Below, in pieces: positions 1 to 64,000 of a DNA stretch of 64,000 bases. Source of the stretch: a virus; IMG/VR virus record IMGVR_UViG_3300035670_000127, positions 1 to 64,000 of that record; one strand, 5' to 3'. The notes under the pieces were generated by a model, which was not told the DNA's origin, did not search any database, and saw nothing but the letters and a program-made list of their open reading frames with translations. Numbering within the stretch: the stretch's first letter is position 1; each line of letters opens with the position of its first letter. Position numbers and translations under genes: made by a program.

Positions 1-1387
1 ACCCGTCCCCTATTTGAACCCCACTTAGGTCGGGTGTCCCAGAAAAGGTAAAATCTACTGAGCTCCCTGACACGAAAGTAATAGCCGTGCAAGTGAGGTT
101 CATTAGGTAGCTATCTATAATACTCTCCATTTGTTCCCCGTCAACTGCATTAAGGCATGATGTCTTCACGGCGTTATCAGATACCGTTATCGTTCTAAAT
201 TCATTGTCTAGCCAGCCGACACGAGTCCTATCCGAAGCGTTGGCATTGGTCACACTGCCAGCGAGCCGGTCGGCTTCCTGTACCGTGTAATTTTTTTCAT
301 ACCCCAAGCGATAACGCCAGTAAGGAGGCGGGAGGGCTTTGATTTGGAGAGTATCCCGCACCCGCTTGTAATCGTAAATCACATCGGACGGGTTAGCAGG
401 GGAGGCTACTCTAACCACGGTAAATTTACCGTCAAAGTTGAAAAAATAGGCACAGCCTAGACCTTCAAAAATCTTATCCAAAACGTCTAGGATATTCTCC
501 CTTTGAGTCAGGTATAAACCAATGGGGTATGAGGGTAGGTTATTAAGTGAGGTTGCATTAATATCGTTGCTAGTTAAGCCTCCCCACACGGTTAAGATGT
601 GATTAACCAGTAAGCTAGGGGTGTTTAGAAACACGCCGCTATATTTCATACCTTGCACATCCATTGTAATCGTGCCAACGGGGCTGTTTACTAATGTAAT
701 CGTGCCGTTCACCAAATCCGTTGTGTATCCACTCGTTGGGGTTAAGGTGACGCCGTTATCATACACGTCGGCCACGGATTGCACTGCCCCGTCATTAAAC
801 TTGTAGGTCAAGGCATTTTCCACTGTTAGGATAGGTTCAATATTTCTAAGGTAGCCGAAGGCTAACGGGGTCGGCTCATTCTTTTTGGGCCCGGACGTCA
901 ATACATTGGAATTGAGAGCTTTGTCTAACAATCCGATTTTATCACGAATCGTTATGGAAAAAGTATAGAAATCTGAAAACTCCACATTTTCAATCGTGCC
1001 TATCAAAAACGGCTGTAAATTGAAGTCGGTATATGGCCATGAGGGGTCGCCTATCAAAATCTTAATTTCACGGCCTGCGAAGCTATAATTTATCCAATCA
1101 TCTAATGAACCGTCGGTGTTGTCAATATTTAAAGTACCGTAGGAGCTGTCGCCACGGGGTGAATCTAAGAAACCAATCTCTCTAGTAAACTCTAAACCCG
1201 CGTTTAATAGCTTAGGTAGGAATATCGCGTTAGCCGGGTTATCCGTCGGCTCAGTCGCATAATTTCTGTTAGAGATATAGAAGGTATTCTCTACTGAATT
1301 AGCTAAGGAATAGCCTTTTAAAATAAGCAATACGCAACGGTTTTTATCGTAAGAGGATAACCATGTCTGGTATTGGAGTAAGGTCAT
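1..1387 (-). CDS. Phage tail-tip/hub-like protein, partial (C-terminus beyond window edge)
   Basis: My translation of the minus strand is open from an ATG at 1387 to the window edge, giving at least 462 residues with no stop. It begins MTLLQYQTWLSSYDKN. The N-terminal part has a stretch of the kind 'DSPRGDSSYGTLNIDN', then a Gly-Arg-rich beta segment, as in N-terminal domains of tail-tip or baseplate hub proteins of siphoviruses. It lies downstream of the tape measure gene in the same orientation, the usual place for distal tail proteins. An AAGG about 9 bases before the ATG can serve as ribosome binding site. I do not recognise the exact family, so the tail-tip assignment rests mainly on position and beta-rich character. 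Confidence 0.6.
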   Translation of the reverse strand, partial: MTLLQYQTWLSSYDKNRCVLLILKGYSLANSVENTFYISNRNYATEPTDNPANAIFLPKLLNAGLEFTREIGFLDSPRGDSSYGTLNIDNTDGSLDDWINYSFAGREIKILIGDPSWPYTDFNLQPFLIGTIENVEFSDFYTFSITIRDKIGLLDKALNSNVLTSGPKKNEPTPLAFGYLRNIEPILTVENALTYKFNDGAVQSVADVYDNGVTLTPTSGYTTDLVNGTITLVNSPVGTITMDVQGMKYSGVFLNTPSLLVNHILTVWGGLTSNDINATSLNNLPSYPIGLYLTQRENILDVLDKIFEGLGCAYFFNFDGKFTVVRVASPANPSDVIYDYKRVRDTLQIKALPPPYWRYRLGYEKNYTVQEADRLAGSVTNANASDRTRVGWLDNEFRTITVSDNAVKTSCLNAVDGEQMESIIDSYLMNLTCTAITFVSGSSVDFTFSGTPDLSGVQIGDG

Positions 1388-1453
1388 ATTTTAGTACCTT
1401 TTTGGATAAGGGGTTTGGTAATTGAGTGGTTAGATATTGAGATACTATCTCTA

Positions 1454-1516
1454 ACTCACCTTACGCAAGGGGCTGTGAGAAACTTAGTTTCTATGGTGCC
1501 GTTGCGTAAGGTGAGT
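1454..1516. repeat. Perfect 15-bp inverted repeat (stem-loop) after the tape measure gene
   Basis: The arms ACTCACCTTACGCAA (1454-1468) and TTGCGTAAGGTGAGT (1502-1516) are perfectly complementary around a 33-nt loop. The loop contains a second small hairpin, AGAAAC/GTTTCT (1478-1492). A further palindrome, GAGATA-C-TATCTC, lies just to the left at 1439-1451. No U-tract follows on either strand, so it is not a canonical intrinsic terminator. It may be an mRNA 3'-end or processing structure between the tape measure gene and the next tail gene. Confidence 0.7.
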
Positions 1517-1527
1517 CTCTACAAAAA

Positions 1528-4500
1528 TCACTTACGGATAAGAGTAGGTTGCTGTCCTTTTTTGAGGGCGGCGACGACGGGGGCGGCTACCGTATTGCCC
1601 ATATTATTAACGGCATTTGCAATCATTGAGTCACGGCGTTCTCCACTTTGGTTGCCCATCTTTAACTCAGTCAGTAAAGCGGTCAAAAGCTCTTCAATAC
1701 GCTTGCTATTGCCAGTTTGCCCACTCTCGTTCGCCTGCGCCCGTATCCCATATTTTCTAAGATAACCGGCCGCTTCTGGGTCAATAATAATTTCTCCTTT
1801 GTGGACATTTGCGGGCATGTCTTTCGCCACATAAGGAGTGCCAACATCAAAGCTAGGCACGTCACTACTCGACCCTTCTTTACCCTTTTGTTCGTCCTCC
1901 GTCTCGGTAGCCGGTAAAGCGGCCTGTGTGACAGAAATTGAGATTCCATTGATAGCCTCTACCAATTCGTTATGGAATGCCAAATCTCTCTCGGTGGTGA
2001 AATTCCATTCGTATTGGTGTAAATCACTTAAAGATTTTTGATATTTCCCAGCCTCATAATGCCACATTAACGCGGTGGTTAAATCCTCATTTCTCCACAT
2101 TAACCTGACGGCATCTTGCATAGCCACTGCGGCCAAATCCTCCCCACGCCATGCTAATTCTTCAGCTCGCCATGTCGCCCAGCGTTGCCCTTCGGTCTCA
2201 ATTACAAAATCCCTGCTTTTTACATCTTCGTCTCGCCACTTGAGAGTCTGTTCCGTCGCCTCTTTTCTCAATTTTTCATTGGATTTAAGGTCGTCATCAC
2301 GTTGCACTTTAGTCAGGTCTTTCCATTGGATAAAGAGGTTATCTAATTTGATTATAATGTCCTTTGCCCCGCTAGATGACACACTGCCACCGATGCTGAC
2401 AGGACTACTGCCAATCCCCGCTTTAACGGCGGTGTTAGCAACATTTGAAATGCCAGTCGCCGTGCTAGTCAAAGCCGCCGGAGTTGCCTGCGACTGGGGT
2501 AGCTGTGCAAGATAATCTTGAATGCTAGTTGCCTTCATAGTCCCCACATTGGCACTGGTAAAGCCTGCTATATCCACTTTAGGGATGGTCGAGAGAGTGG
2601 ATTTAGTAGTGGCTAATTTACCATTCAGTCCATCCAAATCGGCCTTTAAGTCAGTCACCCCCATGAGGCTCTTTTTGAGTCCTTCTAGGGTCTCTTTAGC
2701 TTTTAGGAAGCTATCGTAGGTGTCTATCTTGACGTCGATCCCTTTGGCGTCAATCATTAACTGAGTCGACCTCTTATCCATAGCGGTGTATAATTCAGAC
2801 TCAGTACGTCCCTTATTAACAGTGGCCGACCCCATTTGCGATAACCCAGTCGAGAGTCCAGTAATGGCTAAATTCAACTCGCGGTACTTAGCAAGGTCTA
2901 TAGCTTTTGCATCATCTTGTTTAGCCTGGAACGCGGCGAGAAACTCCTTATTCGTTTGCAGATAGTTGGCTTTAAAGTTAGGCCAAAAACTATCCCAGTC
3001 AGTGTCTTTTCTATCCACTAGGAGTCTCTCCATAGCAGTGCCCAGCCCACCCATATCATCTCCCTTGAATCCGTAATCCGACTGTAGCATCTTTTTGATG
3101 CCTTCATTGTCTATACTACCACTGTAATCATAATCCCCATTAGTACCTCTTTTTTGAGTAGAGTATTTCGCCAGCTTATCAAAAATTTCATCAAAGGAGG
3201 CGTTGATATTATTCTTAGTGGCAAACCCACGAAAATCTGCAAACGCGGCAACGGCATTATCAATCGCCGTCTGATTATTAGCAAACCCCTTCTCCTTGGT
3301 GGCAATCTCTGCCTTAACCTTCTCCCCTTTAACCGCACCGATAAGCTCCCGCAACGGCCCCGTGATATTCCGTTGCATAGCCTCGTCAAGGCGTTGCGCG
3401 ACCTCCAATTGCTTTTCAGGGGATAACTGGGTCATCAATGCCGATATATTGCTATTAAGACTATCCTTAATCCCCATATCCATAGCCACTAAATAGTTCC
3501 CTAATTGAATCAATTGCCCCAGGGACGCTTGTTGCACGGCACTGATTTCAACTGCAAAAGCCGTGTCATCAAAGGTCTTAGCCGCTTCGGCCTCAAAGGC
3601 GACCTTCATAGCAACCAAGGAGGTATCTAATTTTTGTAACTCGTCCCTAGCGGCCTCTCGCAGGCCATTAATCTGCTTATCCGAATTTTCCCTGTCAGCC
3701 TGTATCTGCTTATCGGCATCCGTCTTAGTTTGTTCAATTAACTTATCCGTGTCAGTTTTTTGAGACTCAATGAGCTTAGTAAAATGCTCTTTTTGAGATT
3801 CCTGCATGGCAGTAAATTGTTCGTCTGGGATAGGAGTCGCGGCGGGGTTGGCTAGTTGACCAGTTAAGTCCCTATCCATAACTCCTAAGATAGAGTCCAC
3901 CGCTTGCAATTTATCATAAGCCGCTTGTTGCAAGGGTAGGAGGTTAGCCACGGCCTTACCTGTTTCTGTTTCGTCAATAGGCACGACCTTGGCAATCTCA
4001 GCCGCTTGCTTTTCAGCTTCGCTTCGCATCCCCTCTACATTTTCATTCACGTCATCAAAAATTTTGGCGTAGTCATCTGAACTGGCATAATAAGATTGTG
4101 CCTCTTTCAAGTAAGCCTGCGCTTTACCGGACACCTCACCCATAGCCGTCTCATCACCGCCCTTGGCTAAACGCATAGTTTCTTCATACTGGCGTCTCGC
4201 TTCCTCTAATCGTTTCGCAGGGTTAAAGGTGGACAGCTCTCCTAACTTCAAGTCATCTAAAAAGCCCTTGAGTTGCTTGGAAAAATCAATTAGCTTTTTG
4301 TAGTGGTCACGTTGCGTTTGCTGAGTCTTTTGTACCTCCTCAAAACGTTTATTCTCCGCCTCTATTTGTTCATTGAGTGACTCCAAAACGAGAGACTTAT
4401 ACTCCTCCAACTTCTTAACGCTCGCCTCGGTGACGGGCATGTTTTGAGAGATACTATCTTGAATAGCGGCTAACTTTTCAGCGGTGGAGGTGCCCGCTAA

Positions 4501-7500
4501 AGACATGTCCTTAGCTAACTTCTCAATATCGGTTGCGAGTGAGTCTTTGAAAGATGCGACGGCATCTTGAATCTTTTCAATTTCTTCACGTAGTTTTTTC
4601 GCGGCATCTTGTTGCTTCTCCGCGGTCTTTTGCTTCTCCTCACTTTCTTTTTCCAAAGCCTTGATAGCCTCGTCGCGGGTCTTTTCAATTGATTCTACTT
4701 GCTTATCGCGTGCCTCCTCTATTTTCTTTTGGGTTGCCTCATGGGCTTTGTTAATCCCATCAATCTCTTGTTCAAGCGCGGCCAGAATCGCCTTACGATA
4801 TTCCTCTCCTAATTTAACCGCCTGCTTCCCGTCTTCTATAGACAGGCGACTGGCCTCCTGTGCCGCTTTAATAGATTGCACTGCGGCCTCTCCTGACACA
4901 GCCAAAGCCGCACTGTTTTTCTGAAGGTCGGCCACCGTCAATCCTGCGTCCCTAATCGCCTCTGCGTCTAACTCGACGGGCTTACTTAATTGCAAGGGTT
5001 GGGTAATGGATTGGGTACTTTGCAAACTGACAGCGCTGGCTTGTGCAAACTCGCCTCTCGCTTTATCTCGCAATGCCACCTTAGAGGAGGTCTGATTAAG
5101 GTCGGTATTTATCTTGTCTATATCGTCCCCAATGGCGGACAACGTGCCTCCAAGGCTATCCACTAGCTTATTAAACTCACCTATGATTTCCTCATGGGCT
5201 TTTTGAGTCGCTTCCTTTTCTTTATTGATAGCCTCGATTTTGTACTTAGACTCATCCATAACCAGTTTGCGATATTTACCCAAATCCTCCACCGCTTTTT
5301 CAATAGCCTTTGGACTCTCCTTAGTCACCTCCTTAGCTAGGTCAAAGGATTGCAAGTCATTTAAACTCGCTTGCAAGGTCTTCATTTGGGCGGCGCGGCG
5401 ATTGGCTTGCAACGATTCAGATTGGGTATCAAAGGACTGAATATCAGACACGAGGTTATCAGACAGACTGGTCATCTTATCTGCCAACTTATTGAACACG
5501 TCAAAAAACTTATCAATCTGTTTCATCACCTCGGCCTCGGCGGCCTCGGCTTTCTTTTTAGCCTCTTCTGCGGCCTTCTCAGCCTCCTGTTTAGCTTTTT
5601 CCGCGGCCTCCTCTGCCAATTTAGCAGTTTCTTCTTCGTTGGATTTGACAGCACTGATATATCCTTTCGTGCTATTGATAAACTCATCCACCGTCACCCC
5701 AGCGGATTTAGCCATCGATTCCAGTCGACCTGTATCCATATTAGCAAGGGCATTGGCCATCGATTTAGAATCGCGGCCTAAAGAGGTGATAGCACCCGTA
5801 AGTGAGGGGTAGTCCTTTGCGGTTTTCTGAATAGTATAATCGGCGTCCTTTAATGAACTCCCCATTCTATCCATTTCGTCTTTGAAACCGTTTAAGGAAT
5901 CCGTGATGGCCTTAGCTTCGTCGCCCATTTGCTTCAGTGCGCCCACATAGCTATTCACGTCCCCTATGAACTCGTCTGTACTCACTCCCAAACCCTTAGC
6001 CATTTCAACTACCTTGTCAGGTGCCATTGAGGCAAACTGCCCGGCCACCTCCTCTGCGGTTTTGCCACTCAAGCCTAAAGACGAAATTAATCCGGGATAC
6101 TTGCTAGTCACCTCACTGATAGCAAACTGAGAGTCAGTCATACCACTGGTCATCTTTTTAAATTCGTTTTGCATCCCTTTGACGCTATTGATGGCACTCT
6201 TAGTTTCTTCCTCTTGAGAGGCAAGGGTATTGATATAGGTCGTGGCATTTTCCAAAAACTGGTCGGTGGTCATTTTACTGGCCGCGGCCATATCTGCCAG
6301 TTGCTTATCATCTAATTTAGCCAACTGAGTCGCCGCGTCTTTAGAGTTGCCACCGAGGGCTTGCATATTGGTGATTAATCCAGGGAACTGAGTCGTGAGC
6401 TTACTCATAACCAGCTCGTTTGCTGACATCACCCCTCCCAGTTTAGACATTTCGTCTCTAAAAGAGGTCATTTTCTCCGCTTGCGCCTTCGTCTCCTCTG
6501 CCTGTGCATTCAACACCCCGATATAGCTATCCACATCGGCCATTAAGGTTTCGACACTCACATTCAAAGACTTGGCCATGTCAGCAATTTGCTGTTCATT
6601 CATAGAATCGAATTGCTTACCCACCTCCTGGGCCGTCACCCCGACCTTAGATAACGAATCGGCTAAACTAGGGTACTTACTCTTGAGTTTATCCATAGTG
6701 GCTTCATTATCCGTCATACCTGTTGCCAACTGGTGCATTCTATCTTTAAACGACCCTATCTGCCCTTGCAATTCCTTAACAGCCCCTAAGTAAGCCAATG
6801 TCGCCTCCTTAGCTTCGTCGGCGGCGATACCGTTGCCGGTTGCCCATTGCGCCACCTCCTCATCGGTCATACTCTTAATTGCGGTGGCCGCTTCAGTGAC
6901 ATTCACGCCCATGGCATTCGTTGCAAGGTTAAGGGCAGGGTACTTATTAGCTAAGTCAGTAATTGTCTTTTCGGCCCCAGTGAGAGGGTTAATTAAATCA
7001 TCTAATCCTGTGCGTAGGCTTGCGAAAATATCAGTGGTAGGCAACGTGCTAACAAAAGACTGAATATCGGCCTTTAAGACATCCGTGGTGACTCCTAAAG
7101 AAGCGGCCAGTGCGTCTAAGTCGGCGTCACTCATATTGGCAAACTGGGTTGCCGCTTGCTGTGCTGTTTGACCAGAATTGAGAATTTGCTGTGACAGGGA
7201 GGGGTACTTATCGGCCAGTCCATTGAGAGTCACCTCATTATCAGTCATTCCCTGACCCAGTTTTAGCATAGCAGAATGAAACGAGTTGAAAGACTCCTCA
7301 TTGGCGGCCATGGTATTAACCCACGTCGTGCTATCCGTGCGCAATTCGTCAGTGGTCTTATTCAGTGATTTAGCCAGTGACTCAAATTCAGTGTCGCTTA
7401 AACTACTAAAGTAGGTCGCGGCATCTTTAGCTGACATAGAGGAGCTGTTAATGGTGCTCGCTAGGGTTGGGTAAGAGGCTGTTAGGTTTTTCAAAGCAAT

Positions 7501-10500
7501 ATCGTTATCCCCATACGTCCCCGTCGCCTTTAACATCGTTTCGGTATAACTAACCATTGCCTCCCGATTGGATTTGACCGCTTCATCATTGGCGGCCATG
7601 GCACCGACCCACGCTTGAGAGTCAGCTAAAAATTCGGCGCGTTTTTCGCCATAGATACCCAGTTGATCCATCAATGCCTCCATATCCATAGTTGCGAACT
7701 GAGTAGCGGCCTCCTTAGCCGTCATAGAGGAATCATTGATAGCAGACGATAGCATGGGATATTTAGCCGTGAGTCCTTCCATTGTCACTTGAGAGTCGTT
7801 GGCAACCCCTGCGGTTTTACGCATTTCATTTTGGAAGTCAGCAATCGATTTAGTGCTCTCCTTTAACGCCTCGTCCTGACTCTTAACCACTCCTAGCCAT
7901 GTAGAGGCGTCGGCCTTGAGAGTGTCAAAGTCAGTCCCCAAAGAAGCGGCGAGAGCCTTCAATTCGTCATCTGATAAACTATTAAACCGTTCCGCGGCCT
8001 CCTTAGCAGTGAGAGAGGAATCGTTAATGATACCTGACAGGGCTGGGTACTTGTCACTCAGGTTTTTGAGTGACACTTCATTTTCAGTCATTGACCCACT
8101 CATAATCGCCAGGCTATCTCTAAATTCCCTCATACTGGCCGCTTGTGCCTTAGCTTCTTCCGCTTGTGTTTTAGTCGCCTCCTCTATTGATTGGGTGGAA
8201 CTCACAAGCGTTTCAGCATCGGCCTTAAACTGGTCAGTGGTGACTCCAAAACGCACGGCGGCGCTGGCAATGTCGGCATCCGACATAGTTGAAAAATAGG
8301 TTGCTAATTCTTTAGATGACTTACCTTGAACCTCACTAAAGCCGCTATAAGTGCCGGCTAGTTTTTCTATACTAACCTGTGCATCCGTCGTCCCACTAGC
8401 AATCTGTGACATCTTGGTCCTAAATTCAATAAACCCTTGTGCTAAATTCTTAGTATCCTCCTCTATCGTTTTGGTGCTATTCACCCACGATTCAGTATCG
8501 GCCTCGAATTTTTCCACTGACACGCCATACTGGTTAGCCAATTGTTCAATTTGAGTGTTATCCATTGCACTGAAAAATTTAGCCATTCCTTTTGCATCCA
8601 TCCCTTGAGTCAAGTCGGTCAAATAGGGGCTCTTTTGAGACAGGTTTTTGACGTTTAGACTGGCGTCGGATTCACCTGTAGCCATTTGACCCATCTTGTC
8701 ACGCCATGAATCCATCCCTTGCTGTAACTCATTCACCGCCCCAAAGTAAGCCGTGGTCTTTTCTTTTAGCTGGTCGGTAGTGAGACCGTATTGTTCTGCA
8801 AATGCAACAAGCTGGTCGTCAGGCATGGCTAACATAGCTTTAGCCGCTTCCTTAGTATCCAAAGTCATAGCTTTAGCCGCAAGTCCTAAGCCGGCAAATT
8901 CTGAATCCAATTGGTTAATCGTTTGTTGCTTCCCTACCTTCTCCGGCGCGGCAAACTCTTGTAGAGAGTCACGGAAAGATTTCATAGCCTCTTCTTGCGC
9001 CTTCAAAGCCCCGACGTATGCTTCACCGTCTGCTAATAACTGTTCGACAGTCACACCTAAAGAAGCGGCGAGGCTCTCTAGTTGACCATCATTCATAGTT
9101 GATAACTGGGTAGCTAATTCCTTAGAGGTGACACTTTGGTCTGCAAACAATGCAGTGAGGGACGGATAAGACTCTTTCATTCTATCCAAAGTCAGTTGAT
9201 ATTCGGTGGTCGTCCCAGCCGTCACAGCCATCTTATTTCTAAACTCACCCATGGCTTTTTCGGATTGTTTCATCATATCCACTAATCCTAAAAAGTCACC
9301 CGTCACCTTAGAAACCTCCTGCCCCGTCGCAGTGGCTATGGCTTGCAATTCTTCAATACTCATATTTTGGAATGAAGCCATTAATTCCTTAGAGGAGTCA
9401 GCATTTAGATACTGCGCGGCACTGGTCTGCCCATAGACTTGATTCAACTCATACATGACCTTAGCATTGCCCTCTAATCCAAGGCTCATCATCTTAACGC
9501 CCGACCTAAAGTCATCTAAGTTTTTAGCCGCGGCCTTCGCTGCTTCTTGTGCCTCTTTCTTAGCAGCCGCTTCTTGTTCTCTCGCTTCTTCTTTAGCCCG
9601 TTTTTCCTCTTCTTTCGCTTGCTTCTCGGCCTCCCTTGCTTCCTCTTTCGCTTGCTTTTCAGCTTCTTTCGCACTGGCCTTATCTGATTCCTCTGCTTCC
9701 TTCGCGGCTTCAGAAGCGGTCTTTTCATTACGTGCTTGGAATATATACGGTGCGGCTGGTGATTGGTTAATGGTGTTGTATGCAGTCTCCCCAACGGTTG
9801 AGAATGTCTGTCCTATTTGGTCAAGTGCTCCGCTACTTTTCAGTTCACTCATTACCTGACCCATAACCTGTATCTTTTGCTTTGCATCTGCCACAATAGC
9901 GGCCAGGGCATCGGCGGCGAGTAAGCCACCTGTAGAAACAGCCGCCCCCGCCACCGTCCCGCCTGTTGCAACGTTAGTGGCCGACATCGTCCCGCTTTCA
10001 ATTAGGTTAGTGGCCGCGACGGTACTGCCAGTTGTCAGGTTACTTGTTGAAACGAGACTAGCGTCGGCTAAATTCGTTCCTGCGAGAGCGCCGGCGTCGG
10101 CTAGGTTAGTGCCAGCCATGGCGCCTCCTTCCGTGATATTCATAGCGGCTTGTGCTGAAGAGGATAGAAACGGCTCCACCACCCCTTGATAAATCGTTTG
10201 CATCACGCCGTTTAGCACCGTGCTAATCATTTGGTTATAGAATTGACTGGTGAAGTTGTCAGCAAACATTTTCCCAGCTTCCGCCGCCGACCCGACGTTG
10301 GCATCTGTGAGTACCTTCATTAAATCACCACCCAATGACTCCCCATTGATATTACTAAACATGTTGCTTTGTTCTTGTAGAATACCAATGTAGGTCTGGG
10401 TGTCGGCCATTAACGTCTCGACTGTTACCCCTAGCGCGTCGGCCATCCCCTGTAACTCCTCTGGACTCATTTGGTCAAAGAAGCCGGCCACTTGAGTGGC

Positions 10501-13500
10501 AGTCATTCCCGCGTTTTCAAGAGATTCAGATAGCTGTGGGTACTTGTCTTTTAGCTTAGTCAGTGCCGCTTCATTATCCGTTGCACCTGTTGCTAACTTG
10601 TGCATTTCGTCCTTAAACGAACCAATATTGGTTTGCAATTCAGAGGAGGCGTTTAAGTAATCCGTGGTCTTTTGGGTGATGTCTTCTATCGAAAGACCCG
10701 TCAACCCCATACTTTCTGCCCATGCCATCAGCTCCCCTTCAGACATGGTTGCCAATTGCCGTGCCGCTTCTTTAGTATTGAGTGTCAAAGCGGACGTACC
10801 TAGATTCAGATTAGGGAACTCCTTAGCTAAATCACGAATGGTCTTTTCTGCCCCGCCAGTGGAATCATAGATGCCTCTCATTGAGTCTCTAAATTTATCC
10901 ACTTGTTCAGAATTGGCATACAATTCGTCAAGGGCAGGGGCGAGTTTTAGAATAGAGTCATGTAGATTACGTTGCGACTCATTGGTCAAATCGAACCCTT
11001 GAACCAAATCAAACAGTCCCTTACGGGTCTTAGGTACCTCTAACCCCAAGCTCTTAAACGAGTTGCCAATCGACTGATTGAGGTCGGTGGCCTTCTTAGC
11101 TTGCTGTTTAAGGGAGGTGCCGGACGTGCCTCCAAATTTTTGATTGAAGTCCTCTATGGCTTTGTAGTAATTAGCAAACTGTGGGGCGCCTTTAAGGAGG
11201 GCACTGAAAGTCGCTTCACCATCTTTACCCAATTCAGAAACAGATTGAGTGAGTTTAAAAAACTCCTCACGGGTCTGTGGGAAGGCGGTATTGATGCCAG
11301 GCAACGTTTGTGACTGAATCTCTTTTAAGGAGGTGTTTAACCCAGTGAGACTGTTACTGAATTCGAGGTTAGTGCCTGACACTGAAGCGAAGTTATCCTT
11401 AAAGAAGCCAAGGGAAGCACTGAATTTATCCATGTCTCCAAAACCCTTAACAAGGTCTTCAGAAAAGACCCCCATGTTAAGACCAGTCTGTTTAAAGACT
11501 TCCTTCGTCTCCATCATTTTACCAATGAATGCCGTAAGCTCCTGTTCCGTTCCCTCGAAGCTACTTACCATAGATTTAAGTGTTTTGTAGAAACCCGCTT
11601 CGCCTTTATCTTTGATGATAGTTTCTCCGGTGACTTCCTCCCCGCTGGCAAGTTTAACGGCATCTTGAATACGGGTTGCGAACACCTCTGCTAACTCGCC
11701 ACTGATAGACTCAGGTAGGGCGATTCCAGTCAGGTCGGTGAAAATTTTACCTATCTCGCCCGTCAAGGTACCTTGCAATTCGTCAATAGGCATCCCCTTC
11801 ATTTGTTCGGCGGAGGCATTTACAAATTCAGTGAGACGTTCCCCTAATTTAGCAGACACGTCATCTTGCAACCCGCCCTTGACCGCGGTGTCGGCACTGG
11901 CAACGAATTTGGTTAAAACTCCGTCCCACGTCTCAGCCCGTGCGGCTTCACTAAAGGTACCATCTAAAACTTGTTTAAAGGTATTCTTAAACCCGCCTCC
12001 TAAATTCGTCTCGATGTCCTCGCCTGCAACCATGATATTATCGACGGCTGACTTGACCATCATCACACGCATCTTTTCAAAAGCCTTATCAAACCATTCG
12101 GGGCCTTTATTTTCCATAGCGGCGATGTGATAGCGGAAGTTATCCATTTTTCCTAAGAGACCGTTTTTATCCATTCCTAATGACTCACTCACGGCCTCAA
12201 TAGATTTTTTCGTTTCCCCTAGCATGTCACTAAGTTTTTTGACGCTGGCATCATCTAGGGATTCATGTCCCATTTTAGAACCGCCTAGCCATCCCTTCTT
12301 GGTTTCTTTAAAGCCTTTGCCAAAAGAGGCTGACATGCCCTTCATAGAAACCTCTACCCATTCGGCCTCACGTACCCATTTAGCACCGATACCGGATAAG
12401 GACACTAACTTGCCTGCTATCATTCCTCCAATCGGACCGAGTGGAGTCATAGACCCTAACAACTGGGCTGCCCCAGCGGCGGCGCCGGCCATGTCACCTG
12501 AGAGTAAAGAAGTGGCGGCTGACAGAGCCGACATACCTGGCGTCGAACCGCCTCCTAATAAAGAACTGATTCCTTTTCCAACCTCTCCAAATGAACCCGT
12601 GAGACTACCTAACTGACCGGACAAGCCACTGATAAATTTGCCAGCCTCCTCGGTGCCACCCATGAGTCCGCCTAAACTCTTAGTTAATGTGCCCGCTAGG
12701 TCGCCTTTGCCTCCTAATAAAGAGCCTATAGAAGACATGAGTCCACCACCTTCTTTACCCCCACCTCCAAATAAACTACCGATGCCTTTGGTGATAGATG
12801 ACATAAAACCGCCACCCTCACCTCCGCCACTGAATAAACTGCCAATGCCTTTGGTGATGGTACTCATGAAACCACCGCCTTCTTTACCGCCTCCAAATAA
12901 ACTGCCAATCCCACTGGTTATGGAAGATAGGAAACCTTCGCTTTTGCCACCAGCCCCTCCAAAGAGGTTACCAATACTACTCGCCATGTTTCCAAAAAAG
13001 CCCTTAACGCCATCCGTGATGCCCTTAAACATATCCATAATGCCACCGCTTTTTCCTTCGCAGGCGTCCTTTGCTACGTCCGTTGCTTCTTTTAGGTCGG
13101 CGGCCTTTTCAATAACGGGGTTGTTAGTGGCTTCGGCTAAACATTGTCCGGCGGCTTGTGACAACCCCTCCTTCGCTTGGTCTGCTATGTCGGCCACCTG
13201 TTTAGTGGCATCGCCCGTGGTTTGTACAATAGCCTCCCCTGCGGTTTGGGTACTGCCTGCGTGGGTTGTCATAGCCACGGTATCTTGAGTGATACTGGCA
13301 ACCCGCGACGCCTCGACTGCGGCCATAGCTTGGTCAAAGGAAGCGGCTGTAGAAACTTTAGTTGCACCCAAGGTAGCCTCCACCGCGGCCAGTTCCTGCT
13401 GGGCGGTGGCTTGGGCTTTGGATGCGTCGGCGGAAGCATTGGCGGCGGCTAAAACAGTTTGCGCATGTTTTTCAGAGGATTGCTTTTGAAGGTCGGTGGC

Positions 13501-16500
13501 GGCGACCTGCGTTTGCGCTTGTGTTTGCGCGGCTTTTGAGACGCCACCCAGTGCCTCTTGAACGTCCTTAGCGGCGAGTTTAAACGGGTCGGTGGCAAAC
13601 ATGGTTGCCTTCTTATTCTGTGCTAACCACTTATCTAATTCAGTCCATGCGACTCCACCGACTTGCTTGCCACCTTGTCTAATACTATGGGATTCAGAAA
13701 TACCCATTTTGCCCGTCACTTTATCCACCGTGACTTGCACGATGTGATCAATATTTTTGTCTATGTCACTCCCAGCGCGTACTCGACCTCTATCCCAGCC
13801 GTGGTCTCCTTTATCTAGGCCAATCATCATTCCTTCCCTTAATTGACCTTTGAAGTCGCCCGTTTTACGGCTGTCAATGAGGGTGCCTGTTTTATCTACT
13901 ATATTTTGAATGATGTTATGACTGGAATCTTGCAATAGCTTCATGTCGGCTTTATCAAACACCACCTCCCCCGCTTGTTGATTGATATTCTCAAAAGCGG
14001 TTTTGGTTAGTAGACTAACCCAGCCACTGCAATCAATTTTACCCAATTCGATATTCTTAGCACCCAGTTGATAGGACACGCCTTTCTGAATGTACTTGTT
14101 AGTGGTTTCTGATAACACGTCGAGGGTGCTATCATGTATTGCAACCCCTCCGCCGGTGGGTTGAGTGTGCGAAGGACTGCCTTTGATTGCTTTGGTGACA
14201 ACCTTAGTTGATTCCTCGGCCGCTTTGGCAGTAACAGTGACAACTCCTTTGCTAACCTCGCCTTGAAAGTCATCTTTAAATTGCGAAGGGAGGGGTAACT
14301 TATTCCATTTACCTATCCAACCCTGTATATATTTTTCAGCTAAGGCGACCCCACTGAGTCCTTTACCTTCACCTCCGACTAGATTTTTTTTGACGTTTCG
14401 TGTCACTTCACTACTAAGGTGATTAACGCCCGTGGTCAATGTTTTAAGTATCTGACTTAATCCGCCAGCCCCTTGATTATGCGCCATCCACGCCTTCAAT
14501 CCTTCATTGATATTCATTTTTTCAGCAGTCTCGCGCCAACCCTTGCTGAATTTATCCAATGTCTTCTGGTTAATCTCCCAATACTTAATAGCACCTTCCG
14601 CGGCGGCCCTTGGGTCATATTCTTTTCCAGAAATACCCACCTCTTTCGATGCCGCCCCCTTGAATTGGAATAATCCCATGTATCCAGAGGAGTTCTTTAC
14701 ATTCGCATTAAAGGAGGACTCCAATGACGCCATTCGACTTAATTCAAGAAGGCTGTAATTGAATTTTTTAGCCGCTCCCTCTAATGCAGATGCTACCTCA
14801 TCAGTGACCTTGACGTATTTTTGATTGGCAGATATAATCTCTTTATTGGTGGATACCACCTCTTTACTAGAGGTTGTTATTGCAGAGGGTGTTACGCCGG
14901 CAACGGATTGACTACCCACCACGCTACCTCCACCGCGACCTGCCCGACCAACTAAGACATCTGAAGCGGCCTCTTTTAAATTGGCGGCGGATTGTTCAAG
15001 GCTCTCCGCTTTACTGGCTAGAGTCGCCGCTTTTTGAATTGCCTCATTGACGTCAGCACCCAATTTATCAACTGTTTTGCCAATCCTCTCGCCGGCTTCA
15101 TTGACGGCTTTGGCGATGGTGCCAGCCGCGCTATTCGAAGCCTTCCCCACTTGTTCACCTGACTTCGCCAGGAACTGGGTAGCCTTATCCATATCGCGCT
15201 GGACAGATGAATTGGCATTCTCTTTCCCTAACCCAAATAAGCCTAAGAATTTTTCTTTTGCCTTATTTTGTAAAGCCTCTTGCTGTGATTTTAGAACGTC
15301 CTTAAAGAAACTTTTAAGGGCACTTTTAGCTGACATTTGGCCGCTTGAAAACGAATCAAAGTAGCCTCCCGCTTTTTCACGTAGGACTTCCAATGATTTC
15401 TTTTGGTCTTCTAACGCTTGCTTTTGTACGTTAGCAGATTGACGGCTTTGGATGATGCGTTGCCCCTCTTCCACCCCCACTTTACGCATAATTTCAAGAT
15501 ACTCAGTTTGCTTATCAGATAAAGTGGATTCTGATAGTTGCTTTTGCATCTCACTCAGTGCCTTCTTGCGTTCGGCCAATTCCTGAGTTTGGGATATTTC
15601 TAAAGCGATTTGTTCTGGGTATTTTTGCTGTAGGTCAAAGAGACGCGCTTGTGACTCTGTCATCGTTGCTTTAGCCAATTCATTTTTAGCCGCGGTCAAT
15701 TCTTGATTGGCATTTGCTAACAGCTTAACCTGTGCGATTTGTGGACCGTATTCAACACCTTGGTCTTTGACGGTCTGGAAGGTATCTCTCTGTTGGTCGG
15801 TGAATCCCGATATGGCCAATTCATCACGAGCATTGGACACCGTTTCATAAGACCCTTTCAGTTGCTTTGCATAATCCTCCGCTACCTTCGTCACCTCTTT
15901 ATATTTATCTGCCAACTTTAATAAATCTGATGCTTGGTCTCTTAAACTGTCTTTAATTTCACGGGCAGAATCTTTTGCGGCTTCGATGTTAGCTTTTTCC
16001 ATTTGCCTTGCGGCGGCCCCGGATTCCTTTAAAGCCTCATTCTTTTGTTTATAGACCTCCCCTAATTCACGAACCGCTTGCTTCGCTTCGTGCGCGACTT
16101 TACGGGCTTCCACTAACTCGGTGCTCTTAATCTGTTTCTTCTCCCTACGGCTACTGGTTTCTGCAATCTTTTGTTGAATCTCAAATACCTTATCCGAAGC
16201 CGCTTGCGCCTGCGCTTTAGCCGCTTCGAGGGCTTGTTTAGCACCATCGACGTCGGCTTGCAAGGCACTGACTGACGCACTCGAAGCCTCAGTTAAACCA
16301 GTTAATGCCGTCCCTGTTTGAGTGGCCATGTCTTGCACTGAACCTACTAAAGCACCGCTGTTTTGAGAGACGCCTTCGGCAAGGGTTGCAGGAATTGATT
16401 GACCTGACTTAGTGAGGTCTGATAACGGCCCCTCCTTAGCGTCTGAAAAGGGGAGATATTGACGAACCGCGGTTAACGAATCAGAAACGGTTTGGGTTAA

Positions 16501-19500
16501 TTGGGTAGCACCTTCTTTAATCCCAGTGCCTATAGTGGCAATCAATTTACGCCCTGACTCTGCAAAATCAATTGAGGTGATGTAATTCAATACCCCATCA
16601 AAAACCTCACGCGCCGACTCAATTAGGAGGCTTGCACCTCCTGCGATAGAGGTTTTTAGTTTATTAATTATTTGCGTCCCTTGGCCTATCCAATCGATTC
16701 CTGACAGGTAATTGGTCACGGCAGTAAAGAGACCTGTCACGGCATCTACTATTAAGGTTGGAACGCTTAGGATTCCATTTACGAACGCCTTGACCAAACC
16801 ACTGCCACTAGCAACCAATTGAGAGAACGGACCCTCTTTGGCATCGCTATTGGGGAATAGATTCCAAATGTAACTAAACACACCCGCAACCGCGTCATAA
16901 ACCGCTTTACCTGCGGATTTAATTCCACCCCAAAACGCTGTGAGGAGACCCACACCAGACTGATACCATGATTCAGGTAAAATGGCACTGATAGCCATTT
17001 TAACTAACCCTAAAACCGCGGAGGTTAGATTAGATGCGACTGACCAAATACCTTTAACCAATCCTGTTATCAGTGCCAATGCCGCGTCCCCAAAATTGCC
17101 ACTGCTAATTGCCGCGGTAACGTCCCCAATCATGGTGCCTACGATTCGAGTGAGGTCACTAAATAAGTTAGCAGGCGCCATGAGAACATCACCCAACCCA
17201 CGCCACATTTCATTAAGGGAGCCGGTGACTTGTGAAATCCCCGCTGGTAAATTTTGGAAAGAGGTCAGGAGGCCGTTAGCAAAGTCAGCAAATCTAAAAT
17301 TGGCAACCGCTGTCACTGCTATTTGAATAGCTTCACTGACGGCACGACCAAATTCTATAAACACACCTACCACTGCAATAGCTGAATCCTGGACTACTGT
17401 GAATTGACTATAAAGAAACGAACCTATCTGCCAACCGACGAAAAATGCCGCTAGGCCACCTGCGGCTGTGGATACAGCTGTGAATGCACCTCCTAGTGAG
17501 ACGAGACCCATAGAGATTGCAGTGAATGCACCCATTCCTACAACCTCCAAATTTTCCATAGCTAAAGCAAATCCATCTGTTAGAGGTTGCAGTAAGCCAA
17601 AAGAGGCTAACATCTCCTCAAAATCTCGTTTAAACTTCTCCTTGATTTTGCTTAAATCAAATGCCGACTCTAGGTTAGCTTGGGTTTGTTGCGTTTGTGC
17701 GCTATTGTCAGGTAACATCCCCATTTCTGAAGCGGAGGCATCCTGACTTGAAAACATAGTGAGACCCACAGTGCCAGCCACCGCGGCTGTCATTATTGCG
17801 GACTTCTTGCCTAACATCCCACTTAATCTTGAACCCGTGGTCGCGGCGGCAACTTCCCCTTGAGTGGTGAACCGTGCCCAGAAATTGGCAGTGTATGCAG
17901 AGGCGGCAGTGAACGCACGTCCTATGAAACCACTGACTGGGGCAATAGCAGGGGCGGCTAAACCTCTAAACCGTGCCCAGAAATTGACAGTCGATGCCGA
18001 TGCAACCGTTAGACTTCGGTTAAGTAACCCAGTCGTCGTCGCTATTGCCGCAGTCCCCATGGTTTTGAAACTCGCCCAAGTGTTTATCATTAGGCCGCTT
18101 CCGGCAACCCACATTCTATTCAATAATCCCACACCACCTGACGTAGCCGTCTTTAATTTGGTTACGAATGAGGAGAATAGGATTGTAGAATGGGCACTTC
18201 CTGCAATCCACATTCTTTGAATAAAACCAGTTGCTGAAGTGGTTGCTAACGCCGCTTGTTGACGGAATCGTGTCCATAGACTTTGGATATTAGGTGACAA
18301 TCTTTGATAAGAGGCGGATAGATAGGTCGAGGTGGTTGTTATCGTTGCCAACGCTTTGGTTTTAAACCCCTGCCATAGAATCGAACCACCTACAGTTCCC
18401 ACTACAAACATGCGTTGCAAAACCATTCCCGTGCTACGTGCGGCAACAGTGGCAGACTGGGTAAAGGACGCCCACAAAACAGGAATGCGGGTCATAGACG
18501 CATTCCAAAGGTTTAGCATAAACGGCTTAAACCCGGCGATTGCGGCTGTCCCCATGGCTTTGAATTTTAGCCATGCGGTATTCCATAAATTGACAAACGT
18601 TGCACCCATAACAGTCATACTGCGTTGCAACATCTGTCCAACCCCTGCTAACGCCGCTTTTGCGCTGAGTTTAAAACTCTCCCAAAAACGAATTGGATAG
18701 GCACTCGCCACGACCCACATTCGTTGCATATAACCTTGCATTGCAACCACGGCACTGCTATTTTTGAATGCAGTCCAAACACGATTCATCTGTGTGGTCG
18801 CGAAGGTGCTAATTGCGGTCCATGCCCGTCGCCAAATTGAAACAGTTTCATCTGCCGAACGGCGGCCACCGCTTCTTTGTGGAGGCGGTGGCGGTGGTAC
18901 CGGAGCTTGTTGCTGACTCTGTTGACCCATTGGCAACCCCTGCATCCCACCTCCTTTATTTTTGGTCATTGCTTTTTTAATAGAGGAGGTAATCGCAGAG
19001 GAGATTCCGTAACTTAATGCACCAGCAAAAACGGCCGCTAACGCCACAGCCGCTGGTTTTCCTAAGTCCTCTACTTTCTGAAGTGCCCATTCCAAACCAC
19101 TGGTGATACCACCTCCTATGGATTGGCCAAAATCACCAAATAGAGATACCAAACCACGGGTGATTAAATCACCAAGCGCACGGCCAATTTCACTGATGCC
19201 GTTTTGTTTTATGGTCTCAATAAACGCCTTAACCTCGTCCTTATAATTAGCTAATGCACCCAGTGCCGTTGGAATAAAACTTAATACCAGGGTCAAGGGA
19301 TTCGTGGCCTTTAACAACAATGGAACTAACGTCATAAAAACAGGGACGAAAGCCGCTATACCTGCTATACTTGCAATAGCAATTTTTGACATGCTATCAA
19401 GGTCTTTCCACCATTTTATAATTCCGCTGATAGCATCTCCTATTTCAGTTTTAAAAGCCCAAACCGCCTGGATTCCATTGTACAAAAGACCCCATGAGAA

Positions 19501-22500
19501 TTTACCGCCCGCAATCAATGCTATGTTAATCAATTCGTTCCCTAGCGATTTGATTAACTTCAATTGGTCTTTTGAGAAAATAGGGTCTTGTTCCATCACC
19601 AATTCTTGACTGGCTTTAGCAATCCCTTTCACCCCATTCTCTGCACCTACGGCATCTTCTTTTATTAACCCAAAGGACTGCCCTAACGCAATGAAGGCAC
19701 TGGCATTTATCGCCGTCGCTTTGATGACAGTGTCGGCTGTCATCTGCATAGAAATTCCTAAGCTCTCTATCTTTTTAGTGGTGAAGCTAATCGCAACCGG
19801 AATAGACTCCTTGAAGTAATTTATCACCACACTGAGCTTATCATGCACCATGAATGCAATCTGAGAGAAAATACCACCGATTACATCACTTACTTTATTA
19901 AAAGCGAAGCCGATTTTTTGGGCAATAGACATCCCTTGGGTCGCCTCTTGAAACCCAATGAATATTGACTTTACCTTGGTTTGCAATGCATTGATTCGTT
20001 CTAGGAAGGGGGCTATGATTGCGGCGTTAAACGATTTAGAAATAGTCGCCCAGTATAACGCTGTTACCTCCGCTGTCTCGTCCCAAAAATTACGCACTGC
20101 ATAAGAAATTTTTGGCCATATACTTGCGAACTTAGATAAAACCGGGATGACCCGTGCTAAGTATATTTCAGTGATAATTGCACCCACCGTAGTGAGGGAT
20201 GCGAGTATTGACTGAGCTGATAAAATAACGAGATTACGAATGGATAAGAATGCCGTTGCAATCGCAACACGGGTTAGTTGAATAGCCGTTGCTAATCTTT
20301 GACTGTGAATCACCATGTTTGCTATCGCAATGATATACCCTTCCGCAAAAACTGACAGTGTGACACCGGATAAACCAATTAGGAGACCTGAGATAACTAC
20401 CTTTTGAGTGGTATCAAGTTGATTGAAAAAGTTTATGGCCGTGTCACTCCAAATCTTAATTTCATTTAGGGAACGGTTTAGATTTTCTGTTACTGACACC
20501 TCTGCAAAAGTAGGGTGCCAATACTCACTCACTGATGCAAATAAGTCACGTACTACATTATTAAATTCTCTCCCCTGACTCCTTATCCCGGCAAGCATTG
20601 TTTCAATTAATGCCTCTCCACTTTCGTATAGAGTAGAAAACGGCCCCTCCTTTGCATTGGAATGGGGAAAGAGATTTGCCACATAATTGAATATACTTAA
20701 CACCGAGTCATAAATGTCTTTACCGGCTTGTGCAATCCCAGAGGCAAAAGTTGTCACCAGAGCGCGACCAGCGGAACTCATATCTATCATCATCAATGTG
20801 GATAGATTTTGTTCAATTTGGTCAAGAAAACTGAAATTCATTGCCAGGCTAAACTGCGCGGCAAGGTAGGCTACGCTTTGAATAAGAGAGTTTATTGAAC
20901 TTACAGCTAAAAAGATAACGGGCGTGAATAGCTTTATTCCTTCAACTAGCGGCACGATTCCAATGCTAACTACTTTTCCTAAAACAGTCCCCAATGCGTA
21001 GGCCGTTGCCCCAAATACCATGAGAGGCTCTGTCTCTCCAAATAATTTACTTAATTCATTTGACAGTGGGGCGAAGGCTTCACTTAAAATTTTTATTGAA
21101 GGTGCAAGGGCATCAAACAAACCTTCAAATGCGAGTTGAATGGGTTCAATACCGGCTAAGAATCCGTCTTTAAATGCAGTAATGACGGGGACGACTGACT
21201 GAATAACATCGACTATAGCTTGGATACTGGCAGTGCCTAATCGCACGATAGGGCGAAGAATAGGGACGACTATATCGAAAATGGATAATGCCATTTCCTC
21301 CATATTGCCAGTCAATTGATTCCAGTCTCCTTTGAGGTTGTCTAACATCTTTTTAGAGGCTCGGTCTGCAAACCCTGTGCTATCAGTCACGGTGGTTCTG
21401 AACTCCTTAAATTCTGTCGTCATAACCTTAACTGCTTTACCGCCTTGAATCACAGTTTTTTCAAATTCCTTTGACTTCTTAGCCAACTCCAACATAGCAG
21501 GCGTTGCTTCGACCCCAAATAGGGTTTTGAAGGTATCTAATTTGTCAGCATCCGTCATCTTTTCGGTGACTTTATTCAAATCTGCCATGATGTCGGCAAA
21601 ATCACGAATTTTACCTTTACTGTCAGAAACCTTTAACCCTAAGCCACCTATAGTCTCCGCGGCTTTATCGGTCGGCCCAGCTAACCTTAACATGGCCATT
21701 CGTAAAGCTGTGCCACCTGTGGTGTCGCCAATAGCAACGTTAGCTAACATACTGGTTGCCGCAGTGAGGGTTTGAATGGATTGGTTAGCCGCGGCAAAAA
21801 CGGGGGCACTGTATTTCATACTCTCCCCTAACTCACCCACACCCACATTACTTGCATTTGCCGCTTTAGCAAATAAGTCGGCAACCATAGTTGATTCTTT
21901 TGTTTCCAACCCAAATGCACGTAGCATTTTTGCCGCAATCTCACTTGACGTTGCCAAGTCCTCACCGGATGCCGAGGCTAAGTTCAATACGCCCGGCAAA
22001 GCTGACATGGTTTCATTAACTGTAAATCCTGCCCGTGCTAAATTAAGTCCGGCATCTCCCACCTGCGTCGCACTGAAAACAGATGCCTTGGCTAGGTCGC
22101 GCATCCCCCCCCCTAGCATACTCAATTGCTGGTCGGTTGCGTCTGATACAGCCGCTATAGTGGACATCCTAGATTCAAATTCAGAACCAATGACAACGAC
22201 CTTTTTAAAAGGTTCTGCCATTTGGCTAACTGAATCGATAATATTTTTTATGCTAAAGGCGAATTGGCCTATGGAATTAATAGAGTCCTTAAAACTCTCC
22301 TTAACCCCATTCGAAAAATCTTTGATTTTAGAATTTAAAGAAGTGAGAGGTTTTAAAGAATCAGTGGCAGAATCTTTAATGGCAGTAAAGCCACCTGCCA
22401 CCTCTTTCAATTGCTTATTGACATCGGCCATTTTCTCCTTAGTTCCCGTAAGCAACCCGGACTGTTTCTTAATTTCTTCAGATGACTGTCTATTGGCATT

Positions 22501-22686
22501 AGCCACTTCTTTAGCATTAGCCACAGCCGCGTTAGAGGAGGCCGCGGCGATTTTCGCCATCTCCTTTAAATAGCCTGCTATTTCTTTTAAAGAATCGAGT
22601 AATTCGTTATTTGCTTTTGATACGTTGCCAGTGTCGGCCTGAAACTTAACACTGACTACCATTGTGCTATTGCTTGCCGTGCTCAT
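1528..22686 (-). CDS. Giant phage tape measure protein (7,052 aa) with two cell-wall hydrolase domains
   Basis: The tape measure protein fixes tail length, and parts of it enter the cell during DNA injection. Residues about 165-400 match the TP901-1-type tape measure core (AFGLETKES, TGGTALRMA and nearby motifs). Three copies of an 'F/LP-S-AKEGP-S' motif lie near residues 680, 1950 and 2080. A proline run near 1265 precedes about 330 residues of Trp/Phe-rich repeats. Long coiled coils occupy roughly 2135-2430 and 5680-6400. An SLT lytic transglycosylase domain lies at about 2640-2760 (ASLESSFN, GYMGLFQF). An NlpC/P60-like cysteine peptidase follows at about 2870-2990 (Cys in DCSGWV near 2885). 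Gly-rich repeats fill about 3220-3375. About 16 copies of a 95-residue repeat lie between about 3940 and 5660. The ORF is uninterrupted over 21 kb. The start follows AGGTGA at good spacing. At about 0.15 nm per residue the predicted tail is near 1 micrometre. Confidence 0.95.
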   Translation of the reverse strand: MSTASNSTMVVSVKFQADTGNVSKANNELLDSLKEIAGYLKEMAKIAAASSNAAVANAKEVANANRQSSEEIKKQSGLLTGTKEKMADVNKQLKEVAGGFTAIKDSATDSLKPLTSLNSKIKDFSNGVKESFKDSINSIGQFAFSIKNIIDSVSQMAEPFKKVVVIGSEFESRMSTIAAVSDATDQQLSMLGGGMRDLAKASVFSATQVGDAGLNLARAGFTVNETMSALPGVLNLASASGEDLATSSEIAAKMLRAFGLETKESTMVADLFAKAANASNVGVGELGESMKYSAPVFAAANQSIQTLTAATSMLANVAIGDTTGGTALRMAMLRLAGPTDKAAETIGGLGLKVSDSKGKIRDFADIMADLNKVTEKMTDADKLDTFKTLFGVEATPAMLELAKKSKEFEKTVIQGGKAVKVMTTEFKEFRTTVTDSTGFADRASKKMLDNLKGDWNQLTGNMEEMALSIFDIVVPILRPIVRLGTASIQAIVDVIQSVVPVITAFKDGFLAGIEPIQLAFEGLFDALAPSIKILSEAFAPLSNELSKLFGETEPLMVFGATAYALGTVLGKVVSIGIVPLVEGIKLFTPVIFLAVSSINSLIQSVAYLAAQFSLAMNFSFLDQIEQNLSTLMMIDMSSAGRALVTTFASGIAQAGKDIYDSVLSIFNYVANLFPHSNAKEGPFSTLYESGEALIETMLAGIRSQGREFNNVVRDLFASVSEYWHPTFAEVSVTENLNRSLNEIKIWSDTAINFFNQLDTTQKVVISGLLIGLSGVTLSVFAEGYIIAIANMVIHSQRLATAIQLTRVAIATAFLSIRNLVILSAQSILASLTTVGAIITEIYLARVIPVLSKFASIWPKISYAVRNFWDETAEVTALYWATISKSFNAAIIAPFLERINALQTKVKSIFIGFQEATQGMSIAQKIGFAFNKVSDVIGGIFSQIAFMVHDKLSVVINYFKESIPVAISFTTKKIESLGISMQMTADTVIKATAINASAFIALGQSFGLIKEDAVGAENGVKGIAKASQELVMEQDPIFSKDQLKLIKSLGNELINIALIAGGKFSWGLLYNGIQAVWAFKTEIGDAISGIIKWWKDLDSMSKIAIASIAGIAAFVPVFMTLVPLLLKATNPLTLVLSFIPTALGALANYKDEVKAFIETIKQNGISEIGRALGDLITRGLVSLFGDFGQSIGGGITSGLEWALQKVEDLGKPAAVALAAVFAGALSYGISSAITSSIKKAMTKNKGGGMQGLPMGQQSQQQAPVPPPPPPQRSGGRRSADETVSIWRRAWTAISTFATTQMNRVWTAFKNSSAVVAMQGYMQRMWVVASAYPIRFWESFKLSAKAALAGVGQMLQRSMTVMGATFVNLWNTAWLKFKAMGTAAIAGFKPFMLNLWNASMTRIPVLWASFTQSATVAARSTGMVLQRMFVVGTVGGSILWQGFKTKALATITTTSTYLSASYQRLSPNIQSLWTRFRQQAALATTSATGFIQRMWIAGSAHSTILFSSFVTKLKTATSGGVGLLNRMWVAGSGLMINTWASFKTMGTAAIATTTGLLNRSLTVASASTVNFWARFRGLAAPAIAPVSGFIGRAFTAASAYTANFWARFTTQGEVAAATTGSRLSGMLGKKSAIMTAAVAGTVGLTMFSSQDASASEMGMLPDNSAQTQQTQANLESAFDLSKIKEKFKRDFEEMLASFGLLQPLTDGFALAMENLEVVGMGAFTAISMGLVSLGGAFTAVSTAAGGLAAFFVGWQIGSFLYSQFTVVQDSAIAVVGVFIEFGRAVSEAIQIAVTAVANFRFADFANGLLTSFQNLPAGISQVTGSLNEMWRGLGDVLMAPANLFSDLTRIVGTMIGDVTAAISSGNFGDAALALITGLVKGIWSVASNLTSAVLGLVKMAISAILPESWYQSGVGLLTAFWGGIKSAGKAVYDAVAGVFSYIWNLFPNSDAKEGPFSQLVASGSGLVKAFVNGILSVPTLIVDAVTGLFTAVTNYLSGIDWIGQGTQIINKLKTSIAGGASLLIESAREVFDGVLNYITSIDFAESGRKLIATIGTGIKEGATQLTQTVSDSLTAVRQYLPFSDAKEGPLSDLTKSGQSIPATLAEGVSQNSGALVGSVQDMATQTGTALTGLTEASSASVSALQADVDGAKQALEAAKAQAQAASDKVFEIQQKIAETSSRREKKQIKSTELVEARKVAHEAKQAVRELGEVYKQKNEALKESGAAARQMEKANIEAAKDSAREIKDSLRDQASDLLKLADKYKEVTKVAEDYAKQLKGSYETVSNARDELAISGFTDQQRDTFQTVKDQGVEYGPQIAQVKLLANANQELTAAKNELAKATMTESQARLFDLQQKYPEQIALEISQTQELAERKKALSEMQKQLSESTLSDKQTEYLEIMRKVGVEEGQRIIQSRQSANVQKQALEDQKKSLEVLREKAGGYFDSFSSGQMSAKSALKSFFKDVLKSQQEALQNKAKEKFLGLFGLGKENANSSVQRDMDKATQFLAKSGEQVGKASNSAAGTIAKAVNEAGERIGKTVDKLGADVNEAIQKAATLASKAESLEQSAANLKEAASDVLVGRAGRGGGSVVGSQSVAGVTPSAITTSSKEVVSTNKEIISANQKYVKVTDEVASALEGAAKKFNYSLLELSRMASLESSFNANVKNSSGYMGLFQFKGAASKEVGISGKEYDPRAAAEGAIKYWEINQKTLDKFSKGWRETAEKMNINEGLKAWMAHNQGAGGLSQILKTLTTGVNHLSSEVTRNVKKNLVGGEGKGLSGVALAEKYIQGWIGKWNKLPLPSQFKDDFQGEVSKGVVTVTAKAAEESTKVVTKAIKGSPSHTQPTGGGVAIHDSTLDVLSETTNKYIQKGVSYQLGAKNIELGKIDCSGWVSLLTKTAFENINQQAGEVVFDKADMKLLQDSSHNIIQNIVDKTGTLIDSRKTGDFKGQLREGMMIGLDKGDHGWDRGRVRAGSDIDKNIDHIVQVTVDKVTGKMGISESHSIRQGGKQVGGVAWTELDKWLAQNKKATMFATDPFKLAAKDVQEALGGVSKAAQTQAQTQVAATDLQKQSSEKHAQTVLAAANASADASKAQATAQQELAAVEATLGATKVSTAASFDQAMAAVEASRVASITQDTVAMTTHAGSTQTAGEAIVQTTGDATKQVADIADQAKEGLSQAAGQCLAEATNNPVIEKAADLKEATDVAKDACEGKSGGIMDMFKGITDGVKGFFGNMASSIGNLFGGAGGKSEGFLSSITSGIGSLFGGGKEGGGFMSTITKGIGSLFSGGGEGGGFMSSITKGIGSLFGGGGKEGGGLMSSIGSLLGGKGDLAGTLTKSLGGLMGGTEEAGKFISGLSGQLGSLTGSFGEVGKGISSLLGGGSTPGMSALSAATSLLSGDMAGAAAGAAQLLGSMTPLGPIGGMIAGKLVSLSGIGAKWVREAEWVEVSMKGMSASFGKGFKETKKGWLGGSKMGHESLDDASVKKLSDMLGETKKSIEAVSESLGMDKNGLLGKMDNFRYHIAAMENKGPEWFDKAFEKMRVMMVKSAVDNIMVAGEDIETNLGGGFKNTFKQVLDGTFSEAARAETWDGVLTKFVASADTAVKGGLQDDVSAKLGERLTEFVNASAEQMKGMPIDELQGTLTGEIGKIFTDLTGIALPESISGELAEVFATRIQDAVKLASGEEVTGETIIKDKGEAGFYKTLKSMVSSFEGTEQELTAFIGKMMETKEVFKQTGLNMGVFSEDLVKGFGDMDKFSASLGFFKDNFASVSGTNLEFSNSLTGLNTSLKEIQSQTLPGINTAFPQTREEFFKLTQSVSELGKDGEATFSALLKGAPQFANYYKAIEDFNQKFGGTSGTSLKQQAKKATDLNQSIGNSFKSLGLEVPKTRKGLFDLVQGFDLTNESQRNLHDSILKLAPALDELYANSEQVDKFRDSMRGIYDSTGGAEKTIRDLAKEFPNLNLGTSALTLNTKEAARQLATMSEGELMAWAESMGLTGLSIEDITQKTTDYLNASSELQTNIGSFKDEMHKLATGATDNEAALTKLKDKYPQLSESLENAGMTATQVAGFFDQMSPEELQGMADALGVTVETLMADTQTYIGILQEQSNMFSNINGESLGGDLMKVLTDANVGSAAEAGKMFADNFTSQFYNQMISTVLNGVMQTIYQGVVEPFLSSSAQAAMNITEGGAMAGTNLADAGALAGTNLADASLVSTSNLTTGSTVAATNLIESGTMSATNVATGGTVAGAAVSTGGLLAADALAAIVADAKQKIQVMGQVMSELKSSGALDQIGQTFSTVGETAYNTINQSPAAPYIFQARNEKTASEAAKEAEESDKASAKEAEKQAKEEAREAEKQAKEEEKRAKEEAREQEAAAKKEAQEAAKAAAKNLDDFRSGVKMMSLGLEGNAKVMYELNQVYGQTSAAQYLNADSSKELMASFQNMSIEELQAIATATGQEVSKVTGDFLGLVDMMKQSEKAMGEFRNKMAVTAGTTTEYQLTLDRMKESYPSLTALFADQSVTSKELATQLSTMNDGQLESLAASLGVTVEQLLADGEAYVGALKAQEEAMKSFRDSLQEFAAPEKVGKQQTINQLDSEFAGLGLAAKAMTLDTKEAAKAMLAMPDDQLVAFAEQYGLTTDQLKEKTTAYFGAVNELQQGMDSWRDKMGQMATGESDASLNVKNLSQKSPYLTDLTQGMDAKGMAKFFSAMDNTQIEQLANQYGVSVEKFEADTESWVNSTKTIEEDTKNLAQGFIEFRTKMSQIASGTTDAQVSIEKLAGTYSGFSEVQGKSSKELATYFSTMSDADIASAAVRFGVTTDQFKADAETLVSSTQSIEEATKTQAEEAKAQAASMREFRDSLAIMSGSMTENEVSLKNLSDKYPALSGIINDSSLTAKEAAERFNSLSDDELKALAASLGTDFDTLKADASTWLGVVKSQDEALKESTKSIADFQNEMRKTAGVANDSQVTMEGLTAKYPMLSSAINDSSMTAKEAATQFATMDMEALMDQLGIYGEKRAEFLADSQAWVGAMAANDEAVKSNREAMVSYTETMLKATGTYGDNDIALKNLTASYPTLASTINSSSMSAKDAATYFSSLSDTEFESLAKSLNKTTDELRTDSTTWVNTMAANEESFNSFHSAMLKLGQGMTDNEVTLNGLADKYPSLSQQILNSGQTAQQAATQFANMSDADLDALAASLGVTTDVLKADIQSFVSTLPTTDIFASLRTGLDDLINPLTGAEKTITDLANKYPALNLATNAMGVNVTEAATAIKSMTDEEVAQWATGNGIAADEAKEATLAYLGAVKELQGQIGSFKDRMHQLATGMTDNEATMDKLKSKYPSLADSLSKVGVTAQEVGKQFDSMNEQQIADMAKSLNVSVETLMADVDSYIGVLNAQAEETKAQAEKMTSFRDEMSKLGGVMSANELVMSKLTTQFPGLITNMQALGGNSKDAATQLAKLDDKQLADMAAASKMTTDQFLENATTYINTLASQEEETKSAINSVKGMQNEFKKMTSGMTDSQFAISEVTSKYPGLISSLGLSGKTAEEVAGQFASMAPDKVVEMAKGLGVSTDEFIGDVNSYVGALKQMGDEAKAITDSLNGFKDEMDRMGSSLKDADYTIQKTAKDYPSLTGAITSLGRDSKSMANALANMDTGRLESMAKSAGVTVDEFINSTKGYISAVKSNEEETAKLAEEAAEKAKQEAEKAAEEAKKKAEAAEAEVMKQIDKFFDVFNKLADKMTSLSDNLVSDIQSFDTQSESLQANRRAAQMKTLQASLNDLQSFDLAKEVTKESPKAIEKAVEDLGKYRKLVMDESKYKIEAINKEKEATQKAHEEIIGEFNKLVDSLGGTLSAIGDDIDKINTDLNQTSSKVALRDKARGEFAQASAVSLQSTQSITQPLQLSKPVELDAEAIRDAGLTVADLQKNSAALAVSGEAAVQSIKAAQEASRLSIEDGKQAVKLGEEYRKAILAALEQEIDGINKAHEATQKKIEEARDKQVESIEKTRDEAIKALEKESEEKQKTAEKQQDAAKKLREEIEKIQDAVASFKDSLATDIEKLAKDMSLAGTSTAEKLAAIQDSISQNMPVTEASVKKLEEYKSLVLESLNEQIEAENKRFEEVQKTQQTQRDHYKKLIDFSKQLKGFLDDLKLGELSTFNPAKRLEEARRQYEETMRLAKGGDETAMGEVSGKAQAYLKEAQSYYASSDDYAKIFDDVNENVEGMRSEAEKQAAEIAKVVPIDETETGKAVANLLPLQQAAYDKLQAVDSILGVMDRDLTGQLANPAATPIPDEQFTAMQESQKEHFTKLIESQKTDTDKLIEQTKTDADKQIQADRENSDKQINGLREAARDELQKLDTSLVAMKVAFEAEAAKTFDDTAFAVEISAVQQASLGQLIQLGNYLVAMDMGIKDSLNSNISALMTQLSPEKQLEVAQRLDEAMQRNITGPLRELIGAVKGEKVKAEIATKEKGFANNQTAIDNAVAAFADFRGFATKNNINASFDEIFDKLAKYSTQKRGTNGDYDYSGSIDNEGIKKMLQSDYGFKGDDMGGLGTAMERLLVDRKDTDWDSFWPNFKANYLQTNKEFLAAFQAKQDDAKAIDLAKYRELNLAITGLSTGLSQMGSATVNKGRTESELYTAMDKRSTQLMIDAKGIDVKIDTYDSFLKAKETLEGLKKSLMGVTDLKADLDGLNGKLATTKSTLSTIPKVDIAGFTSANVGTMKATSIQDYLAQLPQSQATPAALTSTATGISNVANTAVKAGIGSSPVSIGGSVSSSGAKDIIIKLDNLFIQWKDLTKVQRDDDLKSNEKLRKEATEQTLKWRDEDVKSRDFVIETEGQRWATWRAEELAWRGEDLAAVAMQDAVRLMWRNEDLTTALMWHYEAGKYQKSLSDLHQYEWNFTTERDLAFHNELVEAINGISISVTQAALPATETEDEQKGKEGSSSDVPSFDVGTPYVAKDMPANVHKGEIIIDPEAAGYLRKYGIRAQANESGQTGNSKRIEELLTALLTELKMGNQSGERRDSMIANAVNNMGNTVAAPVVAALKKGQQPTLIRK
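5700..10900 (-). repeat. About 16 tandem ~95-residue repeats inside the tape measure gene
   Basis: Within the tape measure protein a unit of about 90-97 residues (270-300 bp) recurs. It has the pattern F-x-x-x-M/L ... TDNE ... KYPxL ... TAxEAAxxF ... LxxLAxxLGVT ... D. KYPxL-like positions fall near 5800, 6093, 6383, 6673, 6942, 7202, 7472, 7757, 8046, 8345, 8627, 9165 and 10535, plus weaker copies. The array is broken by an Ala/Glu/Lys coiled coil (about 9500-9760) and an Ala/Thr/Asn-rich stretch (about 9880-10150). Copies are divergent at DNA level, so the expansion is old. Confidence 0.85.
17850..18840 (-). repeat. Trp/Phe-rich ~44-residue repeats in the tape measure gene
   Basis: Roughly residues 1282-1612 of the tape measure protein consist of about eight degenerate units of the form 'NFWARFxxxAxxA ... 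RMWVAGSA'. Aromatic residues recur at regular spacing. Such aromatic periodicity is common in tape measure proteins and is thought to contact the tail tube or chaperones. The DNA copies share segments such as GTGCCCAGAAATTG, seen twice near 17876 and 17972, indicating duplication. Confidence 0.75.
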
Positions 22687-22729
22687 AGGTTCACCTGTCT
22701 TAGGGTTGCGTTTTAAATGATGTCCTTAC

Positions 22730-22758
22730 TCTATAATTGTAATGTGCATTAATCACAA
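22730..22758 (-). promoter_or_regulatory. Candidate sigma-70-type promoter for the tape measure gene
   Basis: On the minus strand TTGTGA (22758-22753) and TATAGA (22735-22730) are spaced by 17 bp, each matching the consensus at four of six positions. They lie about 45 bp upstream of the tape measure start codon in the divergent intergenic region 22687-22913. Confidence 0.4.
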
Positions 22759-22810
22759 GAAAGAGGCTTTGACAAGATAAGTTTTAGGGTGAAAAAACTA
22801 ACCTATTTTT

Positions 22811-22839
22811 TTGACAATAAACTAAGGCTTTGCTAGTAT
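22811..22839 (+). promoter_or_regulatory. Strong sigma-70-type promoter for the rightward early genes
   Basis: A perfect TTGACA (22811-22816) is separated by exactly 17 bp from TAGTAT (22834-22839). It lies about 70 bp upstream of the ATG at 22914 and is divergent from the tape measure gene. This should drive the two small genes that follow, and read-through could reach iscB. Confidence 0.75.
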
Positions 22840-22913
22840 TATAGACTATATACTACTCCCTTTTTAAGGTGATTAGTAACCACTAACTTTGCACTTAACA
22901 AGAGGTACGCAAA

Positions 22914-23156
22914 ATGACACAAAACGAAAATACGGTGGGCTTACGCCTGACAGGTAAAACCGACCCTTTGATAAGGGAGGCAATGAGACAATTGAATGCG
23001 ACTGGACTCAGTATAGACTGGGACGATAAACCGCAACGAGAGAGTCATTACAGCTATATCGTTGGCCGACTGGCTTTGGATGGTGACTTCGGTAACGAGT
23101 CGCCACTACCCACTTATCAATTAAGACCTGAAATATTTCACGGGGCGAGGGTATAG
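22914..23156 (+). CDS. Small hypothetical protein (80 aa)
   Basis: This is the first gene after the strong rightward promoter, preceded by AAGAGGT at suitable spacing. The product begins MTQNENTVGLRLTGKTDPLIREAM and is polar, with no membrane segment or recognisable motif. The stretch 'LRLTGKTDPLIREAMRQLN' could form a small strand-helix DNA-binding element of the ribbon-helix-helix kind, but that is only a guess. It is followed after 4 bp by another small gene, so the two are probably co-translated early products. Confidence 0.7.
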   Translation: MTQNENTVGLRLTGKTDPLIREAMRQLNATGLSIDWDDKPQRESHYSYIVGRLALDGDFGNESPLPTYQLRPEIFHGARV

Positions 23157-23160
23157 GGTT

Positions 23161-23349
23161 ATGGAATTGGGTAAATCGAATTCAGCTCCTGTCGGCAGTT
23201 TAAGCGCTTTGGAACTTGAGATAGAGGGGTTAGAGGCGTTAGCACGTCGCCTTGCTAATTTGGAGTTGCTTATCAAGTCTCAATTAGACTTCCTGACAGA
23301 CGCGACGTCGCGCTTTTTGGAGGTGGAGAGGCAACGCGGTGAGAGGTAA
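23161..23349 (+). CDS. Small helical hypothetical protein (62 aa)
   Basis: This second gene of the short early operon starts 4 bp after the preceding stop. The product is rich in Leu, Glu and Ala (SALELEIEGLEALARRLANLELLIKS) and should form one coiled coil. No family is recognised. A strong hairpin lies just after its stop codon. Confidence 0.6.
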   Translation: MELGKSNSAPVGSLSALELEIEGLEALARRLANLELLIKSQLDFLTDATSRFLEVERQRGER

Positions 23350-23353
23350 AAAG

Positions 23354-23392
23354 ACGCGGGCAGTAAAGAGGATTTAAGAAATCTGCCCGCGT
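23354..23392 (+). terminator. 10-bp GC-rich hairpin at the end of the early operon
   Basis: ACGCGGGCAG (23354-23363) pairs perfectly with CTGCCCGCGT (23383-23392) around a 19-nt loop, directly after the stop codon at 23349. No run of T follows, so it may act as a weak or factor-dependent terminator. Because it lies upstream of an iscB gene it could also belong to a guide RNA (omega RNA) scaffold. Confidence 0.5.
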
Positions 23393-23599
23393 TATACAAT
23401 ATCAAAATGATGTTCACGAGGTGTACGTTGGCAATATGGGGTTGCAGTGCATAAATATCAATCCATATCTAGTTTAAATCTAGTTACTGAATTTATTTTA
23501 ACTTTTTTTCAAAAAAGACTTGCATTTGTTTTTAGGAGGTGCTAGCATAAACCACAGCATAACATTGGCGAGGAGACCATTACCTTTTTTATAAAGTGT
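23393..23599 (+). other. iscB upstream region, expected location of an omega RNA
   Basis: IscB nucleases use a structured non-coding omega RNA encoded immediately upstream of the gene. The 207 bp here carry no ORF and hold several short inverted motifs (for example CTAGTTTAAATCTAG near 23468). I cannot assign the conserved omega RNA fold by eye, so this is a positional expectation only. A covariance-model search would settle it. Confidence 0.3.
23520..23548 (+). promoter_or_regulatory. Candidate promoter for iscB
   Basis: TTGCAT (23520-23525) and TAGCAT (23543-23548) are spaced by 17 bp, about 50 bp before the iscB start codon. Transcription from here would begin too late to include an upstream omega RNA, so it would serve the coding region only. 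Confidence 0.4.
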
Positions 23600-25007
23600 A
23601 TGAATCAAGAAACATTAGTATTTACCACCTCTCCTAAAAAAGAGGTTAAAGTTAATCGGCCGGCCGTGTATGAAGCGGGGCCGATAGGTGGAGTATTTCT
23701 ACTTAACCATGATAAGTCACCATTGATACCAGTCACCAATGACAGGGCGCGGTGGCTGTTAGATAACAAACAGGCCGCTGTTTATCGGCGCTATCCATTT
23801 ACTCTCATACTGAATAAGAGTCACCAATCCCTTGAACAAGCGTACCCAATCGAGTTCAAAGTTGACCCAGGTAGCAAAACAACTGGATTGGCTTTGGTTG
23901 CCTACATCGATGGAAAATATACCGTCATTTGGGCGGCGAATCTAAGGCATAGAGGTGATATTAAAAGTGGACTGGAATCCCGTCTGTCAATTCGACGTGG
24001 GAGACGCAACCGACATACTCGTTATCGCCCGGCGCGGTTTATGAATAGGGTAGGTTCTAAAAAGGAGGGTTGGTTAGCACTGTCATTGTTATCAAGGGTG
24101 CGTAACGTAGCCAACTGGTTAACGAAGCTAAGAAAGTACGTCCCCATCACTAGCGTCGCAGTGGAATCTGTGCGATTCGATATGCAAAAACTACGCAACC
24201 CAGAGATTAACGGGGTTGGCTATCAACAAGGCGAGTTAATGGGGTACGAGGTACGAGAGTATCTACTTGAAAAGTTTAATCGCAAGTGTGCTTATTGTGG
24301 AAAGGATGGCGTCAAAGAGAAGGGCGTCAAATTACAGATAGAACACGTCACCCCAAGGTCAAGAGGAGGCGCAGACTCAGTTTCCAACCTCGTCATTGCG
24401 TGTCAAAAATGCAATCAGAAAAAGGGGTCGCAGTCCATTGAGGAGTTTTTAGCAAGCCGCACCGACGACCTTAAAAAAAAATCAAGACCCAGTTAAAGAC
24501 ACCTTTGAAAGACGCGGCGGCGGTAAATGCAACCCGTTATAAAATTTTAGAGGTGTTGAAACAAAGCGGCCTACCAGTGACAGACTGGACTGGGGTGCGG
24601 ACGAAAATGAATCGCATTAAACAAGGCTACCCTAAAGACCATTGGATTGATGCCGTTTGTGTGGGTGAGACTGGGGAGGCTGTTAGCATCCCTGATTCTT
24701 TAAAACCATTGCAAATCAAGGCAATGGGGCGAGGCAATCGTTTAATGCAAAGCCATGATGCTTACGGGTTTCCTAATAAGAAACCTAATAACAAAGCCAA
24801 GCGAGTGCATGGGATACAGACGGGGATATAGTGGAAGTGGAAGGGGTAACCGGACGAGTATCTGCTATTTCAGTCAACTCGCACTCTGTCAGCATCCCAG
24901 TCGATGGTAAACGTAAATCCTTCTCTCTTAGAAAAAGAGAGGCTAAAATTATACAACGGACTGATGGGTATAAGTACGATAGAATTAAGCAAGTGCCCTT
25001 TTTGTAA
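23600..25007 (+). pseudogene. iscB: IscB RNA-guided nuclease (RRXRR/HNH), broken by two single-base frameshifts
   Basis: Three consecutive frames together give a full IscB of about 468 residues. The first frame (23600-24496) has the N-terminal PLMP-type domain (PVTNDRARWLL), RuvC-I (FKVDPGSKTTGLAL), the arginine-rich bridge helix (RRGRRNRHTR), RuvC-II (SVAVESVRF) and the HNH domain (CAYCG ... IEHVTPRSRGGADS ... CQKCN). The second (about 24485-24828) has RuvC-III (DHWIDAVCVGE) and the YGFP motif. The third (about 24825-25007) carries the expected C-terminus after TGD. Both junctions look like loss of one base in a homopolymer: an A9 run near 24472-24480 and GGGG at 24822-24825. All catalytic motifs are present. 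The frame breaks may be genuine decay, slippage at the A-run, or sequencing errors. IscB is the ancestor family of Cas9 and is usually carried by IS200/IS605-like elements; no TnpA is seen here. Confidence 0.9.
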
Positions 25008-25203
25008 AGAGGGCGTAATGACGAGGCGTGTTATATAGGGAACGCATACCTATAAAGGTCGCAGTATCACGGTGGATCAACCGGGTGAGTTTTGCAACCT
25101 TTGTGAAGAGGGTATTCTAAATGGTGATGATTTAAAATCCACCTCTGAAATTATTGTGGAGTTTCAGAGGGTAGTGGACGAGGGTAAAGCAACTTTAACT
25201 TGA
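24964..25203 (+). pseudogene. YgiT-type zinc finger (MqsA-like antitoxin) with in-frame TAG
   Basis: Translation from the ATG at 24964 gives 24 residues with KCPFC, then an in-frame TAG at 25036-25038. It continues with GTHTYKGRSITVD and EFCNLCEEGIL to a TGA at 25201. The two CxxC pairs and the 'TYKG' spacing match the N-terminal zinc-ribbon domain of MqsA/YgiT antitoxins. No helix-turn-helix domain follows, and no toxin gene is recognisable next to it. Its start overlaps the iscB C-terminus. Other genes here use TAG as stop, so general code reassignment is unlikely. A recent nonsense mutation is the simplest reading. Confidence 0.6.
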
Positions 25204-25254
25204 GTTAAGGAGGTGTAGTAATCAGCTAGTTATTGTCTATTTTTTAACCCAGTG

Positions 25255-25290
25255 CGGACGCCATATTTAACTGCCCATGGCGTCCGTTTT
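25255..25290 (+). terminator. Intrinsic terminator after the antitoxin remnant
   Basis: CGGACGCCAT (25255-25264) pairs with ATGGCGTCCG (25277-25286) and is followed by TTTT. It separates the iscB/antitoxin segment from the phosphatase gene. Confidence 0.8.
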
Positions 25291-25309
25291 ATAGGTTAAG
25301 AAGTGCGTC

Positions 25310-25342
25310 CCTCAATTAGGATTCATGCGGGTTGAGGAGGTG
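25310..25342 (+). promoter_or_regulatory. Leader element, copy 1 (TGCGGGTTGAGGAGGTG)
   Basis: A leader of the form GTTAAGAAGT ... ATGCGGGTTGAGGAGGTG lies before the phosphatase gene and again at 26013-26060 before the next gene. Here the pairing CCTCAA/TTGAGG (25310-25315 with 25332-25337) is six base pairs. The shared sequence and position in two 5' leaders suggest a regulatory role. Confidence 0.45.
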
Positions 25343-25389
25343 GGAAGGAGGAGGGTTTGAGGGTTAAGAAGAATGAAAGGTAAGAAATT

Positions 25390-26010
25390 ATGAATGTAAA
25401 AAACTATGCAAGAATACTCTACTTTGGAAAGTATATATCTGTATTTTGCGATAGAGAGTGTCCACCAGACGACCATACATTTGAAGGGCGAGATGGGCGA
25501 CCTGAAACTCCAGACTCATTCCCGAACAAATGGTGTGTGAGACGGTGTGGGAAATGCGTTCTTTGCTATTTACATATCTTTGATGCGGATGGTACGTTAC
25601 GCCGTGCGAAGTCAAATTCGTTTGCGCCGTCCAGTCCGGATGATTGGGAGCTTTTACCGGGGGTCAGGAAATGGTTTATAGATAATAAACCATTATGGGG
25701 GATTGCAAGCAATCAAGGAGGTGTTGCTTTTGGAAAGGTGAAGAGTGAATACGCTTATGAAGCACTGCAAAGAACAGCAGCTTCATTAGGAGGGTTACCA
25801 AATGAGGCTATTCGTATGGAAACTTCCTTTGATAAAAGGAATCCACGACGCAAACCAAATCCATGGATGTTGGTAGAGTTAATAGAACACTACAATATAT
25901 CGTCCGAGAGGACATTGATGGTTGGTGATATGGAAAGTGATAAACAGGCGGCGGAAGCTGCTGGTTGTCATTACATTCATCCAAGAGATTTGTTTGGATG
26001 GGAAAATTGA
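25390..26010 (+). CDS. HAD-family phosphatase with Cys-rich N-terminal domain
   Basis: The C-terminal part (from about residue 60) is a HAD hydrolase. It has motif I DADGT at residues 65-69, motif II in 'IASNQGG', the motif III lysine in 'RRKPNPWML' and motif IV 'MVGDMESDKQAA'. The motifs fit the HisB/GmhB-like or polynucleotide 3'-phosphatase branch (DxDGT, SNQ, GD...D). The first 60 residues are a separate Cys-rich segment with six cysteines (C20, C24, C49, C53, C56, C59) that probably bind zinc. This is unusual for the family. A role in nucleic-acid end repair or nucleotide/sugar metabolism is possible. The substrate cannot be read from sequence. The upstream leader contains the repeated TTGAGGAGGTG element. 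Confidence 0.75.
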   Translation: MNVKNYARILYFGKYISVFCDRECPPDDHTFEGRDGRPETPDSFPNKWCVRRCGKCVLCYLHIFDADGTLRRAKSNSFAPSSPDDWELLPGVRKWFIDNKPLWGIASNQGGVAFGKVKSEYAYEALQRTAASLGGLPNEAIRMETSFDKRNPRRKPNPWMLVELIEHYNISSERTLMVGDMESDKQAAEAAGCHYIHPRDLFGWEN

Positions 26011-26022
26011 AAGTTAAGAAGT

Positions 26023-26059
26023 ACCTCCTCAAGCCTCTATTTATGCGGGTTGAGGAGGT
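26023..26059 (+). promoter_or_regulatory. Leader hairpin, copy 2, containing a Shine-Dalgarno-like AGGAGGT
   Basis: ACCTCCTCAA (26023-26032) pairs perfectly with TTGAGGAGGT (26050-26059), hiding an AGGAGGT in a 10-bp stem. It lies 40 bp before the ATG at 26100 and resembles the element before the phosphatase gene. It may fold to control ribosome access or act as an operator. Confidence 0.5.
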
Positions 26060-26099
26060 GAGAAGGGAGTTAATCTAAGCGTTATTTCAAAGGTGACAC

Positions 26100-26480
26100 A
26101 TGAATTTAAAATCGGAAAGAAAGAGGGTGAAAAAGTTAGATTTTCAAATAAATGAAAGAAGAATGTTGGATGCTTACGAATTACATTTTAAATCATCTGG
26201 TTCTGACATATTCCTGTTTGATACACCTAGTAAAGAACTTGCATTCGCCGCTGAACTTATTGCAAACACCTATAGGGTTGGGGAAGGGAGGTATGAGGTC
26301 AGCGTAAATACTGACACAGACCGATACATAGTTTGCCCAAAGGAGTGGGTGAGTGAAGTCGATGTGGTGGATGTTGATTCTCTTGAAAAAACGGGAACGG
26401 AAGCAATTCTGAAAGTTAAGGAGCACCTACCTAAAACGAAGATTAGAATTGATGAGAGAATGCGTATCATATTTTTTTAG
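26100..26480 (+). CDS. Hypothetical protein (126 aa)
   Basis: This gene lies between the phosphatase and helicase genes on the same strand and is preceded by AAAGGTG. The product is charged and soluble, with a Lys/Arg-rich start (SERKRVKKLDF) and a mixed alpha-beta body (YIVCPKEWVSEVDVVDVDS). No family is recognised. Codon use resembles its neighbours and the ORF is closed by TAG directly before the next gene. Confidence 0.7.
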   Translation: MNLKSERKRVKKLDFQINERRMLDAYELHFKSSGSDIFLFDTPSKELAFAAELIANTYRVGEGRYEVSVNTDTDRYIVCPKEWVSEVDVVDVDSLEKTGTEAILKVKEHLPKTKIRIDERMRIIFF

Positions 26481-26503
26481 ACTATCCGAAGAAGGAATTA
26501 ATT

Positions 26504-26863
26504 ATGCCAACTAAACAAAGGTCAATTGGAATCAATCCCCTTTATGAAACTATAGATAAGGTACTCTATGAAGCCCTTACTTCTTTACAGGAAGGCGGAC
26601 TGATTTATGGGGAGGAACTTTTTAAAAAACTACAAAAAACCGAGGCGTTCAAGGGAGTTAGAAAGACTCAAAAAACCCTCTTAGGAATGGTTAGCCGTTC
26701 CTACAAAAGGGGACGGGCGGCTGGTCAATTCAAAGGAGTGGATAAAATAAATGTGAGGTTGTACAATATCAATGGTACTGTGTCCAATATCGTTGCTTAC
26801 GAAAGAGGAATAATCAATGAATCAGATTCAAATGTGGCAGACTCAGTTCCTGACGGTGGATAG
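26504..26863 (+). CDS. Hypothetical protein (119 aa), overlaps the helicase start
   Basis: This basic protein (SYKRGRAAGQFKG, KKLQKTEAFKGVRKTQKT) starts 23 bp after the previous stop behind AAGGAATT. Its last 47 bp overlap the PIF1-like helicase start in another frame, implying translational coupling. No domain is recognised. The basic character and coupling suggest a helper acting with the helicase on DNA, but that is inference. Confidence 0.7.
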   Translation: MPTKQRSIGINPLYETIDKVLYEALTSLQEGGLIYGEELFKKLQKTEAFKGVRKTQKTLLGMVSRSYKRGRAAGQFKGVDKINVRLYNINGTVSNIVAYERGIINESDSNVADSVPDGG

Positions 26864-28100
26864 GAGTCAAAACGAATTAGGAAGGGAGGCTATTATTCAG
26901 TTTTTAAGAAGCGGGCACTCGGTCTTTTTAACCGGCGGTGCCGGTAGTGGTAAGACCCACATGCTTAAACAAATAGTCTCTCAATTTCAGCAGGCCGCTA
27001 TCTTAGCACCGACTGGAATTGCCGCGTCGAATGTCGGTGGGCAGACCATTCATAGCTTCTTTAATCTGCCACCGCACTTGCAGAAACCTAGCGAATTGAA
27101 TGTTAAAATCAAGAACGCATACCTCATTAAGAGGTTGCAGTTATTGGTGAATGACGAGATTAGCATGGTCAATCCGCTCCTTTTGGACTGCATAGATAAT
27201 TTGATGCAACGAATAAGAGGTTGCGGTCTTCCGTTCGGTGGGTGTCCAGTCCTTTTTTGTGGTGACTTGGCACAGCTACCGCCCGTTATTCAAGATAAGA
27301 AAACAGGGGACGGGTTAAGTCAGCGAGAGGTGTTAAGCAAGATGGGTTACCCCTCTACTTTAGTTACTGATTCCAAAGCGTGGAGGAGTATAAAGTACGT
27401 GGTAGATTTGCAAGGGAGCTGGCGTCAAGATGGCGACCCGCATTTCTTTAACCTCCTTTCTGATATACGAAACCACTTATTGGATAAGAAGAGGGACTCG
27501 TTAAGAAGTACCTTTTCTGAAATCAATAGTCAATGCGTGGGTCGTAACCTACCTCCTCAATTCACTACCCTTGCCTCTACTAATAATCGAGTGCGAGAGA
27601 TTAACGGTATTGAATTGGATAAGATGCAGGGGAAGGAATGTTGTTATGATGCCACTGTGGTAGGTGAATGGCGGGACGAATTTAGCCGGGCACCTCGACA
27701 GTTAATTCTTAAAGAAGGGGTGCAAGTAATATGTGTTGCTAACGACCCACTGAAGCAATTTGTGAACGGTTCAATTGCCGAGGTGGTCGAATTAGAACCG
27801 AAGGCGGTTTGGGTTAAGTTAGAGGATAAGCAAGTTATCAAAGTGCAACCTAATCGCTGGGATAACTGGCAGTACAAGTGGGATGAGGAGAGTGGTCGAA
27901 TGTCAGTCCAGTCAGCCGGCCACTTCATTCAACTCCCTTTTCAAGTGGGGTACGCCCTCACTATTCACAGTTCCCAGGGACTGACTTTGAAACGAGTTAA
28001 TTTTATGACAGAGCGGCTGTTTGATAAACGGTTAGCTTACGTCGCTTTGTCAAGATGTCCCAGTTTGCAGTCCCTGAGTTTGTCTCAATCGCTACATTAG
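26817..28100 (+). CDS. PIF1-like SF1 DNA helicase
   Basis: The 427-residue product has the full set of PIF1/RecD-like motifs. These are Walker A GGAGSGKT at residues 40-47, motif Ia 'LAPTGIAASNVGG', Walker B 'VNDEISMV', 'FCGDLAQLPPV', and the C-terminal 'GYALTIHSSQGLT' and 'AYVALSRC'. This family unwinds DNA 5' to 3' and is typical of replication or recombination modules. The reading frame overlaps the preceding small gene. A second ATG at 26832 is an alternative start. It is one of two helicases in the window, beside the SF3 helicase at 30.5 kb, and probably acts on stalled forks or recombination intermediates. Confidence 0.92.
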   Translation: MNQIQMWQTQFLTVDRSQNELGREAIIQFLRSGHSVFLTGGAGSGKTHMLKQIVSQFQQAAILAPTGIAASNVGGQTIHSFFNLPPHLQKPSELNVKIKNAYLIKRLQLLVNDEISMVNPLLLDCIDNLMQRIRGCGLPFGGCPVLFCGDLAQLPPVIQDKKTGDGLSQREVLSKMGYPSTLVTDSKAWRSIKYVVDLQGSWRQDGDPHFFNLLSDIRNHLLDKKRDSLRSTFSEINSQCVGRNLPPQFTTLASTNNRVREINGIELDKMQGKECCYDATVVGEWRDEFSRAPRQLILKEGVQVICVANDPLKQFVNGSIAEVVELEPKAVWVKLEDKQVIKVQPNRWDNWQYKWDEESGRMSVQSAGHFIQLPFQVGYALTIHSSQGLTLKRVNFMTERLFDKRLAYVALSRCPSLQSLSLSQSLH

Positions 28101-28111
28101 AGGAGTTACTT

Positions 28112-28303
28112 ATGAGTTTACCGTACACTACCAGAGCCGCGGGTTTGGTTGCGTTTTTGGTGTTGGTTGCGGATTACTACCTTGTCAATTTTGGATGGTT
28201 AGAATGGCAATGGGGTAATTTGTTATTTGAGGTGTTTTGCCTCGTTTTGGCACTGCCAACCTTAACCGAGGGGTTCAATAAAGTGAGGGGGGTTAAGGAA
28301 TGA
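28112..28303 (+). CDS. Small two-helix membrane protein (63 aa), holin-like candidate
   Basis: I prefer the ATG at 28112 because AGGAG lies just upstream; an earlier in-frame ATG at 28055 would overlap the helicase. The product has two hydrophobic helices (about residues 9-28 and 35-50) and a short charged C-terminus. Its stop overlaps the start of the next gene (ATGA). A small membrane protein coupled to a lipoprotein resembles lysis gene pairs, but no holin family is recognised. Confidence 0.65.
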   Translation: MSLPYTTRAAGLVAFLVLVADYYLVNFGWLEWQWGNLLFEVFCLVLALPTLTEGFNKVRGVKE

Positions 28304-28704
28304 GGTTGTTATTTTTGATTCTCTTTTTGCCTCTCTTGACGGCCTGCCCTACCCAACCTGTGTGGGACGTGCAATTTGATTACAAACCGCCACCTGACAG
28401 TCAGTCGGCTTGTGTAGAGGGTTGCAATAAAACAGCGAAGCTCATAGGGTTGCAATGCACACTCTGCAATCAAAAGGAGTATAACTTGCGCCGGGATGGG
28501 TTTTTCCAAGCTAAAATGAAATGCACGAATCAAACGTGCCGTGATTTATTGGAATTAATTAGGCCAACGGCAGATTCTCATTATGAGGTATGCAATGACC
28601 AGTGTGACGACGATAAGGCTAAATTTAACGCCTGCTATGTGGGTTGCGGTGGGGAGGTCAAGGAGAGTAGGATGTGTGTAAGTAATTGTGGGAACGTGCA
28701 ATAA
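28300..28704 (+). CDS. Cysteine-rich lipoprotein (134 aa)
   Basis: A signal peptide ends in the lipobox LLTAC, with Cys16 as the likely lipidation site. The mature part has more than a dozen cysteines in CxxxC and CxxC patterns (CVEGC, CTLC, CNDQC, CYVGC, CVSNC), so it should be disulfide-rich in the periplasm. The start overlaps the preceding membrane protein by ATGA. It might be an outer-membrane lysis lipoprotein or a surface-exclusion factor; the family is not recognised. A strong terminator follows. Confidence 0.75.
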   Translation: MRLLFLILFLPLLTACPTQPVWDVQFDYKPPPDSQSACVEGCNKTAKLIGLQCTLCNQKEYNLRRDGFFQAKMKCTNQTCRDLLELIRPTADSHYEVCNDQCDDDKAKFNACYVGCGGEVKESRMCVSNCGNVQ

Positions 28705-28743
28705 AAAACGGCCTGTATTGATGCCACAATACAGGCCGTTTTT
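28704..28743. terminator. Bidirectional intrinsic terminator
   Basis: A perfect 16-bp stem (28704-28719 with 28728-28743) has an A-run on the left arm and a T-run on the right. It ends both the rightward lipoprotein operon and the leftward gene at 28746. Confidence 0.95.
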
Positions 28744-28745
28744 AT

Positions 28746-28934
28746 TTAGCCGTGCGTCAAGTAAAAGTTAAGAAGGGTACCCAACACCTCCTTATTGCTA
28801 AGGTGGCCGCTATCACTAGGTCTGCCCTTTTCCATTTTCGCCCTCGTCTTCTGTAAAAGGGCGGTAATGGGGTCTTTTTTTGGCCAAATAATCGACTTCA
28901 AGGGTTCTTGCTTCAGTTTTTGGTTTTCTTTCAT
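28746..28934 (-). CDS. Small basic hypothetical protein (62 aa)
   Basis: The second ATG (28934) is chosen because AGAGGT sits 6 bases upstream; the first ATG at 28940 would abut the ribosome binding site. The product (MKENQKLKQEPLKSIIW) is Lys-rich, and its C-terminal half 'SGHLSNKEVLGTLLNFYLTHG' may be helical. Function is unknown. It is the last gene of a small leftward group ending at the shared terminator. Confidence 0.6.
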   Translation of the reverse strand: MKENQKLKQEPLKSIIWPKKDPITALLQKTRAKMEKGRPSDSGHLSNKEVLGTLLNFYLTHG

Positions 28935-28949
28935 TTGCATACCTCTTAG

Positions 28950-29333
28950 TTAGAACGGTATAATATGGTTGTCTCGCACCTCTTCCATTTTGGAATGGAA
29001 GTGTTCCTTACACATTTCCCTTAACGCGGTGTCAATCTCCTCGTCAGTTTCAGCCTCGGCCTCCGCTACCCACTCCGGCGCGTCGTTTTGATACGCATGG
29101 TAAGTCAGGTCAATCGCTAGGAAGTAAAACCCGTCCCCTGCGAGTTTGCGCTTCTCGGTAAGCCAGTCACCCTCCTCTATACTCCAGTAGCCGCCGTGGT
29201 CGGGGTTATAAGTAAGGTAGCAAGGGGAGGATAGCGTTTGCAGAGGTTTCTTTTGAAACGCCTCAAATACCGATTCTAATGAATCACACCCCTGTTTATT
29301 GGCGGGGCATATACTGCATTTGTGGTCACACAT
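28950..29333 (-). CDS. Hypothetical protein with N-terminal Cys cluster (127 aa)
   Basis: The first 16 residues (MCDHKCSICPANKQGC) contain four cysteines and a histidine, suggesting metal binding. The rest is acidic (EAEAETDEEIDTALREM) with several aromatic residues. An AAAGAGGT precedes the start. The AT-rich stretch just upstream (29360-29400) contains TATAAT on the minus strand and may hold the promoter. No family is recognised. Confidence 0.65.
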   Translation of the reverse strand: MCDHKCSICPANKQGCDSLESVFEAFQKKPLQTLSSPCYLTYNPDHGGYWSIEEGDWLTEKRKLAGDGFYFLAIDLTYHAYQNDAPEWVAEAEAETDEEIDTALREMCKEHFHSKMEEVRDNHIIPF

Positions 29334-29415
29334 TTTTATTTATAACCTCTTTACTGATACACTGTGATTAATTAATATATAAATATATTATATATGTGTT
29401 CTGTGGCGTATACCA

Positions 29416-29450
29416 TAGAAAATATACCTATTGTGTAGGTATATTTTCTA
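29416..29450. terminator. Perfect 15-bp AT-rich hairpin
   Basis: TAGAAAATATACCTA (29416-29430) pairs perfectly with TAGGTATATTTTCTA (29436-29450) around TTGTG. It lies between two leftward genes, directly after the stop of the gene at 29456, and is likely a terminator or processing hairpin. Confidence 0.65.
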
Positions 29451-29455
29451 TTTAT

Positions 29456-29734
29456 CTACGCTTCTGTGAGGGTTTCTACATACCCCTCTAAATTCTTCAG
29501 TTTTTCCAAAACCTCCGCGTCGTCTGCGAAATTCTCAATTCCCACCATATTTAAGTAGTCATCCATTACCTCGGTTTCCGTCAGTGTTTGTAATTCGTTC
29601 ACTTCGTCAAGTACTTTATAGTAACTCCCTTTTTCTGTGCGATAATACATCCATCCAGTTTCGTCTACCCCTTTGTAAAAAATCTCAGTGGAAGTGGAGG
29701 TATTGTAAATTTTACCGTTTTTTACGATTTTCAT
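29456..29734 (-). CDS. Acidic hypothetical protein (92 aa)
   Basis: The small acidic product (MKIVKNGKIYNTSTST) has beta-rich first half and helical acidic second half (DDYLNMVGIENFADDAEVLEKLKN). AAAAGGTGAT precedes the start. The N-terminal 'KNGKIYNTSTSTEIFYKG' resembles small phage proteins of unknown role found in early regions. No function can be given. Confidence 0.65.
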   Translation of the reverse strand: MKIVKNGKIYNTSTSTEIFYKGVDETGWMYYRTEKGSYYKVLDEVNELQTLTETEVMDDYLNMVGIENFADDAEVLEKLKNLEGYVETLTEA

Positions 29735-29779
29735 AAATCACCTTTTGTAGTATGTGGATTTTTGTTTTAGCAGTATTCC

Positions 29780-29812
29780 CTGCCCATATCCTATATATAT
29801 GGGCAGTTTTTT
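29780..29812 (+). terminator. Orphan rightward intrinsic terminator
   Basis: CTGCCCATAT (29780-29789) pairs with ATATGGGCAG (29797-29806) and is followed by TTTTTTA. It is oriented rightward, but the neighbouring gene reads leftward. It therefore ends an unannotated plus-strand transcript, perhaps antisense to the gene at 29456, or insulates the repeat region to its right. Confidence 0.7.
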
Positions 29813-29870
29813 ATTTTTCAATACTTTTTTATAAAAATATTTTTATATATTTTTTAGGCACGAGTTAGCT

Positions 29871-30144
29871 ATGCTTATTTATTATAAATATAGAAATAGT
29901 ATGCACAAGCTACCCTCCATTCATTCTGGAATAATAAGCGGCAGGTGGTGCCGGGCGACCTTAATGGCAGACCGTTTTACGCACCCCATACAAAGCGATG
30001 GCGGTTATGATTACTGTGTTCTAAATTCGTTCAATATAGCCTCTAAAATTCGATTTTACCTACACGGGTGATGACAGGCACTACACAATCACTGATTTAC
30101 TGAAATTGACGAAACCTCGCGTCATTACAGCGTTTTGTGTCTAG
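29871..30144 (+). pseudogene. Possible decayed small gene in three frames
   Basis: Protein-like fragments occur in successive frames: 'KRQVVPGDLNGRPFYAPHTKRW' type sequence near 29930-30010, then 'FDFTYTGDDRHYTITDLL' and 'KLTKPRVITAFCV' up to a TAG at 30142. None has a good start alone. Together they read like one small protein broken by two indels. This is a weak call made from translation only. Confidence 0.25.
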
Positions 30145-30180
30145 GATACGTCAAGTGCGTGTCTATGCAAAACTCGTTTT

Positions 30181-30431
30181 TGTATAGACTGTATAGACTC
30201 TGTCATCAACCCCTAGACGGTGAAAACCCGCGCCGTTATTGGCTTGTATGGACTGTATAGGGCCAACGGGTGTTTTTTCCATTTACTTATATATCCGGCG
30301 ATATAAAATACTTTCTTCTATATTAATCATGTAATGTAGTGTATACACTCTATACAGTCCATACAAGCCTTTAAATTCGTGCCTTCCCGTTGTATAGGGT
30401 TTAAACAGGTACTCTATACACCCTATACAGG
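30181..30431. repeat. TGTATAG/CTATACA repeat array beside the SF3 helicase gene, candidate replication origin
   Basis: At least eight copies of a motif like GACTGTATAG or its complement CTATACAGTC occur here. Examples are at 30181-30199 (two tandem copies), 30243-30260, 30340-30369, 30390-30400 and 30412-30431. A perfect 20-bp inverted repeat pairs 30241-30260 with 30350-30369. AT-rich DNA lies between the arms (30278-30340). The array sits just after the stop of the SF3 helicase gene. The non-coding stretch 29735-30475 otherwise holds an orphan terminator and possible gene debris. A second array with the same motif lies at 49.8-50.1 kb. Confidence 0.7.
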
Positions 30432-30475
30432 TTTAAAGTAATGTTTTAAAGGGTTTGTTAATTGGTTTCTGTCTT

Positions 30476-32146
30476 TTATCCCTTCGCTTTCTCTTCTAAA
30501 ATCCCCAGCCAATCCGTAGTCCAGTTCCTCTCGTTTTCCATCAAATCCTGACATATCACCCGTGCGACTTTAACCGGGTGCGTAGCCAGTAATTTAGCGA
30601 CGTGGGATACCACTACCCCCTGCACCCCAGTGTGATATTCCATTGCCGTGCAAAGTTCCTCTGCCAGTTCTGCGATTGCCCCGTCAACTGATTCAGTCAC
30701 CTCACTACCCAACCCTTCGTTTTTAAATGCGTACTCTACAATTGAGTTTTCAGTGCCCTCTACTATCTTGAGTCCAATGAATCCCGACCTTGTCTTTTCG
30801 CCCGGCACCCTCATCTGCCTCTTTCTTTCTACACCGTCCACACCCAGAATGATGGTAATCACTTCCTCCAACTGAGTTGAAAAAGTATTGGTGCTAATCT
30901 GCCCCTTCCGCCCGTTTTGTTTGCACCAGCGAATGAAATTTGGATACAAATAGTTGTCTGCTAACTCAAACATATTCTCCGTACTCACACCCAAAGCACC
31001 GACTTGCACTCTCACTTCAGGTGAAAACTCGACGTTTTGAGATAACCAAGCGATAAGTGGGTTGGTTTCGATCAGGGTTGCCATTTTGGCATCTTGGGAG
31101 GATTTCACTAGGTGGTCGGTATTGCGTAATAGGCTCTCCATTCGGCTAACATCCATCCCCAATACCCAGTTCAGCAAGCCAGGTATCTCACCCTCAAAAT
31201 CCTCAGACAAATTACGCCGTTTTGAGGGGTGTACGACATGGTCAAGCCTCGCCGATATACGTCGCCGTGCAATTGCACTGGATGTATCTGAAAAATAAAT
31301 GGGTGCATTGGCCGCGATAACAACCATGCCAGTGAATGTAAACGCCTCGTCCTGCTGTTTATTTTTCACCTCCTTTCGCAGCTTATCCTGCCCAGTGAGT
31401 GATTTAAAAATGGAACCCTCCCCACCGTATTTGGATGCGTCATTAATCAGAACCAGTCTCTTACCTTGGATAGCCGCTGTCTCAAAACGGTTTTCTTCAA
31501 GGTATTTCATTGTGGTGATATAGTAATTGGGTTCGCCAATCATAGAGGTTAGCAATCGCGTTAACGTCCCTTTCCCTGACCCGCCTGGACCTACGATTTC
31601 CATATACCGTTGCAAGTCATACCGCCCCAATAACACGGCCAGAAAGAAGGCACGAATCAACTCTATCAACTCCTTATCCCCTTTCGTTGCTTCGAGTAAC
31701 CATTTATGAATGGTTGGGCACGTTGCATCCTTATTGAAATCGTAAGGCAACTGCCAGGTGATTCTATTCATAGGGTCGTGGGAGGGTGTAAATTCATGGG
31801 TGCGAATATTAAGAGTGCCATTAGGGAACGGTATGAGGTCAGGACATACTTCATTATCCCATTTATCAACGTAGAGGTCGCCCATCAGAAATTGGGTGAC
31901 ACCCTGTGCAAAATTAATACTAAAATCGGAGGTAAATCGTGAGTGGATAGCCTCCCGTATGATTTGCTGAATGTGGACTTTTTTAGCCTTGGTCCAAACG
32001 GCGTCTTGATACATCCGCCATTCGCCGGTATCTGAATCAAACGCGAGTGTGGAGGCGAAAGAGGGCGCTAATTGTCTAGCTATTTCGTTTTGGCTAGGCT
32101 TTCTAGGAGAAGCGGCAGGTTTGCCATTTTGTGACTTTTTAGACAT
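30476..32146 (-). CDS. D5/P4-type SF3 replication helicase (primase-helicase C-terminal family)
   Basis: The 556-residue protein has the D5_N-like region (about 60-170) and an SF3 helicase core. Walker A is GPGGSGKGT near residues 187-195, Walker B is 'RLVLINDASK', and the sensor region is 'VVIAANAPIYFSD' followed by an Arg finger region (ARRRISARLDH). It lacks an obvious N-terminal primase domain, so priming may come from host primase or another gene. Proteins of this type assemble on phage or plasmid origins. The adjoining repeat array is a natural target. AAAGGGA precedes the start. The promoter lies in the divergent region shared with the small RNA. Confidence 0.92.
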   Translation of the reverse strand: MSKKSQNGKPAASPRKPSQNEIARQLAPSFASTLAFDSDTGEWRMYQDAVWTKAKKVHIQQIIREAIHSRFTSDFSINFAQGVTQFLMGDLYVDKWDNEVCPDLIPFPNGTLNIRTHEFTPSHDPMNRITWQLPYDFNKDATCPTIHKWLLEATKGDKELIELIRAFFLAVLLGRYDLQRYMEIVGPGGSGKGTLTRLLTSMIGEPNYYITTMKYLEENRFETAAIQGKRLVLINDASKYGGEGSIFKSLTGQDKLRKEVKNKQQDEAFTFTGMVVIAANAPIYFSDTSSAIARRRISARLDHVVHPSKRRNLSEDFEGEIPGLLNWVLGMDVSRMESLLRNTDHLVKSSQDAKMATLIETNPLIAWLSQNVEFSPEVRVQVGALGVSTENMFELADNYLYPNFIRWCKQNGRKGQISTNTFSTQLEEVITIILGVDGVERKRQMRVPGEKTRSGFIGLKIVEGTENSIVEYAFKNEGLGSEVTESVDGAIAELAEELCTAMEYHTGVQGVVVSHVAKLLATHPVKVARVICQDLMENERNWTTDWLGILEEKAKG

Positions 32147-32248
32147 AATACTGTCCCTTTAGTTAAACTAAAAAATATGAAGGGCAGTATAAAGTATAAA
32201 TATGGAGGGGAGGGTACTAAATTTTTTTGAAAAAGTTTCAAAAAACGC

Positions 32249-32277
32249 TTGACAATTTAGAATTGTGTAGCTATACT
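32249..32277 (+). promoter_or_regulatory. Strong promoter for the small RNA
   Basis: TTGACA (32249-32254) and TATACT (32272-32277) are spaced by exactly 17 bp. The start of transcription should lie near 32284. No protein-coding gene follows on this strand before the terminator at 32396. Confidence 0.85.
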
Positions 32278-32283
32278 ATAGGT

Positions 32284-32396
32284 ATAGTCAATAAGAAAAG
32301 CTGATTTGCCCTTCAATCAAAAATCGGTTTTTCCTTTGACTACCCTCCTAGAACCTGACGCACTGCTTATGAAAGGAATTGCGTCAGGTTTTTTTT
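32284..32396 (+). ncRNA. Putative ~113-nt small RNA with an exposed CCCTCCT (anti-Shine-Dalgarno) motif
   Basis: A strong promoter and a perfect intrinsic terminator frame about 113 nt with no ORF. The first stem pairs TAGTCAA (32285-32291) with TTGACTA (32336-32342). Above it a second helix pairs CTGATTT with AAATCGG. The apical loop holds GCCCTTCAATC. A single-stranded linker contains CCCTCCT (32343-32349), which can pair with AGGAGGG-type ribosome binding sites. The terminator hairpin follows. The RNA is divergent from the replication helicase gene, whose own leader also contains a GCCCTTCAT stretch. It may regulate translation of phage or host mRNAs. Known RNA families are not recognised by eye. 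Confidence 0.7.
32352..32396 (+). terminator. Intrinsic terminator of the small RNA
   Basis: AACCTGACGCA (32352-32362) pairs perfectly with TGCGTCAGGTT (32380-32390), and the right arm runs into eight consecutive T (32389-32396). Confidence 0.92.
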
Positions 32397-32456
32397 ATGC
32401 TTATGAACTTATTATAGCATAAGTGAATCTGAAAGTCAAGGTTTGGATTGCACAAT

Positions 32457-32495
32457 AAAAAAGCGGTTATAGCATGTCTGCTTAATCGCTTTTTT
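32457..32495. terminator. Bidirectional terminator after the WD40 gene
   Basis: AAAAAAGCGGTTA (32457-32469) pairs with TAATCGCTTTTTT (32483-32495), with one G-T wobble. It can end the leftward WD40 operon and any read-through of the rightward small RNA. Confidence 0.88.
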
Positions 32496-32499
32496 ACCA

Positions 32500-33468
32500 T
32501 TATTTAATCCTACCCTTTAACCCCGTCAACTTCGGTATAATCCGAAGTCTAACCTCCCCCGTTTCCACATCCCAAATGCGCACGGTTCTATCCCATGAAC
32601 CCGATGCGACGGATTTACCGTCCGGACTGAATGCCACCGAGGTCACCCAGTCACTGTGGCCTGTCAGGGTGTGAATCAATTGCCCGTCCTGAACTTCCCA
32701 AATCCGTACCGTTTTATCGTAGGAAGCGGAGGCAACTAATTCTCCATTTGGACTGAATGCGACTGAGGTGACGATGTCGGTATGACCTTGCAATTCAATT
32801 TCTATATTCTCTTGCGAGAATAGACGAACCGTGTTATCTGTACAACCCATTGCCAGAATACCATAGCAATTGAATGCAAGGGAGGTGGCATACCCAGTCA
32901 CATTGTAATTAAGAATCCGATACTCTTTTTCGACATCCCATACGGAAACCACACCGTTCCTTGATGCCGACACGAGTCTATTGCCGCTGTTATTAAATGC
33001 CACCGCCGCCACACCGACGTCGTGTCCTTTTAACTCAGTTACCTCGTCCGTAATGAGATTCCATAATTTCAAATTATGAACTGCGTTATCGACCCCGATG
33101 GCAACCACCTTGTTATCCGGACTGAATGCGACGCTTGTGATTCCACAAGGATAGCCTTCTTCTTCCACTCGAATGGGAATGGGTGTTACGCAAAATTTGG
33201 TTAGGTACTTCCCGTCTCTGTCCCGAAGCATCACGGTATTATCTCTTGACCCGCTGGCAATAATACCTAGACCATTAATAGCAATTGCCTCAATTGTAGA
33301 GTGATGACCGTCCATTTGCTGAATTATGTCGCCACTATTTATGTCGAATACACGGATTAGGCCGTCATTGCAACCAGCGACTAATTGGGAGTAAGCATTG
33401 AAGGTAATCGAGTTAATTCTATGAGTTTCACTTTCATAGAATGGTAGTCTGCATATATTGTGTGTCAT
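32500..33468 (-). CDS. WD40-repeat beta-propeller protein (322 aa)
   Basis: Seven WD40 blades can be seen, ending in units such as 'VTSVAFSPDGKSVASGSWDRTVRIWDV'-like sequence with GH...WD spacing. The last three blades are close to consensus and the first four are divergent. There is no signal peptide, catalytic domain or membrane segment, so it should be a cytoplasmic scaffold. Standalone WD40 proteins are common in cyanobacteria and some large gammaproteobacteria but rare in phages. It was probably acquired from the host. The ATG lies 4 bp after the upstream small ORF's stop, with AGAGGAA as ribosome binding site, indicating an operon with the two small genes to its right. Confidence 0.92.
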   Translation of the reverse strand: MTHNICRLPFYESETHRINSITFNAYSQLVAGCNDGLIRVFDINSGDIIQQMDGHHSTIEAIAINGLGIIASGSRDNTVMLRDRDGKYLTKFCVTPIPIRVEEEGYPCGITSVAFSPDNKVVAIGVDNAVHNLKLWNLITDEVTELKGHDVGVAAVAFNNSGNRLVSASRNGVVSVWDVEKEYRILNYNVTGYATSLAFNCYGILAMGCTDNTVRLFSQENIEIELQGHTDIVTSVAFSPNGELVASASYDKTVRIWEVQDGQLIHTLTGHSDWVTSVAFSPDGKSVASGSWDRTVRIWDVETGEVRLRIIPKLTGLKGRIK

Positions 33469-33471
33469 GTT

Positions 33472-33667
33472 TCAGTTTCCTCTGTGGAGGATAGAATTAA
33501 AGTCAATTCTCTCCTTATAATCTTGCCCGAATAAGTTTTCAACATCCTCGTTGTACCTTCTAACCAATCCCTCTACCTCCTCAATATCCTTTCTTAGTCT
33601 GTCACAGTGACATAAAAGCAGTCTCTTCTCCTCAGGAATTGCGGATTTGTTCTTGCGTCCATTTCAT
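33472..33667 (-). CDS. Small ORF requiring a +1 frameshift at TCC TGA
   Basis: An ATG at 33667, just after the stop of the preceding small gene, opens MKWTQEQIRNS and meets TGA at 33634-33632. The +1 frame continues as EEKRLLLCHCDRLRKDIEEVEG to HRGN and a TGA at 33472, directly before the WD40 start. The downstream part is a good amphipathic helix. The same junction AGAGGRAACTGAAACATGA is found after the stops of this ORF and of the preceding gene, supporting both as genes. TCC-TGA is a known +1 shift-prone context (antizyme), but a one-base insertion is equally possible. Confidence 0.4.
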
Positions 33668-33670
33668 GTT

Positions 33671-33871
33671 TCAGTTCCCTCTTTCTGATAATTGTAAAAT
33701 ACTCGCCTGATTCTCTAATGGGCATTCCAATACCCTTTTGAGTTCTTCTTTGATTTCATCCCTACCTTGTTTTCGTTTAGCTTTTTTACGAGCCCTGTCA
33801 CCTCCTCTAATTTCAGAGTATAAGCACCTTCCATCATCTACTCTGGCAGTTCTATTTGAGTATGGTTTCAT
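33671..33871 (-). CDS. Small basic hypothetical protein (66 aa)
   Basis: The Arg/Lys-rich product (ARKKAKRKQGRDEIKEELKRVLE) is likely helical and may bind nucleic acid. It ends in SERGN, and the same stop context is repeated one gene downstream. The ribosome binding site is weak. In the 150 bp upstream (33872-34026) only very short ORFs occur, one of which resembles 'LxRVLExxLE' of this protein, hinting at a decayed duplicate. Confidence 0.5.
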   Translation of the reverse strand: MKPYSNRTARVDDGRCLYSEIRGGDRARKKAKRKQGRDEIKEELKRVLECPLENQASILQLSERGN

Positions 33872-34026
33872 AATTAAAGCCTAGATAGTCTTCTAATTGG
33901 CGTTCCAGTACCCTCCCTAGCCTACTAATCACGTAGCACATTCCTTGCCGACCATTTCTGTTTCACACCACTCAGGCTTTGGCAAACCGACGTGGTATCC
34001 CATGTTTATCTGTTAGCAAGAATGAT

Positions 34027-34269
34027 TTATAAATCATTATAAGCGTAGCTTGAATCAGAGGATTTATAGAGAAACCGTCGCCTCCCAGACCATGCCAACC
34101 AACATTCTAAATCGGTCAACTCTTGCCATCGACGGAGTTGTAAAAATCTACTCTGCTTACTCCAACCTGTTTGCCATCCATAATACCCAGTTCTGTTTCT
34201 GGGTTTTAAATAGGTATCTTCGTGATACATATCGTTTGAATACCAAGGTTTTGCTATAATACTCGCCAT
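34027..34269 (-). CDS. Trp/Tyr-rich hypothetical protein (80 aa)
   Basis: The product is rich in Trp, Tyr and Arg (YYGWQTGWSKQSRFLQLRRWQELTDLECWLAW). AAGAGGAAAGGAGG directly precedes the ATG, so translation is plausible. It shows no membrane segment and no recognised family. It lies between the exonuclease gene and the WD40 operon on the same strand. Confidence 0.5.
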   Translation of the reverse strand: MASIIAKPWYSNDMYHEDTYLKPRNRTGYYGWQTGWSKQSRFLQLRRWQELTDLECWLAWSGRRRFLYKSSDSSYAYNDL

Positions 34270-34288
34270 CCTCCTTTCCTCTTGTTAA

Positions 34289-34318
34289 ACCCCGCCTTCG
34301 CTTTCGCAGTAGCGGGGT
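34289..34318 (-). terminator. Probable terminator after the exonuclease gene
   Basis: On the minus strand ACCCCGC (34318-34312) pairs with GCGGGGT (34295-34289) and is followed by a short T stretch (TTT). It lies 10 bp after the stop of the gene at 34328. Confidence 0.5.
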
Positions 34319-34327
34319 ACTGTGTTT

Positions 34328-34933
34328 TTATTCTGGTATGCCGTAACGGCTTGTTATTTTCACCCATGCTTTCAACGCCGCGATGGCGTCGTATCGCGGG
34401 TTATGCGGACTACCGTTTGGTGGAATTACACCCTCCTTCTTTAAGAAGGAATCCACTGAATGCGGATTCTCTCCTTTTAACAGGAGAAGCGTACCTACAT
34501 CATGGATGCACATGGGTGACGGTTTTGGTGAGCTTGCATCCCAAATGTTGTATCCCTCTAGCATCCCACGGTTTTTAAGGGATTGGGCAAAATACCCCTC
34601 AGATGCAATTGTGTTAAATAACCCCGTTTCCACCGGATTTGGACAATGTGCGATGACAACGAGTTGTTCGTCTACCGTCCCTACTTGCATGTCCAACCAC
34701 CAATCTGAAAAGGATTGGTAAAGTTCGGTAGTGTCTTCCACCGTTTCAACAATCACCTGGCACTGAGGCCAAACGTTTTCTTTTACCCACTGGTCTGGCC
34801 AGTGAGTCGGCTCTTCTGCGATTCTCTTTTCAAAGAGAATTTGAGAACCATCGGTGGTGTGAGTGACAACCGATATAGCGAATGCCTTGTCACGTAAAGC
34901 AAAAGTTTCTGCGTCAATCGATATTAATTTCAT
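34328..34933 (-). CDS. DEDD-family 3'-5' exonuclease-like protein (201 aa)
   Basis: The N-terminal 'ISIDAETFAL' resembles the Exo I motif (DxE) of the DnaQ/RNase T superfamily. 'VIAHCPNPVETGLF' resembles Exo II, and 'HNPRYDAIAALKA' matches the HxxxxD/YD Exo III motif. The protein would degrade single-stranded DNA or RNA ends, or process nucleic acid during phage growth. GAGGAAA precedes the start. The preceding gene's alternative-frame C-terminus ends 12 bp before this start. The length fits small phage exonucleases. Confidence 0.75.
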   Translation of the reverse strand: MKLISIDAETFALRDKAFAISVVTHTTDGSQILFEKRIAEEPTHWPDQWVKENVWPQCQVIVETVEDTTELYQSFSDWWLDMQVGTVDEQLVVIAHCPNPVETGLFNTIASEGYFAQSLKNRGMLEGYNIWDASSPKPSPMCIHDVGTLLLLKGENPHSVDSFLKKEGVIPPNGSPHNPRYDAIAALKAWVKITSRYGIPE

Positions 34934-34979
34934 TGTAGTTTCCTCTTACGTTTTGTGTTTAAAACCTTGACGATGTTTG

Positions 34980-35372
34980 TCAGCTTGGGCATGCAATTCC
35001 AATTCTGCAATAGCCTTCTGTTTCTCGTTTCTTCTCCGCGTCTCTGCATGGTGCAATGCGTCTTTCCTTTCGGCTACGCTCCATAACAAGCACCGTCAAA
35101 GCGTTTGCTAATACCCCAGCCGCCACCCTCTCAATCGTACCTACGAAAGGAGAATTGGCGACTACCTTATCTTGCAACTTAGCAATCACATCACCACCGC
35201 CTAAATGATTGCTAATCAATTGCACTGCCCTTTCAGTGGGTGTTACTCCAATCCTATCTGCCTCTGCGGCCAGGCAACCATACAACTTCGGATAAAGAGA
35301 TAATTCTAAGTTATATGGGTCTGGTAAAGTGCAATGCACAGTGCCAGCTAATCCCGTCATCTCATTGAACAT
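34980..35372 (-). CDS. Hypothetical protein, C-terminus probably frameshifted
   Basis: The 130-residue reading from the ATG at 35372 (GGAGAGG upstream; GTG at 35378 is an alternative) has no recognised domain. After 'LANALTVLV' near 35090 the frame becomes Arg/Cys-rich and ends at 34980. In the neighbouring frame a natural coiled-coil sequence begins at the same place (AERKDALHHAETRRRNEKQK) and ends at 34946, 12 bp before the exonuclease gene. I therefore suspect a one-base indel near 35075-35095 and a true extent of 34946-35372. The body 'TPTERAVQLISNHLGG' may be helical. Confidence 0.6.
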   Translation of the reverse strand: MFNEMTGLAGTVHCTLPDPYNLELSLYPKLYGCLAAEADRIGVTPTERAVQLISNHLGGGDVIAKLQDKVVANSPFVGTIERVAAGVLANALTVLVMERSRKERRIAPCRDAEKKRETEGYCRIGIACPS

Positions 35373-35374
35373 AT

Positions 35375-35746
35375 TCACACCTCTCCATCCATTCTGTCAC
35401 TCCTGCTATACAAGGTATGATTCAGTTTCTTAAATAAGACCGTAACCTTACCATTGTTATCGTATCCTTTTTGCACGGATAGCAGGCATAAATGGATAGC
35501 AAAGCTAATATGTAACCACTTCTCCTCTGTTGGACTCAATCCTATACTTGCTGCACCCACTACCGCATAATGCGACTGAATATAATTTATCACTTGCGAT
35601 GGTAAGGTGTGCTCGTCCTCACCCATACAACATGCCCATAATTTATGTGACTGGGTAACCATATCATCCCAGTCTAATACCCCTAAGGCACCGTAAACTT
35701 CACTTGCTAATATATAATTAGCACCATAGTAATTAATTACTCGCAT
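35375..35746 (-). CDS. Hypothetical protein (123 aa)
   Basis: The product has no signal peptide or recognised motif. It is mostly helical, with several Cys and His (KLWACCMGEDEH, HISFAIHLCLLSVQKG). Its stop overlaps the start region of the next gene (GTGTGA), suggesting translational coupling. It belongs to the leftward cluster of small unknown genes between the DUF5131 and exonuclease genes. Confidence 0.65.
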   Translation of the reverse strand: MRVINYYGANYILASEVYGALGVLDWDDMVTQSHKLWACCMGEDEHTLPSQVINYIQSHYAVVGAASIGLSPTEEKWLHISFAIHLCLLSVQKGYDNNGKVTVLFKKLNHTLYSRSDRMDGEV

Positions 35747-35760
35747 ATCACACCCTTTCG

Positions 35761-36609
35761 TTAAAATAATCCCGTTTGCTTCGCCTCATCTTTTTTGAGG
35801 GATGGAGGCAATTCCTTACACCCAAGCACCTCTTTATATTGGGTCGCGTTAATTGGGTGGGCACTCTCAAAAACTGAGCCTAGCTGTTTCAAAAAGAAGT
35901 AAGTCCCGGCTACATGGCAAGCCGCCATTAAATCCACTGCCCAATCTAACAGCATGGGTCGCGCCTTCGCTTTTTGAGTGCGTTCTCCACCACAAACTAC
36001 CCAGTCAACCTGACCTAATTGCGACCTATCAAACTCAATATGGGTTAGCATAGGTTCAATAGATAGCCACATGTTTGTGGCACTGGAATTAACCAGTGAA
36101 TCGATTTTATACACCTCCTCTTGACTGCAAATTGTCACCCCGACCCAAAGGTTAGGGATAGCTAAATCGTAGTGTTGCAACGATTCGTGCCTCTTAGTCA
36201 GAATAAGGAACTGCTGTTGCGGCCTCGTCCTGACAAAAGCTAATACCTTATTGACCACCTCGTCGGCCATAGACTGAGTTACTTTTTCTTTGCCGCCATC
36301 TAACTTTTCATCGAAGTGATAAAGATAAGTCGCCTCATTATAAAACTCCCTTAACCCTAGCAAATCGCACATGTCGCCAATAAAAACAACTTCTTTTTTA
36401 GGCGCGTACCTGTTAGGATTATCCAACTCCCAACCTTTGATAGACGGCTTAAATCCAAATTGGCTATAATGAAGGTTGGGCATGTTAGACAGCCTCCTTT
36501 TTACGATAGCCTCTGCATAGCAGTTGTCACACCCATTAGATACTTTGACCATTCCGCAACCCGTAACTGGATTCCAAGTATGGTCACAGTATTCAATTTT
36601 CGTTGGCAT
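35761..36609 (-). CDS. DUF5131 (phage Gp37/Gp68 family) protein
   Basis: The start 'KIEYCDHTWNPVTGCGMVKVSNGCDNCYAE' pattern, with clustered cysteines, followed by 'IFIGDMCDLL'-like and 'FLILTKRHE' segments, and later 'WVVCGGE', is diagnostic of the phage Gp37/Gp68 (DUF5131) family. Its cysteine spacing resembles a radical-SAM-like or iron-sulfur fold. The biochemical role is not established. It is common in phages and mobile elements, often near DNA metabolism genes. GGAGG precedes the start, which overlaps the upstream gene by 17 bp. Confidence 0.88.
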   Translation of the reverse strand: MPTKIEYCDHTWNPVTGCGMVKVSNGCDNCYAEAIVKRRLSNMPNLHYSQFGFKPSIKGWELDNPNRYAPKKEVVFIGDMCDLLGLREFYNEATYLYHFDEKLDGGKEKVTQSMADEVVNKVLAFVRTRPQQQFLILTKRHESLQHYDLAIPNLWVGVTICSQEEVYKIDSLVNSSATNMWLSIEPMLTHIEFDRSQLGQVDWVVCGGERTQKAKARPMLLDWAVDLMAACHVAGTYFFLKQLGSVFESAHPINATQYKEVLGCKELPPSLKKDEAKQTGLF

Positions 36610-37009
36610 TTTCGTTACCTCCAGTGCTTAATGTCGTTAGATGCCCTGAATCTAATATGATTAGACCGGCATCATGTAGCTTAGTATCTAATTGAATGAT
36701 TTCGTCATCTGTGAATGTCTTCTTTAAGAATGACCTTACTCTGTATATAGTCCTCTTTCTTGCATCCTCTTTTCTGATAACCTCCGCCTCTTCATCCGAA
36801 TAAGGTTCGGCTCTGCAACTATCGCAACTAAATTTTGAACTAGGCATTGTATCTGTGCCATCTATTCGTCTAAACCGATGGCCGCCCGCCTCAAAATAGT
36901 TTTTGGTGACATGATTCACTACATGAATCGATTTCTGTTGGCCGTGGTATGTACTCCACTTAACCGCAATTACCTTGTCACCCCGTGATAAATCTTGGAA
37001 TTTTGTCAT
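36593..37009 (-). CDS. Hypothetical protein, paralogue of its upstream neighbour (138 aa)
   Basis: This protein and the one at 37019-37408 share 'GDKVIV/A', a central 'FRR/K-DG' segment, 'PYS/TxE' and 'FxxDE..L' motifs at matching positions. They are therefore a tandem duplication. The N-terminal part is a small beta-barrel-like segment, the C-terminal half is helical. No family is recognised. It has a CxxC in 'FSCDSCRAEP'. Confidence 0.65.
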   Translation of the reverse strand: MTKFQDLSRGDKVIAVKWSTYHGQQKSIHVVNHVTKNYFEAGGHRFRRIDGTDTMPSSKFSCDSCRAEPYSDEEAEVIRKEDARKRTIYRVRSFLKKTFTDDEIIQLDTKLHDAGLIILDSGHLTTLSTGGNENANEN

Positions 37010-37018
37010 TTCACCTCC

Positions 37019-37408
37019 TCAATCTTGGTCGTTATCTTTACCCAATCCCCATGCGTTAGCTTCGGTAAGTATGTCATGCAATTTCAGCAACTCATCAGGT
37101 GTGAACCTCCTTATTAGGAATCCTTTTGTTTTCGATATAGCCCGCCGTTGCCGATTTTCAGATTCAACTTCGTCGGCGAGTTCCTTTGTATAAGGAGTTG
37201 CCGAATAACTCCATGAGTCAGAAGTTCCACCTCCTTTTTCGTCACCATTATCTTTTCTAAACCGTGTCTGTGTTCCATGATAATCCACATCAAAGAAATG
37301 TGGTGTAATATGAATAACATTAGATACTGTTCTAAGACTGATGTAATTGCCGTAAGCGGTAACTATCACCTTGTCACCAACTGACACGCTCTCAAATTTA
37401 CGTTCCAT
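37019..37408 (-). CDS. Hypothetical protein, paralogue of its downstream neighbour (129 aa)
   Basis: This is the first member of the tandem pair described for 36593-37009. It shares the beta-rich start (VSVGDKVIVTAYGNYISL), 'TRFRKDNGDE' and the helical end 'FTPDELLKLHDIL'. The CxxC of the paralogue is absent here. The two genes are 9 bp apart and probably co-transcribed. Confidence 0.65.
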   Translation of the reverse strand: MERKFESVSVGDKVIVTAYGNYISLRTVSNVIHITPHFFDVDYHGTQTRFRKDNGDEKGGGTSDSWSYSATPYTKELADEVESENRQRRAISKTKGFLIRRFTPDELLKLHDILTEANAWGLGKDNDQD

Positions 37409-37475
37409 TTTAGCCTCTTAATTAAGTTAGTATCATCCTCTAATCCACTCACTAGAATGGACTAGAGGCTAACAG

Positions 37476-37811
37476 CTACCGTCTATTCGGCGACCTCCTC
37501 GGTTCAGCGACATCATGGGTCTTGTCAAAGGATTGAAAGTATTTTAAAATTGTGCCCCAATTCAAGTCTTCTTGTCTTTTTACAATTTCGGTTGCGTACT
37601 CAATCGGCATCCAAACCACTTCACCACTGCGTACCATGTTCACATCCTCGATAAGGTTGAGGTGATGGGTATTGCAAAGTACATCGATTGATCTGTATTG
37701 GTAAAACTTCGCTGTCGCATTGAGTGATACACACCACTCCAAATCGCCACCAACCATCTGTTTTTCCACCGGCAACACCTTTTGCATTGCATCGATTTTC
37801 ACTTGATTCAT
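37476..37811 (-). CDS. Hypothetical protein (111 aa)
   Basis: The product (MNQVKIDAMQKVLPVEKQM) is soluble with no recognised domain. It has a basic tail (EPRRSPNRR). It lies downstream of the FtsK-like gene, separated by a bidirectional-type terminator, and heads the leftward cluster of small genes. AAAAGGGCAG precedes the start. Confidence 0.6.
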   Translation of the reverse strand: MNQVKIDAMQKVLPVEKQMVGGDLEWCVSLNATAKFYQYRSIDVLCNTHHLNLIEDVNMVRSGEVVWMPIEYATEIVKRQEDLNWGTILKYFQSFDKTHDVAEPRRSPNRR

Positions 37812-37879
37812 AATAACTGCCCTTTTAGGTTAATTTGTTAAACACACTTAGCTTATTTCACAGTTTATGCCAAAACGAA

Positions 37880-37915
37880 AAAAGCTATTGGATTCAAATA
37901 CATCCAATAGCTTTT
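37880..37915. terminator. Intrinsic terminator after the FtsK-like gene
   Basis: AAAAGCTATTGGA (37880-37892) pairs perfectly with TCCAATAGCTTTT (37903-37915). The arms carry A and T runs, so it can work in both directions. Confidence 0.88.
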
Positions 37916-37951
37916 CATTGGTAGTGTCAAGGCATGTGTCCAATTTTTGGA

Positions 37952-39991
37952 CTACGCTTTACACTTGCTAATTTCTGATTTTATATGGCCAATATACCTG
38001 TCTATAAGCCCGTCATTATCAGTGTGGTTTCTACTAAAAACAGGGGTGTGCAATCTCGTTACTTTGTCACCCGTATCTCTCAGCAATGCGTCCCCCGTTT
38101 CAATTAGCTTATTCGCAGGGAAGTTCGCCCCTCCAAAGGTATAAGCATCCTTCGGGCTGTTAAGCAAGAATGATAGCTTGGTCGACTCCTCTATCAATCT
38201 ACTGCCACTCGCGCCAAATATCCCTTTCATTGCAAACGTGCCGACGGAGTAGAAAAAAATTCCGTACTTACGGCCAGTGGTGACAATACTAGCGATAATC
38301 GACCCCAGCCGCTCCCTAGTGCCTTTATCATTAAACAAGGCACCTACCTCCTCCAATACAATAAAGATAATAGGAAGCGTGTCTTTACCCTCTTTGGTCA
38401 ACTTCGCATTTACCGTGGTGATGTGCTGACATTGATATTTCTGTAGCAATGCCACTCGATTCTGAAGCTCGTTAGCCAACTTCTCAAGCATTTTCACCGA
38501 CTCAAGGTGAGAGGTTGCCGTCCCCTGAATAAAACTATCTTTTAGCGGCGCATACTTCATTGCCGTCGCCCCGTTTATATCACTGATATAATAGGCTAAC
38601 TTGAGTCGCTTGGTCTTAATTGACCACAGCATTTGGTAAATCAAAATAGAGTGCAATAAGCTACTTTTGCCACTCCCTTTACGTCCCACGATAAGAAGGT
38701 CTTGCAGTTTAAATCCGCACTTGATAACACGGTTAGCACCTACGTCTGTGCCTAGTAAAATTGGCAATTCAACACCTTTAGGAATTGATGCAATACTCCC
38801 TTTAATTAACTCCTTAAACAACACCGTTCCCCTGGCGTCGCTTGGTTTATTCACCACGTACACGTAATGGCTATCCTGCACCTCAAAAGTGACATCGTTT
38901 TGACCTACCCCCATTAACCTAGCTATCTCCCCTTCTGCTTTACGCCACGTCTCCTGCTGGCCGATAACAGCGGAGGTGGGAGACATGGTAAAACGAGTGG
39001 TAAAGATTCCATCGTGGCGGTTAAGGTCGGTGAAGCCTAACCCTAAAGTGATTAACCCGTCCCTTATCTTATCCTCTATTACATCTCCCTTGCTAGGGTT
39101 TGGTAATTGAGTGGTTAGTTTAGGTGACACGGCCTTAACCACTTGCAACTCCTTCTTAGGAGGTGCGGCCTTAGCCACTAGCCTGACTGGTTCTGTCACT
39201 TTAGGAGGTGCGGGCATAACAGGCGTGGTCACAATGTCTGTCAATACCGGCACCTCGTTTTGAAACGGTTTAGAAGTTATCCCAATCCTCTGGTGGCTGC
39301 TGCTGATTGGGTCGGCTGTTTCCTGAGTTAACGGCATGGGGTCTGTCGTTTCTATTGCCTGAGTTCGTTGGCCTCTCACTCGGTCTGCCCATGCGGGGAG
39401 CGTGAGAGGTGGGATTTTTTTTTTAACAGCGATTTGTATTCTATTCACTACCGGCTCCATACGGTGGCCATAGAGGTCGTAGCCCAAGACAAACATGCTT
39501 AGGCAACATACCGCAATAATCGCCAATCCCCCTAACATAACAAGCGACATAGTAACCCCAAACCACTCGACTGGGTATAACCACACCTGCCCCACGATAT
39601 TCAACATATTGCCACTTCTGTCAGTAGGGATAGGCCATTGATTCTCGATAATCTTAATCACCTCCCAACCCGATATGAAAAACTGGGTAACTATAAGGCT
39701 AACGCCTCCTTTTACCAGCACCCAAATTGTTTCGCCTTGAGTAATAATGGCCTGACATGACCCTAGCCAAAAGATGATAGACGACAGGATAATAAAAGTA
39801 TCCAAATAGTATCTGCCAAATACCATCTCCAACGTCAAATAGACAGGTACTGCCACCGTACCCACATCCCCAGGTGCGACATTGAGTGTGATAGCGTCTT
39901 GCAAATGCAACATCCCTTTGATATACCAGAAAGATATATACGAGACAATTGCACAACCCGCAAGAACTTTAATCGATCCATGTTTTTCCAT
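37952..39991 (-). CDS. FtsK/HerA-like membrane-anchored DNA translocase (679 aa)
   Basis: The N-terminal ~165 residues contain four hydrophobic segments, followed by a Pro-rich linker (about 190-300) and a C-terminal FtsK-type motor. Walker A is GRKGSGKSS near residue 433. The Walker B strand reads 'IIFIVLEEVG' near 545, with Glu in place of the usual Asp before the catalytic Glu. 'TTGRKYGI' corresponds to the conserved TQRP/TGR region of FtsK motors. No gamma winged-helix domain is visible at the C-terminus. Such translocases pump DNA across a membrane or coordinate segregation. The gene lies divergent to the parM-like operon, with its membrane partner gene upstream. GGAGG precedes the start. 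Confidence 0.88.
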   Translation of the reverse strand: MEKHGSIKVLAGCAIVSYISFWYIKGMLHLQDAITLNVAPGDVGTVAVPVYLTLEMVFGRYYLDTFIILSSIIFWLGSCQAIITQGETIWVLVKGGVSLIVTQFFISGWEVIKIIENQWPIPTDRSGNMLNIVGQVWLYPVEWFGVTMSLVMLGGLAIIAVCCLSMFVLGYDLYGHRMEPVVNRIQIAVKKKIPPLTLPAWADRVRGQRTQAIETTDPMPLTQETADPISSSHQRIGITSKPFQNEVPVLTDIVTTPVMPAPPKVTEPVRLVAKAAPPKKELQVVKAVSPKLTTQLPNPSKGDVIEDKIRDGLITLGLGFTDLNRHDGIFTTRFTMSPTSAVIGQQETWRKAEGEIARLMGVGQNDVTFEVQDSHYVYVVNKPSDARGTVLFKELIKGSIASIPKGVELPILLGTDVGANRVIKCGFKLQDLLIVGRKGSGKSSLLHSILIYQMLWSIKTKRLKLAYYISDINGATAMKYAPLKDSFIQGTATSHLESVKMLEKLANELQNRVALLQKYQCQHITTVNAKLTKEGKDTLPIIFIVLEEVGALFNDKGTRERLGSIIASIVTTGRKYGIFFYSVGTFAMKGIFGASGSRLIEESTKLSFLLNSPKDAYTFGGANFPANKLIETGDALLRDTGDKVTRLHTPVFSRNHTDNDGLIDRYIGHIKSEISKCKA

Positions 39992-40003
39992 AACCTTAAC
40001 CTC

Positions 40004-40606
40004 CTAATAGTAGTGATGAATGACATTCCCCTTGTTACCCCCTCCTCTACGGCGGTTGCCGTGCGACTGGTTAGGGCTATACACAAAGTAGGTTAGGGCA
40101 CTGATTGCCATGGCGATAGCGACTGCCAAAATAAACATAATTGCAAGGAGGTGCTCTTCGGTTGACCAAGTGGGTCTCAGTGCGACAGACTCCTCAATCA
40201 TGCGGCTTAACGTGCCGCTACCTATGTATCCACCCGCATTGACCACCTCCTTTTCATTGAGGGTATAAGAGTAGGTAAAGTAGCTGGGCATCCAACTCGT
40301 TGGAATAGAAGTGGCTTGCAAGTACACATTCCAAGCTCCCGCTATCGTCGACGCGGCGACTGCTATCACCAGAAAGACAGCAATAACAAATGCTCTCCAT
40401 ACGGGTTTTGAGAATGACAACATAATAATGAACGCGAGGGTGGTAAGCATGGGGACGACATACCCCACTCCCCCAAAAAGCAAAGTGAGTACCCTAGTTA
40501 GAGGTTCAAATGCCCCTGCATACAGGGAGGTAGTGAGACCGAGGCTTCCTACTATAACAAGCCCGTTGGCTATGGAAAAAAAATTTTTTTGCGATTTATT
40601 ACTCAT
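40004..40606 (-). CDS. Polytopic membrane protein (200 aa), partner of the FtsK-like protein
   Basis: Four hydrophobic helices are visible (roughly residues 12-30, 38-60, 70-92 and 150-172), with a basic Gly-rich tail (HGNRRRGGGNKGNVIHHYY). It ends 12 bp before the FtsK-like gene and the two should be co-transcribed. It may extend the membrane platform of the translocase. No family is recognised. The start follows AAAGAGGA, next to the iteron array. Confidence 0.7.
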   Translation of the reverse strand: MSNKSQKNFFSIANGLVIVGSLGLTTSLYAGAFEPLTRVLTLLFGGVGYVVPMLTTLAFIIMLSFSKPVWRAFVIAVFLVIAVAASTIAGAWNVYLQATSIPTSWMPSYFTYSYTLNEKEVVNAGGYIGSGTLSRMIEESVALRPTWSTEEHLLAIMFILAVAIAMAISALTYFVYSPNQSHGNRRRGGGNKGNVIHHYY

Positions 40607-40640
40607 AAAATCCTCTTTAAAATGAAACGGTTACGGGAGG

Positions 40641-40800
40641 TTGACACAAATTGCGTTAGTTTGTGTTCGGTTGACACAGGTTGACACAGTTTGACGCAAT
40701 CTGCTATTATTTTACACAAGTTGATACAGTTTAACACAATTTGTGTCAACCTGTGTTAATTTAGCACAAATTGACGCAATCTGTGTCAACTTGTGTAAAG
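40641..40800. repeat. parC-like iteron array: about 14 copies of TTGACACA-type decamers in 10-bp register
   Basis: From 40641 to 40800 the sequence divides into 10-bp blocks, nearly all variants of TTGACACARR or its complement. Examples are ttgacacaaa (40641), ttgacacagg (40671), ttgacacagt (40681), ttgacgcaat (40691), ttgatacagt (40721), ttaacacaat (40731), and inverted ttgtgtcaac (40741) and ctgtgtcaac (40781). Spacing of one per helical turn places all sites on one DNA face. It lies directly upstream of the parM-like gene, as parC does in R1-type ParMRC loci. A promoter-like pair TTGACG (40771)/TGTAAA (40794) with 17-bp spacing is embedded in it, which would allow autoregulation. Confidence 0.85.
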
Positions 40801-40854
40801 TATCGTATAAAAATTTTTACCTGTCAAGGTATATTAAAAAGAGGGTTTATAAAC

Positions 40855-42009
40855 ATGCAGAATTTATCTGAAATATTACTACATGGAATCACCAACGGGT
40901 TAAGAAAACCGAATATTGTTTTCGGAGGCGTCGACGCTGGGAATGGTTATTCAAAGGGGCTGTTTTACGTTTTAGTAAACAACCGCTATCAGGTGGTTGA
41001 AGTATGTATCCCATCGATAGTCGCCGCGGGTCGAATCGAGACTAATCCGTTCCTTGCTAGTAATGAGGGGATTCAAGAGAAGCTATTGCAACTAACCAGC
41101 GGTGATGGCCTCCCTTTCACAGTGGCAATGGACATGTCCGTCGATGCAAACAAAATGAATGCGCTACCAACTGGAGGAGATGTGTATCAATCCTCTATCG
41201 CACGAGGCGCATTGGTTCACGCCGTTATTACGAAAGCATTGACTAGCATCGATGCTAATTTTGGAGGTCAGGAAATCACCTGCTATTTAGCGGGTACGAC
41301 CATGGCGAGTAACTATTGGGTGGATAATGGTTTGCAAAAAAATCAGCAACGAATCGCAGAGGTTGCCGCGGCTATTGGGTCTCCTTTCAGTACCTCTAAT
41401 CAGTACCCAATTATCAATATTGCCCGTACCGAGGTCTTTGGAGAGACTTTGGCCGCAATGTTATCTGTTACCATCGATGAGAATGGAAACAATAACGGGG
41501 AGTATGCAGATGGTAGTGAAATTGTCTTTGTTGACGTCGGACATACGGACACTGTGATTTTGGTTGCGGAGATTAAAAACGGTCTCCCAAACATTATCAA
41601 ACGTCAATCTATCCGAATGGGGATAGGTAGTGGTGTGTTAGAGGTCGTAGCGCATCGCGTCGGACATGTCACCGAAAAACCAGTATCCGCCGAACTAGGT
41701 TTATTATCTCGTCCTTCGGTAAAACATCGTGGCCGGACGATAGATTTGCTTCCCTTCCAAAAGGAGGCAATGAACGGGTTAAGTCAACAAGTGCTAGGCT
41801 ACATATCCAAAGCGATAGGTAGGGGTGATGATTTTGATGCGACTTACTTGGTCGGCGGTTTCCCACAAGTCGCCATCAAGTTATTCGGGCCGGGTTACTT
41901 TACCAATTACGGGCAGATACATAACTTGCAAGTGCCCGACCTGCCCATCTATGCCAACGCACGGGGCGCATTGCGGGGGCTCATTAAACGAATTATCAAC
42001 AAGAGGTAG
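40855..42009 (+). CDS. parM: ParM/StbA-family actin-like segregation ATPase (384 aa)
   Basis: The actin-like fold is shown by the phosphate-1 loop 'GGVDAGNGYSKG' (residues 24-35), phosphate-2 'FVDVGHTDTVI' and the adenosine motif 'YLVGGFPQVA', followed by 'IYANARGAL' at the C-terminus. These fit the StbA/ParM family that forms filaments pushing plasmid copies apart. The ATG at 40855 is chosen because GAGGG lies upstream and residues before it do not align with the family. The gene follows the iteron array and precedes the parR-like gene by 6 bp. Other phage actin-like proteins (PhuZ is tubulin-like and different) are less similar in motif layout. Confidence 0.88.
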   Translation: MQNLSEILLHGITNGLRKPNIVFGGVDAGNGYSKGLFYVLVNNRYQVVEVCIPSIVAAGRIETNPFLASNEGIQEKLLQLTSGDGLPFTVAMDMSVDANKMNALPTGGDVYQSSIARGALVHAVITKALTSIDANFGGQEITCYLAGTTMASNYWVDNGLQKNQQRIAEVAAAIGSPFSTSNQYPIINIARTEVFGETLAAMLSVTIDENGNNNGEYADGSEIVFVDVGHTDTVILVAEIKNGLPNIIKRQSIRMGIGSGVLEVVAHRVGHVTEKPVSAELGLLSRPSVKHRGRTIDLLPFQKEAMNGLSQQVLGYISKAIGRGDDFDATYLVGGFPQVAIKLFGPGYFTNYGQIHNLQVPDLPIYANARGALRGLIKRIINKR

Positions 42010-42015
42010 GAAACG

Positions 42016-42429
42016 ATGCCTAAACAACGAATGACTAAACAAAGAAGGAAGGCGAAAGGAGCGGCCAAAGTGAGACGACTTAATTTGAATTTACATCCTG
42101 AGACAAACCAGCGACATGCGCTGATAGCACACCTATTAGACAGAATGGGTATCCCCACTTCGCAGGCAACTTACGAGGTGCTGTTAGAGTGGGCACTAGA
42201 CACAGCGAGACTGATAGCTAAGGAGAAGTATAGGCTTGATGACATGACAATTAAACACATGTCGCCAGGCGATTTACTAAGGGTAATCACAGACGATTAC
42301 GTCCCTCCAATTGCCACCGTCAAGGTGGTCCGTGAGACGACAGTTATTCCGCAAATTCCAACTGAAAGAGGACAATACAATGAAATTCAGACTGACACTA
42401 GCGACGACTTTGACATTGACAGCATTTAA
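42016..42429 (+). CDS. parR: ParR-like ribbon-helix-helix DNA-binding protein (137 aa)
   Basis: A Lys/Arg-rich start (QRMTKQRRKAKGAAKVRR) precedes a strand 'RRLNLNLHPE' and two helices, as in ribbon-helix-helix proteins such as ParR. The C-terminal half is acidic (TDTSDDFDIDS), the part that in ParR caps the actin filament. Position, size and order (iterons, parM, parR) match type II partition loci. AAGAGGTAGGAAACG precedes the ATG. Its last 50 bp overlap the next gene in another frame. Confidence 0.75.
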   Translation: MPKQRMTKQRRKAKGAAKVRRLNLNLHPETNQRHALIAHLLDRMGIPTSQATYEVLLEWALDTARLIAKEKYRLDDMTIKHMSPGDLLRVITDDYVPPIATVKVVRETTVIPQIPTERGQYNEIQTDTSDDFDIDSI

Positions 42430-43156
42430 TGTCTATGCACAAGCGTATGACATTTGCACGACGCCGAATGGAGGTACTACCTTTTGCAAAACAGCGGCAC
42501 CTTCTAACATAATACCGCAACCCATGGCTTCGGCCAGCTTTATGCCGCAGGTGGCACCAATAACACCGCCGCCGGTTCAAATGGCAACCCCACAAGCGGC
42601 CACGGCGCCGTGGTGGTGCAGTAATGGGAGGCCACAGAATCCAACTGAAGCGACTATTTGCCAAAACCCGTCGCTACATGCGTGGGATTCAGCTTACAAC
42701 CAAGTGTGGAAGACCTTGCCGTCAAGTAGTAGGCCAACGAAGGCGACCTTAGCAGACCGCGATAAACATGGCACGGATGTAGCGGCTATCCAATCATGGT
42801 ATATGTCTGCTATTCAACAAATGCAACAACAACCAGCGACTCCCACTGCTGAGCAACCAGTCGCATTGAGTAGTGGGGCGGCAACCTTCGATTGGTGCCG
42901 GAAAAGACTCAATGAATCTGAAAGAGTCTTATGTCAAGTCGGCACCGATGAATTGGCGAACTTGGATAGACAATTGCAAGCCGCATTTAATCAAAAAAAA
43001 GCGGCTTTAAAAGGGAAGCCGGGCGAACTGGTTAGTCAGCAACGGGAGTGGATAAAGCAAAGGAACTCGATTGTATCCGCAGGTGTTTCCAACCCACAGG
43101 CGGTTCAATTACAACTAAAACAGGCTTACAGCCAACGGCTCAGTGAATTACAATAA
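42380..43156 (+). CDS. Secreted LprI/DUF1311-like periplasmic protein (258 aa)
   Basis: The ATG at 42380, with AAAGAGGA just upstream, opens a clear signal peptide (MKFRLTLATTLTLTAFNVYA). Two repeats follow with the pattern C...A/ESER/T-xC...LDxxLxxxxN (for example CRKRLNESERVLCQ, and the earlier WWCSNGRPQ ... ICQN). The second ends in 'QREWIKQRN'. This resembles the LprI/DUF1311 lysozyme-inhibitor-like family. In a phage it may protect the cell envelope or modulate the endolysin encoded next. It overlaps parR by 50 bp. Confidence 0.75.
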   Translation: MKFRLTLATTLTLTAFNVYAQAYDICTTPNGGTTFCKTAAPSNIIPQPMASASFMPQVAPITPPPVQMATPQAATAPWWCSNGRPQNPTEATICQNPSLHAWDSAYNQVWKTLPSSSRPTKATLADRDKHGTDVAAIQSWYMSAIQQMQQQPATPTAEQPVALSSGAATFDWCRKRLNESERVLCQVGTDELANLDRQLQAAFNQKKAALKGKPGELVSQQREWIKQRNSIVSAGVSNPQAVQLQLKQAYSQRLSELQ

Positions 43157-43178
43157 CTTTTAAAGAAAGGAGGGTGAT

Positions 43179-43835
43179 ATGAATCAAACAACGAACTTAC
43201 TAATGATTATCATAACCCTCCTTTCTTTATTAATGCTTGATAACGGTGCCGGTGTACTGCAAACTTCAGCGGCATCCAAAGAGGTAAAAGCCACTCTCTA
43301 TCTGACCCAAGTAAATGCCTCCCTTAGCTACCCACAATCTAACTATATCAGCGGACTGGGTTATATCGGTGGGGGAGATATGAAGTCGTTATTAGGTAGT
43401 TATGAGGGGTATCGTAATTGCAGGTATAGTGATACCAAAGGGATTCCAACGATAGGTATTGGGTGGAATTTGGAGGCGAACCGTGGGATTACGGGTCGAT
43501 TAATTGGTGTTAGTATGCCTAATTGCATAAACGACGGGGAGGTCAACACACTGTATGAATATAGCGTCAACCGCGCTACCGACGAGTTATACGATTACCT
43601 CCCATGGGCACGTAATTTACCGGTCGGTGTGAGAGAGGTACTGGTTAGAATGTCGTTCAATATGGGGATTGGCAACGATAGCCGCGGCCTCCTTAGTTTT
43701 AAGAATACCCTGGCCATGCTGAAAAGAGGTGACTATCGAGGGGCGGCGGAAGGGTTTAGAAATTCTCAATGGTGCCGTGATGTCAAATCGCGGCGGTGCA
43801 ATGAGGAAGCGGATAGAATAGCAAGAGGAGTTTAA
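43179..43835 (+). CDS. GH24 phage lysozyme (endolysin) with N-terminal signal-anchor
   Basis: The catalytic core shows the T4-lysozyme-type triad arrangement. Glu76 lies in 'SYEGYRN', and Asp85 and Thr86 in 'YSDTKGIPTIGIGWNL'. Further family features are 'LVRMSFNMGIG' and 'FRNSQWCRDV'. The first ~22 residues are hydrophobic (LLMIIITLLSLLML) and may act as a signal-arrest-release anchor. The enzyme cleaves peptidoglycan beta-1,4 bonds in the periplasm. AAAGGAGGGTGAT precedes the start. It follows the LprI-like gene and is followed after 2 bp by a membrane protein gene, so this is probably a lysis cassette. Confidence 0.92.
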   Translation: MNQTTNLLMIIITLLSLLMLDNGAGVLQTSAASKEVKATLYLTQVNASLSYPQSNYISGLGYIGGGDMKSLLGSYEGYRNCRYSDTKGIPTIGIGWNLEANRGITGRLIGVSMPNCINDGEVNTLYEYSVNRATDELYDYLPWARNLPVGVREVLVRMSFNMGIGNDSRGLLSFKNTLAMLKRGDYRGAAEGFRNSQWCRDVKSRRCNEEADRIARGV

Positions 43836-43837
43836 TA

Positions 43838-44743
43838 ATGGAAACCACACAAACTACACAAACCACAGACGGTCAACATATTCATGTCCACATTCACCTC
43901 TCACCTAATGAGGTGGTATCAATACCAGGAAGCAAGGGCGAGGGTGTGACAGAAACTAAAAAAGAGACACCGAAGGCAACACATCTTAACTCTCTTTTGA
44001 CTGTTTTTATCATGGTGTTGCTAACCGCGGTTTTACATAAGTACGGGTTAGTTAATTTGGGTGATGTGGGGTTAAATCTCAATGAGTTAAAAGTCGCTTT
44101 GAACCCGTTCCCATCGTCCCCATTGCCTCCACCGTTAATGTCGTCACCTCCCACGAATAGCGGCGGGTTGCAGGCCGTGAATTACAGTCCCGCGGTATTA
44201 ACAACTCAGCAGTGCATAGCAAGCGGGGTGTCCCTCCAGTTAAGTGGGTACTCAGTTCCCGCTTCGGATAGCAACATAGCGGGACTACCTAAAGAAGTAT
44301 GCCACAATGGTTGCATCTATACCGTAGTGGAGAATGAGTCGGGGGTTGGAATTGAGGGAGGTAAAATGAGATTCGTAGGTCGGTTTATGCCGGTCCCACG
44401 GGCTTGCAACGAAGGCAACCTAATTGAAAATAACGGAATGCAAAAGGCGAGTTTGACTATCATTCCTTTATTGTATGGATACAAGTCATTGTGGGAATAT
44501 TTTACGGGCGGCGACCCTGCGAGTGAACCGAGTGGCAAAGCAATACCACACATTCAAATCCCCTTTGTTGAAAAAAAGATTGAGGAGGCACGGATTAAGG
44601 TGGGCGAGTGGGTTAAGGCACTGACTAAATGGATAGTTATCTTTATCGGGGGGGGTGTGATTCTGATTGGATTATTCACTAATAGATTAAGTAGGTTAAT
44701 CCTTATTATAACAGGTGTTACTGCGGTATGGTATGTCTATTAG
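43838..44743 (+). CDS. Membrane protein with His-rich start (301 aa)
   Basis: The N-terminus is His-rich (HIHVHIHLSP). One membrane helix lies near residues 50-68, and two more near the C-terminus (about 265-300). A Pro/Ser linker and a soluble domain with four or five Cys (CHNGCIYTVVENESG) lie between. The gene is 2 bp after the endolysin, in the same operon, and ends at a strong terminator. It could be a pinholin/antiholin or spanin-like factor, but no family is recognised. Confidence 0.7.
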   Translation: METTQTTQTTDGQHIHVHIHLSPNEVVSIPGSKGEGVTETKKETPKATHLNSLLTVFIMVLLTAVLHKYGLVNLGDVGLNLNELKVALNPFPSSPLPPPLMSSPPTNSGGLQAVNYSPAVLTTQQCIASGVSLQLSGYSVPASDSNIAGLPKEVCHNGCIYTVVENESGVGIEGGKMRFVGRFMPVPRACNEGNLIENNGMQKASLTIIPLLYGYKSLWEYFTGGDPASEPSGKAIPHIQIPFVEKKIEEARIKVGEWVKALTKWIVIFIGGGVILIGLFTNRLSRLILIITGVTAVWYVY

Positions 44744-44750
44744 GGAGATA

Positions 44751-44788
44751 AAAAAAGCCCCGCTGTTTTTGAAACAGGGGGCTTTTTT
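44751..44788. terminator. Bidirectional intrinsic terminator
   Basis: AAAAAAGCCC (44751-44760) pairs with GGGCTTTTTT (44779-44788), with an inner CTGTTT/AAACAG helix. It separates the rightward lysis operon from the leftward gene at 44800. Confidence 0.92.
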
Positions 44789-44799
44789 ATTGGTGGTGA

Positions 44800-45300
44800 T
44801 TAGGATTCTTTCCCAAGCCATTGGTCTCTCATTCTTTCATACTTCTTGAACCTTTCGGGTTCAAACAACCTACATAATTCCATTTCTTCTCCTTTTATCC
44901 ATGCGAATGGGGCTCTTTCAGCACCATCTCCGAAGTAGTGGCCCAAATTTTTGACCACGAATCCTTCGTGGTCTTCCAGCGCAACCATATAAACGGTTTC
45001 GGCTGGTGCGCCTATCCTTGCCACAACAACTTGTCCGCACCTCACCCCTCCTTTTGGGGTTGCGGAGTACGGTGTGTATCCGGTTTCCTCGCACACCTTA
45101 TGGACAAGCTGAATTGCAGGGGTGATGAGTCGATTTAAATCTGCGAAATGAGGGAGTCGTGTTATCTTGTCAACCCTTATGATCCTGTCATCTTCATCAC
45201 AAATGAGTCTCTCGAACCCGCGATGACGGTAAGAGAGTTCTACTGCATGGGTTTCCGTTTTTTCAAACGAAAATAAATCTGAAAAGCTGTCTAAAAACAT
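44800..45300 (-). CDS. Hypothetical protein (166 aa)
   Basis: The soluble mixed alpha-beta protein contains 'YTPYSATPKGGVRCGQVVVARIG' and an acidic C-terminal half. It has no recognised family. It is the last gene of a short leftward group whose members are separated by a repeated hairpin element. GAGGAAAC precedes the start. Confidence 0.65.
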   Translation of the reverse strand: MFLDSFSDLFSFEKTETHAVELSYRHRGFERLICDEDDRIIRVDKITRLPHFADLNRLITPAIQLVHKVCEETGYTPYSATPKGGVRCGQVVVARIGAPAETVYMVALEDHEGFVVKNLGHYFGDGAERAPFAWIKGEEMELCRLFEPERFKKYERMRDQWLGKES

Positions 45301-45380
45301 GGTCGTTTCCTCTTTATTTTATTGGCGATAGTTAGGTTAGAAAATCACGTCCTCTTTTGGGGTTTGTTAAATTGGTTAGT

Positions 45381-45427
45381 GTTACTCTAAAATCACCCTG
45401 TGCCGGTCCCACGGAGTGACTTTAGAC
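45381..45427. repeat. Hairpin element GTTACTCTAAARTCAC, copy 1 (imperfect)
   Basis: GTTACTCTAAAATCACC (45381-45397) faces GAGTGACTTTAGACTA (45414-45429) as an imperfect inverted repeat. The same left arm recurs at 45696 and 46477. It lies between two leftward genes. Confidence 0.75.
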
Positions 45428-45433
45428 TAGCGG

Positions 45434-45673
45434 CTAATCACCGTTAGAAAACAGCACCGTATCTGCCGCGTAATACCTCCCTTTGTCGTGCCAAAACGCG
45501 GTGATTCTATCCATTCCTTCGCAAAATCCGAAGGATGCAATGACCGTTTGGCCATTCGTTAATTCCACCTCTCGCTTAAAGAACTTCGGCGGGAGTGCGT
45601 TTAAAAAGGAATCAAACTCCTCCTCTGTTACCTCTACAATCTTTCCTTCTTGAATCTCTTTCCAGTTAATCAT
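45434..45673 (-). CDS. Small hypothetical protein (79 aa)
   Basis: The product (MINWKEIQEGKIVEVTEEEF) is acidic, beta-rich, and ends YYAADTVLFSNGD. It shows no recognised domain. It lies between two copies of the repeated hairpin and probably belongs to a leftward operon with its neighbours. GAGGACTACAGT precedes the start. Confidence 0.6.
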   Translation of the reverse strand: MINWKEIQEGKIVEVTEEEFDSFLNALPPKFFKREVELTNGQTVIASFGFCEGMDRITAFWHDKGRYYAADTVLFSNGD

Positions 45674-45695
45674 ACTGTAGTCCTCGTTTATTGGT

Positions 45696-45737
45696 GTTAC
45701 TCTAAAGTCACCTCTAACCGAGTGACTTTAGAGTAAC
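45696..45737. repeat. Hairpin element, copy 2: perfect 16-bp inverted repeat
   Basis: GTTACTCTAAAGTCAC (45696-45711) pairs perfectly with GTGACTTTAGAGTAAC (45722-45737) around a 10-nt loop. It follows the stop of the gene at 45743 on the minus strand. No T-run follows, so an RNA processing or protein-binding site is as likely as a terminator. Confidence 0.85.
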
Positions 45738-45742
45738 GGCTA

Positions 45743-46138
45743 TTACCGAGATGCCATGCAAGCCGCATCCGAGTTCCTGTGAGCTTTTCTTATGAGACCC
45801 ATCGTTTTGGAATTTTTTGGGAGTGGTGATAAAACGAAGTTGCCTTCGTGCGTCATCACCTCCAATACCTCCTTCTCTTTCACCGTCTTTGTAATCCCGT
45901 TGCCTTCGTAATAGGTTTGCCAAGTCACTCGGCAACCTTCATAGGTATCCCCAGATACAAACCCAAACCCACATTCACCCGACAAGATAATCCATGCCAC
46001 CGTTCTGGCGGTTTTTTCAGATACGGTGACTCCTTGTTTTCTTGATTCTCTCAAGATACTTCTAACGTAAACTTGAGTTGCTTCCTTAGAGTAAGAGGCG
46101 GATTGTTCTGCTAATGTTTCTGCTAGTGAGTATTTCAT
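45743..46138 (-). CDS. Hypothetical protein (131 aa)
   Basis: I choose the ATG at 46138 (MKYSLAETLAEQ), which follows CAAGGTGTTAC; an in-frame start at 46180 would lack a ribosome binding site. The protein has a helical start (AEQSASYSKEATQVYVRSILRES) and a mixed C-terminal half, and no recognised family. It lies upstream of the second hairpin copy. Confidence 0.6.
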   Translation of the reverse strand: MKYSLAETLAEQSASYSKEATQVYVRSILRESRKQGVTVSEKTARTVAWIILSGECGFGFVSGDTYEGCRVTWQTYYEGNGITKTVKEKEVLEVMTHEGNFVLSPLPKNSKTMGLIRKAHRNSDAACMASR

Positions 46139-46226
46139 GTAACACCTTGTTAATTTTTGAGGTAGCTGCCTCGTCAGCACCGGGAGTCAATTCTCGGTGG
46201 ACTCCCCAAACATCGGGGAGTTTCGG

Positions 46227-46404
46227 CTATTTATTTTGGGATGCAAGTTGAATTGCATCCGCTGGACTAACCCTATACCATTTGTTTGGGAAGTGTACCC
46301 ACATCGGGGAATCCAATACTATTGCTACGAAGCGACTTAAAACAGCACAAATTCCATTCTCTCGGTTTATAAATCCTTATGCAGTCTCGCGACTCTATAT
46401 CCAT
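46227..46404 (-). CDS. Possible small frameshifted ORF
   Basis: From an ATG at 46404 the minus strand reads MDIESRDCIRIYK. After a one-base offset near 46365 it continues 'RENGICAVLSRFVAIVLDSP', then 'MWVHFPNKWYRVSPADAIQLA' and stops at 46227. The second part looks like a genuine protein segment. The region 46139-46942 otherwise holds only repeats and operators. Confidence 0.3.
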
Positions 46405-46476
46405 ACACTTTACGCTTAACCGTGTCTCATCCGCGCTTCGCTGGCAATTGATAATTTTTTAGATTGTTACTTCAGT

Positions 46477-46513
46477 GTTACTCTAAAATCACCTCTAAAC
46501 GAGATGATTTCGT
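46477..46513. repeat. Hairpin element, copy 3 (degenerate right arm)
   Basis: GTTACTCTAAAATCACC (46477-46493) repeats the left arm of the elements at 45381 and 45696. The right arm (GATGATTTCGTGG) is degenerate. Confidence 0.65.
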
Positions 46514-46564
46514 GGTTATTCGTTTGTAGTTACTTCGCTATCCATATAATAAGTCCATCCCTAA

Positions 46565-46882
46565 ATTTTTCAATACACTTTACTTTAAATATTTTCTATA
46601 CTAAAGTTTTCGTGTTATACTTTTTATTATTCAAGTATTGTGCCACACGCCAAAAGCTAATGAAAATGCGCCTGTAGCGAATGTGGCGGTTTTCACTTTT
46701 ATGACATTTTGTCAGCCTGTATTAGCATACTAATCGTGGGTCGGCGCATAAATAAAGGGTTTGCGGTATATTTGGCTGTTATGGCATTTTGTCACCTAGT
46801 CCAAGAAAGTTAATGGTGACGCGGGTTTTGATTATGACAAAATGTCAAAGCGATATTTTATAAGTAAAGTGTATTGAAAAAT
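46565..46882. repeat. Perfect 21-bp inverted repeat bracketing an operator region
   Basis: The sequence at 46565-46585 (containing CAATACACTTTACTT) is the exact complement of 46862-46882 (AAGTAAAGTGTATTG and flank). The arms are 276 bp apart. A third partial copy, ATACACTTTAC, lies at 46403-46413. Between the arms lie three TGACATTTTGTCA-type palindromes. The right arm ends about 60 bp before the sigma-54 activator gene. Confidence 0.85.
46702..46847. promoter_or_regulatory. Three TGACATTTTGTCA-type operators
   Basis: Near-identical dyads occur at 46702-46714 (TGACATTTTGTCA), 46782-46794 (TGGCATTTTGTCA) and 46835-46847 (TGACAAAATGTCA). Spacing is 80 and 53 bp. They lie 100-240 bp upstream of the activator gene and look like binding sites for a dimeric regulator, possibly the activator's own Fis-type domain. 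Confidence 0.75.
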
Positions 46883-46942
46883 ATCAGATTGGCACTATAT
46901 TATAATCAATAAAATAATTCACATAAGCGCGGGTGTACACGC

Positions 46943-48301
46943 ATGAAAAAAGTAGCTAAGGTGCTGATTGTATCACCAAATCATCAGTTGTCATTACACA
47001 TCGGGGGTGTGGTAAAAAGGTGTGGTTATAGCGCACGGGTTATCTCGTCCGCTTTTGATATGAATGAATTGGATGAATACCAATTCGTTCTGGTTGACGA
47101 AGAATTTGTAGAGTTTGCAAGTGAGGGTTGGATTATCCTTTGCCGACAAGAAACCGCTGATTATCACCGTCAAAACGGCCTTATTCCTATCGTTAAGCCG
47201 TGCCTGCCCCATGATATTTACCGGTGCTTAGGGGTGTCCCCACCTAGCTTGTTAGTGGGCAGTTCCGAAGCGATGGTGTTGCTTCGGAAAATGGTTAGCA
47301 GACTTGCACCCCACGGGTTGCCTATTTACATTCATGGTGAGACGGGCGTGGGTAAAGAAGTGGTTGCAATGGAATTGCACAACCTGTCAGGCCGTCAGGG
47401 GGAGTTGGTCGTGGTCAATTGCGCCGGCTTTAGCAATGAGCTGTTAGCAAGCGAGTTGTTTGGACATGAAAAAGGCTCTTTCACGGGCGCGGATAAGGAG
47501 AAGAAGGGGTTATTTGAACTGGCGCACGGCGGAACTATCTTTTTAGATGAGATAGGTGATATGCCTCTCCAGTGCCAGGCGAAGTTATTGAGGGTTTTGG
47601 AAAATGGTACTTTCATGCGGGTGGGAGGGACTAAACAACTTTCCTCCAATGCCCGCGTGGTGTGCGCAACCCATTACTCGCTTCCTCAATTGGTTAAGGA
47701 GAAGCAATTTAGGGGTGACTTATACCAACGGTTAAACGGCTTTACGATTAACATACCACCTCTTAGGGAACGGCTAGGTGACGTGCCCGGACTGGTTCAG
47801 TCATTCCTGCCGGGCGTCGGCTTTACTGGGGAGGCAATGCAATACATGCAATCGCTTCGCTGGCCGGGCAATGTCAGGGAACTGAAACAGGTCTGCCAAC
47901 GGATTGAGATTTTTAGGGATGGGGAGGTGACTAAGGGTGTGGTCAAGATGGTCACCGACATTGACATCGTGGTTAATGATGCACTCCCACTACCTGAGTC
48001 CAAAGGAGGGGATCATCAAGAGATTATCGGTGCGTTAGCTAACCTCACTGCGACGCTATCTAGTATGCAAGCCGGCGGGGCAGTCAAGACAGTGGTGGCA
48101 GTTGAAAAAGAAGAGAGGTCGGTTAATAATGGTGTGGTGTTGAGATTTAACGGTGTACCCACTCGAAACGACGTAATGAGGGCTTACTTCAAGGAGGTTT
48201 ACGACCTTTGCGGGGGTAACATGAAACGAGTGGCAGAGGCAATGGGTATCTCTCGCACCACGTTGTACACAATGAGAAGCGAGTTAGAGTTAGAGGAATA
48301 A
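46943..48301 (+). CDS. Sigma-54-dependent transcriptional activator with degenerate receiver domain (452 aa)
   Basis: The central AAA+ domain has Walker A GETGVGKE (about residue 132) and the sigma-54 contact loop GSFTGA (about 177) in 'SELFGHEKGSFTGADKEKKG', with Ser replacing the usual Ala. It also has Walker B 'GGTIFLDEIGDMPL' and the Arg-finger region 'FRGDLYQRLNGF'. A Fis-type helix-turn-helix ends the protein (VAEAMGISRTTLYTMRSEL). The first ~95 residues resemble a response-regulator receiver, but the acidic pair is missing (LIVSPNH). 'VLVDEEF' and 'IVKP' remain, so it is probably not phosphorylated normally. Such activators are rare in phages and imply control of host RpoN promoters. 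The upstream region carries operator-like palindromes. Confidence 0.93.
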   Translation: MKKVAKVLIVSPNHQLSLHIGGVVKRCGYSARVISSAFDMNELDEYQFVLVDEEFVEFASEGWIILCRQETADYHRQNGLIPIVKPCLPHDIYRCLGVSPPSLLVGSSEAMVLLRKMVSRLAPHGLPIYIHGETGVGKEVVAMELHNLSGRQGELVVVNCAGFSNELLASELFGHEKGSFTGADKEKKGLFELAHGGTIFLDEIGDMPLQCQAKLLRVLENGTFMRVGGTKQLSSNARVVCATHYSLPQLVKEKQFRGDLYQRLNGFTINIPPLRERLGDVPGLVQSFLPGVGFTGEAMQYMQSLRWPGNVRELKQVCQRIEIFRDGEVTKGVVKMVTDIDIVVNDALPLPESKGGDHQEIIGALANLTATLSSMQAGGAVKTVVAVEKEERSVNNGVVLRFNGVPTRNDVMRAYFKEVYDLCGGNMKRVAEAMGISRTTLYTMRSELELEE

Positions 48302-48305
48302 AGGT

Positions 48306-48815
48306 ATGACTACCACAGAAAGAAGTAAGGGATTGATAGAAAGGGAGATGTTGAAGTTCCTTAGAAAACATCCACAGGCCGAGCTATTTTCAAGGGAGGC
48401 TATACTGGGTGAAGTTTTCACAAAAGGGGAATCTAACCTGTTAACACGGGTGCTAAAAAAGCATGGGTTCTATCCAATCAATTCACCGCAAGGGAGGCTT
48501 TGGAGCCGCAAGCCGCGTGGTGAAAAGTGGATTAACCCAAGGAGGGCGGTTTTAGAGGCGGTATTGGATTTATATCTAAGAAGCGAGAACCCAGAGGAGG
48601 TCACGACTCAAGAGTTCCTAACCCGCTTTTTACCCGATGCCGTGGCAACCCGGATGTCTGATAAACACCTCCTTGCAAGGATTTTGGAGAGTAAGGGATG
48701 GGCTAGGAAAAGTGAGGCTATGCCGCTTCTGAGAGGCACTCGAACGGCAATGGCTAGGGTGTGGATTAAACCTAAACCAAGACCCAAAAGACAGGAGGTT
48801 AAACCAGTAGAATAA
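48306..48815 (+). CDS. Basic protein with two winged-helix-like repeats (169 aa)
   Basis: The gene begins 4 bp after the activator's stop and is probably co-expressed. The protein has two similar halves: 'MLKFLRKHPQAELFSREAILGEVF...LLTRVLKKHGFYP' and 'VLDLYLRSENPEEVTTQEFLTRFL...LLARILESKGWARK'. Each ends in a basic beta-wing-like segment. This looks like duplicated winged helices, perhaps a DNA-binding partner of the activator. A basic Pro/Lys tail follows. No family is recognised. Confidence 0.7.
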   Translation: MTTTERSKGLIEREMLKFLRKHPQAELFSREAILGEVFTKGESNLLTRVLKKHGFYPINSPQGRLWSRKPRGEKWINPRRAVLEAVLDLYLRSENPEEVTTQEFLTRFLPDAVATRMSDKHLLARILESKGWARKSEAMPLLRGTRTAMARVWIKPKPRPKRQEVKPVE

Positions 48816-48821
48816 GTGAGA

Positions 48822-48852
48822 GGCCGTCAGCTAAATTGACGGCCATTTTTTA
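48822..48852. terminator. Intrinsic terminator between convergent operons
   Basis: GGCCGTCA (48822-48829) pairs with TGACGGCC (48837-48844) and is followed by ATTTTTTATT. It ends the activator operon. The facing leftward MuF gene stops at 48850. Confidence 0.88.
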
Positions 48853-49701
48853 TTGCCCAGAGGCGGTGGCAAAATCGGCTTTGACAGTGGGTTGTATATA
48901 AGCTGGTAGGGTACTCACTCTGCTTTGTATTGCCTCGTTTGCTACTTGAGTGCCTCCCAGTCCCTTCGCATAGTTGAACCCAGGGGAAGTGCCGACTGGA
49001 ATAGATTCTGTTTTGCCAGTGTGGGGATTGGTATGGGTATAAGTGTCCTTCATACTCACTTGTTTAGTCTCCCCATTTTTCCCCTTGTAGGTCATCTTAT
49101 CGTTATCCGGGTCGAATGGGGTTAAGCCGTGCCTTTCCATTTGAGAGACTGAAAAACTCCTTAATTCGCAACGGCAACGGTGGTGAAAAGGCGGACCCCC
49201 GCGACTACCCCATTGCTGAATAGTCATACTCACACCTCCCATCATTGCACAATTGCCACATGTCCTTGCGCCGCCAGCCGTCATTAGGCTGGCATAAGGG
49301 CGAGTGTCAGCCGTCTCCCGCATACGTTGCATAATCCCTGCATTTAACGCGGTGTGTAAATTCGTCTCATAAACCACCTCTGCGCGGCGTGCGATTCCCT
49401 CGCGGGGTTGGAATCCAGTTTTCTCTGCAATGGCCTTAAAATCGCGTTTAAAGTCGGCTAACGTGCCTCCGTTAGTCAACACGTTGTTTAGACTTTCGTG
49501 TACTTGTGTAATCGCGTCGGCACGTACCATTCCGGTTACATAAAAAGTTGTTTCTTGCAAGGCCGCTGCTACCTGCCCACGCATTTCAACTGGAATATCT
49601 AGTTTATTATTCAGTGTGTCAATCGCCTCGGTAAACTGCACCGTTTGCCAATCAAAATTACTGCCAGTGGATTGGGTTAAATTAGTTTCGTTAGGGTTCA
49701 T
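48850..49701 (-). CDS. MuF-like minor head protein (SPP1 gp7/Mu F family)
   Basis: The protein has the phage head morphogenesis domain: helical N-terminal half, then 'RAEVVYETNLHTALNAG' and the Cys/His segment 'ARTCGNCAMMGG ... PPFHHRCRCELRS'. MuF-type proteins sit inside the portal region and are ejected with DNA or help head assembly. In other Mu-like heads this gene follows the portal gene directly. Here a repeat-rich 436-bp non-coding region separates it from the portal gene upstream. Confidence 0.9.
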   Translation of the reverse strand: MNPNETNLTQSTGSNFDWQTVQFTEAIDTLNNKLDIPVEMRGQVAAALQETTFYVTGMVRADAITQVHESLNNVLTNGGTLADFKRDFKAIAEKTGFQPREGIARRAEVVYETNLHTALNAGIMQRMRETADTRPYASLMTAGGARTCGNCAMMGGVSMTIQQWGSRGGPPFHHRCRCELRSFSVSQMERHGLTPFDPDNDKMTYKGKNGETKQVSMKDTYTHTNPHTGKTESIPVGTSPGFNYAKGLGGTQVANEAIQSRVSTLPAYIQPTVKADFATASGQ

Positions 49702-49768
49702 TTAAGTCACCTAGAGGGTTTGGTTAATTGATTGCTTGTCTTTGGGTAGAATACCCCTTTAGAAAATC

Positions 49769-50146
49769 TGTATAGACTGTATGCAGTCGGTTAATCGAAC
49801 CCCATACACGGAACCCTGCATATCTACAAGCCCCTATCCGTGCGGGTTTCCACCGTATAGGGTTCGATAATGGAGTGCATACGGTCCTATACAAATTCAC
49901 TTTTGTATTGGCCAACCCCATACTGGCAGTTTCATAAGAAACCTAGCAACGGCGCGGTGTTTAGTTAAATTAACCTCGCTGTCAGTGCGTATAGGGTTGT
50001 ATGCCGTAGTGGGTCTGTATAGACTGAAAACAGGATTTTACCGAATCCTAGAGTGCCCTGTTTATGCGGGTCTAGGGGATTCGATAATTGCGTTTAAAGA
50101 CCCTATTTTTACCAAACCCTATACAAGTCTATACAGTCTATACACT
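49769..50146. repeat. Second TGTATAG/CTATACA array, between portal and MuF genes
   Basis: The motif found at 30.2-30.4 kb recurs here: CTGTATAGACTGTATGCAGTC (49769-49789), CGTATAGGG (49855 and 49988), GTCCTATACA (49884-49893), CTGTATAGACTG (50015-50026), and a run CCCTATACAAGTCTATACAGTCTATACACTC at 50117-50146 shown here as its positions. Another dyad, GTTCGATAA/GATTCGATAA, occurs at 49862 and 50089. The region 49702-50137 contains no gene. Such a long non-coding array inside a late operon suggests a cis-acting replication or packaging site. Confidence 0.7.
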
Positions 50147-51952
50147 CACATCCGCCCATTGTTTTTCCTTTTCGTACCCCAATAGCCATGCCAAAACCAT
50201 CGATTCAGTCAAGGCGGTTTGCGCCTCTTTACGTGGGAGTTGATAGAATCGGATTAACTGAGTTTGTAGGTCGGCGACCGAGTCGGCTTTTTCAACTATG
50301 TCCACTAATCGTTCTAAGTCTTTAGCTAAGAAACGGCTGTAGCTTTTTGCCGACCTTAGTTTGATAATATCCAGTGGGTCATTAGGGGATAAGGTACTCA
50401 CCCAATCTCTATTCCCGGCACTGTATTCATGACCACATTCACCGCATTGGCAACCCTCCCCATGGTATGCTGAAAACGCCACCGTGTCTCGATGTTCAAG
50501 GTCGTCAGGAAGTGCGAGACCATCTTCAATTTGTCTCTCTTCTTGAGGTAGGTCGGCCTCTACCACATCTTGAACCGTTGGTTCATTGCTATCTGATTCA
50601 CTGCCAACCTGAGAGGATTCAGTCACCACCTGAGTCGCTTCCTCTAGCGAATCCCATTCACCCTCATACCCAGGTAAAATCGCCTCACCTTTGGTTGCTA
50701 ATTCTACTTGCAATCTATCGCTTACAAATTGCAATGGTAAGGGTAGGTACTTACGGATAATATCAAAACTCTCAGCCGCGGTCTTTTTAGCCTCACTTTC
50801 CTCGTAAAACTCAAAATAAGGAGATCTAACCTTCTCTCCAAAGTTAAACCGCGTGACTAAGAAAAAGAGGTGATTCATAGTGGAGGCTATCATCTTACGA
50901 TGCGCCTCGGTGACCATCCCTTCGGATTCCAAATGAGTAGCGGCGGCGGCCCGTGAGCCTTGGTCTGTGATTTCAACTCCTAAAGTAGAGGATAGAATCG
51001 CTTTGGATAACTCACTATTCACTAGGTCAATAAAGCCACTGTGAATCATTTTCTCACTCGTCTTAGCCTCCATAAATTCGACGGCGACGTTATCCGGGAC
51101 GGCGGCGCAAGCCGAATCTAACATGTTGCTTAACTGATTCAGAATGGTATCAATTGCCTCCGCTTTGGTGCCGGGTGGGTATTTACCAATTGCCCATGGA
51201 CTGCCATGCCGTTCGATAAATTTGACATAATACTCCATCACCATGCGCTTGAAATTCACTAGCCAATAGCAGGAGGATAGAGCGGCAAAACCGTAGGGAT
51301 TATCCACTGTCGCACGGTGGCGAGTAAGGAGGTAATTATTGGGGTGCAAGGGTTCACCTAAGAAGTTCCCACGAGTCCTGACCAAAGGGAGGCCGTAAGG
51401 TGTGAATAACACCCGTCGCCTGGGCACGTCAATCAATTCGATAGGTAACAGATACTTGCCTTTGTAATCCCAAACAATCTCCTTTAAATCAAAACCATAA
51501 AGGACGCATTCATAAACCTTAAAATAGAAGTCATCCCAGCTAAAGTTAGGGGAGGGTGGCGTATCCAAAATCTTTTCACACAATGCCGCGGCCAGCTTAT
51601 CTACTTTACGCAACCCGCCCGGCTGTACGTGCGTCTCAAAACGTACTAAACCGGCATACATTCTTTGGATAATGCCAGCGACATGCGCATCCTCTGCCAA
51701 CCTCTCATACACGGGCACGGTCTGGGCGTACCCTAGCCTAGCCAACGTTGGGTCGGGGTTAAGGACGTAAGGGAGAGCGTGAATGAAGTCAGGGTCGTTG
51801 TCGACGCTAGTGACTCGTTGCCCGGTCATCTCCCCAGTTGTATTCTCTTCCCCTTGTTGATAGGTTGGGATAGATAACGTTGGAAACGGCGCACTGAATT
51901 GATAGGCTTTTATTAACGAATCGTAAAGACTGGGTCGGTTAATGCTTTTCAT
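50138..51952 (-). CDS. Portal protein, DUF935 (Mu gp29-like) family (604 aa)
   Basis: Portal features include 'RMYAGLVRFETHVQPGG', 'VLYGFDLKEIVWDYKGKY', 'LTRHRATVDNPYGFAAL' and 'VEFMEAKTSEKM ... AILSSTLGVEITDQGSRAAA', which match the DUF935 family of Mu-like portals. It forms the dodecameric DNA channel at one capsid vertex. The C-terminal ~150 residues are acidic and contain a small Cys cluster (GEGCQCGECGHEY), which is not typical and may bind metal. It is followed by the repeat array and the MuF gene. Confidence 0.9.
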   Translation of the reverse strand: MKSINRPSLYDSLIKAYQFSAPFPTLSIPTYQQGEENTTGEMTGQRVTSVDNDPDFIHALPYVLNPDPTLARLGYAQTVPVYERLAEDAHVAGIIQRMYAGLVRFETHVQPGGLRKVDKLAAALCEKILDTPPSPNFSWDDFYFKVYECVLYGFDLKEIVWDYKGKYLLPIELIDVPRRRVLFTPYGLPLVRTRGNFLGEPLHPNNYLLTRHRATVDNPYGFAALSSCYWLVNFKRMVMEYYVKFIERHGSPWAIGKYPPGTKAEAIDTILNQLSNMLDSACAAVPDNVAVEFMEAKTSEKMIHSGFIDLVNSELSKAILSSTLGVEITDQGSRAAAATHLESEGMVTEAHRKMIASTMNHLFFLVTRFNFGEKVRSPYFEFYEESEAKKTAAESFDIIRKYLPLPLQFVSDRLQVELATKGEAILPGYEGEWDSLEEATQVVTESSQVGSESDSNEPTVQDVVEADLPQEERQIEDGLALPDDLEHRDTVAFSAYHGEGCQCGECGHEYSAGNRDWVSTLSPNDPLDIIKLRSAKSYSRFLAKDLERLVDIVEKADSVADLQTQLIRFYQLPRKEAQTALTESMVLAWLLGYEKEKQWADVSV

Positions 51953-51954
51953 AT

Positions 51955-52299
51955 TTAGGTTACCTCTTTAGGTACGCTTCGCTTCAGCTCCCCATTGGCT
52001 TGCATGTACTCAACTAAGAGGTTCACGGCGGTACTCAATACACCGTCTTTTAGAGTGTACACGTTAGACAGTAGCTGGTGTTGCATGTCATCAATTCGCC
52101 GCATAACATACTTCTTTTTTTCTGCGCTACTGATGTCCAAACGAGCCGCCTCCCTAATCAGTTCATAGATAAGGGATTGTATGTCAGGGGTAATCAGTTT
52201 GTTGATAAGCAACCAAAGGAGGTCGGTATCATTTTGTGCATTAACCAACCCCTTTAACCACACCCATATCAACTTCAAATAATAGCTAAGAGTCTGCAT
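51955..52299 (-). CDS. Hypothetical protein in the structural operon (114 aa)
   Basis: The start at 52299 (MQTLSYYLKLIWVWLKG) follows GAGGAGAAGC; an upstream in-frame start is less likely. The protein is helical with a hydrophobic N-terminal helix that could touch the membrane. It ends 3 bp before the portal gene start. No family is recognised. Confidence 0.65.
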   Translation of the reverse strand: MQTLSYYLKLIWVWLKGLVNAQNDTDLLWLLINKLITPDIQSLIYELIREAARLDISSAEKKKYVMRRIDDMQHQLLSNVYTLKDGVLSTAVNLLVEYMQANGELKRSVPKEVT

Positions 52300-52807
52300 T
52301 TTGCTTCTCCTCTTTGAATTTACATTTCGCACATTTGCACTTACGGCACTTAGATTGATGCCAGTTACTTTGGGTATATAATCGTCCCTTTAGAATCCGT
52401 GTAATAATCCCTTCCTTGCTATGGGGGTCGGTGGACTCATAAAAATTCAGTTCTAAATTGACTTGGAAAATGAGGTATAGTAACACGATGCCCTGGATAC
52501 TCTCCAATAGAGTCCACAATACATCAAGCGTATCACCAATTAACCCGCCGCTACCTTGCAACACCCAGCTCGTTTCTAGGAGGGCATACATGATAGTATA
52601 GAAAATGATAAGCACCACCCCGCGTCCCCGTTCCTGTTTGGTGATAGCGGGATTCTCCCACTTCTTTCTATTCATACGATACAGCGTGTAGATTCCAAAA
52701 GAAGCGGTGATTAGAAACAGTATGATGTTCCCTACCCCATTAGGGAATGCGAATAATAGCACTCCAATGGCAATTAAAAAATAGAGCGTCTGCCAATTAA
52801 TATTCAT
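52286..52807 (-). CDS. Polytopic membrane protein with Cys-rich tail (173 aa)
   Basis: Four hydrophobic helices are seen (about 5-20, 25-42, 62-80 and 95-115). The C-terminus has 'CRKCKCAKCKFK', a probable metal-binding or redox tail. It overlaps both neighbours by a few bases, indicating tight coupling in the late operon. It could be part of a holin system with the next gene. Confidence 0.65.
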   Translation of the reverse strand: MNINWQTLYFLIAIGVLLFAFPNGVGNIILFLITASFGIYTLYRMNRKKWENPAITKQERGRGVVLIIFYTIMYALLETSWVLQGSGGLIGDTLDVLWTLLESIQGIVLLYLIFQVNLELNFYESTDPHSKEGIITRILKGRLYTQSNWHQSKCRKCKCAKCKFKEEKQNADS

Positions 52808-53205
52808 TTGTCCTTACCTCTATTTGAATCATCAGTGGTGAGGGTTGTTTGCACTGGTGATTGGTCGACGTCGGTACGCTTTACGCTAGTTCCTCCCATT
52901 TCAATAGTCCCCTTCATATTATCAAACCGCCTCCTTAATAAAAAGAGAGCCTCATCGTGAAAAGCACCGGATAATACCGTAAATCCCATTTGCAGTTTAA
53001 CATCCACAAAGCCTGCGAGTAGGATATAGATAGTGGGTGACACAAAGCTAACTGACAATATGATTCGTCCTACTTGAAACCCGTTTCTAAAATCCTTTTT
53101 GGAGAGTGCGTTGACGAATGCACCTAGCAACCCTAATGTACATGAAATAGCTAAATTTACAATATGGTCGTGGTTTTCATTAATTAATTCCAGAATCACA
53201 TCCAT
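52804..53205 (-). CDS. Putative holin-like membrane protein (133 aa)
   Basis: Three hydrophobic segments span the first ~85 residues (NLAISCTLGLLGAFVNAL and following), with a charged C-terminal tail. 'GLLGAFVNALSKKDF' resembles small phage holins. It overlaps the next gene by ATGA-type spacing (4 bp). The position within head/tail genes is not diagnostic of lysis. Confidence 0.6.
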   Translation of the reverse strand: MDVILELINENHDHIVNLAISCTLGLLGAFVNALSKKDFRNGFQVGRIILSVSFVSPTIYILLAGFVDVKLQMGFTVLSGAFHDEALFLLRRRFDNMKGTIEMGGTSVKRTDVDQSPVQTTLTTDDSNRGKDK

Positions 53206-53217
53206 TTAAATCTCCCT

Positions 53218-53577
53218 TTAATTTTTATCACCTGCCCGTTTCAAAGTGCGATTCCATACCGTGGTGAATCGTGGAACGTTCAATTGGCAGCCACGGTATT
53301 GCATAAGGAGTAGGGTGCGCGACTCAGTGGGCAGGGAGAGTAAAATTTGATAGATAGGATTATTGTGGTTACGTTGTAAAGTCGCCTCCTTTTTAGGGAT
53401 TCGTAGCTTGGTAGTGAGTAGGCAAATTTGCAAGGTACGGTCAATTCCAATAAGTGACACGAGAGGTCGAATCGCCTTTGGGAAGCAATCCGTGTCCACT
53501 CGTTCGAAAAAGACCTGTACCTTGTATTGCATACAGGCCGACATCATACCTTGTAATTCCTTACTTATGCTTTTCAT
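53218..53577 (-). CDS. Hypothetical protein (119 aa)
   Basis: The basic protein (MKSISKELQGMMSACMQYK) has no recognised domain. Its start overlaps the end of the tail-chaperone reading frame by 17 bp. It lies where some siphoviruses place small tail-assembly helpers, but here it is not next to the tape measure gene. Confidence 0.6.
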   Translation of the reverse strand: MKSISKELQGMMSACMQYKVQVFFERVDTDCFPKAIRPLVSLIGIDRTLQICLLTTKLRIPKKEATLQRNHNNPIYQILLSLPTESRTLLLMQYRGCQLNVPRFTTVWNRTLKRAGDKN

Positions 53578-54004
53578 TCAACACCCGTCTCGCTTCGCGT
53601 TCCATAATCTCTATACCCTCTATCATCAATAAGGACACACGTCCGAAGCCATAACGCTCTCGCACCTCTTCCTCTGGGGAGAGGTGATAAAGATTCACTT
53701 TGGCGTACAAAACCGACCAGTCCAATCCCAGAATGCCCCCCATGGCACCGTATAACCAATGACTGGATACACGTTGCCAAAAGAGGAAGGTTTCCCAGTT
53801 TTTAGGGAGGATATGACATTCGTCAGGGGTTGCCATTTGCCTAAATTGTTCGGCTAACTTAGCCGCGGTATCGGGGTCAACAAGGAGGTTAATATCAGAC
53901 TCAACCTCCTCTATAGGTTTATCGTCGCCCCCTTGACCGCTGGCCCAATAATTGGCAACCTCAACTAAATTATCCTCCTCAAATTGATTGCGGTACGACC
54001 CTAC
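53561..54004 (-). CDS. Tail assembly chaperone, -1 frameshift extension (GT-like; DUF1799-like)
   Basis: This frame is open from the slippery site at 54012-54004 to the stop at 53561. It reads on as VGSYRNQFEEDNLVEVAN directly after the shift. The C-terminal part 'FLFWQRVSSHWLYGAMGGILGLDWSVLYAK' resembles DUF1799-type tail chaperones. An internal ATG at 53836 allows a shorter product. The frame has no good start of its own at the upstream end, so expression as a ~315-residue fusion with the upstream chaperone is expected, as in lambda G/GT. Confidence 0.8.
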   Translation of the reverse strand, partial: VGSYRNQFEEDNLVEVANYWASGQGGDDKPIEEVESDINLLVDPDTAAKLAEQFRQMATPDECHILPKNWETFLFWQRVSSHWLYGAMGGILGLDWSVLYAKVNLYHLSPEEEVRERYGFGRVSLLMIEGIEIMEREARRVLNEKHK

Positions 54005-54507
54005 TTTTTTTTGTCGGGTTGGTGAATATTAATGACATTCTTTGAGTAGTATTCCACTACTTGCTGAACCGTGGTGACAAAGCTAAAGAAGGCGTCTAAC
54101 ACCTCCCCTTGCATAGCGTCGCCTTTCTTTAATTGGGCAGTCACTTTACGAGTAATGGGTTTATCATACTCGTCTTTCAGTGGGTTGCCGTCGCCGTCGG
54201 TTTCCGGAACTGACAGGTCAATAACCAGTCCGTCCTCACTCAATACCACGACCTCTGTGCAAACCTCTAATACAGCCTTTTTGTTAGACCGCAGGGTATC
54301 TACAAATTTTCGTTTAGGGGCTTTGACTACCTCGCCGCCCTCGTCAACTGTGTCCTCTGTGTCAACCATCTCGCCGATGTACTCACCCCATTTTTCGGCA
54401 TCCATCACATAAAACTTGACTCCTAACATGACAGCATTTCGTTCGCCGCGACCTAAGCTAATCTTGACGCTTTTCTGATTCGTGATATTACTAAATGTTA
54501 AAGGCAT
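54001..54507 (-). CDS. Tail assembly chaperone G-like protein (168 aa)
   Basis: The start at 54507 (MPLTFSNITNQKSVK) follows AAGAGG; longer in-frame starts lack support and overlap the tail-tube gene. The protein is mixed alpha-beta with acidic and basic segments (VDTEDTVDEGGEV, KPITRKVTAQLKKG), as in lambda gpG-type chaperones. It ends 'HQPDKKK' at a slippery A-run. It chaperones the tape measure protein during tail assembly, usually together with the frameshifted fusion form. Confidence 0.8.
   Translation of the reverse strand: MPLTFSNITNQKSVKISLGRGERNAVMLGVKFYVMDAEKWGEYIGEMVDTEDTVDEGGEVVKAPKRKFVDTLRSNKKAVLEVCTEVVVLSEDGLVIDLSVPETDGDGNPLKDEYDKPITRKVTAQLKKGDAMQGEVLDAFFSFVTTVQQVVEYYSKNVINIHQPDKKK
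54003..54012 (-). other. Programmed -1 ribosomal frameshift site (A AAA AAG)
   Basis: The minus strand reads GAC AAA AAA AAG TAG at the end of the chaperone gene. It contains the canonical heptamer A AAA AAG immediately before the stop. Slipping back one base gives AAA GTA GGG TCG and continues for 147 codons. Position and product match tail-assembly chaperone frameshifts in lambda-like phages. Confidence 0.88.
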
Positions 54508-54580
54508 ATTTGAACCTCTTGTAATGAAATAAATTGAGGTTAATGCCAGCGACTTTATCACTAGCATTAACCAGTCGACA

Positions 54581-56077
54581 CTAGACAAAAAGGATATAGA
54601 ACTCGTCGTCTCCTTTGTTGCCAGTGCAAGTGAAATTTAAGTTATAGACTACCAGTTCCTCACGGTCTCCTAATTCTGGCATGTCCAACTGAGCATAAGG
54701 GATAACCACTTTAAATCGGTTGCCGTGCGTACTCCCAAACAAAGCCTCAATCCTTAACTTGGTGCCGGCTTTCGCAATTGCGATAGGGTTAAAGTCAGCC
54801 AACGAGGAGGGTGCAAGCGGGTCAATTGAACCCGTGGGTTTCCGTCCCGTGATACCGACACTGGACATACCGTTAGCATCAGATAGGTCCATGTGTTTAG
54901 TGACGGTGTTGGCTAATTTCAGTTCCAACTTACTGCACGCCATCAAAGTGGGAGACAAGTCGCCAATTACGATGGTTGCACCCATAAGAGGGAACGGTAA
55001 AATACTAGGTACGGTTGCTGTTGGGGGGCTGGTATCGGTGGGGTCGGTGTAAAGACCTGTCAAGGCAAAGGAGGCGGTGGCCAATTTACCCACTTCAAAG
55101 GTAAACGTCGGGTCGGCTCGCATTCCAGTTGAAATATGCTTCATTAGGTCTCGTACATAATGCAGTGTCATTGATTCCATTTCACTGCATGAACTGGTTG
55201 GCACGTACACAATACCATCAGACGCCGTTGCCACCGTGGCAGAGCCTCCCCCCGCCCCTGTCACTGCACCGATTCCAAAGCTCCCCGTGGTAACAACCGT
55301 CAAGGTTGCGGCCCCGCCTCCGCCCGTCTTCGCATCCAATAGCGTCCCAGTCACCGCCGCGGTGCCGGTATAAGTGCCCGCCGTCCACCCTAAAGTGGCG
55401 AGTGCGTTAGGACTGCCAGCGGCTAAAATAAAGGTTTGTGTACCTCCTGCCGTGGTTGTGCGAATGCCGACGTAATTGGTGCTGGCATACGCCTCCACAC
55501 CTGTTACGTTCGCCGTGCCCAATTGGGCATTAATTTCAGTGACCACTTCAGCTACATTTGCACATGCACTGTCAAGGGTGACCTCGGTGGCCCCGGCGTT
55601 ATTCACGTTAATAGAAAAGGTTTGCGACGTGCCACTCCAATCGTGTCCACTAGACAAGTTAACCGTGCCGACGTGCGTTGCTTTCGTGGCCGCTTGGGTT
55701 ATCGTTTCAGTGGTGACCCAGCTTCCTGTACTGCCCGTGCAAGTGAGTAAGTAGGCCGCTTTTTTCACTAACCCACTGGCTTGCATTAAGTCGTCATAGA
55801 AAGGAGCTTGCACCTTGTTACTTTGGTCAACTCCACCTCCTAAAAATTCAACTGCAATCGTAGAGGTAGCCGACATCGCACCACTGAGTTTGCCAACTGG
55901 GGAGAAGTTAGGCATCATCATGGTACGCTCTTGCATATCATTTTCCATTTTAAAGTCGGCACCGCTATTCACTGGGATAGTGGTATATCCACTTAATGGG
56001 TCGACTCCGTATTGGGATTCAAGGACGGTTAACGCTCCTATTTTTTTGGACATCAGTCCACAATTTTGAAAGGCCAT
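54581..56077 (-). CDS. Major tail tube protein with inserted beta domain (498 aa)
   Basis: The gene lies directly upstream of the tail chaperones, the standard place of the major tail protein. The N-terminal (to about 110) and C-terminal (from about 300) parts are tube-like beta sequences (SGAMSATSTIAVEFLGGG; ATIVIGDLSP; NRFKVVIPYAQLDM). Between them an inserted Thr/Gly/Ala-rich domain of about 150-180 residues (FSINVNNAG ... LGWTAGTYTGTA ... GGGGAATLTVVTTG) resembles surface-exposed decoration domains. With a very long tail it would be made in hundreds of copies. Confidence 0.82.
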   Translation of the reverse strand: MAFQNCGLMSKKIGALTVLESQYGVDPLSGYTTIPVNSGADFKMENDMQERTMMMPNFSPVGKLSGAMSATSTIAVEFLGGGVDQSNKVQAPFYDDLMQASGLVKKAAYLLTCTGSTGSWVTTETITQAATKATHVGTVNLSSGHDWSGTSQTFSINVNNAGATEVTLDSACANVAEVVTEINAQLGTANVTGVEAYASTNYVGIRTTTAGGTQTFILAAGSPNALATLGWTAGTYTGTAAVTGTLLDAKTGGGGAATLTVVTTGSFGIGAVTGAGGGSATVATASDGIVYVPTSSCSEMESMTLHYVRDLMKHISTGMRADPTFTFEVGKLATASFALTGLYTDPTDTSPPTATVPSILPFPLMGATIVIGDLSPTLMACSKLELKLANTVTKHMDLSDANGMSSVGITGRKPTGSIDPLAPSSLADFNPIAIAKAGTKLRIEALFGSTHGNRFKVVIPYAQLDMPELGDREELVVYNLNFTCTGNKGDDEFYILFV

Positions 56078-56094
56078 GGTTTAATTCCTCAAGG

Positions 56095-56889
56095 TTAAAA
56101 AGTCACTGGCTTAGGTCGGTTTCTATAACTACAAATTTGAGAGGTACAAGAGAACTGGTCAAGCCAGTGATATGAGTCCAGTTCTAAACCGTAAGCCGTC
56201 CCGCCGCGGTAGGTTAAGGGCATGGTAGGACGGTCAAATTCAGTGGTAGGGAGTTGCCAGCCCAGCAGGGAGTCCACTATCTTAGTATGCAATGCCCAAA
56301 TAATATCCATTGAGTTCACGCCATACTCATCTGTCACATTGTCTGCCACTAACAGGATTCCAAAATAGTCCTCCACCTGCTGTCGCACTTCATACCCTAA
56401 CGTCTGATTAGCAGTGGACTGAGTGCGTAATCGCATCACAAAAACCGCTGGTGTGGAGGCCACTTGGTCTTCGGTTAGAAGCCCTCTAAAGTCAGTCGTG
56501 CCCTCTACTTGAGTCACCTCGTTTTTGAAGTCATCAATGGCGATTTGACCATAGAGGTCTTCCCTTAGTTTCAACACAATATTACGCCTGGCGGTGGAGG
56601 CTAAGGTCTGATTAAAAGTCGGCTGTAACTCTAACGTGCCTGCTAACTCTAAGGAGGGGTTGGTTAATAAGTTTATGTCACTTATTAACGTCACCTCCCC
56701 TGCTAGGGTTTGGGTACTCAATTCATAGTTTTGTGTCTCACCCGTACTAGATTGCCTCCCACTTGCACGGCGACTGACTATGGGAGTGTCGGTGGCAGAC
56801 GCGGCACTGGCCGACCTGCTATTGAGGTCGGCTTGTGCAATTGCACCCGCTGTCACAGTCGCGCTGGAGGTGGAGGTGAAATTAATCAT
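56095..56889 (-). CDS. Tail terminator/completion-like protein (264 aa)
   Basis: The C-terminal half (from about 140) reads 'FVMRLRTQSTANQTLGYEVRQ', 'DYFGILLVADNVTDEYG', 'LLGWQ', which fits Gp37/DUF1834-type tail terminators. The N-terminal half is Ser/Ala/Thr-rich and unusual for the family. Its start overlaps the stop of the previous gene (ATATGA). A tail terminator caps the tube next to the head. Confidence 0.65.
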   Translation of the reverse strand: MINFTSTSSATVTAGAIAQADLNSRSASAASATDTPIVSRRASGRQSSTGETQNYELSTQTLAGEVTLISDINLLTNPSLELAGTLELQPTFNQTLASTARRNIVLKLREDLYGQIAIDDFKNEVTQVEGTTDFRGLLTEDQVASTPAVFVMRLRTQSTANQTLGYEVRQQVEDYFGILLVADNVTDEYGVNSMDIIWALHTKIVDSLLGWQLPTTEFDRPTMPLTYRGGTAYGLELDSYHWLDQFSCTSQICSYRNRPKPVTF

Positions 56890-57266
56890 ATCGTGTCGAT
56901 GTTAATCACTATATCCCCACTGTCAAAAAACAGCGGTTTACCGGGCGTAAGTACCGCGGGGTTGGTCAGAGGAGCGGCCCATAGAATCTTATCGGCATCG
57001 GCGTCCAGGATACCGATATAGGTGATGGTGACCTCGGTAGGGGGGCCTGCGAAAAAGACTGGACTATTCACACCCGTACCATCAAACGTAATCACCTTGC
57101 GTTCATAACCCACGTAAGACGCTTCCTGACTTGCATTGTTTTCTCTAATTCCGTCGCTTCCTGTATAGGCCGCTATGTGTAAAGTGGTAGGGAGTGCAAA
57201 CGCATCTGCCCCTTGAACCAATTTCTTTAATTTATTTGCAGTGTAAGCCGTGAATATGCCTGCCAT
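56886..57266 (-). CDS. Phage tail-fibre-family small protein, copy 2 (126 aa)
   Basis: The pattern 'TLHIAAYTGSDGI ... YVGYERKVITF ... EVTITYIGILDADAD ... ILWAAPL ... FFDSGDIVINID' is that of a family often annotated as phage tail fibre protein in Mu-like and other tailed phages. It is paralogous to the gene at 57276-57659. Two adjacent copies suggest duplication and divergence. The exact structural role is unknown. Confidence 0.7.
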   Translation of the reverse strand: MAGIFTAYTANKLKKLVQGADAFALPTTLHIAAYTGSDGIRENNASQEASYVGYERKVITFDGTGVNSPVFFAGPPTEVTITYIGILDADADKILWAAPLTNPAVLTPGKPLFFDSGDIVINIDTI

Positions 57267-57275
57267 AATGAAGCC

Positions 57276-57659
57276 CTATATATCTGTCAACTCCAGTGTG
57301 ATTTTACCAGTCTCATACCAAAGCGGTTGACCTATTAAAGGAGTGACTGGCAGTTCAAAAGGAATAGCTATTAAGATTCTATCCACCTCCTCCATCGTGC
57401 CTACTAAGGCTTGGTGCGTGATACTCACTTCGGTGGCAAAACCGTCAAAATGAAACGGCTTGCTTATCATACTTTCGTCAAATAGCACCGGCTGTTTCTG
57501 ATAGTTGACGTCGGCCACCTCGCCCGTCGGGGTATCTGTCTCAATGCCGTTGCCACTGGTATAAAGCGCGAGTCTCAAATTGGTGACAGGTGGGAGTGTT
57601 TCAATTCCAAGGAGGTGTTTAACTAACCTCTCTTTCATATAATCTGTGATAATTGCCAT
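57276..57659 (-). CDS. Phage tail-fibre-family small protein, copy 1 (127 aa)
   Basis: It shares with its downstream paralogue the start 'YMKERLVKHLLG', 'LRLALYTSGNGI', 'VNYQKQPVLFD', 'EVSITHQALVGTM' and the end 'YETGKITLELTDI'. The family is found next to Mu-like head-tail joining genes. The two copies are similar enough to be recent duplicates at protein level but differ at DNA level. Confidence 0.7.
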   Translation of the reverse strand: MAIITDYMKERLVKHLLGIETLPPVTNLRLALYTSGNGIETDTPTGEVADVNYQKQPVLFDESMISKPFHFDGFATEVSITHQALVGTMEEVDRILIAIPFELPVTPLIGQPLWYETGKITLELTDI

Positions 57660-57665
57660 ATTTTC

Positions 57666-58106
57666 TTATCCTCTCAAACGTAGGAATTTTTCAATGATAC
57701 GTTGCGCTTCGTCTATGTCATCTTGATTAATGCCTAAATAGGGTCGCGCAGGTAAATTCAGTCTATGTCCTTTTCCGGTTCGCCCACCGTATTGGTGAAT
57801 ACGTGCATACACTGGAAAATTGCCGACTCCTATTTCAACCTCATCTTTACTCGCTTTATAGTTAATAGCTTGTCTTAGCATTCCTTTATCCACTAGCGTT
57901 TTACCGCCGTCGCGGATGGCGCGTTTTGACTTTAGCCACGGTTTGCCATCGGGGTCGACTCCTTTGTCAAAACGCATGGCAATCTCTGTCATCATATACT
58001 CCCCTATTTCTTTAAAGGGGTAGCTAAGGTCGCGGATGCGTGAATTTAATTCCCGTATTCCTTTCTCACTTCTATTTGTATCCACTTCTATCTGTAGCGG
58101 GACCAT
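57666..58106 (-). CDS. Phage virion morphogenesis protein (Mu gpG-like, tail completion)
   Basis: The protein matches the Phage_tail_S/virion morphogenesis family: 'MMTEIAMRFDKGVDPDGKPW', 'TLVDKGMLRQAINYKAS', 'VYARIHQYGGRTGKGHRLNLPARPYLGI'. These proteins join tail to head. The start overlaps the DUF1320 gene by 19 bp. Confidence 0.92.
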   Translation of the reverse strand: MVPLQIEVDTNRSEKGIRELNSRIRDLSYPFKEIGEYMMTEIAMRFDKGVDPDGKPWLKSKRAIRDGGKTLVDKGMLRQAINYKASKDEVEIGVGNFPVYARIHQYGGRTGKGHRLNLPARPYLGINQDDIDEAQRIIEKFLRLRG

Positions 58107-58621
58107 GCGATTTTACTTACACTCTGTTTAACTGAAAAAGGAGGAGAAAGGGAAGGGTAGGTTAGGGTGATGTTAGCTTCCTCTTCTCCTAAACTGAGTC
58201 CTCCGCGGTTGCCAGTGGTGATACCGTCTAACCAGCTAATTGAAGTATCGTAGGCCGACTTAATCGTGGCACTGGGTTTATGCGCGGCTAGGAGGTAGCG
58301 TGCGATAAAATTGGTATGCCGTCTTAATAACTCAAGGTTTGCTGAGAGGAGGTCGTCACTCAAAGGGACTTGATAGCGGCGTATGAGGTAGGCGTTCACC
58401 ACACTCTCAGCCGCTGTAATATTCTCCTCTAACCGCGTCAATGCACCCTGCCCTAATTCCAATTGTTCATTGGAAAAAGAAGAGGTGTCGCCACCTGTAA
58501 TGATTGCCCTTAGCACGGCGGCTGGGACTACCTTAATCACCACCGTGTCGATTGGGGAGGCGTACTTAGTAAGCCGTTGGACTCCAAATTGTTGCATCAT
58601 TGCAAGCGGCGACGTGTACAT
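58088..58621 (-). CDS. DUF1320 (Mu gp36-like) head-tail joining protein
   Basis: The start 'MYTSPLAMMQQFG' and 'ESVVNAYLIRRYQVPLS' are typical of DUF1320 adaptor proteins that follow the capsid gene in Mu-like phages. The family forms part of the connector below the portal. The gene lies between major capsid and virion morphogenesis genes, as expected. Confidence 0.9.
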   Translation of the reverse strand: MYTSPLAMMQQFGVQRLTKYASPIDTVVIKVVPAAVLRAIITGGDTSSFSNEQLELGQGALTRLEENITAAESVVNAYLIRRYQVPLSDDLLSANLELLRRHTNFIARYLLAAHKPSATIKSAYDTSISWLDGITTGNRGGLSLGEEEANITLTYPSLSPPFSVKQSVSKIAWSRYR

Positions 58622-58633
58622 GGGGTATGCCTC

Positions 58634-59752
58634 TTAAACCGCCTTGATACTAGCGAAGCATTCGGGCCGCACCATGATGGGCAGAGGTGCCGACTGAATC
58701 ATTAGCATTTGTGCAGACGGTTCCTCAGTGAACCACGTTTTTGGAAACCGTGACATAGCGTATAGGTTATTACGTGGTAAAGTGGGGAGGGTGTTAGGCA
58801 TACGGGAAGCATTGGTGGTGGCCGTCGGGCTTTGAAAATCTTGAATAGCACCGTAAGCAAAAATATTACGGGCGCCGCTAAAACCGATGAAGATTTTATC
58901 CGCCGGCATCATGTCACAAGTGTTGCCATTATCATCTTCATAATACTGGTTGTAAGCATACAAATTGAGACCACCCATGCCTTTAAGGGTACCTAAAAAC
59001 TCAGCCCCATTGGCTTGAATGACAGTAGGGTTAATCACGCCTAAGTCCACTCGCAGTGTGTTTAGAAGGGAGGTGGCATTAGCAGAGATTTTCGGGTGCG
59101 ACAAAAAGGCATCGCGGACATTTCGACCCATGATAACGAAGTCAGCCGGGCCCATTTTACCGTCTTGCTGAATAAGGCGTTGCCATGCGGTAAAGAGTGC
59201 AATCGGGTCGCTGTTAGAACTGCTAAATAGGTCGTTGCCGGTGAGGATGATTTTGTGGGTCGACGGCATCTCGTAGTCTATTATCTCGTTAACACCGTCT
59301 CCTCCAATGGTGATAGACCCCGTATCAAGTAACTGGCTAATCATCCATTCCTCACGGCGAGAGATACGGTCACTCAGGTCTTGCAGTTCCCAACCCAGTA
59401 ATTCCATTGCCCGTTGCTGTTGATTAAACGCCCCGCCCGTGGTAAATGGCAGTTCACCTGGTAGACGGTTAAGAGCATCAATCGCTTGCAGACTCTTTTT
59501 CGCCTTGACTAAAGGAGGCCGATAAATTTTGGTGCTAATGGGTAATTTTTCCACATTAGGGGCGACGGTGTTACTGGCAACAAATGGTGCGAGGCGCCGG
59601 CTACCGATAAGCTCATCAATAGCCACCGATAGGGTTTGCGATTGTTGCGTCTCCTTAAACAAAAAGTCGCGCAAAAAAGTAGAGAGCGGTGGGATAGTTT
59701 TAACCGCGCTCAGTAGCGTAATGGGGTTAAGTAATAATTCAGTGACAGTCAT
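58634..59752 (-). CDS. Major capsid protein, lambda gpE-like family (372 aa)
   Basis: Features of the phage capsid protein E family include 'FLRDFLFKETQQSQTLSVAIDE', 'APFVASNTVAPNVEKL', 'KTIYRPPLVKAKK'-like segment, 'REEWMISQLLDTGSITI', 'IMGRNVRDAFLSHP' and 'PADKIFIGFSG'. It forms the HK97-fold shell. In true Mu-like phages the capsid differs (Mu gpT), so this head is a mosaic of a lambda-like shell and Mu-like accessory proteins. Length is normal. Confidence 0.9.
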   Translation of the reverse strand: MTVTELLLNPITLLSAVKTIPPLSTFLRDFLFKETQQSQTLSVAIDELIGSRRLAPFVASNTVAPNVEKLPISTKIYRPPLVKAKKSLQAIDALNRLPGELPFTTGGAFNQQQRAMELLGWELQDLSDRISRREEWMISQLLDTGSITIGGDGVNEIIDYEMPSTHKIILTGNDLFSSSNSDPIALFTAWQRLIQQDGKMGPADFVIMGRNVRDAFLSHPKISANATSLLNTLRVDLGVINPTVIQANGAEFLGTLKGMGGLNLYAYNQYYEDDNGNTCDMMPADKIFIGFSGARNIFAYGAIQDFQSPTATTNASRMPNTLPTLPRNNLYAMSRFPKTWFTEEPSAQMLMIQSAPLPIMVRPECFASIKAV

Positions 59753-59775
59753 AATTTAGTTCCTCTCTCGTCTCG

Positions 59776-60420
59776 TTAAGTCGTCTGAAAGGCTACGGCG
59801 TGAATGCCTAAAGCCCGTAATGGCCATTTCACAGTACCGAAGGTATGACCCGTTCCGTAGCTAAGGTCGCGGGCGTTAACCCTCCCTGCTAATAAGACAG
59901 GGGCAGTTTGTTCGGCGGAGGTTGCGTCGGTATCTTGCAGTAGGATAGCCACTGGCGTAGCTGACCCGTCCACCGCGGCACTGGCTGACAATTTGTAGTT
60001 AGAGGCTAGGACTGGTACGGTGATAACGTCATCAGTTGCAAACGCCGTCCCGCCCGCCGTGATGGTAAATATCAAGTGGGTCGTGGTCTGCTGGGAGCCG
60101 GTGGCAATCGTAGTACTAATCACGTTGCCTAGTGGGTCGGTTAATGTGAATTTAGCAGTGCTTCCCGACGTAGGTGCCGTGTTGCAAATAAGACCGTACA
60201 CACCCCCAATCACTTGTGCGCCGAGACTAATCGACCCTATCGTGCCGTTGCCGGTATTGTCAGCACCGTAAGCAGGAGTGCCAGCGGCGGTGGCGATTCG
60301 ACCTAGCACTGCACCAGCGGTTAGGTTGCCCGTGGTGATAATGCCCGACTCAGTATGAATAGGGTAGTTGCCGTCTAGGAGATTGGAAGGTGCTAATTCA
60401 ACTTTCGTGTATAGGTTCAT
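59776..60420 (-). CDS. Head decoration protein (lambda gpD/HDPD-like) with inserted domain
   Basis: The first part 'GIITTGNLTAGAVLGRIATA' and the last part 'PVLLAGRVNARDLSYGTGHTFG' match the gpD-like decoration family that binds capsid three-fold sites. A beta-rich insertion of about 90 residues (GLICNTAPTSGSTAKFTLTDP ... DDVITVPV), seen in many large decoration proteins, lies between them. It sits between protease and major capsid genes, as in lambda. Confidence 0.88.
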   Translation of the reverse strand: MNLYTKVELAPSNLLDGNYPIHTESGIITTGNLTAGAVLGRIATAAGTPAYGADNTGNGTIGSISLGAQVIGGVYGLICNTAPTSGSTAKFTLTDPLGNVISTTIATGSQQTTTHLIFTITAGGTAFATDDVITVPVLASNYKLSASAAVDGSATPVAILLQDTDATSAEQTAPVLLAGRVNARDLSYGTGHTFGTVKWPLRALGIHAVAFQTT

Positions 60421-61634
60421 GGGTGCATTCCTCTATAGGTAGGGGTAAATGCCGTCGGCGGTTGTCGGTAGCCGGCTGTGATATGTTGCACAACCTCGTT
60501 AAATTGTTGTGCGGGGTCGGCGACAGGCATGGCGGTGTAATCGTGCCGACTGTTTTGATATTGAGTAGGGAGCTTCTCTAAAAGAGACTTAAAGAAATCG
60601 ACGGGTCTCGCTTCGATCATTTGCCCACTCTCGTTTTGATACGTCACTTTCTTAGCGGCCAATTTGGGATTAACCGAAGCGGCGTAGGCAAAAATAGGAT
60701 TGGGGCTGTCAATTCGTTCTAAGAAGCAAATGAAGTCGGCAATCCCGTCGAGTAGGGCGGGGGTGACTTTACCGGCGGCTTGCAATTGACTCACGAATAA
60801 CTGGGCACTGGCAAGCATTGCTTCGGCGGCGGAGGCGACCCCTTGATTTAACAAGAGTTGCCTTTCGTGCTCACTCATTATCACCATGCCGGGCGGCGGG
60901 GTAGCTGGCGCCGGCGGTTTCATGGGTTTGGGCGGGGGAGGTGGACTGGCGTCGGCAACCACTGGGGGTTGGTCGATTGCCAATTCGTAATTGAGAGGTT
61001 CTTTTTCGTTGGCGGCTTGTGGGTCGCCCGTCTTTTTTGGTGGAGTGGCGGCTTCAGAAACAGTTTTGTCAGGCTGTTTAGTTTCCGTTTCCATTGCCAC
61101 TTCTTTACCGTCAGGTTGTTTGATAGGCATGGCCATAGTTAATTCTCCTGTCATTAAGGATAAGGGTTGAGTCGGTGAGGCTTCGGGGGACGGTACGGGG
61201 AACTCGTGGGAGCTTATATACCGTTTAAATTGAATCGCGGGTTGCAATTCTATTGCGGGGGGGACGGCACCTAGAAAAGCTAGGTGACCTAATTCAAAAC
61301 CGCGGTCTGTCTGGTCTATCCTGACAGAGCGATTGGGATATTGTTTGTTTTTAAAACTGATTGCAAATGTTTCTAATACATTTGCTAATTTTGCGTAGAG
61401 TCTGTCACCTTCTTTTTTGAGGTGAGAGACCCATCCATAGGCGGGAGAAGCGTCCGAAGTTTGATGGCCTAAGACGATTGGAACGGAGAAGGTATTAGGT
61501 TGAAAGTTGGCCACTATGTCGTCAAGGTTGCCCTCTGTCCAAGTGGTCTCGTTGCCCTGGCTATCAATATGTTTGCCAGCCCTAAAAACCTCCATCCATT
61601 CAAACAGCTCAGGCACCGTGTCTTGAATATTCAT
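60417..61634 (-). CDS. Mu I-like capsid maturation protease/scaffold (405 aa)
   Basis: The N-terminal domain 'ELFEWMEVFRAGKHIDSQGN', 'VPIVLGHQTSDASPAYGWVSHL' and 'YPNRSVRIDQTDRGFELGHLAFLG' fits the Mu I-like protease family. A Pro/Lys-rich linker and a helical C-terminal scaffold-like region follow (from about 275). The protein would guide shell assembly and then cleave itself and others. It overlaps the decoration gene by ATGA. Confidence 0.85.
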   Translation of the reverse strand: MNIQDTVPELFEWMEVFRAGKHIDSQGNETTWTEGNLDDIVANFQPNTFSVPIVLGHQTSDASPAYGWVSHLKKEGDRLYAKLANVLETFAISFKNKQYPNRSVRIDQTDRGFELGHLAFLGAVPPAIELQPAIQFKRYISSHEFPVPSPEASPTQPLSLMTGELTMAMPIKQPDGKEVAMETETKQPDKTVSEAATPPKKTGDPQAANEKEPLNYELAIDQPPVVADASPPPPPKPMKPPAPATPPPGMVIMSEHERQLLLNQGVASAAEAMLASAQLFVSQLQAAGKVTPALLDGIADFICFLERIDSPNPIFAYAASVNPKLAAKKVTYQNESGQMIEARPVDFFKSLLEKLPTQYQNSRHDYTAMPVADPAQQFNEVVQHITAGYRQPPTAFTPTYRGMHP

Positions 61635-61666
61635 TCGGTGTGCCTTTTAGCTTGCTTTAATACTAT

Positions 61667-61702
61667 ATTATATAGTGTGATAGGTTTTTTTCACTTTGTC
61701 AA
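61667..61702 (-). promoter_or_regulatory. Candidate late promoter before the head operon
   Basis: A perfect TATAAT on the minus strand (61672-61667) lies 33 bp before the protease gene start. A perfect TTGACA (61702-61697) lies upstream, but spacing is 24 bp, too long for a standard promoter. An activator-dependent or alternative arrangement is possible. Confidence 0.35.
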
Positions 61703-61721
61703 TAGGTAGTGAAAAAATATT

Positions 61722-62747
61722 TTACAAGAGGCGATATTGTTTTGGTGACGGGGTTTCGTTTGAGGTCACGTCGGTCTCACTGGCATCGTCAACGGTGCCC
61801 GTTGCTATCCTTTGACGGGCAATTTCAAAGTAACCTGGGTCTAATTCTATCCCAATGAAGTCGCGACCTAAATTTTGACAGGCCAAGCCCGTGGTGCCAC
61901 TGCCCATGAAGGGGTCTATGATGACCTCGCCCGGCTTTGTAGTCAAGTCGGCTAACCATTCCATTAATTTGATAGGTTTAACCGTCGGGTGTTTGATATT
62001 GTACTCGCCTTTGCCTTCGCCGGAGGGGTCGTAGCCGACTAGATTGTGTGGCAGAAATGAAACAAGGTTTTGAGGTGGCTTACCCATTACAACTGCACCC
62101 AAAACAATAGTATTTGCTGGCACTCTTTTCATTCGTCGTTGTTTGTTGAAACTTGCATTTTGTTCATTGTTGCGTGAAAAATCCTCAATTAAAAATTGTT
62201 TAATAGATGTATTATTTTGCTTTGCTTCTAAATAACGAAGTGCCTCCTCATATTTCATTTTGTCACGATAGGGAGTTATCACTTTATTAAAAGCCCCTTT
62301 AATACCGCTAAGGTTCGTAATATCCGCCATGCTTTCAATAAAATCAAGATAGGGTATCCTAGTCTCGTTAAATCGCTTGTTATCCCCCTTGCACACTATC
62401 ATTATATTCTCATACACTCTCCCCATGTCCCCCATTGGGGATGACCGGAACCGCTTATACCATATCACCTCATTCTTATACCTAAAGAGCTTAAACGCTT
62501 CGGTATTCCAGAGGGTGAGGGTGGGCTGACGCCCAAAGTAAATAAGGAAGCAATTCGGCTTCAGAATACGGTAGCACTCTTGAAGGAAGCGGGGTATGTC
62601 AATGCCTGTCTCGATTTTATGTTTCAAAATACCGTAGGGCGGGTCCGTCACCACCGCGTCCACTGACTCATCGGGCAGTGACTTCAAAACTTCAAAGCAA
62701 TCCCCACGGTAAAGTGTAGATTGCTTAACTTGATATTTGTCTGTCAT
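61722..62747 (-). CDS. Beta-class DNA methyltransferase (341 aa)
   Basis: The catalytic motif IV DPPY lies at residues 35-38 and the AdoMet motif I 'DPFMGSGTTGLA' at about 278, the order of the beta class. Motif X-like 'KPIKLMEWLA' precedes motif I. The methylated base may be N6-adenine or N4-cytosine; the target is unknown. A central insertion of about 100 residues may be the recognition domain. No restriction enzyme gene adjoins it, so it probably protects phage DNA. Its start overlaps the adenosyltransferase gene by ATGA. Confidence 0.92.
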   Translation of the reverse strand: MTDKYQVKQSTLYRGDCFEVLKSLPDESVDAVVTDPPYGILKHKIETGIDIPRFLQECYRILKPNCFLIYFGRQPTLTLWNTEAFKLFRYKNEVIWYKRFRSSPMGDMGRVYENIMIVCKGDNKRFNETRIPYLDFIESMADITNLSGIKGAFNKVITPYRDKMKYEEALRYLEAKQNNTSIKQFLIEDFSRNNEQNASFNKQRRMKRVPANTIVLGAVVMGKPPQNLVSFLPHNLVGYDPSGEGKGEYNIKHPTVKPIKLMEWLADLTTKPGEVIIDPFMGSGTTGLACQNLGRDFIGIELDPGYFEIARQRIATGTVDDASETDVTSNETPSPKQYRLL

Positions 62748-63277
62748 TCAGACTCCTCTTTCAAATTCTTTTCTAACAGCCGGCCTAGTAACCATAGCAG
62801 GTCGGCCAACCTATTCAAGTACACAGGCACGTATGGATTAACATACTCTCCTGTTTCTTTTAATGCAACCACATTGCACTCTGCACGGCGGCAAATGGTA
62901 CGGGCGACTTCTAAAACAGCAACGTCTAGTCTATCGCCAGGCACTGACCATTCATAGCGTACCCCTTGAGATTCAATAGCGGCGACGTGTTTATCAAGGG
63001 ACTGGACTATCTCTAGCCCGACCTTTTCTTGAATACTTGTGCCTTCAATAGGGGTTGCCAGTGAGGCGCCTAAGTTGAATAAATCATATTGCACCATCTT
63101 AATGATACATGCAACTTTTTTATCACTGCAAAGCGCACGGGCGACTCCCAGCTGGGCGACTAATTCGTCAAGGCTACCCATTGCAATAATCCGTGGGGAG
63201 GCTTTAGAAACCCGTCCCTCTGCTATCAATCCAGTCAGGCCGTCGTCGCCTTTTCTAGTCACAATCGATTTTGGCAT
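62744..63277 (-). CDS. PduO-type cob(I)alamin adenosyltransferase (177 aa)
   Basis: The protein has the family hallmarks: 'VTRKGDDGLTGL' near the start, 'AMGSLDELVAQLG', the ATP-binding segment 'EVARTICRRAECNV' and 'YLNRLADLLWLLGR'. The enzyme transfers the adenosyl group of ATP to cob(I)alamin, making coenzyme B12. It follows, by 64 bp, a class II ribonucleotide reductase gene whose cofactor is coenzyme B12. The length is normal and key Arg residues are present. Confidence 0.93.
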   Translation of the reverse strand: MPKSIVTRKGDDGLTGLIAEGRVSKASPRIIAMGSLDELVAQLGVARALCSDKKVACIIKMVQYDLFNLGASLATPIEGTSIQEKVGLEIVQSLDKHVAAIESQGVRYEWSVPGDRLDVAVLEVARTICRRAECNVVALKETGEYVNPYVPVYLNRLADLLWLLGRLLEKNLKEESE

Positions 63278-63341
63278 AATTGATTCCTTATGGCAATACC
63301 TATTCTCTTAGGGTTTGGAAAATAGGTATTGTCTCTCACTG

Positions 63342-64000
63342 TTAGTTGATTAAGTCTATACTGCATTGCCCTGATTTGCAATCTTCGGATTCGGCTGCAA
63401 CCCGTCGGTCAAATTGTCTGTCTAAATTGGTGTTATCCCAATCAATCGACTTGATTAATTCCGAACGCCGTTGGTATTCGGCGGCTGTCACTGGGGTTTG
63501 TGGGAGGTACGACTTGTTATCAATACTATCATAATTTTCGTATTTAAGCATAAATGCAGTGCTCACGTAGTCATCCCAATTTCGATAAATCCAGTTGGCC
63601 ATGCCGTCAAGCTCTGGTTCCGTAAAAGTGACGGTGCTACTTACGCTGGTGCCGGAGTAGTTTCTTATTAGCACTTGATAGCGATTAAGTTGGTCAAGTG
63701 CCGTCTCAGCGCACATGTCGATACCAGCCGCATTCGTCTGCCATTTGAAATCACCTTCCCAATGAATTGGAAACCCAATGATTACTGAACCCTCTATGTG
63801 AGGATTGGGTCGCACTTCAAGGCCGTGCGATTCTAGTAACGGCACCACCGGATCCGAGCCTGCAAAATTAACATAGTTAATTAAGTGTTTTGCAATTGGA
63901 TGGTGTGTACCCTCAGATGTCATAAATATACCTTTGCCGACGGTGCCATCTGGTTTAACTGTTGTGTACGTTGCGGAATGAGGTAAATCTAATTCGTCTG
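63342..64000 (-). CDS. Class II (adenosylcobalamin-dependent) ribonucleotide reductase, C-terminal part
   Basis: The frame is open from the window edge at 64000 to the stop at 63342, about 219 residues, so the catalytic N-terminal part lies outside. 'TTVKPDGTVGKG', 'GTHHPIAKHLINYV', 'YSGTSVSSTVTFTEPE' and 'SYLPQTPVTAAEYQRRSEL' match the C-terminal region of class II ribonucleoside-triphosphate reductases. The end 'EDCKSGQCSID' carries the CxxxxC redox pair. The internal ATG at 63923 is not the true start, because the upstream sequence continues the family match. The enzyme makes dNTPs without oxygen or iron. Confidence 0.88.
   Translation of the reverse strand, partial: DELDLPHSATYTTVKPDGTVGKGIFMTSEGTHHPIAKHLINYVNFAGSDPVVPLLESHGLEVRPNPHIEGSVIIGFPIHWEGDFKWQTNAAGIDMCAETALDQLNRYQVLIRNYSGTSVSSTVTFTEPELDGMANWIYRNWDDYVSTAFMLKYENYDSIDNKSYLPQTPVTAAEYQRRSELIKSIDWDNTNLDRQFDRRVAAESEDCKSGQCSIDLIN

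Follow-up and report, generated by a model that had tools for sequence, protein, structure and literature searches.

A TP901-1-type tape measure gene of 7,052 codons in a metagenomic phage genome, its longer homologue in a sister phage, and the tail lengths they predict

The DNA analysed here comes from an uncultured bacterial virus whose record has 81,363 bases; bases 1-64000 are referred to as the window. Its dominant feature is a minus-strand open reading frame (ORF) at 1528-22686, which starts with ATG and runs through 7,052 codons without an internal stop, giving a protein with a predicted mass of 753 kDa. Chance can be excluded as the source of a frame of this length, because no other ORF in the window exceeds 679 aa. 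Near its N-terminus the protein carries the conserved tape measure core (21169-22221): TIGR01760, the TP901 type tape measure family, matches aa 156-506 (E=1.8e-55; 188 bits, cut-off 28.8), PF10145 matches aa 196-391 (E=1.6e-42; 146 bits, cut-off 33.2), and many PHROG tape-measure families also match (best E=6.4e-79). The core occurs once in the protein, and its scores lie above the curated cut-offs, as expected of a TP901-1-type tape measure. The initial annotation, which had reported an unbroken ORF of 21.2 kb with a conserved tape measure core, was therefore correct on both points, though it gave no strand. The ends of the record share a 145-bp direct repeat with one mismatch, and the gene that is cut at the start of the window (2-1387) runs on across the circular junction; these two features make it probable that the genome is complete and forms a circle in the assembly.

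Outside the core, the protein is built of several distinct regions. A hydrophobic region (aa ~460-2100; 16387-21309, minus strand) holds ten of the eleven membrane-like segments found in the whole protein, and contains short degenerate repeats at aa 1297-1627. Three modules with the motif FPxSDAKEGPxS are located at aa 619-723, 1890-1994 and 2032-2120. Elsewhere the protein has a glycine-rich stretch. Proline is low overall (0.7-4.6% per 300-residue bin); together with the hydrophobic segments this agrees with the largely helical structure presumed for TP901-1-type proteins, helicity being predicted here for a repeat alone. Further along lies a transglycosylase SLT domain (aa 2637-2745; 14452-14778, minus strand; E=6.6e-8), in which the Glu of the ES motif is present. 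It is followed by a region (aa 2855-3005; 13672-14124, minus strand) that is ~81% identical in the relative described below and gave no family match in family searches; from its motifs, DCSGW and then DHIVQV, it possibly represents a divergent NlpC/P60-like peptidase. Finally, a C-terminal segment (aa 6035-6230; 3997-4584, minus strand) is common to other phage tape measures. The 24 frames found through this segment range from 1,473 to 2,436 aa, one of them being truncated by a contig end, and weak matches of the C-terminus include Microcystis and Leptolyngbya phages.

A frame of this size in a metagenome contig with repeats could in principle be a chimera made by the assembler, or several genes run together, and the comparison with a relative bears directly on this matter. 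IMGVR_UViG_3300007177_000352 (83.4 kb, separately assembled) is a sister phage with mostly the same genes, its tail tube and capsid proteins being 86% and 81% identical, and it encodes an unbroken tape measure homologue of 7,676 aa at 56275-79305. From aa 3387 to the C-terminal end the two giant proteins are colinear with 61% identity. The 624-residue difference in length lies mainly in the N-terminal third, and all five alignment gaps of at least 30 residues fall within the first third; the FPHSDAKEGPFS modules number four in the relative versus three in the 7,052-aa protein. That the tape measure of the relative has grown still larger in its N-terminal third is new here. The relative also differs in strand arrangement, its head and tube module and its tape measure gene being encoded on different strands. 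Among five sister-phage contig fragments (6-27 kb) none matched the tape measure. When the two giant genes are compared, changed synonymous sites amount to 0.70-0.83 and changed non-synonymous sites to 0.14-0.52 in each full 500-aa bin, and to 0.66 and 0.51 in the last 52 aa; the weakest-constrained bins are those of the hydrophobic region and near the C-terminus. With synonymous change near saturation and non-synonymous change constrained, 1528-22686 is a real coding sequence over its whole length. The chimera explanation is hardly conceivable in view of the independent colinear homologue, the constraint in every full bin and the one-to-one pairing of all 16 internal repeats between the two phages; moreover, the best tandem array in the ORF is just 159 bp with a 73% match, which leaves little to mislead an assembler. 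A chimeric assembly, named beforehand in the initial annotation as one of two findings that would speak against its reading, is thus rejected on the strength of a homologue that was assembled separately and is longer still.

The repeats just mentioned occupy aa 3932-5683 (5638-10893, minus strand) and were delineated by sequence, tree and structure model as sixteen copies of a helical unit of ~83 aa. In the tree each copy pairs one-to-one with a partner in the protein of the relative, and because all 16 do so, the array, judging from these sequences, is older than the split of the two phages and has kept sixteen copies ever since. In the model of the repeat (mean pLDDT 70), short helices pack into a compact bundle and a single long helix makes the connection, so that some of the array may extend by less than 0.15 nm per residue. 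No fold match at E <= 0.001 was obtained in the PDB or a viral library, and the repeat region had no sequence match among 50,697 phage records. The ~83-aa helical repeat in sixteen copies, without sequence or fold match, is new here, and it was not found in other TP901-1-type tape measures.

Genes for the rest of the tail lie at the other end of the window, all on the minus strand. The major capsid protein (58634-59752) and the portal protein (50138-51952) were assigned by matches in searches. Connector genes stand between the capsid gene and that of a 264-aa tail terminator (56095-56889; PF23840, E=3e-11), and these are followed by genes for a probable major tail tube protein of 498 aa (54581-56077), a probable tail assembly chaperone of 195 aa assigned by position (54001-54588) and a DUF1799 protein (53561-53836; PF08809). 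In other phages DUF1799 often adjoins the chaperone. The tube protein itself had no family match, and its structure model (pLDDT 31) is unusable, the assignment being made via remote homologues. Its two matches are with Synechococcus phage S-LBS1 (gene A17, E=2e-8) and Rhodobacter phage RcZahn (gene 25, E=1e-11); A17 in turn matches PF18906, the phage tail tube family (E=4.8e-21), and both homologues sit between tail-end genes and the tape measure gene in their own genomes. Just downstream of the tape measure gene, 2-1387 holds the first 462 aa of a protein (phrog_8917), which from its position is probably a tail-tip protein.

These genes also bear on the tail type. The head genes resemble mixed phage types, and the relatives of the capsid protein include phages named as myoviruses, which might suggest a contractile tail with a very long tube. 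However, no sheath family was matched among the tail-module genes searched, a 264-aa terminator precedes the tube gene with a presumed chaperone after it, and the annotated regions around the tube homologues of RcZahn and S-LBS1, which occupy the same position, name no sheath; a myovirus is accordingly very improbable. With a PF23840 terminator, a tube protein related to PF18906 and no sheath match, the phage, as judged from genes alone in the part of the genome searched, is a siphovirus. A TP901-1-type tape measure gene usually stands directly downstream of the tail chaperones, a feature that is not defining; here it starts at 22686, ~31 kb from the chaperone and DUF1799 genes (53561-54588) on the same strand (opposite strand in the relative), and this separation from the tube and chaperone genes counts against the explanation that fits best. 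That explanation, which we regard as very probable, is that 1528-22686 encodes a TP901-1-type tape measure protein of a siphovirus whose tail is proportional in length to it.

Set beside known TP901-1-type tape measures, the protein shares the core in its N-terminal part, the hydrophobic stretches and an embedded peptidoglycan hydrolase domain, which several of them have, but it has 7,052 aa whereas the 24 frames sharing its C-terminal segment reach 2,436 aa at most. No tape measure of more than 5,002 residues was found in the searched literature, from which subscription journals are mostly missing; 7,052 aa exceeds this largest length found there by ~40%. The 5,002 residues are reported for the protein of the Thermus phage P23-45 (PMC10770324). 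The companion phage P74-26 annotates a tape measure gene of 15,021 bp, so the initial annotation was right to cite a shorter Thermus phage protein of about 5,000 residues; its description of the present gene as one of the largest holds when set beside published lengths, with the qualification that the relative, at 7,676 aa, exceeds it. These Thermus phages (Oshimavirus) resemble the phage studied here in having a giant tape measure, a micrometre-scale tail (nearly 1 µm in theirs, predicted here) and a similar genome size (83 kb in theirs). On the other hand, the polymerase motif DFDGD is absent from both the 7,052-aa and the 7,676-aa protein, and an RNA polymerase fused to the tape measure was rejected on that ground. 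When all ORFs of at least 90 aa were compared with P74-26 by tblastn, only ribonucleotide reductase matched and no shared structural genes appeared, so that kinship with P74-26 was rejected except for this one enzyme. Because the match is limited to that enzyme and DFDGD is absent, the giant length probably evolved separately from that of the Thermus phages, and this independence is new here. The Gordonia phages Hotorobo, Woes and Monty likewise have long siphovirus tails (540 nm) and long tape measure genes (9,984 bp), but their tape measures are less than half of 7,052 aa.

Tail length was estimated by scaling from published pairs of residue number and tail length. Rikishi, with a tape measure gene of 6,300 bp (2,099 aa) and a 364 nm tail, gives 0.173 nm per residue; Hotorobo, with 9,984 bp (3,327 aa) and 540 nm, gives 0.162; and P23-45, with 5,002 aa and a tail of more than 800 nm, gives at least 0.160. 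At these rates (0.160-0.173 nm per residue) 7,052 residues correspond to 1.13-1.22 µm, and at 0.15 nm per residue to ~1.06 µm. The initial annotation had used 0.15 nm per residue, which proves to be at the low end, and had taken 1.05 µm as an upper bound; because the published pairs give 0.16-0.17 nm per residue, 1.05 µm is instead a middle-to-low estimate. If ~370 enzymatic residues are omitted and each repeat is counted with its bundle in folded form and its one long helix, as modelled, the low estimate is ~0.87 µm. The predicted tail is thus about 1.1-1.2 µm, within a range of 0.87-1.23 µm, and that of the relative 1.15-1.33 µm. Tails of 0.5-0.85 µm would be expected if large parts of the tape measure, namely the SLT/peptidase region, the 16 repeats and perhaps the N-terminal third, were folded or cleaved. 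The compact helical bundles of the repeat model, the enzymatic region of ~370 aa and the RNA polymerase inside the P23-45 tape measure, which makes extra domains a known feature (PMC10770324), speak for such shortening, but the 5,002 aa of P23-45, polymerase included, still yield a tail of more than 800 nm, the repeats are conserved to the same degree as other parts of the protein, long helices join them in the model, and no cleavage site was noticed. The shorter tail is in our view improbable, and a length-proportional tail is retained as the basis of what follows.

In the proposed mechanism, several copies of the tape measure would run along the tail lumen, held by the chaperones up to the point where polymerising tube protein encloses them, and the terminator would cap the tube once the end of the tape measure is reached, so that extended protein length sets tail length. 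On infection the tape measure would be expelled, its transglycosylase part opening the peptidoglycan and its hydrophobic N-terminal third helping to form a membrane channel. The great length would have arisen by internal duplication, with the 16-copy helical array fixed in the common ancestor, and module gain in the N-terminal third would have added more. We lean slightly towards the view that the two sister phages bear the longest viral tails yet described (>1.1 µm), gained independently of the Thermus phages and partly from a tandem helical repeat serving as a modular ruler unit. The known size range of tape measures is extended by ~40-50%, a falsifiable number is put on a tail, and the findings suggest that micrometre tails occur outside the one hot-spring phage lineage as well. 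The sister pair of 7,052 and 7,676 aa, with equal repeat number and a size difference in the N-terminal third, is a natural experiment on whether each residue contributes to the ruler: if so, the two tails are predicted to differ by ~90-110 nm, and the difference would be smaller if the N-terminal third makes no contribution.

Hints to the host disagree, because the phage carries a sigma-54 activator gene (46943-48301; PF00158, E=7.9e-62; 47% identical in the relative) alongside its weak C-terminal matches to cyanobacterial phages, and cyanobacteria are not known to have sigma-54. Sigma-54-like promoter sites in the phage are only slightly above chance. When genomes were scanned twice for a host, using alignments of the tape measure and of the tube protein, no relative turned up, and none came from the plasmid collection. 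Among the remaining genes, an HNH endonuclease gene (23600-24496) lies immediately upstream of the tape measure gene and is divergent from it, the ~0.9-kb gap between them holding short frames only. A WD40 repeat protein is encoded at 32500-33468 (E=1.7e-57); P74-26 annotates WD40-type genes too, with no sequence match to this one. A small vitamin B12-linked set occurs in this one phage: a cobalamin adenosyltransferase (62744-63277; PF01923), a large ribonucleotide reductase (63342 onward into L002:1-1348), which is the one enzyme with a P74-26 match, and a B12-binding radical SAM protein (L002:5916-7319). An actin-like (MreB-like) gene (40771-42009), which is conserved in the relative, has a tandem array of ~50-bp units immediately on its upstream side (40670-42009 region). 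Together with an FtsK/SpoIIIE-like gene (37952-39991) and a ParB-like gene (L002:5432-6049), these look like a plasmid-type partition system, and because of this the phage may persist as a plasmid.
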